A DNA stretch of 64,000 nucleotides from the NCBI RefSeq assembly GCF_036711975.1, contig NC_091966.1, positions 1,805,501 to 1,869,500 on the forward strand. Reading direction: 5' to 3'. The DNA is from Onthophagus taurus. Its lineage: Eukaryota; Arthropoda; Insecta; Coleoptera; Scarabaeidae. How positions within the stretch are numbered: the stretch's first letter is position 1; each line of letters begins with the position of its first letter. The translations under genes and the position numbers were made by a program. Below the pieces are notes generated by a model. It searched no databases, had not been told where the DNA came from, and was given only the letters and a program-made list of their open reading frames with translations. Of this stretch, positions 1-64,000 are shown piece by piece.

Positions 1-354
1 TTTATGATGATAAATTAATTTTATATACATTTTTAAAGATCGGGTAAATAATATTATTAAATTGTTTACTCTTAAATGGTTACTTCTGAATAAATGAAAC
101 TTTTTGGGGTTATAAAGGAAGGCCCTAAGTTAGGTTATACTAAATAATCAGTTTCTGACTAAAGACAGTCAATCATTTCATAGGAATTTCTGAAAATCGT
201 CTATTCTATTTGACGATATTGAAATTGCAGTTAAAGCAAAAAATCGTTTTCTCCAAAACTGTAGGGATTTAAGAAATGAAACTTTTTGAGGATATAAAGG
301 AACGTTTTACATTAAGTTGTACAAAATTTTAAGTTCGCAAAGTGAACAATTTAT
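1..354. repeat. Diverged edge of the Sat1 array
   Basis: No gene is visible. Two blocks starting near 93 and 275 share the run AATGAAACTTTTTG followed by GATATAAAGGAA-like sequence, about 182 bp apart. This resembles the AATGAAACTTATTTTAAATT segment of the adjacent satellite monomer. The region is therefore probably the degenerate boundary of Sat1 rather than unrelated sequence; this is by-eye alignment only. Confidence 0.45.
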
Positions 355-3300
355 TTTATACGAATAATAAAAGTGTCAAAAAAGATGCTAATTTAAAAAT
401 TCCTGGAAGCCGTGTTTATTGAAATTAAGGAATGAAACTTATTTTAAATTAAAGCTCAAAGTTTTCTTTTTAAAATGATGTATAATAATTGTTGGATTGG
501 TTTGGAAAAATATTGAGAAAAGAAACGTTGAAACAAAACTTACATTTTCGTATAACCTAAAAATGTTAAAAAAGATGCAAATTTAAAAATTCCTGAATGC
601 CGTATTTATTGAAATTAAGGAATGAGACTTATTTTAAATTAAAGCTCAAAGCTTTCTCTTTAAAATGATGTATAATAATTGTTGGATTGGTTTGGAAAAA
701 TATTGAGAAAAGAAATGTTGAAACAAAACTTACATTTTCGTATAACCTAAAAATGTTAAAAAAGATGCAAATTTAAAAATTCCTGAATGCCGTATTTATT
801 GAAATTAAGGAATGAGACTTATTTTAAATTAAAGCTCAAAGCTTTCTCTTTAAAATGATGTATAATAATTGTTGGGTTAGATTGGAAAAATATTGAGAAA
901 AGAAATGTTGAAACAAAACTTACATTCTAGTATAACCTAAAAATGTCAAAAAAGATGCAAATTTAAAAATTCCTGGAAGCCGTATTTATTGAAATTAAGG
1001 AATGAGATTTATTTTAAATTAAAGCTCAAAGTTTTCTTTTTAAAATTATGTATAATAATTGTTGGCTTGGTTTGGAAAAATATTGAGAAAAGAAATGTTG
1101 AAACAAAACTTACATTTTCGTATAAACTAAAAGTGTCAAAAAAGATGTTAATTTAAAAATTCCTGAAAGCCGTATTTATTGAAATTCAGGAATGAGATTT
1201 ATTTTAAATTAAAGCTCAAAGCTTTCTCTTTAAAATGATGTATAATAATTGTTGGGTTGGATTGGAAAAATATTAAGAAAAAAAATGTTGAAATAAAACG
1301 TACATTTTCGTATAACCTAAAAGTGTCAAAAAAGATGTTAATTTAAAAATTCCTGAAAGCCGTATTTATTGAAATTAAGGAATGAGACTTATTTTAAATT
1401 AAAGCTCAAAGTTTTCTTTTTAAAATGATGTATAATAATTGTTGGATTGATTTGGAAAAATATTGAGAAAAGAAATGTTGAAACAAAACTTACATTTTCG
1501 TATAAACTAAAAGTGTCAAAAAAGATGTTAATTTAAAAATTCCTGGTAGCCGTATTTATTGAAATTAAGGAATAAAACTTATTTTAAATTAAAGCTCAAA
1601 GCTTTTTCTTTAAAATGATGTATAATAATTGTTGGGTTGGATTGGAAAAACATTGAGAAAAAAAATGTTGAAACAAAACTTACATTTTCGTATAACATAA
1701 AAGTGTCAAAAAAGATGTTAATTTAAAAATTCCTGAATGCCGTATTAATTGAAATTAAGGAATAAAACTTATTTTAAATTAAAGCTCAAAGCTTTCTCTT
1801 TAAAATGATGTATAATAATTGTTGGGTTGGATTGGAAAAATATTGAGGAAAAAAATGTTAAAACAATACTTACATTCTCGTATAACCTAAAAATGTCAAA
1901 AAAGATGCAAATTTAAAAATTCCTGGAAGCCGTATTTGTTGACATTAAGGAATGAGACTTGTTCTAAATTAAAGCTCAAAGCTTTCTTTTTAAAATGATG
2001 TGTAATAATTGTTGGATTGGTTTGGAAAAATATTGAGAAAAGAAATGTTGAAACAAAACTTACATTTTCGTATAAACTAAAAGTGTCAAAAAAGATGTTA
2101 ATTTAAAAATTCCTGGAAGCCGTGTTTATTGAAATTAAGGAATGAAACTTATTCTAAATTAAACCTCAAAGCTTTCTTTTTAAAATGATTTATAATAATT
2201 GTTGGATTGGTTTGGAAAAATATTGAGAAAAGAAATGTTGAAACAAAACTTACATTTTCGTATAAACTAAAAGTGTCAAAAAAGATGTTAATTTAAAAAT
2301 TCCTGGAAGCCGTGTTTATTGAAATTAAGGAATGAAACTTATTTTAAATTAAAGCTCAAAGTTTTCTTTTTAAAATGGTGTATAATAATTGTTGGATTGG
2401 TTTGGAAAAATATTGAGAAAAGAAATGTTGAAACAAAACTTACATTTTCGTATAAACTAAAAGTGTCAAAAAAGATGTTAATTTAAAAATTCCTGAAAGC
2501 CGTATTTATTGAAATTAAGGAATGAGACTTATTTTAAATTAAAGCTCAAAGCTTTCTCTTTAAAATGATGTATAATAATTGTTGGGTTAGATTGGAAAAA
2601 TATTGAGAAAAAAAATGTTAAAACGAAACTTACATTCTAGTATAACCTAAAAATGTAAAAAAAGATGCAAATTTAAAAATTCCTGGAAGCCGTATTTATT
2701 GAAATTAAGGAATGAGACTTGTTCTAAATTAAAGCTCAAAGCTTTCTCTTTAAAATGATGTATAATAATTGTTGGGTTGGATTGGAAATATATTGAGAAA
2801 AAAAATGTTAAAACAAAACTTACATTCCCGTATAACCTAAAAATGTCAAAAAAGATGCTAAATTAAAAATTCCTGGAAGCCGTATTTATTGAAATTAAGG
2901 AATGAGACTTGTTGTAAATTAAAGGTCAAAGCTTTCTTTTTAAAATGATGTATAAGAATTGTTGAATTGGTTTGGAAAAATATTGAGAAAAGAAATGTTG
3001 AAACAAAACTTACATTTTCGTATATCCTAAAAGTCTCAAAAAAGATGTTAATTTAAAAATTCCTGGTAGCCCTATTTATTGAAATTAAGGAATAAAACTT
3101 ATTTTAAATTAAAGCTCAAAGCTTTTTCTTTAAAATGATGTATAATAATTGTTGGATTGGTTTGGAAAAATATTGAGAAAAGAAATGTTGAAACAAAACT
3201 TACATTTTCGTATAAACTAAAAGTGTCAAAAAAGATGTTAATTTAAAAATTCCTGAAAGCCGTATTTATTGAAATTAAGGAATGAGATTTATTTTAAATT

Positions 3301-5148
3301 AAACCTCAAAGCTTTCTCTTTAAAATGATGTATAATAATTGTTGGGTTGGATTGGAAAAATATTAAGAAAAAAAATGTTGAAACAAAACTTACATTTTCG
3401 TATAAGATAAAAGTGTCAAAAAAGATGCAAATTTAAAAATTCCTGGAAGCCGTATTTATTGAAATTAAGGAATGAGACTTATTTTAAATTAAAGCTCAAA
3501 GCTTTCTCTTTAAAATGATGTATAATAATTGTTGGGTTGGATTGGAAAAATATTGAGAAAAGAAATGTTAAAACAAAACTTACATTAACGTATAACTTAA
3601 AAATGTCAAAAAAGATGCTAAATTAAAAATTCCTGGAAGCCGTATTTATTGAAATTAAGGAATGAGACTTATTTTAAATTAAAGCTCAAAGCTTTCTGTT
3701 TAAAATGATGTATAATTATTGTTGGGTTGGATTGGAAAAATATTGAGAAAAAAAAATGTTGAAACAAAACTTACATTTTCGTATAACCTAAAAGTGTCAA
3801 AAAGATGCTAATTTAAGAATTCCTGGAAACCGTGTTTATTGAAATTAAGGAATGAAACTTATTTTAAATTAAAGCTCAAAGCTTTCTCTTTAAAATGATA
3901 TATAACAATTGTTGGGTTGGATTGGAAAAACATTGAGAAAAAAAATGTTGAAACAAAACTTACATTTTCGTATAACATAAAAGTGTCAAAAAAGATGTTA
4001 ATTTAAAAATTCCTGGAAGCCGTGTTTATTGAAATTAAGGAATGAAACTTATTCTAAATTAAACCTCAAAGCTTTCTTTTTAAAATGATTTATAATAATT
4101 GTTGGATTGGTTTGGAAAAATTTTGAGAAAAGAAATGTTGAAACAAAACTTACATTTTCGTATAAACTAAAAGTGTCAAAAAAGATGTTAATTTAAAAAT
4201 TCCTGGAAGCCGTGTTTATTGAAATTAAGGAATGAAACTTATTCTAAATTAAACCTCAAAGCTTTCTTTTTAAAATGATTTATAATAATTGTTGGATTGG
4301 TTTGGAAAAATATTGAGAAAAGAAATGTTGAAACAAAACTTACATTTTCGTATAAACTAAAAGTGTCAAAAAAGATGTTAATTCAAAAATTCCTGAAAGC
4401 CGTATTTATTGAAATTAAGGAATGAGATTTATTTTAAATTAAAGCTCAAAGCTTTCTCTTTAAAATGATGTATAATAATTGTTGGGTTGGATTGGAAAAA
4501 TATTGAGAAAAGAAATGTTAAAGCAAAACTTACATTAACGTATAACTTAAAAATGTCAAAAAAGATGCTAAATTAAAAATTTCTGGAAGCCGTATTTATT
4601 GAAATTAAGGAATGAGACTTGTTGTAAATTAAAGTTCAAAGCTTTCTTTTTAAAATGATGTATAAGAATTGTTGAATTGGTTTGGAAAAATATTGAGAAA
4701 AGAAATGTTGAAACAAAACTTACATTTTCGTATATCCTAAAAGTCTCAAAAAAGATGTTAATTTAAAAATTCCTGGTAGCCGTATTTATTGAAATTAAGG
4801 AATAAAACTTATTTTAAATTAAAGCTCAAAGCTTTTTCTTTAAAATGATGTATAATAATTGTTGGGTTGGATTGGAAAAATATTGAGAAAAAAATTGTTG
4901 AAACAAAATTTACATTTTCGTATAACCTAAATTAATAAATAAAGTGTCAAAAAGATGCTAATTTAAAAATTCCTGGAAGCCGTGTTTATTGAAATTAAGG
5001 ATTGAAACTTATTTTAAATTAAAGCTCAAAGCTTTTTCCTTAAAATGATGTATGATAATTATTGCGTTGGATTGGAAAAATATTAAGAAAAAATATTTTG
5101 AAACAAAACTTACATTTTCGTATAACCTAAATGTGTCAAAAAAGATGC
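355..5148. repeat. Sat1: tandem satellite, 190-bp monomer, about 25 copies
   Basis: The landmark GAAATTAAGG recurs at 421, 611, 801, 991, 1181 and so on to 4791 at an exact 190-bp spacing. The last step (4791 to 4991) is 200 bp because of a small insertion near 4930. Monomers are highly similar and about 75% AT. Variants alternate, for example GTTGGATTGGTTTGG against GTTGGGTTGGATTGG, and CGTATTTATT against CGTGTTTATT, which gives local higher-order structure. For example, units near 4031 and 4221 are almost identical. Short ORFs inside have no coding character. The array ends against a piggyBac remnant at about 5150. Confidence 0.97.
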
Positions 5149-5149
5149 T

Positions 5150-5990
5150 GATTATATAATTTATGAAGCATATATCTGTAAAACCAAAGAAAAGCTTGTG
5201 CCACCACTTCTTGGAACAGCGGTCGATTGCATACACTTGTCGAAGTTGATCTGCATGATCTACCGAACGCAGTAGTTGAAGGACAATCCTTTCACCTAAT
5301 CCATAAGTTTGAAATTTTTCTTCAGTATCAGGAGATTTTCCCTCATACACATAAAATTTCTGTATGTACCGTTTCTTATCTGCTAAGCACCAGAGCTTAT
5401 AACCTCTTTTTATGGTCTTCTTGAGATTGAATTGTTTCATGCTTGACCTCTCTTTGAAGATTATCATGGATTCATCCACAGCCAACTGCCTAGTGCCATA
5501 ATAATAACTGGAAAACTGACAGTTAAGTGTTTCCGTTTAAGTGTTGACATGCAGATATAATAAAATCTCCTGAAACCTGTTACGGATCATTGTTCGTATG
5601 ACAAGTGGTACATCCAAGTCTTCAGCATAACTCCAGAAGAGTTTATAGCTTGGCAAACTGTGATAACTCATTAAGAAATTTATGCCAATATCTTCTTTCA
5701 AATTTAGCATTTTATTCGTTTGGGTGGCGTACAAATTACTTTGAAAGGTAATATCTTTCACCGAGTTACCCATCAGTGTTAGAAAATAATCTGTAGGATT
5801 AATAAAGTACCTTTTGATATCTTTTGGCATATTTATTGTAGTTGAGAAGCGATCTTTTCTGGAAACCAAGCTACCCTGAGTTCTATCATAATGATTTTGT
5901 TAGATTTAGCATCTTCCCTTTTAGGATTTGGATTTGTTGATTGTCTAATTTGCTGCAGAGCTGGTCGTAAATGTATATTTGAAATTTTTT
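5150..5990 (-). pseudogene. piggyBac-type transposase remnant (DDE_Tnp_1_7), internally deleted and frameshifted
   Basis: Two minus-strand reading frames match the piggyBac/PGBD transposase. The first, 5869-5537, carries the N-terminal part of the domain, with INPTDYFLTLMGN, SNLYATQTNK, LPSYKLFWSYA and NRFQEILLYLHVN in family order. After a frameshift, 5485-5150 carries VDESMIIFKERSSMKQF and GYKLWCLADKK, then jumps from GLGERIVLQLLRS to VDHADQLRQVYAIDRCSKKWW and FFGFTDICF, which belong near the family's C-terminus. The stretch that normally holds the second and third catalytic aspartates is therefore missing, and the protein cannot be an active transposase. The 3' end runs into Sat1 at about 5150. 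Upstream, 6027-5833 is an open frame of unclear relation and may be the degraded N-terminus. No intact terminal repeats or TTAA flanks were found. Confidence 0.82.
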
Positions 5991-6217
5991 CGATCGTTAA
6001 GTATCTCCAAATTGCTTCCAGAGTCAATCGATTATTTACTCTGACTCTAGCTATATATAAACCTTACCCAGTGTATAAAACCTTACCCCCTAACAGGTTA
6101 GTTTATATATTAATAAATAAAAAAACAAGCTATTTTAAAGAAAAATTTATATATTTTGCTCTACATTAAAATACTACATAGCGGATTACAAAATAAATAT
6201 AACTAATTGATTAATTT

Positions 6218-6871
6218 TTAAATAAATAAATAAATTAAATATAGTTGACTTACAATTAAAATCAATATAGAGAAGTAAATAGCATCACCGGAATTTGTTT
6301 CACTTTTTGTTGGAAATGTAGGCAGAATGGTTTGAATTATTTGCGAAGTTGTTATCGGATAAAATTTAGATCCACAAGCGCATTTTAAGTGATCCGAGAC
6401 ATTTAGCATAACTTTCGTTAGATTTGGATTATATACAACAACCGGAACTTTTAAATGTTTGCTATTGGCGGCAAAACAAGGCTTTTGGAAATTTGGTAAA
6501 CCAACGCTGGCTGGACACTGATTTGCAATGATGAATATTGGATAAACCTAAATATATAACCTTTATTTATATATAAACAAGATTAAGCTAACAGTTTCTT
6601 ACTCGTTTAGTTCTTAAAGATTTTGGTAACAAATCTCTTGTCCACAGTATCATTTCTTTTGGTAGTGGATTCTCCATGTACTTTTGATACCTTTGCATCA
6701 ATTGGTAGAATTTAACAACCTAAAACAAAAAATTAAATATTTTCCAATTAAGTATAAAAATTAATAAGTACTTACCTGAGGCGTTGGAGATGGAGTTAAA
6801 GTTGGTGTCACACCCATATGACTTAGAATGTTACACAAAATGTACGTGGAAAAAACGTTTAAGACTTTCAT
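6218..6871 (-). CDS. Gene A: divergent secreted PDGF/VEGF-like protein (3 exons)
   Basis: Predicted exons on the minus strand are 6871-6776, 6719-6603 and 6547-6218. Both introns are about 55 bp, with GTAAG donors and TTTAG acceptors, in phase 0. The product is about 180 aa. Residues 1-20 form a weak signal-peptide-like stretch (MKVLNVFSTYILCNILSHMG), followed by a Pro/Thr-rich linker. Exon 2 holds FYQLMQRYQKYMENPLP, matching the SYEKYIKSPQP region of genes B and C. Exon 3 holds QCPASVG, then C after 12 residues, then SDHLKCACGS, the same C-x12-C...C-x-C pattern as the other three. Unlike them it has a tail of about 50 residues with a hydrophobic end; a GTAAGT near 6257 could instead splice to an unseen exon, so the C-terminus is uncertain. 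The promoter lacks the TATA block of B and C. A piggyBac remnant lies just downstream and a TTAA element 150 bp upstream. The receptor and role are unknown. Confidence 0.68.
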
Positions 6872-8145
6872 TGTTTCGCTGATAAAAACGCCGAATGTGT
6901 GAGTACCGATCGTAATAAGGAATTGCCGATAAGTAAACAGAAGTTGAAATGAACCCGGCGCATACAACTCGAGCATGCCACCGACTTGGGCATGCGCTTT
7001 TTACTCCAACATTTCAGTACCTTTAAGAGGATAACCTATTAGCGAAAACAACGAATACCATTTTATTCAGTCATCGTTTGAAATTTTTGTATGTTTGTTA
7101 CATCAAAATTTCTATTTTTTTATATAGTTTTTAGTGATGCATTTAGTTTTTTCAAAAAATGTCGCGTAACGTTTCTAAAATCACGTTTTAAAAAATTTTT
7201 AAAAACGGAATGCATCACCAGGTAGTGAAATGTAAAGTAAATCATATTTAAAGAGTTCAATTTTTTTATTAAATGCAGCAAATTTAAATAAAATGGGTTT
7301 AAAACGTTTAGTCGGTTTTGATTGCTTTCGGAGTATAAATACGGCAACATCGCAAATATTGCTCCGTCCCAAACATTGCCCGAGACATAGTGGAGCTATA
7401 CGAGCTATACCGAGCTCGGTAACCGAGACGTCGGCGTCGGCGTAGTGTCTCCCAAGAAAAACAAACCTGAAGCAATTAATATTTTCGGATAGATCAAAAA
7501 ATTTTTATATCACTAATTTAAATTTAAACATTTAATTTACGTAGAATGCAAAACAATGTTTAAGTGTGGCAATAAATTTTTAATAATGAGAATATTTGCA
7601 CAATTATCTGATCATATACTATTAGATTAATTATTAAAATAAATACAAAATAAATATGAAAAGAATATCACCAAAGGTATATTTTAAAATAAATAATACA
7701 ACATAAATAATAAAAAAATAAATTAACTCATAAAAAACAAAAAATTTTGTTAATAAACAATTTATGCATTTTTTCAAAAATTTTCTGATATAAGGACACT
7801 AAAATTTGACATCGTAAAGAGAAAAGCAATCTCTATCAAATGAGCGTAAGAAAAGGGTACAATGCTATTTAAAAAAATTCAAGTGTTATTCGTTGCTCAT
7901 TTGTTTTCTGAAATATAAACAATTGAATGTTGTCCTATTATGGCAAATAAAATATTAAACAACTTTTGTATAAAATGGTTTTTTATAAAGTCAACATTTA
8001 CCGAGATATATACTATATTCCATAAATAATGGGCACCCTGTATAAAAATATATGTGGTTCTGTAAGTGGTGGCATAATTTCAACCACATATACTGCTAGA
8101 GCAAAAATTATGACAACTAGTGTAAACATTTTTAATCTTTAAATA

Positions 8146-9596
8146 CAGGGTTATTTATTAGCTCACCATTAAACTTTGACATATGATAGCTAATCCAATT
8201 ATCAAAGAACATATGTCCTATTTCAATTATTTACGAAATTATAACACTTTAAAGTTTTCTGCAGCGAATTTATTAATAGTCAGTAAAATCAAACATTCAA
8301 CAAAAACAAACTTGTCATTGTAATATGTCAGTTTGCTGTAAGGTTTAATTATTACATACAAGAAGAAACTCAAAATCTACGCTTATAGCACTGAAGAGTA
8401 TGCTGATATAATTTTCATGTATGGTTTTTGCAATTGAAATGCTCGACAATCAGTACCAGAATATCAAGAAAGATTTCCACAGCGTTATTTGCCATATTAT
8501 TCAGTTTTTAGCGATTCTTTCAGAAGACTTCGAGAAACAGGTAATCCTATTCGACAGCATGTATTTAATGTAGAGGACGAAGAAGCTGTAATTAATGCTG
8601 TTATTGATAATCCTTATATCACCACTCGAAGAATAGCACACAACATACATGTAAGTCAAATATTGCACCGCCAAGTCCTTCATCCGTATCGTAAACAGAA
8701 CGTTGAAGCTCTACAGCCAGGAGATAATCAGCAACGGTTAGCATTTTGTGAATGGTTATTGCAGTAACATGCCCAAAATAATCACTTCATTTCAAATGTT
8801 CTCTGGACAGATGAATCATGTTTTACACGAGATGGTATAAATAATTACTATAATGAACATATCTGGGCATTACAAAATCCGCATGCGATTAGACCAAGAA
8901 AATTTCAACGTTTCAGCATCAACGTTTGGGGTGGAATATTTAACAATTTACTAAGTTTGCATGTACTCGATGGACGTTTGAACGCTGTAAATTACAGATT
9001 TTTTTGAACAATACATTTTTTGATTTACTTAAAGATATACCTCTTAATGTAATTCAAAATATGTGGTACCAGCACAATGGTGCCCACCTCATCGCGGAAG
9101 AGTAGTTGTCGAGTGGTTAAAACAATATTTTCCAAATAAGTGGATTGGTAATAATGTTCCATTTGCTTGGCCACTTAGATCCCCCAACCTTAATCCATTG
9201 GATTTCTACTTATGGGGTCATATGAAACAAATTGTGTATCAAGTGGAAATTAACACACGAGAACAGTTATTAAACAGAATACAAATGGTTGCTACTGAAA
9301 CAAGAAATCAACCAGACATTTGAATTCGGCTGAAGAACTCTTTAATTCATCATTGTGAAGCATGTATTCGTCCTTCAGAAGGAGGCTATTCTGAACAATA
9401 TGTAACAATTGGAACAATTGTAATATTTATGTGTTTTAAAAAAATGTAGCAGTTAATTATAATATAAAAATTAAAACTTTAAAGTGTTATAATTTCGTAA
9501 ATAATTAAAAGGACATATGTTCATTAACATTTTTTTTTTGTAATTGGATTAGCTATCATACGACAAAGTTTGATGGTGAGCTGATAAATCACCCTG
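8146..9596 (+). mobile_element. Tc1/mariner-superfamily element nested in the TTAA element, copy 1
   Basis: The ends are TA-CAGGGTTATTTATTAGCTC on the left and GAGCTGATAAATCACCCTG-TA on the right. Near-identical inverted arms of about 120 bp (8146-8265 and 9480-9596) include AGCTATCATAYG and TCCAATTA. TA dinucleotides at 8144-8145 and 9597-9598 fit the target-site duplication. The total of about 1451 bp is typical for the superfamily. The same element occupies the homologous place in the second TTAA-element copy, so it inserted before that element was copied. Confidence 0.88.
8402..9323 (+). pseudogene. Defective DUF4817/DDE_3-type transposase
   Basis: Read across frames, the region encodes an N-terminal NARQSVPEYQERFPQRYLP segment resembling the insect DUF4817 helix-turn-helix, followed by FRRLRETGN. 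Next come HPYRKQNVEALQPGD and LAFCEWLLQ, then the DDE block: WTDESCF (first Asp, about 8809), INVWGGIF, MWYQHNGA (about 9061) and RSPNLNPLDFYLWGH (about 9178). Lesions are visible. A stop falls at the start of the DUF4817 part (CN*NARQ) and another after WLLQ at 8765. The second catalytic Asp is replaced by Asn in QHNGA, where the family has QHDGA or QDGA. Frameshifts lie near 9000 and 9085. The gene cannot make an active transposase. Confidence 0.85.
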
Positions 9597-10017
9597 TATA
9601 AATCAATAAATGGCTAAGGTATAGATTACCTTCAATAATTTCAATGATTTGTCATATACAGGTAAAATTTGGTATGCTGTGTAATTTTATAATGAGAAAT
9701 CTGATAAGATCGGCATCGACCAACATTCCTTTTTGAAGAAAATATATAATTTTAACTAACAATCGATAATAATGAAATATTAGTAATAACAGCTATGTTC
9801 CAAAAAACGGCCCCGACTCGTATTCAAATGCATTCAACTAAAGAATAAAATCAACGTCGCTGATTGTCGGGGAATTACCCGACAATCGGACAGTCCTAGT
9901 CGCCATCGGCCTGGCGCGCCAGCCAGATCGAGTACACATGGAGCGGTGTTGCCGCATTAGTCGTGTTCACGAGCGAATCTCGTTTCGAATTTTTCGCCAG
10001 CTAGGTAGGCCTCTTAA

Positions 10018-10734
10018 AGTGTCTGTTTTCTTCCTAAGAAGGAGAAGCTGTCTAGCCCACTTCAATTTAATAGTCTCCTATTGGTAGAAATATCAGGCGA
10101 TTTTCCAAGAAATATTATCCACGTCGCGCGTCGTCGCCTTCAATTTCGTTCAATGATCTTTAGTGATTAATAATAATTTTATTTTTCTAAATATAGATAT
10201 TGTGATTGCAAAATTTCCTGTTCGATACTCTCAGAATCTAATAATATGTATTTTTTTTTTAATTTTATGATTTTAAATGTTTATTGATTTAAACCGTTGT
10301 TTCTTTAACACCTGGCATGCTAATTAGATGACCGTGAACTGTTCGCCAACGGAACCTAATTCATAGCGATAACCAATTTGAGTGGATTGAGTCTGGAGGC
10401 TCGGCTCGTAATCTTTAATCTTAACACGTATATCCTGACCTTACATAATATGCTCATATCACAAGGCCAAGTGTCTTTGTACATAACTAAAATTAGAACT
10501 TGTACATTTTTTTAGTTGCTATATACATATATCTAATATTTTTACCCTACGAGCTGTCTCCTTAAAACGTTTATGGTACAAAGTATCGTCCATTGTACAA
10601 AACTTACCCTCCTAAATTTAAGGGTGGAGCTCCTAATTGTGTGGAAAATTGACGCTTGCGCACCTATCAGAGGCTATTTTCTATAGCATCGCCATGAAAA
10701 TAAGACTCCAAGCATGTCCAGTCTAACCAAACGT
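10018..10734. other. Unassigned AT-rich spacer before the Sat2 array
   Basis: I see no coding region, tandem repeat or terminal inverted repeat here. It separates the TTAA element from the first Sat2 monomer. A short GC-rich patch occurs near 10120-10140. Confidence 0.5.
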
Positions 10735-13700
10735 AAACCTTTCTAACTAAAACAACGAATTACACGTCATCTTAAAGAAGACAGTTTAAGGTTTAATTTG
10801 ATGTTAGGATCGCTTCTTAATTTATAAAATTAAGACTTCCACGATTTTTTTAATTTTATCCTTCTTTTTTGCTATTGGGTTAAACGTCAAAATAACATCG
10901 ATCTCTTTAAAAATGTATTAATGAAAAACCTTTCTAACTAAAATAACGAATTACACGTCATCTTAAAGAAGACAGTTTAAGGTTTAATTTGATGTTAGGA
11001 TCGCTTCTTAATGTATAAAATTAAGTCTTCCACGATTTTTTTAATTTTATCCTTCTTTTTTGCTATTAGTTTAAACGTCAAAATAACATGGATCTCTTTA
11101 AAAATTTATTAATGACAAACCTTTTTAACTAAAACAACGAATTACACGTCATCTTAAAGAAGACAGTTCAAGGTTTAATTTGATGTTAGGATCGCTTCTT
11201 AATGTATAAAATTAAGTCTTCCACGATTTTTTTAATTTTATCCTTCTTTTTTGCTATTAGTTTAAACGTCAAAATAACATGGATCTCTTTAAAAATGTAT
11301 TAATGAAAAACCTTTCTAACTAAAGCAACGAATTACACGTCGTCTTAAAGAGGACAATTTAGGCTTTAATTTGATGTTAGGATCAATTCTTAATTTTTAA
11401 AAATTAGGCCTCCACGATTTATTGAATTTCAACATTCTTATTTTGCTATTAGGTTAAACGTCAAAATAACATCGATCTCTTTAAAAATGTATTAATGAAA
11501 AACCTTTCTAACTAAAATAACGAATTACACAACATTTTAAAGAGGACAATTTAGGCTTTAATTTGATGTAAGAATTGCATTTTAATTTTTTAAAATAAGA
11601 CCTCCTCGATTTTTTGAATTCAAACATTCTTATTTTGCTATTAGGTTAAACGTCAAAATAACATGGATCTCTTTAAAAATGTATTAGTGAAAAACCTTGC
11701 TAACCAATGCAACGAATTACACGTCATCTTAAAGAGGACAATTTAGGCTTTAATTTGATGTTAGGATCGCTTCTTAATTTTTAAAAATAAGACCTCCACG
11801 ATTTATTGAATTTCAACATTCTTATTTTGCTATTAGGTTAAACGTCAAAATAACATGGATCTCTTTAAATATGTATTAATGAAAAACCTTTCTAACTAAA
11901 ACAACGAATTACACGTCATCTTAAAAAGGACAATTTAGGCTTTAATTTGATATTAAGATCGCTTCTTAGTTTTTAAAAATAAGACCTCCACGATTTATTG
12001 AATTTCAACATTCTTATTTTGCTATTAGGTTAAACGTCAAAATAACATGGATCTCTTTAAAAATGTATTAATGAAAAACCTTTCTAACTAAAGCAACGAA
12101 TTACACGTCATCTTAAAGAGGACAATTTAGGCTTTAATTTGATGTTAGGATCGCTTCTTAATTTTTAAAAATAAGACCTCCACGATTTATTGAATTTCAA
12201 CATTCTTATTTTGCTATTAGGTTAAACTCAAAATAACATCGATCTCTTTAAAAATGTATTAATGAAAAACCTTTCTAACTAAAACAACGAATTACACGTC
12301 AGCTTAAAGAAGATAGTTTAAGGTTTAATTTGATGTTAGGATCGCTTCTTAATTTTTAAAAATAAGACCTCCACGATTTATTGAATTTCAACATTCTTAT
12401 TTTGCTATTAGGTTAAACGTCAAAATAACATCGATCTCTTTAAAAATGTATTAATGAAAAACCTTTCTAACTAAAGCAACGAATTACACGTCGTCTTAAA
12501 GAAGACAGTTTAAGGTTTAATTTGATGTTAGGATCGCTTCTTAATTTATAAAATTAAGACTTCCACGATTTTTTTAATTTTATCCTTTTTTGCTATTAGT
12601 TTAAACGTCAAAATAACATGGATCTCTTTAAAAATGTATTAATGAAAAACCTTTCTAACTAAAACAACGAATTACACGTCATCTTAAAGAAGATAGTTTA
12701 AGGTTTAATTTGATGATAGGATCGCTTCTTAATTTTTAAAAATAAGACTTCCACGAATTATTGAATTTCAACATTCTTATTTTGCTATTAGGTTAAACGT
12801 CAAAATAACATGGATCTCTTTAAAAATGTATTAATGAAAACCTTTCTAACTAAAACAACGAATTACGCATCATCTTAAAGTGGATCGTTTAGGCTTTAAT
12901 TTGATGTTACGATCGCTTTTTAATTTTTTAAAATAAGACCTCCACGATTTTTTAAATTTTAACATTCTTTTTTGCTATTAGGTTAAACGTCAAAATAACA
13001 TGGATCTCTTTAAATATGTATTAATGAAAAACTTTTCTAACTAAAAGAACGAATTACACGTCATCTTAAAGGAGACAGTTTAAGGTTTAATTTGATGTTA
13101 GGATCGCTTCTTAATTTAGAAAATTAAGACTTCCACGATTTTTTGAATTTTATCCTTCTTTTTTCTATTAGTTTAAACGTCAAAATAACATGAATCTCTT
13201 TAAAAATGTATTAATGAAAAACCTTTCTAGCTAATACAACGAATTACACGTCGTCTTAAAGAGGACAATTTAGGCTTTAATTTGATGTTAGGATCGCTTC
13301 TTAGTTTTTAAAAATAAGACCTCCACGATTTATTGAATTTCAACATTCTTATTTTGCTATTAGGTTAAACGTCAAAATAACATGGATCTCTTTAAAAATG
13401 TATTAATGAAAAACCTTTCTAACTAAAGCAACGAATTACACGTCATCTTAAAGAGGACAATTTAGGCTTTAATTTGATGTTAGGATCGCTTCTTAATTTT
13501 TAAAAATAAGACCTCCACGATTTATTGAGTTTCAACATTCTTATTTTGCTATTAGGTTAAACGTCAAAATAACATGGATCTCTTTAAAAATGTATTAATG
13601 AAAAACCTTTCTAACTAAAGCAACGAATTACACGTCATCTTAAAGAGGACAATTTAGGCTTTAATTTGATGTTAGGATCGCTTCTTAATTTTTAAAAATA

Positions 13701-16700
13701 AGACCTCCACGATTTATTGAGTTTCAACATTCTTATTTTGCTATTAGGTTAAACGTCAAAATAACATCGATCTCTTTAAAAATGTATTAATTAAAAACCT
13801 TTCTAACTAAAACAACGAATTACACATCATCTTAAAGAGGGCAATTTAGGCTTTAATTTGATGTTAGGACCACTTCTTAATTTTTAAAATTAAGACTTCC
13901 ACGATTTTTTGACTTTAACCTTCTTTTTTGCTATTAGTTTAAACGTCAAAATAACATGGATCTCTTTAAAAATGTATTAATGCAAAACCTTTCTAACTAA
14001 AGCAACGAATTACACGTCGTCTTAAAGAGGGCCATTTAGGCTTTAATTTGATGTTTGGATCGCTTCTTAATTTTTAAAAATAAGACCTCCACGATTTATT
14101 GAATTTCAACATTCTTATTTTGCTATTAGGTTAAACGTCAAAATAACATGGATCTCTTTAAAAATGTATTAATGCAAAACCTTTCTAACTAAAGCAACGA
14201 ATTACACGTCGTCTTAAAGAGGACAATTTAGGCTTTAATTTGATGTTAGGATCGCTTCTTAATTTTTAAAATTAAGACTTCCACGATCTTTTGAATTTTA
14301 TCCTTCTTTTTGCTATTAGTTTAAACGTCAAAATAACATGGATCTCTTTAAAAATGTATTAATGAAAAACTTTTCTAGCTAATACAACGAATTACACATA
14401 ATCTTAAAGAGGGCAATTTAGGCTTTAATTTGATGTTAGGACCACTTCTTAATTTTTAAAATTAAGACTTCCACGATTTTTTGAATTTTACCCTTCTTTT
14501 TTGCCATTAGTTTAAACGTCAAAATAACATGGATCTCTTTAAAAATGTATTAATGAAAAACCTTTCTAACTAAAGCAACGAATTACACGTCGTCTTAAAG
14601 AGGACAATTTAGGCTTTAATTTGATGTTAGGACCACTTCTTAATTTTTAAAATTAAGACTTACACGATTTTTTTAATTTTATCCTTCTTTTTTGCTATTA
14701 GTTTAAACGTCAAAATAACATGGATCTCTTTAAAAATGTATTAATGAAAGAACCTTTTTAACTAAAACAACGAATTACACATCATCTTAAAGTGGACAAT
14801 TTAGGCTTTAATTTGATGTAAGGATTGCATTTTAATTTTTAAAAATAAGACCTCCACGATTTATTGAATTTCAACATTCTTATTTTGCTATTAGGTTAAA
14901 CGTCAAAATAACATGGATCTCTTTAAAAATGTATTAATGAAAAACCTTTCTAACTAAAATAACGAATTACACGTTATCTTAAAGAAGACAGTTTAAGGTT
15001 TAATTTGATGTAAGGATCGCTTCTTAATTTTTAAAATTAAGACTTCCACGATTTTTTGACTTTAACCTTCTTTTTTGCTATTAGTGTAAACGTCAAAATA
15101 ACATGGATCTCTTTAAAAATGTATTAATGTAAAACCTTTCTAACTAAAACAACGAATTACACGTCCTCTTGAAGAAGACAGTTTAAGGGTTAATTTGATA
15201 TTAGGATCGCTTCTTAATTTTTAAAAATAAGACCTCCGCGATTTATTGAATTTTAACATTCTTATTTTGCTATTAGGTTAAACGTCAAAATAACATGGAT
15301 CTCTTTAAAAATGTATTAATAAAAAACCTTTCTAACACAAACAACGAATTATACATCATCTTAAAGTGGACAATTTAGGCTTTAATTTGATGTTAGGATC
15401 GCTTCTTAATTTTTAAAAATAAGACCTCCACGATTTTTTGAATTTTAACATTCTCATTTTGCTATTAGATTAAACGTCAAAATAACATGGATCTCTTTAA
15501 AAATGTATTAATGAAAAACATTTCTAACTAAAACAACGAATTACACGTCATCTTAAAGAAGATAGTTTAAGGTTTAATTTGATGTTAGGATCGCTTCTTA
15601 ATTTTTAAAATTAAGACTTCCACGATTTTCTGAATTTTATTCTTCATTTTTGCTATTAGTTTAAACATCAAAATATCATGGATCTCGTTAAAGATGTATT
15701 AATGAAAAACCTGTCTAACGAAAACAACGAATTACACATCATCTTAAAGAGGACAATTTAGGCTTTAATTTGATGTTAGGGTCGCTTTTTAATTTTTAAA
15801 AATAAGACCTCCACGATTTATTGAATTTCAACATTCTTATTTTGCTATTAGGTTAAACGTCAAAATAACATCGATCTCTTTAAAAATGTATTAATGAAAA
15901 ACCTTTCTAACTAAAGCAACGAATTACTCGTCGTCTTAAAGAGGACAATTTAGGCTTTAATTTGATGTTAGGATCGCTTCTTAGTTTTTAAAAATAAGAC
16001 CTCCACGATTTATTGAATTTCAACATTCTTATTTTGCTATTAGGTTAAACGTCAAAATAACATCGATCTCTTTAAAAATGTATTAATGAAAAACCTTTCT
16101 AACTAAAGCAACGAATTACACGTCGTCTTAAAGAGGACAATTTAGGCTTTAATTTGATGTTAGGACCACTTCTTAATTTTTAACATTAAGACTTCCACGA
16201 TTTTTTGAATTTTATCCCTCTTTTTTGCGATTAGTTTAACGTCAAAATAACATGGATCTCTTTAAAAATGTATTAATGAAAAACCTTTCTAACTAAAGCA
16301 ACGAATTACACGTCGTCTTAAACAGGACAATTTAGGCTTTAATTTGATGTTGGGATCGCTTCTTAATTTTTAAAAATAAGACCTCCACGATTTTTTGAAT
16401 TTTAACATTCTCACTTTGCTATTAGATTAAACGTCAAAATAACATGGATCTCTTTAATAATGTATTAATGAAAAACCATTCTAACTAAAACAACGAATTA
16501 TACATCATGTTAAAGTGGACAATTTAGGCTTTAATTTGATGTTAGGATCGCTTCTTAATTTTTAAAAATAAGACCTCCACGATTTTTTGAATTTTAACAT
16601 TCTCATTTTGCTATTAGATTAAACGTCAAAATAACATGGATCTCTTTAAAAATGTATTAATGAAAAACCTTTCTAATTAAAACAACGAATTACACGTCAT

Positions 16701-16924
16701 CTTAAAGAAGACAGTTTAAGGTTTAATTTGATGTTAGGACCGCTTCTTAATTTTTAAAATTAAGACTTCCACGTTTTTTTGAATTTTATCCTTCTTTTTT
16801 GCTATTAGTTTAAACGTCAAAATAACATGGATCTGTTTAAAAATGTATTAATGGAAACCTTTCTAACTAAAGCAACGAATTACACGTTTTCTTAAAGAAG
16901 ATAATTTAGGCTTTTATTTGCTGT
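10735..16924. repeat. Sat2 array 1: tandem satellite, about 191-bp monomer, about 32 copies
   Basis: The landmark TAAACGTCAAAATAACAT recurs at 10881, 11072, 11263, 11455 and onward, spaced 191-192 bp. Two monomer types alternate irregularly. Type A has GAAGACAGTTTAAGG with a TTTTTTAATTTTATCC segment. Type B has GAGGACAATTTAGG with TTATTGAATTTCAACATTC. Mixed monomers suggest gene conversion or unequal exchange. There is no coding potential. Confidence 0.97.
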
Positions 16925-17458
16925 TAGGGTTGTTACAATTTTTTTAAATTAGTACATATTTTTACTTTGAGGTTTAACATTGAAAAGCATCAATATGACG
17001 AAACCAAAATGACTGTTACACTTGGCCAACTATTGTAAAAGATAAGCATTTGATGATGTCAAATGAGGGAACCTTTGAACAGATAAACATGCGTTCAAGA
17101 CGAAAGCAACGTAATTAAGTCGGATTTACACAACATTCAGAGTAACCACTTTGTGAATGCGCAACGTGTAAATGCCGCATTATTCGCCTACTGTGTCTGG
17201 ACCGTCTGGACGCACCGTCTACTGTTGGCAAAAATAGACCATATCAAGACGTAATTTTGTGTGTCAGGATCACGTCGATATCTGCATATATTTAGTCTCT
17301 CGTTTACATTTTTATTCAGTGTAATTTTTTGTATAATTTTAATGATTTATTTAATTTCTTTCTTGTGATCACAAACTTAATAAGTTCTATTTGTTCCCTG
17401 ATGAAACAATATTAGAGATAACGTTAAAGTAAGAAATGTATCGATGTAATTCTTAATG
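16925..17458. repeat. Sat2 tail, copy 1 (about 540-bp segmental duplication)
   Basis: This non-satellite segment starts after the last Sat2 monomer (GCTGTTAGGGTTGTTAC) and runs to the TTAA of the inverted element. It is nearly identical to 25088-25643 at the end of the second Sat2 array, with only scattered substitutions and small indels, for example ATGCGTTCAAG against ATGCGCCTCAAG. There is no ORF. Confidence 0.93.
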
Positions 17459-20376
17459 TTAAGAGGCCTACCTAGCTGGCGAAAAATTCGAAACGAGATT
17501 CCCTCGTGAACACGCTTAATGCGGCAACACCGCTCCATGTGTACTCGATCGGGCTGGCGTGCCAGGCCGATGGCGACTAGGACTGTCCGATTATCGGGTA
17601 ATTTCTCGACAATCAGCGACGTTGATTTTATTCTTAGTTGAATGCATTTGAATACGAGTCGGGGCCGCTTTTTGGAACATAGCTGTTATTGCTAGTATTT
17701 CATTATTATCAATTGTTAGTTAAAATTATATATTTTCACGAAAAGGGATGTTGGTGGATGCCGATCTTATCAGATTCCTCATTATAAAATTACACAGTAT
17801 ACCAAATTTTATCTGTATATGACAAATCATTAAAATTATTACAGATAATCTATACCTTAGCCATTTATTGATTTATACAGGGTGATTTATCAGCTCACCA
17901 TCAAACTTTGACGTATGATAGCTAATCCAATTACAAAAAAAAATGTTAATGAACATATGTCCTATTTTAATTAATTACGAAATTATAACACTTTAAAGTT
18001 TTCATTTTTATATCATAATTAACTGCTACATTATTTTTAAAACACATAAATATTACAAATATTGTTCAAAATAGACTCCTTCTGAAGAAGGAGTTAGCCG
18101 AATTAAAATGTCTGGTTGATTTCTTGTTCCAGTAGCAGCCATTTGTATTCTGTTTAATGACTGTTTTCGTGTGTTAATTTCCACTTGATACACAATTTGT
18201 ATCATATGACCCAATAAGTAGAAATCCAATGGATTAAGGTCGGGGGATCTAGGTGGCCAAGCAAATGGACCATTACCAATCCACTTGTTTGGAAAATATT
18301 GATTTAACCACTCGACAACTATTCTTCCGCGATGAGGGGGGCATCATCGTGCTGGTACCACATATTTTGAATTACATACATTAAGAGGTATATCTTCAAG
18401 TAAATCGAAAAGTGTGTTGTTCAAAAAAATCTGTAGTTTACAGCGTTCAAACGTCCATCAAGTACATGCAAACCTAGTAAATTGTTGTTAAATAATACAC
18501 CCCAAACGTTGATGCTGAAACGTATGTTCATTATGGTAATTATTTATACCATCTCGTGTAAAACATGATTCATCTGTCCAGCGATCATTTGAAATGAAGT
18601 CATTATTTTGGGCATGTTACTACAATAACCATTCACAAAATGCTAACCGTTGCTGATTATCTCCTGGCTGTAGAGCTTGAACGTTCTGTTTACGATACGG
18701 ATGAAGGACTTGTCGATTCAATACGCGCCATGCGAAATGTTGACTTACATGTATGTTGTATGCTATTCTTCGAGTGCTGATGGAAGGATTATCAATGACA
18801 GCATTAATTACAGCTTCTTCGTCCGCTACATTAACTACATGCGGTCGAATAGGATTACCTGTTTCTCAAAGTCTTCTGAAAGAATCGCTAAAAACTAAAT
18901 AATATGGCAAATGACGCTGTGGAAATCTTTCTTGATATTCTGATACTGATTGTCGACCGTTTCAATTGCAAAAAAAATACACGAAAATTACATCAGCATA
19001 CTCTTCAGTGCTATAAGCATACATTTTGAGTTTCTTCTTGTATGTAATAATTAAACCTTACAGCAAACTGATATATTACAATGACAACTTTGTTTTTGTT
19101 GAATGTTTGATTTTACTGACTATTAATAAATTCGCTGCAGAAAACTTTAAAGTGTTATAATTTCGTAAATAATTGAAATAGGATATATGTTCATTAACAT
19201 TTTTTTTTTGGTAATTGGATTAGCTATCATATGTCAAAGTTTGATGGTGAGCTAATAAATCAACATGTATTTAAAGATTAAAAATGTTTAGACTAGCTGT
19301 CATAATTTTTGCTCCTAGCAGTATATGTGGTTGAAATTATGCCACCACTTACAGAAACACCATATATTTTTATATAGGGTGCCCATTATTTATGGAATAT
19401 AGTATATTTCTCGGTAAATGTTGACTTTATAAAAAAACATTTTATACAAAAGTTGTTTAATATTTTATTTGCCATAATAAGACAGCATTCAATTGTTTAT
19501 ATTTCAGAAAACAAATGAGCAATGAATAACACTTGAATTTTTTTAAATGGCAATGTACCCTTTCGTTAGGCTCATTTGATAGAGATTATCTTTCTCTTTA
19601 CGATGATGTAAAATTTTAGTATCCTTATATCAGAAAATATTTGAAAAAATTTAAAAATTGTTATTAAGAAAATTTTTAGTTTTTTATGAGTTAATATATT
19701 TTTTTATTATTTATATTGTATTATTTATTTTAAAATATACCTTTGGTGCTTCTTTATATTTTTATTTTGTATTTATTTTAATAATTAATCTAATAGTAGA
19801 TGATCAAATAATTGTGCAAATATTCTCATCATTAAAAATGTATTGCCACATTTAGACATTGTTTTGCATTCTACGTAAATTAAATGTTTAAATTTAAATT
19901 AATGATATACAAATTTTTTGATCTATCCGAAAATATTAATCGCTTCAGGTTTGTTTTTCTTGGGAGACACTACGACGACGTCTCGGTTACTGAGAATACC
20001 GAGCTCCACTATTTCTCGGGCAATGTTTCGGACGGAGCAATATTTGCGATGTTGCCGTATTTATACTCCACAAGCAATCAAAACGGACTACACGTTTTAA
20101 ACCCATTTTATTTAAATTTGCTGCATTTAATAAAAAAATTGAACTCTTTAAATATGATTTACTTTACATTCCACTACCTCGTGATGCATTCCGTTTTTAA
20201 ACATTTTTTAAAACGTGATTTTAGAAACGTTACGCGACATTTTTTGAAAAAACTAAATGCATCACTAAAAACTATATAAAAAAATAGAAATTTTGATGTA
20301 ACCAACATACAAAAATTTTAAACGATGGCTGAATAAAATGGTATTCGTTGTTTTTGCTAATAGGTTATCCTCTTAA
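17459..20376. mobile_element. TTAA-flanked element, copy 2 (inverted relative to copy 1)
   Basis: The left end is TTAAGAGGCCTACCTAGC and the right end is TTATCCTCTTAA, the reverse complement of copy 1 throughout. Length is about 2.9 kb. The left flank is the Sat2 tail, and the right flank is the middle of a Sat2 monomer (TTAATTTTTAAAATTAA). The two flanks therefore do not form one empty site. Plus-strand frames at 19884-20279 and 19918-20100 are AT-rich. The second contains FFLGDTTTTSRLLRIPSSTI followed by SRAM, faintly like a PIF/Harbinger helix-turn-helix, but this is too weak for a gene call. Confidence 0.87.
17878..19267 (-). mobile_element. Nested Tc1/mariner-type element, copy 2, inactive
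   Basis: It begins TA-CAGGGTGATTTATCAGCTC at 17876 and ends with the degenerate AACATG-TA at 19267-19269, where copy 1 has ACCCTG. Length is about 1390 bp. It is the reverse complement of 8146-9596 and carries the same transposase, in minus orientation, with different small deletions. For example, the segment opposite 18677-18898 still encodes the HTH part but is broken from the DDE part. Confidence 0.87.
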
Positions 20377-23300
20377 TTTTTAAAATTAAAACTTCCACGT
20401 TTCTTTGAATTTTACCATTCTTTTTTGCTATTAGTTTAAACGTCAAAATATAATGGATCTCTTTAATAATGTATTAATGAAAAATCTTTCTAACTAAAGC
20501 AACGAATTACACGTCGTCTTAAAGAGGACAATTTAGGCTTTAATTTGATGTTAGGATCGCTTCTTAATTTTTAAAAATAAGACCTTCACGATTTATTGAA
20601 TTTCAACATTCTTATTTTGCTATTAGGTTAAACGTCAAAATAACATCGATCTCTTTAAAAATGTATTAATGAAAAACCTTTCTAACTAAAATAACGAATT
20701 ACACGTCATCTTAAAGAAGACAGTTCAAGGTTTAATTTGATGTGAGGATCGCTTCTTATGTATAAAATTAAGTCTTCCACGATTTTTTTAATTTTATCCT
20801 TCTTTTTTGCTATTAGTTTAAACGTCAAAATATAACGGATCTCTTTAATAATGTATTAATGAAAAACCTTTCTAATTAAAACAACGAATTACACATCATC
20901 TTAAAGAGGACAATTTAGGCTTTAATTTGATATTAGGATCGCTTCTTAATTTTTAAAATTAAGACTTCCACGATTTCTTTAATTTTATCCTTCTTTTTGG
21001 CTATTAGTTTAAACGTCAAAATAACATGGATCTCTTTAAAAATGTATTAATGAAAAACCTTTCTAACTAAAATAACGAATTACACGTCTTCTTAAAGAAG
21101 ACAGTTCAAGGTTTAATTTGATGTTAGGATCGCTTCTTAATGTATAAAATTAAGTCTTCCACGATTTTTTTAATTTTATCCTTCTTTTTTGCTATTAGCT
21201 TAAACGTCAAAATAACATGGATCTCTTTAAAAATTTATTAATGAAAAACCTTTCTAACTAAAGCAACGAATTACACGTCGTCTTAAAGAGGACAATTTAG
21301 GCTTTAATTTGATGTTAGGATCGCTTCTTAATTTTTAAAAATAAGACCTTCACGATTTATTGAATTTCAACATTCTTATTTTGCTATTAGGTTAAACGTC
21401 AAAATAACATCGATCTCTTTAAAAATGTATTAATGAAAAACCTTTCTAACTCAAATAACGAATTACACGTCATCTTAAAGAAGACAGTTTAAGGTTTAAT
21501 TTGATGTTAGGATCGCTTCTTAATGTATAAAATTAAGTCTTCGACGATTTTTTTAATTTTATCTTTCTTTTATACTATTAGTTTAAACGTCAAAATAACA
21601 TATGTAGATCTCTTTAAAAATTTATTAATCAAAAACCTTTCTAACTAAAGCAACGAATTACACGTCGTCTTAAAGAGGACAATTTAGGCTTTAATTTGAT
21701 GTTAGGATCGCTTCTTAATTTTTAAAAATAAGACCTTCACGATTTATTGAATTTCAACATTCTTATTTTGCTATTAGGTTAAACGTCAAAATAACATCGA
21801 TCTCTTTAAAAATGTATTAATGAAAAACCTTTCTAACTCAAATAACGAATTACACGTCATCTTAAAGAAGACAGTTTAAGGTTTAATTTGATGTTAGGAT
21901 CGCTTCTTAATGTATAAAATTAAGTCTTCGACGATTTTTTTAATTTTATCTTTCTTTTATACTATTAGTTTAAACGTCAAAATAACATAGATCTCTTTAA
22001 AAATTTATTAATCAAAAACCTTTCTAACTAAAGCAACGAATTACACGTCGTCTTAAAGAGGACAATTTAGGCTTTAATTTGATGTTAGGATCGCTTCTTA
22101 GTTTTTAAAAATAAGACCTCCACGATTTATTGAATTTCAACATTCTTATTTTGCTATTAGGTTAAACGTCAAAATAACATGGATCTCTTTAAAAATGTAT
22201 TAATGAAAAACTTTTCTAACTAAAAGAACGAATTACACCTCATCTTAAAGAAGACAGTTTAGGCTTTAATTTGATGTTAGGATCGCTTCTTAGTTTTTAA
22301 AAATAAGACCTCCACGATTTATTGAATTTCAACATTCTTATTTTGCTATTAGGTTAAACGTCAAAATAACATCGATCTCTTTAAAAATGTATTAATGAAA
22401 AACTTTTCTAACTAAAAGAACGAATTACACGTCATCTTAAAGGAGACAGTTTAAGGTTTAATTTGATGTTAGGATCGCTTCTTAATGTATAAAATTAAGT
22501 CTTCCACGATTTTTTTAATTTTATCCTTCTTTTTTGCTATTAGGTTAAACGTCAAAATAACATCGATCTCTTTAAAAATGTATTAATCAAAAACCTTTCT
22601 AACTAAAGCAACGAATTACACGTCGTCTTAAAGAGGACAATTTAGGCTTTAATTTGATGTTAGGATCGCTCCTTAATTTTTAAAATTAAGACTTCCACGA
22701 TTCTTTGAATTTTATCCTTCTTTTTTGCTATTAGTTTAAACGTCAAAATAACATGGATCTCTTTAAAAATGTATTAATGAAAAACCTTTCTAACCAAAAC
22801 AACGAATTATACATCATCTTAAAGTGGACAATTTAGGCTTTAATTTGATGTTAGGATCGCTTTTTAGTTTTTAAAAATAAGACCTCCACGATTTATTGAA
22901 TTTCAACATTCTTATTTTGCTATTAGGTTAAACACGTCAAAATAACATCGATCACTTTAAAAATGTATTAATGAAAAACTTTTCTAGCTAATACAACGAA
23001 TTACATATCATCTTAAAGAGGGCAATTTAGGCTTTAATTTGATGTTAGGACCACTTCTTAATTTTTAAAATTAAGACTTCCACGATTTTTTGACTTCAAC
23101 CTTCTTTTTTGCTATTAGTTTAAACGTCAAAATAACATGGATCTCTTTAAAAATGTATTAATGCAAAACCTTTCTAACTAAAGCAACGAATTACACGTCG
23201 TCTTAAAGAGGGCCATTTAGGCTTTAATTTGATGTTAGGATCGCTTCTTAATTTTTAAAAATAAGACCTCCACGATTTATTGAATTTCAACATTCTTATT

Positions 23301-25087
23301 TTGCTATTAGATTAAACGTCAAAATAACATCGATCTCTTTAAAAATGTATTAATGAAAAACCTTTCTAACTAAAATAACGAATTACACGTCGTCTTAAAG
23401 AAGACAGTTTAAGGTTTAATTTGATGTTAGGATCGCTTCTTAATTTATAAAATTAAGACTTCCACGATTTTTTTAATTTTATCCTTTTTTGCTATTAGTT
23501 TAAACGTCAAAATAACATGGATCTCTTTAAAAATGTATTAATGAAAAACCTTTCTAACTAAAACAACGAATTATACATCATCTTAAAGTGGACAATTTAG
23601 ACTTTAATTTGATGTTAGGATCGCTTCTTAATTTATAAAATTAAGACTTCCACGATTTTTTTAATTTTATCCTTTTTTGCTATTAGTTTAAACGTCAAAA
23701 TAACATGGATCTCTTTAAAAATGTATTAATGAAAAACCTTTCTAACTAAAACAACGAATTATACATCATCTTAAAGTGGACAATTTAGACTTTAATTTGA
23801 TGTTAGGATCGCTTCTTAATTTTTAAAAATAAGACCTCCACGATTTTTTGAATTTTAACATTCTCATTTTGCTATTAGATTAAACGTCAAAATAACATGG
23901 ATCTCTTTAAAAATGTATTAATGAAAAACCTTTCTAACTCAAATAACGAATTACACGTCATCTTAAAGAAGACAGTTTAAGGTTTAATTTGATGTTAGGA
24001 TCGCTTCTTAATGTATAAAATTAAGTCTTCCACGATTTTTTTAATTTTATCCTTCTTTTTTGCTATTAGTTTAAACGTCAAAATAACATGGATCCCTTTA
24101 AAAATGTATTAATGAAAAACCTTTCTAACTAAGGCAACGAATTACACGTCGTCTTAAAGAGGACAATTTAGGCTTTAATTTGATGTTAGGATCGCTTCTT
24201 AGTTTTTAAAAATAAGACCTCCACAATTTATTAAATTTCAACATTCTTATTTTGCAATTAGGTTAAACGTTAAAATAACATCGATCTCTTTAAAAATGTA
24301 TTAATGAAAAACCTTTCTAACTAAAATAACGAATTACACGTCATCTTAAAGAAGACAGTTTAAGGTTTAATTTGATGTTAGGATCGCTTCTTAATGTATA
24401 AAATTAAGTCTTCCACGATTTTTTTAATTTTATCCTTCTTTTTTGCTATTAGTTTAAACGTCAAAAAAACATGGATCTCTTTAAAAATGTATTAATAAAA
24501 ACCTTTCTAACTAAAGCAACGAATTACACGTCGTCTTAAAGAGGACAATTTAAGGTTTAATTTTAGTTAGGATTGCTTCTTAATTTATAAAATTAAGACT
24601 TCCACGATTTTTTGAATTTTATCCTTCTTTTTTGCTATTAGTATAAACGTCAAAATAACATGGATCTCTTTAAAAATTTATTAATGAAAAACCTTTCTAA
24701 CTAAAACAACGAATTACACGTCCTCTTAAAGAAGACAGTTTAAGGTTTAATTTGATATTAGGATCGCTTCTTAATTTTTTAAAATAAGACCTCCACGATT
24801 TATTGAATTTCAACATTCTTATTTTGCTATTAGGTTAAACGTCAAAATAACATCGATCTCTTTAAAAATGTATTAATGAAAAACCTTTCTAACTAAAACA
24901 ACGAATTACACGTCATCTTAAAGAAGACAGTTTAAGGTTTAATTTGATGTTAGGACCGCTTCTTAATTTTTAAAATTAAGACTTCCACGATTTTTTGAAT
25001 TTTATCCTTCTTTTTTGCTATTAGTTTAAACGTCAAAATAACATGGGTCTGTTTAAAAATGTATTACACGTTTTCTTAAAGAAGATA
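20377..25087. repeat. Sat2 array 2: 191-bp satellite, about 25 copies
   Basis: The monomer and orientation are the same as in 10735-16924. It starts mid-monomer at the TTAA of the inverted element. Recent local duplications are visible. A block of about 382 bp at 21280-21660 is repeated almost exactly at 21665-22050, including the rare TTATACTATTAG variant. A block of about 180 bp near 23455 is repeated at about 23632. There is no coding potential. Confidence 0.97.
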
Positions 25088-25643
25088 ATTTAGGCTTTCA
25101 TTTGCTGTTAGGGTTGTTACAATTTTTTTAAATTAGTACATATTTTTACTTTGAGGTTTAACATTGAAAAGCATCAACATGACGAAACCAAAATAACTGT
25201 TACACTTGGCCAACTATTGTAAAAGATAAGCATTTGATGATGTCAAATGAGGGAACCTTTGAACAGATAAACATGCGCCTCAAGACGAAAGCAACGTAAT
25301 TAAGTCGGATTTACACAACATTCAGAGTAACCACTTTGTGAATGCGCAACGTGTAAATGCCGCATTATTCGCCTACTGTGTCTGGACCGTCTGGACGCAC
25401 CGTCTACTGTTGGCAAAAATAGACCATATCAAGACGTAATTTTGTGTGTCAGGATCACGTCGATATCTGCATATATTTAGTCTCTCGTTTACATTTTTAT
25501 TCAGTGTAATTTTTTGTACAAATTTAATGATTTATTTAATTTCTTTCTTGTGATCACAAACTTAATAAGTTCTATTTGTTCCCTGATGAAACAATATTAG
25601 AGATAACGTTAAAGTAAGAAATGTATCGATGTAATTCTTAATG
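25088..25643. repeat. Sat2 tail, copy 2
   Basis: This is a near-identical copy of 16925-17458, following the second Sat2 array in the same order. It ends at an uninterrupted ATGTTAAAATTAAAC, so the TTAA that holds the element in copy 1 is empty here. A deletion of about 41 bp precedes it relative to copy 1. Confidence 0.93.
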
Positions 25644-25647
25644 TTAA

Positions 25648-26225
25648 AATTAAACATTTTAAGAAAACAATCCTTTTATAAAAACATGTAATTTATGTTT
25701 AAACAAAAATAAGTTTTTAATGTTGAGCTTTCCTTCTTTAAACAAAGACACAAAAAGTTGTGCTATTATTATCGTGGTAATTTACATAAATCGAGCCATT
25801 TACTATTACTCATTTTCCATTCACGGTGTTCTAGAACTTTCTATATACACACATAAATAGCAAGCCTACAACCATTCATCCCAACAATTAAACATTATAT
25901 AAAATGATTTTCAACACAATAAATGTTAATTATATCACGTCTAAAATGATAATATCTCAATTCGTTCTTAAGATACTAATTACGTTTATAATTTTTTTTA
26001 TTTATTCTTAATCTTTGAATAGGAAATCCTTGGAAAATATTCTTTTCGATTGTGCGAAAGTCACCTAGGGGCGAGAGGGGATTATCACTCGATTTTCATT
26101 CTGTTTTATTTAAACCAAATCGGTAAATGTCGGGAAAATACGTCACACCGAGAATATTCTCTTTTATACGATGATAAATACGGTTAGTTATGCAACCCAA
26201 TTCACATATCAAATTCACAACATTA
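25648..26225. other. AT-rich spacer with one isolated Sat3-like monomer
   Basis: No gene was found. At about 25905-25985 the run ATGATTTTCAACACAATAAA followed by AATATCTCAATTCGTT resembles part of Sat3, 0.8 kb outside the array. The rest is AT-rich, with a short GC-rich patch at 26065-26090. Confidence 0.5.
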
Positions 26226-26620
26226 TTATAATTGCCAAAGAAAACTTCAAGGTATAATTAATGTTTGTAAACAAAACTAACCTTACCTAACATTCCTTCA
26301 CGCTATAATTGCCAAAAAATACTTCATGGTATAATTAATGTTTATAAACAAAACTAACCTTACCTCACATTCCTTCACGCTATAATTTACATTACAAAAG
26401 AAAACTTCACGCTATAATTGCCATTACTAATTGCTAAAGAAAACTTCATGGTATAATTAATGTTTGTAAACAAAACTAACCTTACCGAACATTCCTTCAC
26501 GCTATAATTGACATTACAAAAGAAAACTTCACGCTATAATTGCCATTACTAATTGCCAAAGAAAACTTCATGGTATAATTAATGTTTGTAAACAAAACTA
26601 ACCTTACCTAACATTCAGCG
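26226..26620. repeat. Irregular tandem repeat, four units of about 70-120 bp
   Basis: The units contain AACTTCATGGTATAATTAATG, then AACAAAACTAACCTTACC, then CATTCCTTCACGCTATAATT. They recur starting near 26241, 26315, 26440 and 26560. Spacing varies because a spacer, ACATTACAAAAGAAAACTTC, is present only in some units. No coding signal is present. Confidence 0.85.
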
Positions 26621-26780
26621 TCTGAAGACACAGGGCTAAACCCGAAACTTAAAAATATACAACTTACCGCTGAATAACAATTAAAACTAGAACTAACACT
26701 TGCAATAGTAAAAAATTTAATTAATATGTAAAGAAGGGGTGAACCAACATGATGTATAACGTAAATGAAAAAAACGGATT

Positions 26781-29700
26781 AAATTTGCTTAAAAATGTTT
26801 TTTAAATCAACTTGATGTCTCAATTACTTTTTGAGATATGGCTTATTAAAAATCAATGGGTGAATTAAAAAAATCACCACGTTTAAAATTGTAAAAATAA
26901 ACTAATGATTTTCAACTTAATAAATATCAATTACATCATCTTTACCATGGTTTATATTTCATGGTAATATCTCAATTCGTTTTTGAGATACAATATTTTA
27001 AATTGCGTTGATTACAACTTGACGTCATTAATGATGGGATGGAATTAAAAAAATTGTATCACCTGGATTTATTGAAACGAAGGAAATGTTTTTTGGGTGT
27101 TAAAAGCTGATTAAATTTGCTTTAAAATGGTTTTTAAATCAGTTTGATATCTCAGTTAGTTTCTGAGATATGATTTTTTCAAAATTGTCGTTTATAATAT
27201 TAAGGTGTCACAAGTAAATGTGTAGAGGTGAATTAAAAAAATCACCACGTTTAAAATTGTAGAAATAAACTAATGATTTTCAACTTCATAAATATCAATC
27301 ACATCACCTTTAGCATGGTTTATATTTCATGGTAATATCTCAATTCGTTTTTGAGATACAATATTTTAAATTGCGTTCATTACAAGTTAACGTCATTAAT
27401 GACGGGATGGAATTAAAAAAATTGTATCACCTGGATTTATTGAAACGAAGGAAATGTTTTTTGGGTGTTAAAAGCTGATTAAATTTGCTTTAAAATGGTT
27501 TTAAAATCAGCTTGATATCTCAGTTAGTTTCTGAGATATGATTTTTTAAAAATTGTCGTTTATAATATTAAGGTGTCACAAGTAAATGTGTAGAGGTGAA
27601 TTAAAAAAATTACCACGTTTAAAATTGTAGAAATAAACTAACGATTTTTAACTTAAATAAATATTAATTACATCACCTTTAGCATGGTTTATATTTCATG
27701 GTAATATCTCAATTCGTTTTTGAGATACAATATTTTAAATTGCGTTGATTACAACTTAACGTCATTAATGACGGGATGGAATTAAAAAAATTGTATCACC
27801 TAGATTTATTGAAACGAAGGAAATGTTTTTTGGGTGTTAAAAGCTGATTAAATTTGCTTTAAAATGGTTGTTAAATCAGCTTGATATCTCAGTTAGTTTC
27901 TGAGATATGATTTTTTCAAAATTGTCGTTTATAATATTAAGGTGTCACAAGTAAATGTGTAGAGGTGAATTAAAAAAATTACCACGTTTAAAATTGTAGA
28001 AATAAACTAACGATTTTTAACTTAAATAAATATTAATTACATCACCTTTAGCATGGTTTATATTTCATGGTAATATCTCAATTCGTTTTTGAGATACAAT
28101 ATTTTAAATTGCGTTGATTACAACTTGACGTCATTAATGACGGGATGGAATTAAAAAAATTGTATCACCTGGATTTATAGAAACGAAGGAAATGTTTTTT
28201 GGGTGTCAAAAGCTGATTAAATTTGCTTTAAAATGGCTCTTAAATCAGCTTGATATCTCAGTTAGTTTCTGAGATATGATTCTTTCAAAATTGTCGTTTA
28301 TAATATTAAGGTGTCACAAGTAAATATGTAGAGGTGAATTAAAAATATCACCACGTTTAAACCTGTAGAAATAAAGTAATGATTTTCAACTTAATAAATA
28401 TCAATTACATCACCTTTAGCATGGTTTATATTTCATGGTAATATCTCAATTCGTTTTTGAGATACAATATTTTAAATTGCGTTGATTACAACTTAACGTC
28501 ATTAATGATGGGATAGAATTAAAAAAATTGTATCACCTGGATTTATTGAAACGAAGGAAATGTTTTTTGGGTGTTAAAAACTGATTAAATTTGCTTTAAA
28601 ATGGTTTTTAAATCAGCTTGATATCTTAGTTAGTTTCTGAGATATGATTTTTTCAAAATTGTGGTTTATAATATTAAGATGTCGCAAGTAAATGTGTAGA
28701 GGTAAATTAAAAAAATTACCACGTTTAAAATTGTAGAAATAAACTAACGATTTTTAACTTAAATAAATATTAATTACATCACCTTTAGCATGGTTTATAT
28801 TTCATGGTAATATCTCAATTCGTTTTTGAGATACAATATTTTAAATTGCGTTCATTACAAGTTAACGTCATTAATGACAGGATGGAATTAAAAAAATTGT
28901 ATCACCTAGATTTATTGCAACGAAGGAAATGTTTTTTGGGTATTAAAAGCTGATTAAATTTGCTTTAAAATGGTTCTTAAATCAGCTTGATATCTCAGTT
29001 AGTTTCTGAGATATGATTTTTTCAAAATTGTCGTTTATAATATTAAGGTGTCACAAGTAAATGTGTAGAGGTGAATTAAAAAAATCACCACGTTTAAAAT
29101 TGTAAAAATAAAGTAATGATTTTCAACTTAATAAATATCAATCACATCACCTTTAGCATGGTTTATATTTCATGGTAATATCTCAATTCGTTTTTGAGAT
29201 ACAATATTTTAAATTGCGTTGATTACAACTTAACGTCATTAATGACGGGATGGAATTAAAAAAATTGTATCACCTAGATTTATTGAAACGAAGGAAATGT
29301 TTTTTGGGTGTTAAAAGCTGATTAAATTTGCTTTAAAATGGTTTTTAAATCAGCTTGATATCTCAGTTAGTTTCTGAGATATGATTCTTTCAAAATTGTC
29401 GTTTATAATATTAAGGTGTCACAAGTAAATGTGTAGAGATGAATTAAAAAAATCACCACGTTTAAAATTGTAGAAATAAACTAATGATTTTCAACTTAAT
29501 AAATATCAAGCACATCACCTTTAGCATGGCTTATATTTCATGGTAATATCTCAATTCGTTTTTGAGATACAATGTTTTAAATTGCATTGATTACAACTTA
29601 ACGTCATTAATGACGGGATGGAATTAAAAAAATTGTATCACCTAGATTTATTGAAACGAAGGAAATGTTTTTTGGGTGTTAAAAACTGATTAAATTTACT

Positions 29701-30880
29701 TTAAAATGGTTTTTAAATCAGCTTGATATCTTAGTTAGTTTCTGAGATATGATTTTTTCAAAATTGTCGTTTATAATATTAAGATGTCGCAAGTAAATGT
29801 GTAAAGGTGAATTAAAAAAATCACCACGTCTAAAATTATAGAAATAAACCAATGATTTCCAACTTAATAAATATCAATTACATCACCTTTAGCATGGTTT
29901 ATATTTCATGGTAATATCTCAATTCGTTTTTGAGATACAATATTTTAAATTGCGTTGATTACAACTTGACGTCATTAATGACGGGATGGAATTAAAAAAA
30001 TTGTATCACCTGGATTTATTGAAACGAAGGAAATGCTTTTTGGGTATTAAAAGCTGATTAAATTTGCTTTAAAATGGTTCGTAAATCAGTTTGATATCTC
30101 AGTTAGTTTCTGAGATATGATTTTTTCAAAATTGTCGTTTTTAATATTAAGGTGTCACAAGTAAATGTGTAGAGGTGAATTAAAAAAATCACCACGTTTA
30201 AAATTGTGGAAATAAACTAATGATTTTCAACTTAATAAATATTAATTAAATCACCTTTAGCATGGTTTATATTTCATGGTAATATCTCAATTCGTTTTTG
30301 AGATACGATATTTTAAATTGCGTTGATTAGAAGTTAACGTCATTAATGACGGGATGGAATTAAAAAAATTGTATCACCTGGATTTATAGGAACGAAGGAA
30401 AAGTTTTTTGGGTGTTAAAAGCTGATTAAATTTGGTTTAAAATGGTTCGTAAATCAGTTTGATATCTCAGTTAGTTTCTGAGATATGATTTTTTCAAAAT
30501 TGTCGTTTTTAATATTAAGGTGTCACAAGTAAATGTGTAGAGGTGAATTAAAAAAATCACCACGTTTAAAATTGTGGAAATAAACTAATGATTTTCAACT
30601 TAATAAATATTAATTAAATCACCTTTAGCATGGTTTATATTTCATGGTAATATCTCAATTCGTTTTTGAGATACAATATTTTAAATTGCGTTCATTACAA
30701 GTTAACATCATTAATGACAGGATGGAATTAAAAAAATTGTATCACCTAGATTTATTGCAACGAAGGAAATGTTTTTTGGGTATTAAAAGCTGATTAAATT
30801 TGCTTTAAAATGGTTCTTAAATCAGCTTGATATCTCAGTTAGTTTCTGAGATATGATTTTTTCAAAATTAGTCTTTATAA
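26781..30880. repeat. Sat3: dimeric satellite, 368-bp unit of two about 184-bp halves, about 11 copies
   Basis: TAGAGGTGAATTAAAAAAAT recurs at about 27223, 27591 and 27960, spaced 368-369 bp. Each unit has two related halves. One carries GATATCTCAGTTAGTTTCTG followed by AGATATG; the other carries AATATCTCAATTCGTTTTTG followed by AGATAC. Both halves keep a dyad (TATCTCAR, 6-7 bases, YTGAGATA), so the unit is a diverged monomer pair amplified as a dimer. The array ends near 30880, where the last unit diverges after TCTTTATAATTTCAGC. Confidence 0.95.
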
Positions 30881-31439
30881 TTTCAGCTGTTATAAGTGAC
30901 CATAACTTCTGTTTACTGTTAAAATTGAAGATACAATATGTTTAATTAGGAAGATCTAGGTCTAAATGAAAAACAATGTTGTTGAAATAGATAGTTTAAA
31001 TATAGAGAAGTAAATATAACTCAAAGTTTAACACATTTAATCCATTCAAAGTAAATCTTTATAAATTTTTGGACCGATATCTTTTTTTTTAAAACTTTTT
31101 TCCGAATTTAACTTCAACCACATATTCCATTTTTTTGTTAATTCTTCTGCTTTACATTTTCTAACACAGTCCTAGATTTTAATAGATAATCATACGGGTT
31201 TTGGACACTTTCGAATGATATGCCCCACCGGTTTAACCTACAATTTAATTATTATAATACACTTCTCGGATCTATTCCCGGAAAAATGTTTCTTTTGGAA
31301 ATAATATTATCATACGACTCGGGTGATTTCATATATTTCTGCATTATTCGTTGAAACCTCACTTCCTAAAAGTCAAATATTTTAATAAAACTTCGTTAAT
31401 TTCTATTCGTAAAAATTCACCATTGAAGAAGAATTTGCG
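30881..31439. other. AT-rich spacer without recognisable genes
   Basis: No ORF with coding character, no terminal repeats and no tandem structure were seen. Confidence 0.5.
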
Positions 31440-31830
31440 GTTAATGCTGAGTAAAAGTATCTAGTCTTCTGTAAACAGTGTCTAGTCATCTGGAAACAAT
31501 ATTTAAGCTTTTGCAAGTAGTATCTAGTTTGCTATAATCAGCACCTGATCTTCGACTATGGAAATCTTATTAGTCTTCTGAAAACAATGTTTAATCTTCT
31601 GCAAATAGTAAGTTGTTCGCTATAAGCAGTATCTAATATTACTACTATGACATTTTGATCTATTACGAGTAGTATCTAGTCTTCTGCAAGCAATATCTAG
31701 TCTGCTATAAGCAATATTTAATCTTCTACAATGAAAATTTTTAATTTTGCAAGCACTATAGTTTTTTTCAAGCTATATGTCGTTTTCTGAAAGGTTCAAA
31801 TAGTGTGTAATCTTCATCACGCAGTGTCTA
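31440..31830. repeat. Degenerate minisatellite of about 30-bp units
   Basis: Imperfect units of the form TATCTAGTCTTCTGCAAGCA recur roughly every 28-35 bp, with variants TCTAGTTTGCTATAATCAGC and TTTAATCTTCTGCAAATAGT. They are strongly decayed and no unit is exact. An open frame at 31845-32057 just downstream shows no homology I recognise and is probably chance. Confidence 0.7.
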
Positions 31831-32224
31831 CTTATTATTAGTTATTGTTAATCTTCCAAAACGAGAATCTGGTTTTTCTTTCTGGTTTTTTAAATACCTT
31901 ACTTGACAAAAACTCCAAATTACTTACTTACTCAGAAGTTCAGCACTGCTTTGGAAATTGTGACGTAACATATACACCAAAAAAGCGGCCAAAATTAAAT
32001 TGTGATAAATTTTTTTGTTATTTAATAGAATTGTTGCGTTTGATGGCTTGGAAATAATGTGGCCTTCTCATTTTAACTTTCTCCTCTTATTGTGGTTAAG
32101 TTATAAAAATAGAATAAAATAATTCTATATTAAAACTCCATATAAAGTATTCTTCACACAAGTTTATTATTATAACATTAAATAATGAATAAATAAAAAT
32201 AAATAAGTAAATAAATAAATTTTG

Positions 32225-32249
32225 GTACATAACTCATAGAGTTTACACT
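32225..32249 (-). promoter_or_regulatory. Conserved 3'-UTR stem-loop of gene B
   Basis: Just downstream of gene B's stop, the plus strand reads GTACATAACTCATAGAGTTT followed by ACACT. The same block with two or three changes follows gene C (38643-38667). Its core AACTC-AYA-GAGTT can form a 5-bp stem in RNA. Conservation suggests shared ancestry of the 3' UTR; function is inferred only. Confidence 0.45.
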
Positions 32250-32272
32250 TATTCCAACTTATAATTACAAAA

Positions 32273-32779
32273 TTAACACGCACAACTCGTTTCGTGTTTA
32301 ACCAACACCGTTTTCATGACTCTCCCCCTTGCAAGATTGACCTCGACTACCATTTGTTCTTCTTGAAAATCACTGGCTTTGCATCTCCTTTCATTTCCAT
32401 CAAAACCAATTTTTTCTGGACATCTCTGAACCACAACTCCTTGTGGTGTAACCTTTATTAAAAAAAAATTGATTAATATTTTTGATTCATTTCTTAACTC
32501 GTTAATAAACTTACACCTCGCGCATTTATTTCCTTAATTTCTGGTAAATCCCTGGATGAGATGAGAATGTGGGATGGCTGAGGTGATTTAATATATTTTT
32601 CGTAACTCGCCATCGTTTTCGCAAATAATTTATGCTAAATAAAAAAATGAATGTGAATAAAACAACTTTCCTTTAATAAAACAATTGTTACTTACCATTG
32701 ATGAATTATTTTCAATTGATGGTGCAGCTTTGGCGAATAAAACACAACATAAAACACTAAACGCTATACTAAGATACAT
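32273..32779 (-). CDS. Gene B: secreted cysteine-poor PDGF/VEGF-like protein, 127 aa (3 exons)
   Basis: Minus-strand exons are 32779-32696, 32634-32515 and 32452-32273, with introns of 61 and 62 bp, GTAAG donors and AG acceptors in phase 0. Residues 1-19 (MYLSIAFSVLCCVLFAKAA) are a clear signal peptide. Exon 2 encodes the SYEKYIKSPQPSHILISSRD region. Exon 3 encodes VTPQGVVVQRC, a cysteine 12 residues later, a V-rich strand and VKHETSCAC at the very end. This follows the second half of the PDGF/VEGF fold (VxxxRC...C...HxxCxC, with about 32 residues between the second and third cysteines). The cysteines corresponding to CI, CII, CIV and CV are absent. The start is the only Met before the signal peptide. 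A TATTTATAC box lies about 90 bp upstream and an AATAAA about 105 bp downstream. It may be a receptor-tyrosine-kinase ligand or a derived secreted factor. Confidence 0.8.
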
Positions 32780-32865
32780 GGTGATTATTAAGCTTTATCG
32801 CTGAAGAACTCTGTTTTCACTTTTAGTGTGTCAGTTAAAATGTGAATTGGAAATGGTAATATCTG

Positions 32866-32940
32866 GTATAAATACCCAACAATACGTCATCATATTGCAT
32901 AGAAGTTCCGTCGTCTACGTAAAGAAATGTTTGTGGTTTT
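32866..32940 (-). promoter_or_regulatory. Gene B core promoter: TATA box and conserved upstream block
   Basis: On the minus strand, GTATTTATAC (32875-32866) lies about 90 bp before the start codon and is followed by GATATT. Upstream are CGTAGACGACG (near 32910-32920) and AACCACA (32938-32932). The same order of elements precedes gene C. AACCACA is the reverse of TGTGGTT, the RUNX-type consensus; use by such a factor is inference. Confidence 0.5.
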
Positions 32941-33094
32941 TGTCATCCACTTCGTGTAACAAAAAATAAGCAACAAATAGAATGAATAGAGATGGTGCTA
33001 ATTGTTTTAATGAATGAAAAATAAAACGTAAATGTTCTAGGTAAATTTTAAAAATTGGGCTAAGTTTAACAAAGTTGTAAAATTTTTTTTTTTT

Positions 33095-36000
33095 TGCTAT
33101 TTTTATGAATTTATTTCTCAAGAACAAACAGAGATATTAAAAAGCTGTTTAATGATTTAGATTCGATAACTAATTTAAGTTTCTAAATTTAGTTTCTCCA
33201 CTCTCACTCGAAACGTCGTCTTAAATCGGATATCTTTTTAGGTTATTTTTAGGAATTTATTTCTCAATAACGAAGCGAGATATCAAAAAGCGGTTTATTG
33301 CTTTAGATTCGATAACTAATTCTAAATGAATCTACCAAATTTAGTTTTTCCATTCTTAATGATGAGTGAGAGACACATTTTTGAAATCAACCTTACTACA
33401 AACCGTTATCTAAAATCGGATATCCTGTTAGGTTATCTTTAGGAATTTATTTCTCAGGAACAAAGTGAGATATCAAAAAGCGGTTTCTTGCTTTAGTTTC
33501 TATAACTAGTTCAAATTAAATCCACCAAATTTAATTTTTTGATTCCTATTAATAAGTGAGATATTAATTTTTTAAATCAAGCTTGTAACGAAACGTCAAT
33601 TTCAACCGGAATTTTTACGTTATCTTTAAGAATTTATTACTCAAGAACTAATTGAGATATCAAAAAGCGGTTTGCTGTTTTAGATTTGACAACTAATTCT
33701 AAATAAATTCCCCAAATTTAGTTTTTCCATTCTTATTAATAAGTGAGAAATTAATTTTTAAAATCAAGCTTAAAACGAAATGTCAATTTAAACCAGATTT
33801 TTTTAGGTTATCTTTAAGACTTTATTGCTCAAGAACTAATTGAGATATCAAAAAGCGGTTTGCTGTTTTAGATTCGACAACTAATTCTGAATAAATTCAC
33901 CAATTTTAATTTTTCCATTCTTATTAAGAAGTGAGATATTAATTTTTTAAATCAAGCTTGTAACGAAACGTCAATTTCAACTGGACTTTTTACGTTATCT
34001 TTAAGAATTTATTACTTAAGAACTAATTGAGATATTAAAAAGCGGTTTGTTGTTTTAAATTTGGCAACTAATTCTAAATAAATCCCCCAAATTTAGTTTT
34101 TCCATTCTTATTAATAAGTGAGAAATTAATTTTTAAAATCAAGCTTAAAACGAAATGTCAATTTAAACCAGATTTTTTTAGGTTATCTTTAAGACTTTAT
34201 TGCTCAAGAACTAATTGAGATATCAAAAAGCGGTTTGCTGTTTTAGATTCGACAACTAATTCTGAATAAATTCACCAATTTTAATTTTTCCATTCTTATT
34301 AAGAAGTGAGATATTAATTTTTTAAATCAAGCTTGTAACGAAACGTCAATTTCAACCGGAATTTTTACGTTATCTTTAAGAATTTATTACTCAAGAACTA
34401 ATTGAAATATCAAAAAGCGGTTTGCTGTTTTAGATTTGACAACTAATTCTAAATAAATCTCCCAAATTTAGTTTTTCCATTCTTATTAATAAGTGAGAAA
34501 TTAATTTTTAAAATCAAGCTTAAAGCGAAATGTCAATTTAAAACAGATTTTTTTAGGTTACCTTTACGAATTTATTGCTCAAGAACTAATTGAGATATCA
34601 AAAAGGTGTTTGCTATTTTAGATTCGACAACTAATTCTGAATAAATTCACCAATTTTAATTTTTCCATTCTTATTAAGAAGTGAAATATTAATTTTTTAA
34701 ATCAAGCTTGTAACGAAACGTCAATTTCAACCGGAATTTTTACGTTATCTTTAAGAATTTATTACTCAAGAACTAATACAGATATCAAAAAGCGGTTTGC
34801 TGTTTTAGATTTGACAACTAATTCTAAATAAATCCCCCAAATTTAATTTTTCCATTTTTATTAATAAGTGAGAAATTAATTTTTAAAATCAAACTTAAAG
34901 CGAAATTTTCTTAAGTTACCTTTACGAATTTATTACTCAAGAACTAATTGAGATATCAAAAAGGGGTTTGCTGTTTTAGATTCGACAACTAATTCTGAAT
35001 AAATCCCCCAAATTTAGTTTTTCCATTCTTATTAAGAAGTGAGATATTAATTTTTTAAATCAAGCTTGTAACGAAACGTCAATTTAAACAAGATTTTTTT
35101 AGGTTATCTTTAAGAATTTATTACTCAAGAACTAATTGAGATATCAAAAAGCGGTTTGCTATTTTAGATTCGATAACTAATTCTGAATAAATTCACCAAT
35201 TTTAATTTTTCCATTCTTATTAATAAGTGAGATATTAATTTTTTAAATCAAGCTTGTAACCAAACGTCAATTTCAACCGGATTTTTTACGTTATCTTTAA
35301 GAATTTATTACTCAAGAACTGATTGAGATATCAAAAAGCGGTTTGCTGTTTTAGATTCGACAACTAATTCTGAATAAATTCACCAATTTTAATTTTTCCA
35401 TTCTTATTAGTAAGTGAGATATTAATTTTTTAAATTAAGCTTGTAACGGAACGTCAATTTCAACCAAAATTTTTACGTTATCTTTAAGAATTTATTACTC
35501 AAGAACTAATTGAGATATCAAAAAGCGGTTTGCTGTTTTAAATTCACCAATTTTAATTTTTCCATTCCTATTAAGAAGTGAGATATTAATTTTTTAAATC
35601 AAGCTTGTAACGAAACGTCAATTTCAACTGGACTTTTTACGTTATCTTTAAGAATTTATTACTTAAGAACTAATTGAGATATTAAAAAGCGGTTTGTTGT
35701 TTTAAATTTGGCAACTAATTCTAAATAAATCCCCCAAATTTAGTTTTTCCATTCTTATTAATAAATGAGAAATTAATTTTTAAAATCAAGCTTAAAGCGA
35801 AATGTCAATTTAAACAAGATTTTTTTAGGTTATCTTTAAGAATTTATTACTCAAGAACTAATTGAGATATCAAAAAGCGGTTTGCTGTTTTAGATTCGAC
35901 AACTAATTCTGAATAAATTCACCAATTTTAATTTTTCCATTCTTATTAAGAAGTGAGATATTAATTTTTTAAATCAAGCTTGTAAAGAAACGTCAATTTC

Positions 36001-38245
36001 AACCGGACTTTTTACGTTATCTTTAAGAATTTATTACTCAAGAACTAATTGAGATATCAAAAAGCGGTTTGTTGTTTTAGATTTGACAACTAATTCCAAC
36101 TAAATCCTCCGAATATAGTTTTTCCATTCTTATTAATAAGTGAGATATTAATTTTTTAAATCAAGCTTGTAACGAAACGTCAATTTCAACCGGAATTTTT
36201 ACGTTATCTTTAAGAATTTATTACTCAAGAACTAATTGAAATATCAAAAAGCGGTTTGCTGTTTTAGATTTGACAACTAATTCTAAATAAATCTCCCAAA
36301 TTTAGTTTTTCCATTCTTATTAATAAGTGAGAAATTAATTTTTAAAATCAAGCTTAAAGCGAAATGTCAATTTAAACAAAATTTTTTTAGGTTATCTTTA
36401 AGACTTTATTACTCAAGAACTAATTGAGATATCAAAAAGCGGTTTGTTATTTCAGATTCGATAACTAATTCAGAATAAATTCACCAATTTTAATTGTTCC
36501 ATTCTTATTAATAAGTGAGATATTAATTTTTTAAATCAAGCTTGTAACGAAACGTCAATTTCAACCGGACTTTTTACGTTATCTTTAAGAATTTATTACT
36601 CAAGAACTAAATGAGATATCAAAAAGCGGTTTGTTGTTTTAAATTTGACAACTAATTCTAAATAAATCCCCCAAATTTAGTTTTTCCATTCTTATTAATA
36701 AATGAGAAATTAATTTTTAAAATCAAGCTTAAAGCGAAATGTCAATTTAAAGCAGATTTTTTTAGGTTACCTTTACGAATTTATTGCTCAAGAACTAATT
36801 GAGATATCAAAAAGGGGTTTGCTATTTTAGATTCGATAACTAATTCTGAATAAATTCACCAAATTTAATTTTTTCATTCTTATTAATAAGTGAGATATTA
36901 ATTTTTTAAATCAAGCTTGTAACGAAACGTCAATTTCAACCGGATTTTTTACGTTATCTTTAAGAATGTATTACTCAAGAACTAATTGAGATATCAAAAA
37001 GCGGTTTGTTATTTCAGATTCGATAACTAATTCAGAATAAATTCACCAATTTTAATTGTTCCATTCTTATTAATAAGTGAGATATTAATTTTTTAAATCA
37101 AGCTTGTAACGAAACGTCAATTTCAACCGGACTTTTTACGTTATCTTTAAGAATTTATTTCTCAAGAACTAATTGAGATATCAAAAAGCGGTTTGCTGTT
37201 TTAAATTTGACAACTAATTCTAAATAAATCCTCCAAATTTAGTTTTTTCGTTCTTATTAATAAGTGAGAAATTAATTTATTAAAATCAAGCTTAAAGCGA
37301 AATGTCAATTTAAACAAGATTTTTTTAGGTTATCTTTAAGACTTTATTACTCAAGAACTAATGGAGATATCAGAAAGCGGTTTGTTATTTTAGATTCGAT
37401 AAGAAATTCTGAATAAATTCAACAAATTTAATTTTTCCATTCTTGTTAATAAGTGAGATATTAATTTTTTAAATCAAGCTTGTAACGAAACGTCAATTTC
37501 AACCGGATTTTTTACGTTATCTTTAAGAATGTATTACCCAAGAACTAATTGAGATATCAAAAAGCGGTTTGCTGTTTTAGATTTGACAACTATTTCTAAA
37601 TAAATCCTAAAAATTTAGTTTTTCCATTCTTATTAATAAATGAGAAATTAATTTTTAAAATCAAGCTTAAAGCGAAATGTCAATTTAAACAAGATTTTTT
37701 TAGGTTATCTTTAAGAATTTATTACTCAAGAACTAATTGAGATATCAAAAAGCGGTTTGCTGTTTTAGATTCGACAACTAATTCTGAATAAATCCCCCAA
37801 ATTTAGTTTTTCCATTCTTATTAAGAAGTGAGATATTAATTTTTTAAATCAAGCTTGTAACGAAACGTCAATTTAAACAAGATTTTTTTAGGTTATCTTT
37901 AAGAATTTATTACTCAAGAACTAATTGAGATATCAAAAAGCGGTTTGCTGTTTTAGATTTAACAACTAATTCTAAATAAATCCCCTAAATTTAGTTTTTC
38001 CATTTCTATTAATAAGTGAGAAATTAATTTTTAAAATCAAGCTTAAAACAAAATGTCAATTTAAACAAGATTTTTTTCGGTTATCTTTAAGAATTTATTA
38101 CTCAAGAACTAATGGAGATATCAAAAAGCGGTTTGTTGCTTTAGATTCGATAACTAATTCTTAATAAATTCACCAAATTTAGTTTCTCCACACTTATTAA
38201 TAACCGAGAAATAAATTTTTTAAATCAAGCTTGTAACGAAACGTC
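33095..38245. repeat. Sat4: tandem satellite, about 187-bp monomer, about 27 copies, partly dimeric
   Basis: GATATCAAAAAGCGGTTTG recurs at 33291, 33481, 33668, 33856, 34043 and onward, spaced 187-190 bp. Two monomer types tend to alternate. One has AACCGGAATTTTTACGTTATC with TTTTTTAAATCAAGCTTGTA; the other has GATTTTTTTAGGTTATC with TTTTTAAAATCAAGCTTAAA. This gives a 375-bp higher-order pattern. The first three and the last monomers are the most diverged, as expected at array edges. No coding region was seen. Confidence 0.96.
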
Positions 38246-38642
38246 AACTTAGAACCTTAAACAATTTGTGTTAAAATCTTTAATATGAATGCATTTTATC
38301 AACCAACTTGAATTTATTATTAATGAAAATATTACTTTTGGATGATATCAACTTTACGTCATGTTTATGAGTAATGTAGAATATTTAAAATGAAGGAATT
38401 TTTAGCCTGTTAAACAATTCTGCTTGACTTTTTATTCATTTTATGTCCATCTATATGTTCTAATTATTAAATGAATTAAACAAACTAAAATATTGTTAAT
38501 AAATATATATTTCTAAATACACAATTAATACAATTTTTGGCTATTAGAGTACATACAATAAATAACATATAAAATAAATAATTTAAATTCACAAATAAAT
38601 AATAATAACACTCATATATCACATTGTTAAAGAATAAGTTCA
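38246..38642. other. AT-rich 3' flank of gene C
   Basis: No gene was found. A plus-strand TTTATT at 38431-38436 gives a minus-strand AATAAA that could serve as gene C's polyadenylation signal, about 270 bp past the stop. The rest is low-complexity AATAAATA-type sequence. Confidence 0.4.
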
Positions 38643-38667
38643 GTACATAACTCACAGAGTTGACACT
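38643..38667 (-). promoter_or_regulatory. Conserved 3'-UTR stem-loop of gene C
   Basis: The plus strand reads GTACATAACTCACAGAGTTG followed by ACACT, the counterpart of 32225-32249 after gene B. AACTC-ACA-GAGTT can fold as a short hairpin. Confidence 0.45.
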
Positions 38668-38702
38668 AAATTCAAAATCGATTTCCTAGTTATTAAGACT
38701 AA

Positions 38703-39253
38703 TTATAAACATTCACATTTCGTTTCGTGTTCAACCGTTATATGTTTCATGACCCTTCCCTTTGCAAGATAGACTTCAAGTACCATTTCCTCCATTTCGG
38801 AATCGATGGCTTTGCATCGCTTTTCATTTCCTCTAAAACCAATTTTTTCGGGACATTTTCTAACAACAACTCCTTGTGGCGTCACCTTTAATAAAATTAA
38901 AAAAAATTGAAGGTTATTTTCGTCTCATTTTTTAGTCGGCAATAAACTTACATTTCGCGCACTTATTTCTTTAATATCTTTTAAAGCCCTTGCGGAAACA
39001 AGCGTGTAGTATGGTTCAGGTGATTTCATGAAATTTTCGTATCTGCTCCTCGTTTTCAAAAATAGCGTTTTCTAAACAACAAGTAATTAAAGTAAGAATA
39101 GAAAGTAAGATAAGAGTGTAAATGAAAATTAGTTTAAAAATTATTACTTACCATTGAAGAATTTGGTATATCGTTTCCGCTTAATGGTGCAGCTTTGGCG
39201 TATAAAACACAGCATAAAAGAGTGGCGAACAATACACTGATTGTAAGATGCAT
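38703..39253 (-). CDS. Gene C: secreted cysteine-poor PDGF/VEGF-like protein, 134 aa (3 exons)
   Basis: Minus-strand exons are 39253-39152, 39071-38952 and 38885-38703, with introns of 80 and 66 bp, GTAAGT donors and AG acceptors in phase 0. Residues 1-22 (MHLTISVLFATLLCCVLYAK, then AA) are a signal peptide. Exon 2 has RYENFMKSPEPYYTLVSARA, which can be laid against the CxPxxTLV strand of vertebrate VEGFs with Pro in place of the first cysteine. Exon 3 has VTPQGVVVRKC, then C after 12 residues, then TVEHETKCECL. Between the second cysteine and the final CxC are 32 residues, close to VEGF. It is the closest paralogue of gene B, sharing SSM at the exon 1 end, VTPQGVVV, CPEKIGF, LA+GRVMK, and matching promoter and 3' UTR. 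It probably arose by recent duplication, with Sat4 now between the two. Confidence 0.82.
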
Positions 39254-39354
39254 TTTAAAAAAAAAACGTTGTTTGGACAGTCGAAGAAGTGTCTATATAG
39301 TTGTTTTCACCTCTGATTGTTCAAAGAGAATGAAGTGACCAAGAGAAATATCCC

Positions 39355-39398
39355 GTATAAATACTGTACGTCGTTTACGATAAAAAAAGTTTGTGGTT
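39355..39398 (-). promoter_or_regulatory. Gene C core promoter: TATA box and conserved upstream block
   Basis: The minus strand has GTATTTATAC (39364-39355) about 105 bp before the ATG, followed by GGGATATT. Upstream are CGTAAACGACGTAC and AACCACAAAC (AACCACA at 39398-39392), in the same order as in gene B. Confidence 0.5.
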
Positions 39399-39599
39399 GT
39401 AGAGAGGAAGGAGTTAGCCAGCCTAGTCATACAGTGTTGTTACGCAATGTGGGTAAATTTTAAAAATATATATCCTAGCCTTTTGATGTAAAAATAAAAA
39501 ATGATAAGATTTTATTTATAAAGAATATACCACAAATTGAGAAGGATAAAGTTAATGAGTTATTTATAGTGTATCTTGAAAGTTAAATAAAGTTTTTAA

Positions 39600-42558
39600 T
39601 ACGGCTAAACCTAAATGTTTCTAGTTCTAAGTGTAATGTTAGTTCTAGTGACAGTGGTAGGTAGCGCTAGATAGCATAAGATAACACTATGATGCATTTT
39701 TTTTATTGCACTAAAACTGGAACAAGAACTAGAACTTCTAGTCACTAAGGACGGCTAAACCCGAATGATTCTAGTTCTAGTGTTAGTTCTAGTGATAATG
39801 TTAGTGTAAAACTAGAACTAACACTAGACCTAGAACTGGAAACATTCGGGTATAGTTCTAGTTTTACACTAACACTATCATTAGAACTAACACAAGACCT
39901 AGAACTAGAATCATTCGGGTTTAGCCGTCTTTAGAGACGTGTGGCTAAACCCGAATGTTTCTAGTTCTAGGTCTAGTGTTAGTTCTAGTTTTACACTAAC
40001 ACTATCATTAGAACTAACACAAGATCTAGAACTAGAATCATTCGGGTTTAGCCGTCTTTAGAGACGTGCGGCTAAACCCGAATGCTTCTAGTTCTAGGTC
40101 TAGTGTTAGTTCTAGTTTTACACTAACACTGTCACTAGAACTAACAGAAGACCTAGAACTAGAATCATTCGGGTTTAGCCGTCTTTAGAGACGTGCGGCT
40201 AAACCCGAATGTTTCTAGTTCTAGGTCTAGTGTTAGTTCAAGTTTTACACTAACACTATCATTAGAACTAACACAAGATCTAGAACTAGAATCATTCGGG
40301 TTTAGCCGTCTTTAGAGACGTGCGGCTAAACTCGAATGTTTCTAGTTCTAGGTCTAGTGTTAATTCTAGTTTTACACTAACACTGTCACTAGAACTAACA
40401 CAAGATCTAGAACTAGAATCATTCGGGTTTAGCCGTCTTTAGAGACGTGCGGCTAAACTCGAATGTTTCTAGTTCTAGGTCTAGTGTTAATTCTAGTTTT
40501 ACACTAACACTGTCACTAGAACTAACACAAGATCTAGAACTAGAATCATTCGGGTTTAGCCGTCTTTAGAGACGTGCGGCTAAACTCGAATGTTTCTAGT
40601 TCTAGGTCTAGTGTTAATTCTAGTTTTACACTAACACTGTCACTAGAACTAACACAAGATCTAGAACTAGAATCATTCGGGTTTAGCCGTCTTTAGAGAC
40701 GTGCGGCTAAACTCGAATGTTTCTAGTTCTAGGTCTAGTGTTAATTCTAGTTTTACACTAACACTGTCACTAGAACTAACACAAGATCTAGAACTAGAAT
40801 CATTCGGGTTTAGCCGTCTTTAGAGACGTGCGGCTAAACCCGAATGTTTCTAGTTCTAGGTCTAGTGTTAGTTCTAGTTTTACACTAACACTATCATTAG
40901 AACTAACACAAGATCTAGAACTAGAATCATTCGGGTTTAGCCGTCTTTAGAGACGTGCGGCTAAACCCGAATGTTTCTAGTTCTAGGTCTAGTGTTAGTT
41001 CTAGTTTTACACTAACACTATCATTAGAACTAACACAAGATCTAGAACTAGAATCATTCTGGTTTAGCCGTCTTTAGAGACGTGCGGCTAAACCCAAATT
41101 ATTCTAGAATTCTAGAACCCTAATGTTTTTAGTTCTAGGTCTAGTGTTAGTTCTAGTTTTACACTAACACTGTCACTAGAACTAACACAAGACCTAGAAC
41201 TAGAATCATTCAGGTTTAGCCGTCTTTAGAGACGTGCGGCTAAACCTGAATGTTTCTAGTTCTAGGTCTAGTGTTAATTCTAGTTTTACACTAACACTGT
41301 CACTAGAACTAACACAAGACCTAGAACTAGAATCATTCGGGTTTAGCCGTCTTTAGAGACGTGTGGCTAAACCCGAATGTTTCTAGTTGTAGGTCTAGTG
41401 TTAGTTCTAGTTTTACACTAACACTGTCACTAGAACTAACAGAAGACCTAGAACTAGAATCATTCGGGTTTAGCCGTCTTTAGAGACGTGCGGCTAAACC
41501 CGAATGTTTCTAGTTCTAGGTCTAGTGTTAGTTCAAGTTTTACACTAATACTATCATTAGAACTAACACAAGATCTAGAACTAGAATCATTCGGGTTTAG
41601 CCGTCTTTAGAGACGTGCGGCTAAACCCGAATGTTTCTAGTTCTAGGTCTAGTGTTAGTTCTAGTTTTACACTAACACTGTCACTAGAACTAACACAAGA
41701 CCTAGAACTAGAATCATTCAGGTTTAGCCGTCTTTAGAGACGTGCGGCTAAACCTGAATGTTTCTAGTTCTAGGTCTAGTGTTAATTCTAGTTTTACACT
41801 AACACTGTCACTAGAACTAACACAAGACCTAGAACTAGAATCATTCGGGTTTAGCCGTCTTTATAGACGTGTGGCTAAACCCGAATGTTTCTAGTTCTAG
41901 GTCTAGTGTTAGTTCTAGTTTTACACTAACACTATCATTAGAACTAACACAAGATCTAGAACTAGAATCATTCGGGTTTAGCCGTCTTTAGAGACGTGCG
42001 GCTAAACCCGAATGTTTGTAGTTTTAGGTCTCGTGTTAGTTCTAGTTTTAAATATTGTTTAGCGTTAGATAGTGGTATATTTTTATTGAAAGAAAAGTAG
42101 AACTAACACTAGACCTGGAACCAGAAACATTCGGATTTAGCCGCACGTCTCTAAAGACGGCTAAACCCGAATGATTCTAGTTCTAGGTCTTGTGTTAGTT
42201 CTAGTGATAGTGTTAGTGTAAAATTAGAACTAACACTAGAACTAGAAACATTCGGGTTTAGCCACACGCCTCTAAAGACAGCTAAACCCGAACGATTCTA
42301 GTTCTAGGTCTAGTTTTTGGTTCTAGTTTTACACCAATACTATGACTACAACTAACACTATCATTAGAACTAACACAAGACCTAGAACTAGAATCATTCG
42401 GGTTTAGCCGTCTTTAGAGACGTGTGGCTAAACCCGAATGTTTCTAGTTCTAGGTCTAGTGTTATTTCTATAGTGATATCTTATGCTAACTAGCGCTACC
42501 TACCATTGTCACTAGAACTAACATTAGACCTAGAACTAAAAACATTCAGATTAAACCG
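39600..42558. repeat. Array of 127-bp self-complementary hairpin units, about 20 copies
   Basis: TTTAGCCGTCTTTAGAGACG recurs every 127 bp (for example 40048, 40175 and 40302). Each unit starts GGCTAAACCCGAATG and ends CATTCGGGTTTAGCC. In between, CTAGTTCTAGGTCTAGTGTT pairs with its near-complement on the other side of the central TTTTACACTAACAC. Every monomer is therefore a long imperfect hairpin, itself built from TCTAGT-like hexamers. The linker GTCTTTAGAGAC is also a palindrome. Edge units at 39600-39900 and 42040-42560 are rearranged. Related pieces occur at 59386-59612 and about 26615-26700. Confidence 0.96.
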
Positions 42559-42564
42559 TCTTAA

Positions 42565-42996
42565 AAGAATACGGCACGCCAGGTGGCATTCGACAAGACG
42601 AGAGTCTCAGCCCATTTTTATTCAACTTATTAATGGACAAAATAATACAGGAAGTGATAACTTTAAACCTAGAATACACAACTGACCCAAAAAAATTTGC
42701 CTAAATTGCTACGCTAACGATCGCGACGCTGCGATAATTGGCAATTCAGAGGATAACCTAAAAGACAACTACACAAGTTCTACCAAGCTTTGTATCCTGC
42801 AAAAACTAAATGTAAGCTGGAATTTTTCTACTTGGACGTGTACATCTCAAGCACTCATGATCCCCCAAAGAATCTGAGAAGCAATATCAACAAAGCGTCT
42901 GCAATTACGGGCTGTCTAGGAAATACTATTTCTTCGAACAAATTCATGCATATACAAGACCCAATTATCACTAATACAAGAAGATACATATAAAAC
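42565..42996 (+). pseudogene. LINE reverse transcriptase fossil
   Basis: Fragments in shifting plus-strand frames match non-LTR reverse transcriptase in order. GTPGGIRQDESLSPFLFNLL and MDKIIQEV (42573 on) correspond to the G-RQGCPLSP-LFN motif. NCYANDRDAAIIGNSEDNL (about 42705) corresponds to the YADD box, here changed to YAND. FYLDVYISSTHDPPKNLRSN and INKASAITGCLGNTI (about 42829) correspond to the post-RT YLG...INKA...CL block. Stops and shifts are frequent and no endonuclease part is attached. It starts directly at the edge of the hairpin array. The family may be RTE- or Jockey-like; the clade is not settled. Confidence 0.75.
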
Positions 42997-43379
42997 TAAG
43001 AATTTGTTAATAGTAACAGAAATGAAGACCCAAATGGGATAGAATTAAAAACCCCAACGTCACAGACCAATGTGAGATGGAGAAGAGATTTTGGCACAAA
43101 CGGCTGCCAAAAATTGTGCACAAATAACTCGCCCAGAATCAGACCACCAATGAGATGCAGAGACTAGCGGTTAACTTCTTGGGAGATGACTACTAGCTCA
43201 TCAACTCCGACACGCTGATTGCAGAACTTCGCTGACAGGGAGCTGTTTCATAACATCGTCTTATTCAGACGTCGAGACATCCTGTGCTTTATTCAGTCAC
43301 TTTATAATGTAGCAAAAACCGAGCCGTAACGCTCACTTTCGCAAAGCTCGTTCTGACTCTATGATGATGTTCTCTCGTG

Positions 43380-43640
43380 TTTCTGAAACTTGTCTAAATG
43401 ATTGGAAACTATTCCAGTTTGTTCAAAATGATTCAAAACTGCAATTAAATAGCCCAAAATAAGTTTTTAACATTACCTAATTGTTCAAAATGATTGAAAA
43501 TTAATTTGGTACTCATTGAAAACATGTCTAAATGATTCTGAACTAATTCAAAGCTGTTCCAAGTTGTTCGAAATGATGAAAAATTAATTAAAACTTGCCT
43601 GAATAGTTTTTGAAGTAATTCATTATTATCAGGTTGTTCA
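43380..43640. repeat. TTCAAAATGATT short tandem repeats
   Basis: Units of about 25-60 bp built on GTTCAAAATGATTGAAAA, GTCTAAATGATT and AACTAATTC recur imperfectly. The same motifs make up the 267-bp repeats around 59615-60171 and 62288-62780, so this is a diverged member of that family. Confidence 0.7.
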
Positions 43641-44427
43641 AAATATATACAAATATATACAAGTATAGACATATACAAAGAATGTAAAAAAAGAATAAAA
43701 TATTAATGTCAATTTTTAATTGTCTTAATCATTAAATTGCCATTTCTGTTGGTAAGATAAATGGACCTATCTGTTTATCAATAAGATTATATCTAATGTT
43801 GATGTTTGCTTGTTCTTGTCTAATAAAAATTTTAGAACATTTTTACAACATAACATGAAGAGACCCAACATTTTTTTAATTATTCATTAATTTTTATCTC
43901 TCATTTCCCCTCTTTTACCATAACCCGTTCATGTTTCAACAAGATTGCTTTTTGATAGACCAAATGACTCCGTCGGAGAAACCAACAAAGTAATTACATC
44001 TTCGTGGATTCCCGGTGGGGAATCCCGGCACCACCCATCTTTTCTTTATGACATATAAACCTCCTACTTTATTAATAAATACCTCGATATAAACAATTAA
44101 ATTTTTTTTAAAGAAAATTTTTGGTTTTTTAATAAAAATTCTAATTATTGAAAGGTTCGCGTGAAAGTTTTCCTTTCATCGAAATGAAACATCATCTGAA
44201 TATATTAAGTCAATTGTTTCTTAAGAATTCGATCATGACTAAGTCGTCAGGACACAGGAAGTGAATTTCAACAAATAAAGAAATTAAATTATTTAGTCCT
44301 TTTATTGCACAAATTTTAAATACAATTAATTGAAATAATAAAAATATATAATAAATAAATATTCTTAAAACAAATATCACATTTTAACTTATAAACTAAT
44401 TAATTCATCTAATAGGAGTTAAACAGT
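43641..44427. other. AT-rich 3' flank of gene D
   Basis: No gene is visible. A minus-strand AATAAA (44306-44301) lies about 120 bp past gene D's stop and fits as its polyadenylation signal. Near 44010-44030 is an inverted GGATTCCC...GGGAATCC in an otherwise AT-rich stretch. Confidence 0.45.
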
Positions 44428-44934
44428 TTAAGGTTTACAGTCGCACTTAGTGTGTTCTACAGTGTGTATTTTATGCATTTTATTAACTGGTTTATTTCCG
44501 GTCATTACTGTAAAATTTATTTCAATGGTAATTTTTCTTTCTTCAATACTTTTACAAACAAAAGTTTTATTAGAAAATACAATTTCTTTGTGGCAACGGC
44601 GTAGTACAACTCCTTTTGGGATCACCTAAAACATTTATACCATTATTATAATAATATTGATTATTAATGAATCAAAACCTACATCGATTGTATTATTCAA
44701 AAATGTTCTTGTTGAAATCAAAGTCAAAGGTGGTTCGGGATTCTCCAAGAAATCAGAATACATTTTTACAGCACTTCTAAATTTTATAATCTATATAAAA
44801 AAAAAATTATTATTAAATATTATTATATTTAAAAAAAAAATTGTAATTACCTTTTCTTTATGAGACTCCGTTGGTGCACATTGTATAGTCGATATTAAGA
44901 AAAAGATTACAAGAATGATCGGGATGGAATTCAT
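44428..44934 (-). CDS. Gene D: secreted cysteine-poor PDGF/VEGF-like protein, 129 aa (3 exons)
   Basis: Minus-strand exons are 44934-44851, 44790-44683 and 44625-44428, with introns of 60 and 57 bp, donors GTAATT and GTAGGT, AG acceptors, phase 0. Residues 1-20 (MNSIPIILVIFFLISTIQCA) are a signal peptide. Exon 2 has VKMYSDFLENPEPPLTLIST, parallel to YENFMKSPEPYYTLVSA of gene C. Exon 3 has VIPKGVVLRRC, C after 12 residues, then TVEHTKCDCKP, the most VEGF-like ending of the four. Candidate N-glycosylation sites are NNT, NKT and NFT. It is about as far from B and C as a separate paralogue would be and lacks their 3' motif. A TATTTAAG sequence lies about 100 bp upstream, immediately followed by a palindromic insertion (45049-45181). 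Confidence 0.8.
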
Positions 44935-45048
44935 GATATCACAGTTGAAATAAAAGATCTAAATGATTGGTCGTCTCGAGCTGTGAAGGACTCCGAAAGA
45001 GAAGTGAGTTTCGAACGGTTTTTGATGTTCTTAAATACACGACTTACT

Positions 45049-45181
45049 CCCACTTTTACCACCTCTAGATAAATTTAACCGATAGATAATTACCATGGTT
45101 ACAGCGGTTTTAAGCGCTCTCATTGGCTAAGAGCACCAATTTATCTATCGGTTAAATTTATCAAGAGGCGGTAAAAGTGGG
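45049..45181. mobile_element. 133-bp foldback element (MITE-like) just upstream of gene D
   Basis: The left arm begins CCCACTTTTACCACCTCTAG and continues ATAAATTTAACCGATAGAT. The right arm is its reverse complement, ending GGCGGTAAAAGTGGG. The arms are about 41 bp with two mismatches and a loop of about 50 bp. No convincing target-site duplication is visible. It sits about 10 bp beyond gene D's TATA-like sequence. Confidence 0.75.
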
Positions 45182-45834
45182 CCTTTCTACGTCACCGGAA
45201 TATTCGTGGTAAAGAATAAACGAGTGCACATTTAATTGCGGTTGATATCTTTTTTATAAGAAATATTTTTACACTTAATGTTAAGTTTGATAAGTACGCA
45301 TAGGACAGATCCGGAACCATTCAGGATATAAATAAGCTTTAACATCTAAAATTAATTTTATTTATTCGTAAGGGAGAAGTAAAATTTAAATATAAAGTTT
45401 ATAACTCTACATAAATTAATAATAAATAATGTAGGTAATTTATATGGCCTCTTAAATCTAAACATGTTTGTGTTAATCCTAGGTTAATTCTACCTTGTTA
45501 GTTGAGATGGCTAGCAAAGTTCAGTTACAAATGTTACAATAGAGTTCCTATTCAGATGTAGATAAAATAGCATTTATTGCATCTATCTTATTCTGAAGTC
45601 TTAACGTTTCAATTAGTAATTCCAATAATCTATTCATAGAAATAAAGAGAATCTTTAAAATAATTCTTATATGTATAGATGTGGAATCCAATACAGTGAG
45701 CATAATTTCCTAATAAGATAGTTTTTCGTTACTTAGGACACTTAGTAAAGTATGTCCAATGCATGGAAATATTGCATGAAACTGTATATGTCGATGCTCT
45801 CCTATGCTAGCAAACAAGAAAGTCACTCTAATAA
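45182..45834. other. Spacer, no recognised feature
   Basis: AT-rich sequence without convincing coding frames. It may include decayed 5' parts of the LINE fossil that becomes recognisable at 45835. Confidence 0.4.
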
Positions 45835-46330
45835 GGTTCTTATATTATATTAATGTGTATGCCCTCACTGAAGAAAAAACATAAAGCCATGACATAAAAA
45901 TCATAATTGGAGACCTCAACGCAAAAATAGGAAAGGAGCAAAAGTACCACGAATAGATAGGAAACAACTTTCACTAGAAAAGAAATGAAAACGGAGTGCG
46001 GGTGGTAAATTTTCAGCCCGAAAGGATCTGGTAATGGGAAGGACTTTATTTGAAAGAAAAAACTTACATGAAACAATTTGGGTATTTCTCAACGAAAAGA
46101 AAGCGATTGGTTTGACACCGATTGTAACAGAATAAGACGAATAACAGCATGGATAAAAAAAAGGTGAGAAAGGTGGCGAAACGAATCGAGAATACTCTAC
46201 GGAGGATTACTACTACTATTAAACAGACCAAGTATGGCCGTGGAGAATCAGAACAGGAAGCATCAACCCTAGCAAAGATCAAATAAGTCGAAGAATTAGA
46301 GTAAAAATTGTAATATCACATGGTAAAAAT
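45835..46330 (+). pseudogene. LINE apurinic-type endonuclease fossil
   Basis: Plus-strand frames give NVYALTEEKT, HDIKIIIGDLNAKIGKEQ, IGNNFH, NENGVRVVNF and then LVMGRTLFERKNLHETIW. This is the order GDxNAKxG, N-NG-xL-xF, T-F and HxxTW of LINE endonucleases such as RTE types. Several in-frame stops and at least one frameshift break it. No reverse transcriptase follows; the foldback element at 46343 begins directly after. It is not the 5' half of the RT fossil at 42565, which lies on the wrong side for that. Confidence 0.75.
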
Positions 46331-46342
46331 AACTCTAATGTA

Positions 46343-47001
46343 CAGGGTGTCCAAATATCGATGGGTTTGCAGGGTATCTCAGTTAATATGAAAGATAGAA
46401 AGTTGCGGCTTTCGCGAACCTGAGCTACTTTTTTGTGAAACTTACAATGGCGCAAACCAAATTTTCATAGCCCTCTTCGTTTTTGATATACAGGGAGTGT
46501 TTGAAATTTACGATTTTCAGACACCTCCTGTATCTCGGCTATCCGCAAACTTAGTAAAAAAGTAAAAACGGATTCTAATAGATTTTTTCACGTAGAATCC
46601 AATGGTGCACGTAGAATTTTTCTAGTCATCACGGTTTTTGAGTTATAAACACAACTCAAATACTGAATACTCAACTTCTAAAATACTTAACTCTTTATAA
46701 CTCAAAAACCGTGATGACTAAAAAAATTCTACGTGCACCATTGGATTCTACGTGAAAAAATCTATTAGAATCCGTTTTTACTTTTTTACTAAGTTTGCGG
46801 ATAGCCAAGATACGGGAGGTGTCTGAAAATCGTAAATTTTGAAACACTCCCTGTATATCAAAAACGAAGAGGGCTATGAAAATTTGGTTTGCGCCATTGT
46901 AAGTTTCACAAAAAAGTAGCTCAGGTTCGCGAAAGTCGCAACTTTCTATCTTTCATAATAACTGAGATACCCTGCAAACCCATCGAAATTTGGACACCCT
47001 G
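46343..47001. mobile_element. 659-bp foldback element with arms of about 300 bp, TA flanks
   Basis: The left end is TA-CAGGGTGTCCAAAT and the right end is ATTTGGACACCCTG-TA. The arms mirror each other with only a few mismatches from the ends to the centre near 46675 (AACTCAAATACTGAATACTC loop region). There is no coding capacity. TA target duplication and CAGGGTG-type ends fit a Tc1/mariner-mobilised MITE. Confidence 0.92.
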
Positions 47002-47003
47002 TA

Positions 47004-47860
47004 CACTATATTGAATATTAATATAGAGTTCATATATTATTCACTTAATAGAATAGTTTTTACAGTTCTCTAAAGGAGAGTTCTTTTTTACTTTTGTTAG
47101 TGAAGTTATGTAACATATAAAACATTAAATTTAACACTAGACGTGCTTCGTAGGCACCGCACTATTTTGCTCGGGATTACTCGTCGGTACCACGTGATCA
47201 TCATGTGGTGTGATACAAGCTAAAATTTAACGGTCATCTACTAAACGAGTCGGAACTCGATAGCGTCTCGAGACCTGATTTACGCGATATAGAAAGAAAG
47301 ACCGATTATTTTTATTTTAATTATGTTTGCCAAAATAAAACATTCATGATGTGAAATTAGTGGAACTTCCGGAAGATTTTACATACAAGTTCCTTGTGAA
47401 GATTGGTAAGTATGTGCAACTTGGTGCAACTATACATATAGGAAACTTATAGAAGACTCATTAGATGCAGTTTTGATGGTGACTCGGTGGAAACTTTAAA
47501 ATGAATTAAGTGTTATATATGTATATAAACAGAATTTAATTTTTTTAAATTTAAGTTATAACAATATATTACAAGTAAAAATAAAAACAAATATTTTATA
47601 ATTTTGATTTTTATTACAAACGTAAAACTTCCCTAAAAAATACTCCACTTCCTATTTAAAATTAACACTAATAAGTGGAAGATACACACTATTTAGTGAA
47701 ATTTACACTGATTAGATTAGAAATGTATCTAATTAGAGTCACGACAACATCTAGTTAGATTACATATAATACACTGTTATAGAGTAACGATTTTACACTA
47801 TTTAATAAACACCATCTTCTCACTATTTAGTGTAAATTTTTAATCTATTCACCTACACTA
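47004..47860. other. AT-rich spacer
   Basis: No gene is apparent. ACACTATTTAGTG-like short motifs recur at 47690-47850, including CACACTATTTAGTGAAATTT and CTCACTATTTAGTGTAAATT, suggesting a decayed repeat. Confidence 0.45.
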
Positions 47861-47862
47861 TA

Positions 47863-49810
47863 CCGGGTGTAACAGGATCATGGTACACCACCCGTATGTC
47901 CTTTAGTTTTGAAGATAATTGATTCAAATTTGGGACACCTATACACATGATAAGAGACACTTTTTGACATACAAGTAATTTTTTTTTCAATTCCGGTTTC
48001 GCCGGAAGTGACACTAACTTTAGATTTTTAAATGGAGCACCCTGTATACAGGTGTTTCGGTAACTCGGGGAACAAATTTAACCACATATACTAGACTGAA
48101 AGTGATCACGATTCATGTAAAAAAAAATTAGTAAAAGTCTTCAAATTTCAAAGATACAGGCCATGAAAGTTAGGAAATTTTAACACATTTTTCCAAATAT
48201 CTAAAACATTATTTACAGTAAAGCGCTGAAATTTGGTACAGTATAAATCAATGCGATGTAAAATCGTTAGGCAATTTATGAGTTGGATCGGTCCGCGGGA
48301 ACAATGCTATACAGACTGTTCCTAAAGTTTGTTTGCTCAGAACTTTTTTATTCTATCATAACCCTAGATTTATTTTTGCAGTTTCTAATAGTAAATTTAG
48401 TTTAGAAACTTTTATTATTCTTAGATAATATTGATTAGAATCACCGTATTCGTGTTAAATGCAAAAATGTTGAGTTCCGATTTCAATAATAGCACTAAAA
48501 AAAAAGAAATCTAAGTTTTTGAACATTTCCTTTAGTATTTTTTATTACTTGTCTTGTTATTTTATGTACTTTTTTATTATTCCTGTTAGTGTTGTCGTTT
48601 TTTTTCTTTATTTTTTGTTGTTTTTTAATTTATTGTTTTTGGATTTTTTTATTAAACCAACTAAAACAAATTAAAAATGTGATTTAGCTAAATCTACACT
48701 TGGACATGTTGCATACATGATAGTAATAACAGCTCAGTTCGATTTTCACTTGTCATTGCCAATTCAGATTATTTATTTATTTATTTTTTTAGTGTTATTG
48801 AATTCGGAGCCTAACATTTTTGCATTTAATACGAAAACGGTGGATTTTATCAATATTCTCTAAGAGTGATAAAAGTTTCTAAACTAAATTTACTATTAGA
48901 AACTGCAAAAATAAATGTAGGGTTATGCGAGAATAAAAAAATTTTGTGCAAACAAACTTTAGGAACAACCTGTATAGCATTGTTCCCGCGTACCGATCCA
49001 ACTCAAAACCTGCCTAATGATTTTACGTGATATTAGTTTACACTGTGCCAAATTTCAACGCTTTACCATAAATAGTGTTTAAGATATTTAGAAAAATGTG
49101 TTAAAATTTCCTAACTTTGATGGCCTGTATCTTTGCAATTTGAGGACTTTTACTAATTTTTTTTTACATGAATCGTCATCATTTTCACTCTAGTACATGT
49201 GGTTACATTTGTTCCCCGAGTCACCGAAACACCCTGTATTATTACATTTTTGAAATTTGAATAATTTTTTGAATCCAATGGTACCACATAAGTGACATTT
49301 CAAACGTCAATATTTTTTAGAATTTACTGTTTAATTTTCCATTTAAGTGTGCCATGAGAGTTCCGTTTTATTCTAATTAACCCGTCTAATGCTAGAAAAA
49401 TCTAAATTCCGCCAAAAATACCAAATTACGTGATTTATGTGCAAATAAAGTTCATCAAAATGACGGAATTAAAATTTTTCTAGCATTAATTAAAATAAAG
49501 GGTTAATTAGAATAAAACGGAACTCTCATGGCACATTTAAATTGAAAATTAAACTTAAATTCTAAAAAATATTGAAGTTTGAAATGTCACTTATTAGTCA
49601 CAGATTTCAAAAATGTAATAATATACAGGATGTTCCATTTAAAAATCTAAAGTTAGTGTCACTTCCGGCGAAACCGGAATTGAAAAAAAAAATTAATTCT
49701 ATGTCAAAAAGTGTCTCTTATCATGTGTATAGGATGCCCCAAATTTGAATCAATTATCTTCAAAACTAAAGGACATACGGGGGGTGTACCATGATCCCTG
49801 TTACACCCGG
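47863..49810. mobile_element. Outer foldback element with TA flanks, split by a second foldback
   Basis: It begins CCGGGTGTAACAGGATCATG and ends with the reverse complement, CCTGTTACACCCGG, between TA dinucleotides. The left arm is 47863-48048 plus 49239-49430, and the right arm is about 49480-49810. The two match over about 375 bp once the inner element (48049-49236) is removed. Without the inner element the outer one is about 758 bp. It is non-coding. Confidence 0.88.
48049..49236. mobile_element. Inner foldback element inserted in the left arm of the outer one
   Basis: The ends are TA-CAGGTGTTTCGGTAACTC and GAGTCACCGAAACACCCTG-TA. The arms are about 400 bp and pair to around 48450 and 48840, with a central unpaired part of about 390 bp. 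The uninterrupted CCTGTATATTATTAC is still present, in reverse complement, in the outer element's other arm, showing the original TA target. Confidence 0.88.
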
Positions 49811-49812
49811 TA

Positions 49813-50290
49813 TAGTGCAAAAAAATAAGTCTAAATAAATTGGACCGATCTGAACCTTGTTTTAGAGTTGATTTTTACTCTATATTTTTTTCTGTGTATA
49901 TAGTGTGTCCGTAAAGTAACGGATATAGGCGATAAAATCATAATAAACGGTTTATGGAAAAATCCCTGAAACGGGTCTAAAGATTTAAACTTTTTGCAAT
50001 TTTTTGGTGTAGATTTCAAATTTTTTCCGCCATTTTTAAACGAGTTATGGTGTCATCAATATTTTTTTTAAATGGCAATCCCCCATTTGTATTGCGGAAT
50101 ATTAAAAAGGATTTTTTTCTGTATCTAGTACAATCAATATTAATATTGGTTAAATAAGAAAATTTTCGAGAAAAATTACTTTAAAGTTTAATTACTTCAA
50201 ATTAGTATAATGATAAAAATAGCAGTAGTCAAGAGTAACTATGGTAACCAATTATTCTAAACAATTCCCTGAGTGTTAAAAACTGATTTA
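49813..50290. other. AT-rich spacer
   Basis: No convincing gene or terminal repeats. The frame at 50019-49831 on the minus strand shows no recognisable domain. Confidence 0.45.
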
Positions 50291-50777
50291 GGACCGGTTG
50301 TACAATATACCGATAAACCTCCCGACAGCGTTATCTGGTCGATAAGTTAGTTTGTGCTGTATTACAATGTACGGATATATTTGTCGGTGAGATTATCGGC
50401 AGGATAACTTATCGGGTACTGAACGGTGACGATAAGACAGTTATCCGGCAGATATTTATGGTTACCAAGGTTGTTATATAAAAACTTTGTATGGTTACTG
50501 CATAGGTTAGCCTATAACATTAACCGTTAATCCTATACGTGCGTTGTGTCAGCTATCTGTCATGAAACATTTCAAAATTGTTATTGTCAAAATCATAATT
50601 AAAACGTCAAAGAAAGACGTTAGCGGTAAAAACTACTACCAATCGACTCTTATTTCGCCGATTGCAATCGTACCGACAAAAACAGTTTGTACAACAGCGA
50701 ATATCTTTATCCTCCCGATAAGTTTATCGGTAGGATAGTTAACAGGTAGATTTATCAGCATATTGTACAACCGGCCC
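50291..50777. mobile_element. 487-bp PIF/Harbinger-like MITE with TTA target duplication
   Basis: The left end is TTA-GGACCGGTTGTACAATAT and the right end is ATATTGTACAACCGGCCC-TTA. The subterminal CCGATAAAC and GATAAGTTTATCGG motifs are repeated inside. A 3-bp TTA duplication with GGNCCGG ends fits PIF/Harbinger MITEs. There is no transposase, and the small frame at 50544-50738 is chance. Confidence 0.82.
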
Positions 50778-50823
50778 TTAGTAAAGCTTCTTGAAGTGTG
50801 GTGGCGCGCCATCTTATTGGAAT

Positions 50824-51110
50824 TAAAGTCCCTAGATTTACAAAGTACCGCGGTTCATGACGCCTGTTTTCGAGCTAAAATGGCGGTTTGACAGCTTGTC
50901 ATTGCATCTTACCACTTATGTACAAAAATATTGCCGTCTTGTTACTTTTGGAGTTGCAAAAATGGCAGTAAGAAGGACTTTCGACTCTTCAGAGTACCAC
51001 GAGAAAAAAGAAAGGAAATTTGGCGTAATGTTATTAATAGAACGACATAGTTTTAAATTTCCCGCTTGACTTTTTAGCCAAAATGGTTCTTTGTAAATCT
51101 AGGGACTTTA
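50824..51110. mobile_element. 287-bp MITE, possible hAT type
   Basis: Terminal inverted repeats TAAAGTCCCTAGATTTACAA and TTGTAAATCTAGGGACTTTA are about 22 bp and near perfect. The flanks ATTGGAAT (left) and GTTGGAAT (right) agree at 7 of 8 bases, suggesting an 8-bp target duplication as in hAT elements. The interior frame 50857-51069 is non-specific. Confidence 0.78.
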
Positions 51111-51118
51111 GTTGGAAT

Positions 51119-51747
51119 AACTGCCGTTAGAATTGAGTTGTGTCAACATTATCGGGATGGAAGAAATGACATCGCTTTGAAAAAATTTAAACATTTCTTT
51201 CCAATTAAGGTTTCCTCAAATCTTTTGCGGATATTGGATGTACGAGTTTCTTGGCTAATTTGGATTTTGGGTAGCACAATACACTGAACAAAATTTTGTA
51301 CGTATTATTAATAAACACTGTTTATTAATAGCAACTTTATTGTCACATTGAAATTTTCATCGATATTATGAAAATGTTATAGATTTTTCTTGGTGACTCT
51401 ATAATGCATTTATCAATATTACAAATCCGATTTATTGAAATTAATGTATAAAAATTATTGTGGCAACAACCTTTTTAATTTAGGCGAAGTATTCAATCAT
51501 TACATCAATGAAACTTTTCGTTATGCTGATAATAAAAATCAATAACACGAATTCGTAGTATTAATGTATACGTTTATTGGTGAATGAACAAGTACATCAC
51601 CTTAATGTACACATCGAAGAAAAAATGATAAACATAATTACTAATATTACGAATCCGATTTATTGATATTAATGTACAAATGATCATCTCAATAAATTAT
51701 TTTATCTACAACTATTGAATTATCTATTCGTTATACAATTGATTTTT
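51119..51747. other. AT-rich spacer
   Basis: There are repeated short motifs such as ACGAATCCGATTTATTGATA and ATTAATGTA near 51425 and 51655, but no gene. Similar phrases recur around 56900-57300, so both may belong to one decayed element. Confidence 0.4.
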
Positions 51748-52797
51748 GACGGGTAATGACACTCATTACCCATGACAGACAAAGTGTTGAATAATGAGGC
51801 CATTATTCCACACTTCTGACACTGCCTACTAATCAAAAAATAAAATATTAACAGAAATGACAGCTTTCTTATATTGAGGTTATGTCTGAAATGTCTATCA
51901 AGTTTATTTTTTTTTCGTTTTTTTGATTTTTTTTTCAAAATTAAATAGTTGTAGATAAAGTATAGTATTCAACTTGCGTATAATGGATGTTACCCACTCA
52001 GATTACAACACTCGCTCGCTTCGCTCGCTCGTGTTGCAACTTCTTCTTCGTGGGTAACAGCCGCCATTATACGCTTGTTGAATAATATACTATTTGACGG
52101 GTAATGACACGCATTATTACCCATGACTGACAAAGTGTTGAATAATGAGGCCATTATTCCACACTTCTGACACTGCCTACTAATCAAAAAATAAAATATT
52201 AACAGAAATAACAGCTTTCTTATATTGAGGTTATGTCTGAAATGTCTATCAAGTTTATTTTTTTTTCGTTTTTTTGATTTTTTTTTCAAAATTAAATAGT
52301 TGTAGATAAAGTATAGTATTCAACTTGCGTATAATGGATGTTACCCACTCAGATTACAACACTCGCTCGCTTCGCTCGCTCGTGTTGCAACTTCTTCTTC
52401 GTGGGTAACAGCCGCCATTATACGCTTGTTGAATAATATACTATTTGACGGGTAATGACACGCATTATTACCCATGACTGACAAAGTGTTGAATAATGAG
52501 GCCATTATTCCACACTTCTGACACTGCCTACTAATCAAAAAATAAAATATTAACAGAAATGACAGCTTTCTTATATTGAGGTTATGTCTGAAATGTCTAT
52601 CAAGTTTATTTTTTTTTCGTTTTTTTGATTTTTTTTTCAAAATTAAATAGTTGTAGATAAAGTATAGTATTCAACTTGCGTATAATGGATGTTACCCACT
52701 CAGATTACAACACTCGCTCGCTTCGCTCGCTCGTGTTGCAACTTCTTCTTCGTGGGTAACAGCCGCCATTATACGCTTGTTGAATAATATACTATTA
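51748..52797. repeat. Three tandem copies of a 351-bp unit containing a foldback core
   Basis: GACGGGTAATGACAC begins units at 51748, 52096 and 52447 (348 and 351 bp apart). Units 2 and 3 differ by about one base; unit 1 lacks only a few. Each holds a foldback of about 130 bp running from AGTATTCAACTTGCGTATAA to ATACGCTTGTTGAATAATA, with CACTCGCTCGCTTCGCTCGC at its tip. The repeated minus-strand 99-aa frames are by-products of the repetition. Confidence 0.93.
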
Positions 52798-53285
52798 TCT
52801 ACGACTGCTTGGATAAGTCATCATTACCGCACTCATTTGAGGTGATTTGAGTTACGTAATGAAGTTCATTACCGCACTGGTTTCATTACGTAACGCATTT
52901 TTAGTCTAATCAGAACAGATTTAATTTATTGAAACGAGCAACAATATAAAAGAAAAAGTGCTATCTACTTACAGAGAAACAATACTATTTATTATAAACA
53001 TTAATTGTTATGTTTTTACATTTCGAAACACTTATTCCAGATGGGTAAATATGTTGTTGAAACTGACAATTCAAAATTGTCAACAATCATTTCAAAATAT
53101 TTTTATAAATGTCAAATAAACTTTTTTAAAAAAATTGATTTTTTAGTAATTTTTAGCAGTCGTAGATAAAATGCTGTATATCACACGTGGGCTAGAGCAT
53201 AATTACAGTACTCGTGTGATTACCTAATTCTCCACACTCGTACTGTAATTATGTTTCTAGCCCACTTGTAATATAAATAACTATT
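52798..53285. repeat. Further short palindromic modules of the same style
   Basis: At 52810-52890 there is a TCATTACCGCACTC...CATTACGTAACG module. At 53175-53268 there is a palindrome GTGGGCTAGAGCATAATTAC pairing with GTAATTATGTTTCTAGCCCAC. Both are bordered by GTAGATAAA-like sequence similar to that bordering the 351-bp units. They are probably related foldback elements. Confidence 0.65.
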
Positions 53286-54045
53286 ATTAGGGAGACGTAT
53301 TTTATTCATTATAATGTCGAAATAATTTGTTGTACCAATAACAATATTATATAAGATCGCCAAGTTCGTAAAATTAACGTAATATTGATTATCGCAACGT
53401 ACTAAACATCAAAAAAAAACTGAACGAATCCAATAAGATATGATTTACAATTCGTCCCTTACGAACCTTGTTTACTTGTTTCTACCGGTTTCTGCTTGTT
53501 TACAAAAATCGTATCTTTATTCTATGCTAGCTGATTCGCTTATATCACGTGTTCCTTCGCGTAACGAAACTTCTGGGTGAAGTGAATTTAATAAATTGTG
53601 CAATTTGGTAAGTAAAATACTGTTTTGTTTACTTGTTACAAAAACTATTAAACAGTTGTAGATTTATATTTGAACTGAGATAATTTTTGATAAAATAAGT
53701 TTTGTTCTTCAAAGTGCTCAACTTGTTTTTTTTAACATGTTTATTAATATTTTACTAGGATACTTAAATTGAGGTGCATTGATGATAATAACTTTTGGTA
53801 GGTATTTTAAGTTGTTGATAATAATGATTTGATCATTATCATATGATAATCTCTCTTCCGAATATTTTGACCATGCTTGGAAAGCCTGCAGATAGTTAGG
53901 GTTTACAGACCTTAAAACGGTAACCTCAACATCAGAATTACTTGAAAAATGGCCATTTTATAAAAAGCCATATGGGTTTCGTTTGGTATAAACAATATCT
54001 CTTTCGTAATTATACCAGAAAAGCTTACAACATGTTATTTTACAG
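53286..54045. other. Spacer of lower repeat content
   Basis: No complete gene. A GGTAAGTAAAATAC donor-like site occurs near 53611, after a GC-richer stretch, but no start codon or ORF supports an exon. Confidence 0.35.
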
Positions 54046-54218
54046 ATTAACATGGACGTTACGGCAGGGTGATACTAATCACGATAGCTCTTTTAATGAA
54101 TTGGAAGCAATGTGAGGAGATAATTATGTATTCCTAAATGACAAAAATCATGTCAAAGAAAAAGGCAAACGCAACATCGTAAATGAATTACGAGAAATGC
54201 GTAAAGATGATGATGAAA
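54046..54218 (+). other. Coding-like exon fragment with one internal stop, unknown product
   Basis: The segment is bordered by TTTTACAG and GTGAGT, which look like an acceptor and a donor. One plus-strand frame reads TLRQGDTNHDSSFNELEAM, a TGA stop, then GDNYVFLNDKNHVKEKGKRN followed by IVNELREMRKDDDES. The composition is protein-like (charged, no low-complexity runs). The stop would be a single change from TGT or TGG. I do not recognise the family. It may be an exon of a decayed host gene or a processed remnant. Confidence 0.3.
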
Positions 54219-54539
54219 GTGAGTTCATCTAAATATGCTTTACTTAATTGGATTTCTCCACAACTTGTTTGAATTTATTTTGTTAATTCTAGATTATATA
54301 TTATATGCTATGTGGCTGCACTAATACAACCTTTTGTGATGGCAATTGGTGAGAATATTTTTAAATTAAAGTTTAATGTTTTGAAGTTGCCATAAAACAC
54401 CTATTTAGATATGTGTTGCAGTACAATAAAGCCTGAAAAATGAATTTGGTGTTTAATTGTCTGATTAGTATTACCTTATTTATGTTAGAAAATTACTGAA
54501 TGTGAAAGGATAAAAGATATCCTGTGATCAACGAATTTC

Positions 54540-56795
54540 TTTCAAGAAAATTATGATAAGAGATGCGTAACCGTGCAAAGTCCGTAGTTAAACGTACACC
54601 CTCTAGTACTAATCGGGAAAATTATCGAATTTTACGCAACCGCTGTAATCATAAATGCAAGTATGCTAAGAGATCTTATTTCTACCAGAGACTGTCTGGA
54701 GTCGCGCCCAAAACATTTTGGAGGACTATGAGGTCTCTCGGAGTGATTGATTCTCCGTCTGTCCACGTCTGTCCAGATGGATCTTGATTGTGAGTCGATG
54801 GCAAACTTTTTTGCAGAGCCTCCCCTGATCATCGATGACGTAACTAAGGCGGCTACAATTAATGAAATTCTTACTTCTCTTAAATCTTGCTCCTTCTCTC
54901 TTACGCTTGTGACCGCGATTGGAGTAGGCGATGCTTTGACTTATTCGAAGTCCCCTTGCGTGGGTTCTGATGGTATCGGTCTCAACCTTCTTCTTCCTAT
55001 CCTGGATATAGTGCTTCCTCCCTTAACTCATATCTTCAACTTTTCTTTTGAGCGGTCTTTATTTCCCTCTGTCTGGAAGGTTGCTCATGTCGTTCCCATA
55101 CCCAAATCCAAGTCCTCTTCATGTAACACTGATTTCCGTCCGATTTCAATTTTATCCGTACTATCAAAAGCTCTTGAACGCTTAGTTTATTTACAAGTCC
55201 CAGGATTTCTAGAGAGGTTTAATTTACACAATGAGTTGCAATCGGGTTTTCGCAGTGGGCATAGTACAACTACTGCTCTCATTAAAGTTACTGATGATAT
55301 TAGGTATGCCTGCGACAACAGATGTGTTACTGTGCTGGTACTGCTCGATTTCAGCAAGGCTTTTGATTCTGTCGACCACGGCCTTCTTTTAGCGTCTCTT
55401 TCTGCCTACGGATTCACTCCCGCCTGTGTTTCTTGGTTTCAATCCTACCTTTCCCATCGCTCCTTGTGCGTACGCGCTAACTCTTCAATTTCTTCTGCTT
55501 GTGCAATCAAATGTGGTGTTCCTCAGGGCAGTGTATTGGGTCCGTTACTTTTTTCTTTGTTCGTTAATAGTGTTACTAATTATATCTCGTGTAATTATCA
55601 TTTGTATGCCGACGACCTGCAGATATATACTGCTACTACTGTTGCTGAATTTCCGGCAGCTATTGTGCGACTTAATAACGATCTATCTAACGTCTTGAAC
55701 TGGTCTCGGAGATACGGACTTAAGTTGAACTCAGTTAAAACGCAAGCTAGTGTGTTTGGAACTCGTCAATTACTTGGTAAGATTAATCCATCTGCCTGCA
55801 GTGATCTGATGCTGGATGGTAATGTCATACGGTTTTCTAACACAGTTAAAAATCTTGGAGTCCTTATGGATTCTCCACTGTCTTGGAAACCGCAAATTCA
55901 ACATGTTTGCAGAAAAGTCTATGCTTGCTTCCACTCTTTAAAAAGACTTCGCTGCTCTCTTCCTCCTGTGGTGCGTCGTAATCTTTGTTACTCTCTTATA
56001 TTTCCTCACTTCGACTATGCGGACGCGGTTTATCCCGATCTCTCGGTGACTCTTCTGAGTAAATTGCAGCGGCTACGAAATAATTGTATCCGGTTCATAT
56101 TTGACCTAAATAGATTTGAGCATGTAACGCCGTATCGCAATTACATTCAGATGTTAACCTGTGAGAGACGTAGATCCTTTCGTTTATTAACCATTTTATT
56201 TAAAATCCTTCATAACTGCACCCCAAAGTACTTATCAGATAGGTTCCAGCAATTATCAACTCATGAGCTTGCTACTCGTTCACGTTCTGATACTATTCTT
56301 ACATTTCCCGTTCTGATTCTGATTGCGCTGTGGAATGGACTGAATTCTGAAATTCGTAATATTTCTAGAATTACTAATTTTAGACATGTTTTAAAGAGCC
56401 ACTTGCTTGCCCTTCAACTGGCTGTTTCCTGATTCTTTGTTCTTTGTCTTTCTCTTTTTTCCTCTCTTCAACTGCTCTCACTTGTTGGCAACTGATATCC
56501 GGCAGATTCTTTTAGTTTCTTTTGTCGCTCTCTATCTCTCTTTTTGTGTCTTTTCTTTATTTTTCTCTTTGTTTTTCTTTTCTTGCTTAATCTTATTTGG
56601 TGATGTTAATAATATCTAAGTATCACTACTTGCCATATTCAGCAAATACTATTTTTATTTTTGTTTGTTCTGTTGGGTCATTTGGCAGAGATCGCTTGTG
56701 CGATAAAATGATCCATTTGCTGATACTGTTTAAGTTAAGTGTATCTTATGTAATTTTGTATTTTTGTCTGTGGCAATAAATGATAAATAAATAAG
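54540..56795 (+). mobile_element. 5'-truncated CR1/L2-type LINE
   Basis: It spans a reverse-transcriptase reading frame and a 3' region ending in GGCAATAAATGATAAATAAATAA, a short tandem tail of the kind carried by CR1/L2-like elements. The 5' border near 54540 is estimated from the first coding match. No endonuclease is present, so it is 5'-truncated. A flanking duplication was not identified. Confidence 0.8.
54563..56432 (+). pseudogene. LINE ORF2 reverse transcriptase, frameshifted
   Basis: 54563-54787 encodes the linker before RT (NYRILRNRCNHKCKYAKRSY and FWRTMRSLG). The frame then shifts near 54750-54785 into a 561-aa frame ending at 56432. This holds the RT motifs in order: VWKVAHVVPIPKSK, FRPISILSVLSKALE, LQSGFRSGHSTTTALI, VLLDFSKAFDSVDH, CGVPQGSVLGPLLF, YHLYADDLQIY with the catalytic Asp pair, and GLKLNSVKTQ. 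A C-terminal connection domain follows (LRNNCIRFIF, TPKYLSD). The RT core has no stop, so the copy is fairly young apart from the frameshift and missing endonuclease. The clade is CR1/L2/Daphne-like by motif style. Confidence 0.9.
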
Positions 56796-59056
56796 AAGGT
56801 ACGGTATTTATAACTACCGTCATGCAGTGACATTGTGAGTAGCTAAGTCAAGGTACATAGTGTTAATTAACAGTTAGCATTAAAGCAACAAATAATTTCA
56901 TTGTCCCAACGTATAATGTTCATGTACTTGATGAATAATATTTAATGGATAAAGGAATATTTTATGACGTAGCTTCATTAGCAGGATTAATATGTACATT
57001 ATAAGAACGTATGATGTTATTGGCTCAATGAACAGCTTTAATTGATACTGTGAACTAGCATCGTTAGAAAGATAAACCTGTACATGATTACATTGTATGG
57101 TGTTATTGCAGCAATGAACATTTTTAATCGATACTATAAAGTAGTATGATTGGCAGGATAATCCTGCTCATAATTATAATGTTCGACTTAGTTGGCTTAA
57201 TAAAATGTGATTTGAAAAAACCAATGTACGCTATTCATTCATGCAATAAATTTACATTAATCAATGAACGAGTTCATCCTTTTGTGCAAAATGTTCATTG
57301 TGTCGACATACTTTTTCATCGGACTGATTTTATCGTTATTTTCATTGTTGCAACGAACAAATTCGTTGTATACACGTCACTTTTTCTCAGTGTATGTTTA
57401 ATAACTATCTTAATGATATGCTACATTTGCTATTTTTATCGTTGAATTGTTTATGTTAATCACGTTCATTACGGTAGAAGCGTTTATTCCTGACATTCGA
57501 ACATCATAGACAGTTCTGGGAAATATACTTATCGAGAACTGAGAATATATTCTCTGAGTTCCTCGATTAGTTATCAAATTGAGGATTCAAAATGTTTCAC
57601 AAACTAAGTGACCAAGATAAAATCTCAAATTATGAATACTCGCTAATTTTTATGAATGAACGTTGATAAGAAACAGTTTATTCGTTATTTATAGTATACA
57701 AATGTAAATTTTATATATGTATGAAAGCGGTGAGTCACGTAGTGTTTCCCGCAACATGTGGGTCAGCAACAGCCAATAATTAAAATCCCCCAATTACAAA
57801 TACAGATCATCTAATAAATCCAATATAAATCTATACTAGAACAGTTTTCCCCGGCGATTAATTCAGAATTCTTTTCGTTTACATAAGATTGTTGTAGTAA
57901 TGCTTGTTTATAATATTAACAACTGGTTGTGGTTACGTTAATTATCACTTACACACTTTTTGTATCACCGATAAAAAAACTGTTAGTCATTATTTATAAC
58001 CTGTTGGTGTTTATAATTCAAATCGGCACGCGTTCTAAAAACCGTAGGTCAAGTTCGGAATCTCCAGCGACGATCTTTATTATGATATTATTTGATCGGG
58101 AAAATCCTTTGTTATAAAAAAAGACCCTGGTTATGTCGTCAATTGAAACAACTCATTCCTAACGTATAATTAATTTTGATTAAGAAGAATCTTTTGTGTG
58201 CTTTACCCGAACGATCAAACAAATTAATGAGTAAATGATTAAATTAATTATTTTATGTGATATTGAATAAAATTGGGAAAGTGTTACAGCGAGAAAAGAC
58301 TCTTAACAATTTAAAGTTGCGTAAACCAATTTCCATTAGAATACTAATAAACCAAGACTAAATTATCATAATTTCTCTTTTTCTCACTCGGAAATTTAAA
58401 TATACGTCACGAGGCTTGTCTCGATATACGTAAATATGTGAAATGCGTAAACTTTTTAATCTGTAGTTATGTGATGAATACGTCTAACAAAGAATTTGCA
58501 TTCTTATTTATTTAAGTAGGTATTCTAATTATGCCGTTTTAATTTTAAACGATCAATCTTGACGTAAATTTCAAAATGAAACAGTTATGAAATTATAAGT
58601 AATGTTGACTTGGCATGTTGTAAGGTTGCGATTCGTAGTCTAGAACGATTTTTCAACTGAAATCAATAAAAACACAAAGATCATTCATATAAAAAATTAT
58701 ATTTCACTTGAAATGTTATGAAATACTACAATACGAACGGAATTATCGATCGAAAATGGCTTTAATACCAATTTAAATATAAAACGTCAAAGAATATGTC
58801 AAAAATCTAACCTCAACTTTCTTTCTGTCACTTTGAATCATGTCATAAAATCCTTAACCAACTTAATAATAAAAAAAATTTTAATTTAATTTAGTTTTCT
58901 TGTAAATAATAAAATCTTTTATCGCTGATTTTGTAATAAACAAAGTATTTGTAGTTGAAATCGTTAAAAAACATTCAATATTAATTGAATTAAATTAATA
59001 AGATACCCACGTTGCTAAGCAACGAATATTTTTAATGACATGATGTTTTGGCGGAA
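56796..59056. other. Long AT-rich intergenic stretch without a supported gene
   Basis: 56900-57180 contains about three decayed units of roughly 110 bp with GCAATGAACA-TTTAAT-GATACTRT and TRGYAGGATAA-CCTG-ACAT motifs. The 99-aa frame at 57146-57445 has hydrophobic ends but no homology I recognise and probably arose by chance. The rest is featureless to me. Confidence 0.45.
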
Positions 59057-59385
59057 ATTATGTACAGTGATACAAAAAAGTCTACATACAGCTCGGAAAA
59101 TTCAATAAAATTTTTTAACAAAATATGTAAGAAGTCCATACTATTTCCATATTTTACATAAACACTATATAAGTTATTATTAATCAAGAGGAACACAAAA
59201 CATAATCATATCTTTAACTCAAAAAAGTCTACATACAGTCCTAAAAAAAAGTATATCGGTGTCCGTTATATCTCGAGTAATATTGGAATTAAACGTACCA
59301 TGTTTGGGCTCATTTTGAATGACATGATTCGTTTATATCAAAAAATAAAAAAGATAGAACAAAAAACATTAACCTTGAATATTTT
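59057..59385. mobile_element. One end of a Tc1-like element
   Basis: TA-CAGTGATACAAAAAAGTCTA at 59062 onward has the usual Tc1-like start. A second AAAAAAGTCTACATACAG occurs about 155 bp further in (59222), as in elements with repeated inner binding sites. No transposase or matching right end is present; the hairpin repeat cuts it off at about 59386. Confidence 0.55.
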
Positions 59386-59612
59386 TAGTTGTAGTTATAG
59401 TGTTAGTAACAGTGCTAGTGTAAAACTAGAACTAACACTATATCTAGAACTAGAATCCTTCGGGTTTAGCCGTCTTTAGAGACTTGCGGCTAAACCCAAA
59501 TGATTCTAGTTCTAGGTATAGTGTTAGTTCTATATAGTAACAGTGCTAGTGTAAAACTAGAAATAACACTAGACCTAGAACTAAAAAGATACGAGTTTAG
59601 CCGTGCGTCTGA
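59386..59612. repeat. Detached hairpin-repeat fragment
   Basis: It carries the same CTAGTTCTAG, AGTGTAAAACTAGAACTAAC and GGTTTAGCCGTCTTTAGAGA elements as the array at 39600-42558, in about one and a half diverged units. Confidence 0.85.
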
Positions 59613-59614
59613 AG

Positions 59615-60171
59615 AGAACTGGTTGAGCATAATTTTATACTTGTCTAAATGATTAACAACTAGTTTTTAAACACTCCATGTTGCTCAAAATGACTGAAAA
59701 TTAGTTGATAGTCATTAAAAACGTGTCTAAATGTATAAGGATTAGTTTGTAGCAAGTCTAGGTTGCTCAGTATGATTTCAAACTGCACCAACATTGTCTA
59801 AAATTGGTTTATAAGGTAGCAAAATTGTTCAAAATGATTGGAAATAACTTCATAGCCATCTCATGTTATTCAAAATCATTGAAAACTGGTTGAGCATAAT
59901 TTTATACTTGTCCAAATCATTAACAACTAGTTTTTAAACAATCCATGTTGCTCAAATGACTGAAAACTAGTTGATAGTCATTAAAAACTTGTCTAAATGT
60001 ATAAGGATTAGTTTGTAGCAAGTCTAGGTTGCTCAGAATGATTTAAAACTGCACCAAAATTGTCTAAAATTGGTTTATAAGGTAGCAAAATTGTTCAAAA
60101 TGATTGGAAATAACTTCATAGCCATCTCATGTTATTCAAAATCATTGAAAACTGGTTGAGCATAATTTTAT
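59615..60171. repeat. 267-bp tandem repeat, left part (two units)
   Basis: GGTTGAGCATAATTTTATAC begins units at 59621 and 59888, and a third at 60154 is interrupted by a LINE. Each unit is built of smaller TTGCTCAAAATGAYTGAAAA and TTGTCTAAATG-type subrepeats. Confidence 0.88.
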
Positions 60172-62287
60172 TAAGAGTTTATTGTATACAGTAATTGTTT
60201 ACAATTCTTTACATTATTCAAATATTACTTTCACTCTCTACCCTCTTCCTCCATTTCCACCCCCTCGGCTCCTCGGCCTAATCATCCCCTCACCCATCCC
60301 TTTGTCTCCTCACCCCCATCACCATTCTCATCCATCGTTTCCCCTCTCCCCCCTCTCCTAAGATCTGCCTTCGGTCCATCTCCTCCTCCCTCAACTCACT
60401 GCACCCATTCAGCATGTGTTCTAACGTTTCCCATTCCTCCCTGCACAGCCTACACCACCTCTCCTCATCGGCCATCCAGTATTTGTTGGCTCTCTCCTCG
60501 TTTCCACAACGGAACCTAGCCACCAACTTTTTCCCTTCCTCATCTCTTTCCAATAACAAGTATCTAGGCAGCCCCTCCGTAATTATGTCCCTGTATCTTT
60601 CGTTATACCTTCCCTCTTTTATTTGTGTCCTTCTTTCCTGTCTCTGCACATCTCGGTCCCTGTCTCTCAACTCCCTACCCACCCTTCGTCTACTATTTAT
60701 CTCCGTTACCGAGTAGCCCGCTCGTCTATAATAGTTGTCTCTGTCTCCTTTCCCATATCTGACCTTTCCCTCTCTAATTTCCCTCCAACACTCCCCCAGG
60801 ATCCCGCAGCTTGGCCTCCCTTCTATTCTTTCTTCATATTTCACTGCCCTCCTGCCCGCCTCCACCCTGACCTTATCCACCTTTACCTCTTCCCTCACTA
60901 TATACCCCGGTGTTTCTCTCGCCACCCCAAGCACCCATCTCCAATATCTAGCCTGCACGTCCTCCAGCGGTCCCTGCTCCCTCCATCCCCATACCTCTGC
61001 CCCATACATCATCAGACTGCTAACCAGACCTTCAAACATAATCTTCCTCGCTGCCACATTCCTTCCAAAGATTCTCTTCCCCCAACCCCATACTTGTCCC
61101 ATCACCTTATTCGCCTTTTTTGCCATAGCTATCACATGCGACCCCTCCCTGTTATCCTCCCTAAACACATACCCCAAGTAAGTATACTCCCTAACCTCCT
61201 CGATATCCTTTCCCTCCCATCTCCAGTTTTCTGTTCTTTTTCTCCCACCCTTACAAAACTTCATCATCCTTGTCTTCCCCACATTCACTTCCAGCCCCTT
61301 CCCTCTAAAATATCTTTCCAATGTCTTTATCATCTCCTTGATCTCCACCGCTTCTCTCGCCATGACCACGATGTCATCCGCGTATGCTAACATATGCACC
61401 TTTCTACCTCCCACCACCAATCCTCCCATCTGCCCCTTCCCCAATCTTTCCTCCAGGTCCGCCGTATACAGTGCAAACAGACTTGGGCTCAGCGGACATC
61501 CCTGCCTCAGTCCCTTCGTAGTCCAGAACACGTCGCTCAGCTTATCTCCCACTTTTATCCTAGCCATCGTCTCCATATATATTTCCTTCACTCTAGCAAT
61601 TAGGTGTTCCGTTATCCCCCTCCTCCCCATCTCCTCCCACAACTTCCCCCTATCCACCTTATCAAAAGCCGCCTTCAAATCTATAAACAGGGCGTACAAT
61701 TTCCCTCCCTTCTTATCCAGCTCTCTATCTGCCAAATGCTTCAACACATACACGTTGTCGATTGCTCCCCTTCCCTTCCGAAAGCCTGCCTGCCCAATCG
61801 GCAATATTCCCCCCAACTCCATCTCCTCCTCCAATCTTCCCAGCAGTATCTTCGTGTATACCTTGTATGCCGAGTCTAGTAGGTTAATTCCCCTGTAGCT
61901 CTCTACACTTCCCTTATTACCCTTTTTATATACTGGGCAAATTATCCCCACTTTCCATCCCTCCGGAGTCCCACCCCCTCTCCATACGATATTCATCCCC
62001 TCCAACAACTTCACTCGCACCACCCTTGATGCTTCCAACCATGCTTCGTTATGTATCCCATCTTCACCTGGCGCCTTTCCCTTCTTCAATCTCCTAAGCA
62101 CCGCCTCCATCTTCCCTTCTGCTATCTCCTCTCCCCCATCTCCCTCATATCCTCCCAACCCCGTTAGCCTCGTTTCAACCCCTCCCAATAATCCCATAAA
62201 GTAACTCTTCCATTCTGTCATGTGTATTTCGCTGGTTATCGTCTCCCTACCCTTCTTTCCTTTTTTCAGATATATGTATTCTCTTCT
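60172..62287 (-). mobile_element. Young 5'-truncated LINE insertion with a 17-bp target duplication
   Basis: The element lies between two perfect copies of GTTGAGCATAATTTTAT (60155-60171 and 62288-62304). An uninterrupted version of this site exists in the neighbouring 267-bp units. The 3' end (left side) is AT-rich with CAATAAA. The body is about 55% GC, strikingly unlike its AT-rich surroundings. Confidence 0.93.
60290..62287 (-). pseudogene. LINE reverse transcriptase with C-terminal zinc knuckle, 5'-truncated, frame open
   Basis: One open minus-strand frame of about 665 codons. Motifs are KGKAPGEDGIHNEAW, WKVGIICPVYKKGNK, YRGINLLDSAYKVY, QAGFRKGRGAIDNV, ALFIDLKAAFDKVDR (first Asp), TKGLRQGCPLSPSLF, AYADDIVVMA (Asp pair) and GLEVNVGKTRMM. 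Near the end is WCRLCREEWETLEHMLNGC, a CxxC...H...C zinc knuckle. The apparent start codon lies in the target duplication, so no native start is present and the endonuclease is missing. The protein core is intact, implying recent insertion. The clade is not certain (I/Jockey/R1-like styles all possible). Confidence 0.9.
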
Positions 62288-62780
62288 GTTGAGCATAATT
62301 TTATACTTGTCTAAATCATTAACAACTAGTTTTTAAACAATCCATGTTACTCAAAATGACTGAAAACTAGTTGATAGTCATTAAAAACTTGTCTAAATGT
62401 ATAAGGACTAGTTTATAGCAAGTCCAGGTTGCTCAAAATGACTGAAAACTGCACCAACATTGTCCAAAATTGCTTTATAATGTAGCAAAATTGTTCCAAA
62501 TGATTAGAAATAAGTTCATAGCCATCTCACGTTGTTCAAAATCATTGAGAACTGGTTGAGCATAACTTTATACTTGTTTAAATGATTAACAACTAGTTTT
62601 TAAAGAATCCATGTTGCTCAAAATGACTGAAAACTAGTTGATAGTCATGAAAAACTTGTGTAAATGTATAAGGACTAGTTTGTAGCAAGTCTCGGTTGCT
62701 CAGAACGAATGAAAACTGCACCAACATTGTCTAAAATTGGTTTATAAGGTAGCAAAATTGTTCAAAATGATTGGAAATAA
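62288..62780. repeat. 267-bp tandem repeat, right part
   Basis: This is a continuation of 59615-60171 beyond the LINE. A further unit begins near 62554 (GGTTGAGCATAACTTTATAC). It is broken at about 62780 by the second LINE copy. Confidence 0.87.
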
Positions 62781-64000
62781 TAATAAGCATTTTATTGTTT
62801 TTTTACTATTAACAATTTTCCCTTTAATACATTCTAATCTATATTATTAATATATTATTTTCACCCTCTACCCTCTTCCTCCATTTCCACACCCTCGGCT
62901 CCTCGGCCCAATCATCCCCTCATCCATCCCTTTGTCTCCTCACCCGCACAACCATTCTCATCCATCGTTTCCCCTCTCCCCCCTCTCCTAAGATCTGCCC
63001 TCGGCCCAACTCCTCCTCCCTCAACTCACTGCACCCATTCAACATATGTTCCAACGTTTCCCATTCCTCCCTGCATAGCCTACACCACCTCTCCTCATCG
63101 GCCATCCAGTATCTGTTAGCTCTCTCCTCGTTTCCATAACAGAACCACCAACTACTTCCCTTCCTCATCTCCTTCCAATAACAAGCATCTAGGCAGCCCC
63201 TCCGTAATTATGTCCCTGTACCTTCCCTCTTTTATTTGTGTCCTTCTTTCCTGTCTCTGCACATCTCGGTCCCTATCTCTCAACTCCCTCCACATCTCCC
63301 TACCCACCCTTCGTCTACTATTTATCTCAGTTACCGAGTAGCCCGCTCGTCTATAATAGTTGTCTCTGTCTCCTTTCCCATATCTGATCTTTCCCTCTGC
63401 GGGGCTAATGCTTTGATAGTAGCGAGAGGAAGTTTTAGGAAAACCAATGTCTTCAACAACAAAATTTTATTTACAACAATAATAACAATAATGTAAGTGC
63501 GGACGCGAAAAGGGTAACTGCTGACTGATCTGCCGATGGTAACTGACAACTGATAACTGCCGATGGCAACTGATAACTGAACCCTCTGGGCCGATCCTGG
63601 TTCCTTTTATCCCCGAGTCCAGTAACATCCCCGGTGAAAGCTCTCTTCGAGTCCTTGTCTGGACCAAAAGGATCTGCTGTCCAGATGTACGGAGAGAGTT
63701 CTTCTGAATAGTTTCGAACGCTTTCTGGCGACCAGATGTTTGCCACGGAGAGCGTCAAGTAATATCTCCGGTGAAAGTTTTCCGGGAACTCTTTGCCTGG
63801 ACCAAAAGGGTGTCCTGGCCAGATGGCCGGAGAGAGATTTTTTGAACGGTTTACAAAGTTCCCTGGCGTCCAGATGTTCCCCACACCCTCTCTAATTTCC
63901 CTCCAACACTCCCCCAAGATATCGCAGTTTGGCCTCCCTTCTATTCTTTCTTCATATTTCACTGCCCTCCTGTCCGCCTCTTTACCTCTTCCCTCACTAT
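62781..64000 (-). pseudogene. Second, decayed copy of the same LINE, running off the window
   Basis: From 62860 the sequence matches the 3' part of the LINE at 60172-62287. The zinc-knuckle region MADEERWCRLCREEWETLEH lies in a short frame 63168-62920. A small deletion near 63145 joins KGSSWWFCYGNEERA where the intact copy has KKLVARFRCGNEERA. A solo LTR splits it at 63398-63885. It resumes to the right edge of the window, so its 5' end is unseen. Confidence 0.88.
63398..63885 (-). mobile_element. 488-bp solo LTR
   Basis: On the minus strand it starts TGTGGGG and ends CCCCGCA, i.e. TG...CA, and is flanked by 5-bp direct repeats CCCTC (63393-63397 and 63886-63890). It interrupts LINE sequence exactly. 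Minus-strand order is U3 with two diverged units of about 125 bp (each with CATCTGG, CTCTCTCCG, CCTTTTGGTCCAG and CTTTCACCGG), a GATAAAAGG TATA-like box (63611-63603) and an AATAAA (63471-63466). No internal retroelement sequence is present. The family (Gypsy-, Pao- or Copia-like) cannot be told from the LTR alone. Confidence 0.88.

Follow-up and report, generated by a model that had tools for sequence, protein, structure and literature searches.

The window, by which we mean the whole analysed stretch of 64,000 nucleotides, harbors four predicted three-exon genes (A to D) on the minus strand between positions 6218 and 44934, which were found by a six-frame scan and subsequent reading of splice sites. 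The initial scan for stop-free stretches with the pattern C-x(8-16)-C-x(26-40)-C-x-C returned four stretches, all on the minus strand. In each gene model both predicted introns are in phase 0, have GT...AG ends and lie at equivalent places. These models bear out the four genes, three exons and two equivalent phase-0 introns described in an earlier interpretation of the same DNA (the sequence-only reading). That interpretation had called the family dispersed; the genes rather form a same-strand array interrupted by satellites, with a single orientation, distances of 25.4 kb (A-B), 5.9 kb (B-C) and 5.2 kb (C-D), and satellite arrays sitting between them. Coordinates of all features, including putative TATA-like elements recognized by resemblance, are collected in Table 1.

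Table 1. Predicted genes, putative promoter elements, repeats and mobile-element sequences of the window
Feature	Position	Strand	Exons or repeat unit	Product	Remark
Gene A	6218..6871	minus	6871-6776, 6719-6603, 6547-6218	180 aa	most divergent member
Gene B	32273..32779	minus	32779-32696, 32634-32515, 32452-32273	127 aa	CVIII is the last residue
Gene C	38703..39253	minus	39253-39152, 39071-38952, 38885-38703	134 aa	1 residue beyond CVIII
Gene D	44428..44934	minus	44934-44851, 44790-44683, 44625-44428	129 aa	2 residues beyond CVIII
Putative TATA-like TATTTATA	32867..32874	minus			95 bases upstream of B start codon
Putative TATA-like TATTTATA	39356..39363	minus			110 bases upstream of C start codon
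Putative TATA-like TATTTAAG	45030..45037	minus			103 bases upstream of D start codon
Probable broken fifth copy	31060..31431 (boundaries approximate)	minus	remnants of exon 1 end, exon 2 and exon 3		frame breaks and stops
Short tandem repeat	31451-31502		21 bases		just upstream of the probable broken fifth copy
Short tandem repeat	31673-31731		21 bases		just upstream of the probable broken fifth copy
Satellite array	368-5153		~190
Satellite array	10735-16928		192/382
Satellite array	20371-25066		192/383
Satellite array	26859-30881		368
Satellite array	33209-38256		~187/375
Satellite array	39853-42050		127/254
Satellite array	51745-52796		351 bases
DDE_Tnp_1_7	5009-5899	minus			two transposase fragments
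Mariner/Tc-like remnant	8438-9330	plus			transposase, by eye
RVT_1 reading frame	54747-56432	plus			long reverse transcriptase frame
RVT_1 reading frame	60290-62332	minus			long reverse transcriptase frame

Satellite arrays, for which all unit lengths in Table 1 are approximate and in bases, occupy much of the window, which also carries traces of mobile elements. The two DDE_Tnp_1_7 fragments we take to represent a piggyBac-type transposase. The mariner/Tc-like remnant, assigned by eye, scored 16.9 bits for PF01498 (cut-off 31.5) in the scanned part at 8438-8764. The two reverse transcriptase frames probably belong to non-LTR retrotransposons. Transposon types, base composition and the PVF-like genes point to an animal genome, probably that of an insect.

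Relationships among the four genes and the ends of their products

Within the window, tblastn connected B with C (E=9e-36), C with D (E=4e-8) and exon 2 of B with exon 2 of A (E=8e-4). In leave-one-out profiles the held-out gene scored 45.0 (A), 117.4 (B), 125.2 (C) and 53.2 bits (D), and none of the decoys reported reached the real score (0/1788, 0/2000, 0/2000 and 0/1973, respectively); 2000 decoys had been made per gene by keeping the first 20 residues and shuffling the remainder. When A was held out and its single exons were ranked among the 1913 open stretches of the window, exon 2 was recovered with E=8e-5 and exon 3 with E=0.016, for which reason exon 3 of A is the weakest link of the family. 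Judged from these comparisons, common descent of A to D is nearly certain.

Hydrophobic stretches at the N-terminus stand out in B, C and D, where the best hydropathy over ten residues is 2.9-3.5, and are less pronounced in A, at 1.7; a simple rule finds plausible cleavage sites after the hydrophobic N-termini, again weakest in A. The signal peptide attributed to all four by the sequence-only reading is compatible with this hydropathy, least clearly in A, and the products are probably secreted. At its other end, gene A has a hydrophobic tail resembling a GPI-anchor signal (6218-6255, minus strand). Alternatively, an in-frame phase-0 donor (GTAAGT) at 6253 could splice gene A to a further, fourth exon outside the model, and it is uncertain which of the two describes the 3' end.

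Family assignment and cysteine pattern

The assignment to the PDGF/VEGF family runs through D, the only gene to pass the curated cut-off of Pfam family PF00341 (28.2 bits, cut-off 27). Pfam searches gave no PF00341 match up to E=10 for A, B and C, none of which matches any Pfam family above cut-off; candidate matches of A to PF20885 (14.8 bits, cut-off 36) and of B to PF08475 (16.9 bits, cut-off 24) were rejected, and C had no match of any family. Against PDB sequences, the best two of 17 matches of D were VEGF-E (E=0.0033 and 0.0039), whereas unrelated proteins made up the remaining 15, and a search with C alone matched no chain. A profile of the four genes also placed VEGF-E first (E=0.025), but PDGF-B (E 2.7-3.4) followed only after three unrelated proteins, a result which is weak when taken alone. 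Since none of A, B and C reaches PF00341 alone and C matches no PDB chain, these three are assigned through D. The profile search proposed in the sequence-only reading gives a direct match for D only, to which A, B and C are connected by tblastn and the leave-one-out profiles.

Further databases were also consulted. NCBIfam gave a single weak match in one of the four members (E=0.061), which was regarded as irrelevant, and Rfam had no match at gathering scores. In IMG/VR viral contigs there were 142 pattern matches and, by tblastn, 0 relatives. A viral origin, prompted by VEGF-E as the best PDB match of D, was considered as well. Because A to D have introns and the similarity is at family level, this origin was rejected in favor of ordinary eukaryotic genes.

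AlphaFold models of the cores of D and A comprised exon 3 only. For both cores PDGF/VEGF structures came first, as the sequence-only reading had anticipated, at weak scores and less specifically for A. With D, they made up the first 32 Foldseek matches and the first 35 of the 50 VIA matches listed. With A, C. elegans alpha2/beta5, norrin, LH, hCG, TSH, VWF CK and FSH stood at tied Z (3.8-4.8 among the 50 VIA matches listed), and FSH appeared in Foldseek rows 2 and 4. These ties would suit a membership of A to D in a different cystine-knot fold family, such as that of the glycoprotein hormones or norrin, with the PDGF/VEGF likeness reflecting general architecture only. However, such a membership is highly improbable in view of the Pfam score of D, the first rank of VEGF-E in the sequence searches and the matches of the D model; neither a glycoprotein hormone nor norrin occurred anywhere in the Pfam, PDB or four-gene profile results, and the best Pfam and PDB matches of D were PDGF/VEGF. 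From sequence and models together, an origin of A to D from the PDGF/VEGF family is very likely.

The first spacing between the conserved cysteines is x12 in all four genes, the second is x31 (A), x32 (B), x32 (C) and x36 (D), and the third is x1. In six frames, C-x12-C-x(29-40)-C-x-C was observed 4 times, whereas 200 mononucleotide shuffles averaged 0.015 occurrences and never had more than 1. The narrower C-x12-C-x(29-34)-C-x-C of the sequence-only reading fits A, B and C, but D lies outside its range. Of the eight spaced cysteines expected of PF00341 proteins (six of the knot, two inter-chain), D has four when aligned to VEGF-E, at CIII, CVI, CVII and CVIII; CI falls in a gap, and G, V and F stand at CII, CIV and CV. 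In A, B and C, cysteines align with these four of D, and there are no further ones outside the N-terminal stretch. The cysteine assignment of the sequence-only reading, including the lack of CI, CII, CIV and CV, is in agreement with this alignment for D and, via D, for A to C.

The bonds within a VEGF chain are CI-CVI, CIII-CVII and CV-CVIII, while CII and CIV bridge two chains. The cystine knot is a ring of CIII-CVII and CV-CVIII with CI-CVI threaded through. Both the classical ring and its threading bond are impossible in A to D because CI and CV are absent, and the predicted products thus lack the classical cystine knot of PDGF/VEGF.

Divergence and possible turnover of the array

Over 127 codons, B and C differ with dN 0.254 and dS 0.558 (dN/dS 0.454), and synonymous change exceeds nonsynonymous change (Fisher p=0.0017, from rounded counts). 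In comparisons with D, synonymous sites approach saturation (pS 0.70-0.72). The introns of B and C are alike in 72% and 80% of aligned columns, exons 2 and 3 in 70% and 76%, exon 1 in 82% and the 300-base flanks in 66% on either side.

Beyond the four genes, the count of which stands, the sequence-only reading overlooked a probable broken fifth copy, which sits between a satellite array and B. It was found by the profile with E=0.002 and matches C in two collinear pieces (E=4e-4, 500-base target). The array together with the broken copy hints at a birth-and-death process through local duplication. It might also suggest that A to D themselves are decaying PVF duplicates becoming pseudogenes, in which the loss of four of eight family cysteines would reflect relaxed constraint without function, and the B/C introns, whose similarity is close to that of exons 2 and 3, would suit such a decay. 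Yet A to D, although deeply diverged, have all retained complete reading frames, their splice sites and one shared set of four cysteines, synonymous change outweighs nonsynonymous change between B and C, and TATA-like elements lie at similar distances in B, C and D, which makes decay quite improbable.

Small proteins that have hydrophobic N-termini, differ strongly from each other and come from a local array which includes a probable broken copy could also be gland-secreted effectors of venom or saliva, derived from PVF and targeting another organism instead of the animal's own receptor. PF00341 proteins have indeed been described in the venom of paper wasp and honeybee, but the Polistes protein is larger, with 36 kDa (PMC8402607). 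The B/C ratio of 0.45 likewise gives no nonsynonymous excess, and we consider this function unlikely.

Proposed action and comparison with known systems

On balance, we lean toward the view that A to D are locally duplicated, small, probably secreted PVF-like PDGF/VEGF homologues with little beyond the homology domain, which are knot-depleted and act extracellularly. The chain would fold as a PDGF/VEGF protomer with CIII-CVII as the one native bond remaining; CVI and CVIII, whose partners CI and CV are lost, might bond to one another or remain unpaired, and two chains would associate without a covalent bridge. Outside the cell, the targets of the products might be a PVR-type receptor or the classical PVFs of the animal, with the products possibly behaving as weak agonists, heterodimer partners or competitors. 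That they work through a PVR-type receptor is conceivable, if somewhat short of probable.

A knot-depleted yet folded protomer is plausible. Work on VEGF-A mutants is cited in PMC3328748 as evidence that no bridge raises thermodynamic stability, and the disulfide mutants differ only in loops or monomer arrangement (same paper). Counting against such a protomer, PMC8065220 calls knot formation essential for the VEGF-A monomer. More far-reaching, and in our judgement rather doubtful, is the proposal of natural PDGF/VEGF-fold ligands without a cystine knot. Such ligands would retain one native bond, perhaps complemented by a new bond between CVI and CVIII, and would act in non-covalent or monomeric form, either antagonizing the PVF/PVR signalling of the animal itself or serving as its private modulators. 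If true, a natural family which keeps the sequence signature with half the cysteines lost would be an evolutionary test of the need of the knot for fold and receptor binding, and would supply natural candidate PVF antagonists.

Among known systems, Drosophila Pvf1-3, the ligands of Pvr, are alike as protostome secreted PDGF/VEGF-domain proteins, three in one genome. In contrast to these, A to D have neither CI and CV of the knot nor the pair of cysteines that links the dimer, and only 0-2 residues follow CVIII in B, C and D. The Drosophila Pvfs are longer and have extra C-terminal sequence. Pvf2 lacks the conserved cysteine needed for the knot according to PMC7752135, and its missing cysteines are described as the inter-chain ones in PMC10328876. 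The latter paper calls the eight-cysteine pattern the hallmark of this growth-factor group and states that in protostomes missing intermolecular disulfides are the rule and non-covalent dimers exist. The absence of CII and CIV, from which the sequence-only reading proposed a non-covalent dimer or a monomer, is therefore less novel than supposed there. C. elegans PVF-1 and cnidarian VEGFs also frequently lack one or both inter-chain cysteines, in part possibly as an alignment artefact according to the legend (PMC10328876).

Orf virus VEGF-E (PDB 2gnn, 3v6b), the best PDB sequence match of D at family level, has the cysteines CI, CII, CIV and CV, at which D has none. The engineered VEGF-A disulfide mutants which the structural search with the D core listed (PDB 1mjv, 1mkg, 1mkk) each miss one bridge by title, and thus two cysteines, whereas A to D lack four family cysteines at once. 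Searches of the open-licence literature in PubMed Central showed no tandem knot-depleted PVF family among the papers listed. Relative to those papers, it appears to be new that all members of a local array have in addition lost CI and CV, with the products of B, C and D ending at the domain; the PDGF/VEGF family itself and the loss of dimer cysteines are already known.
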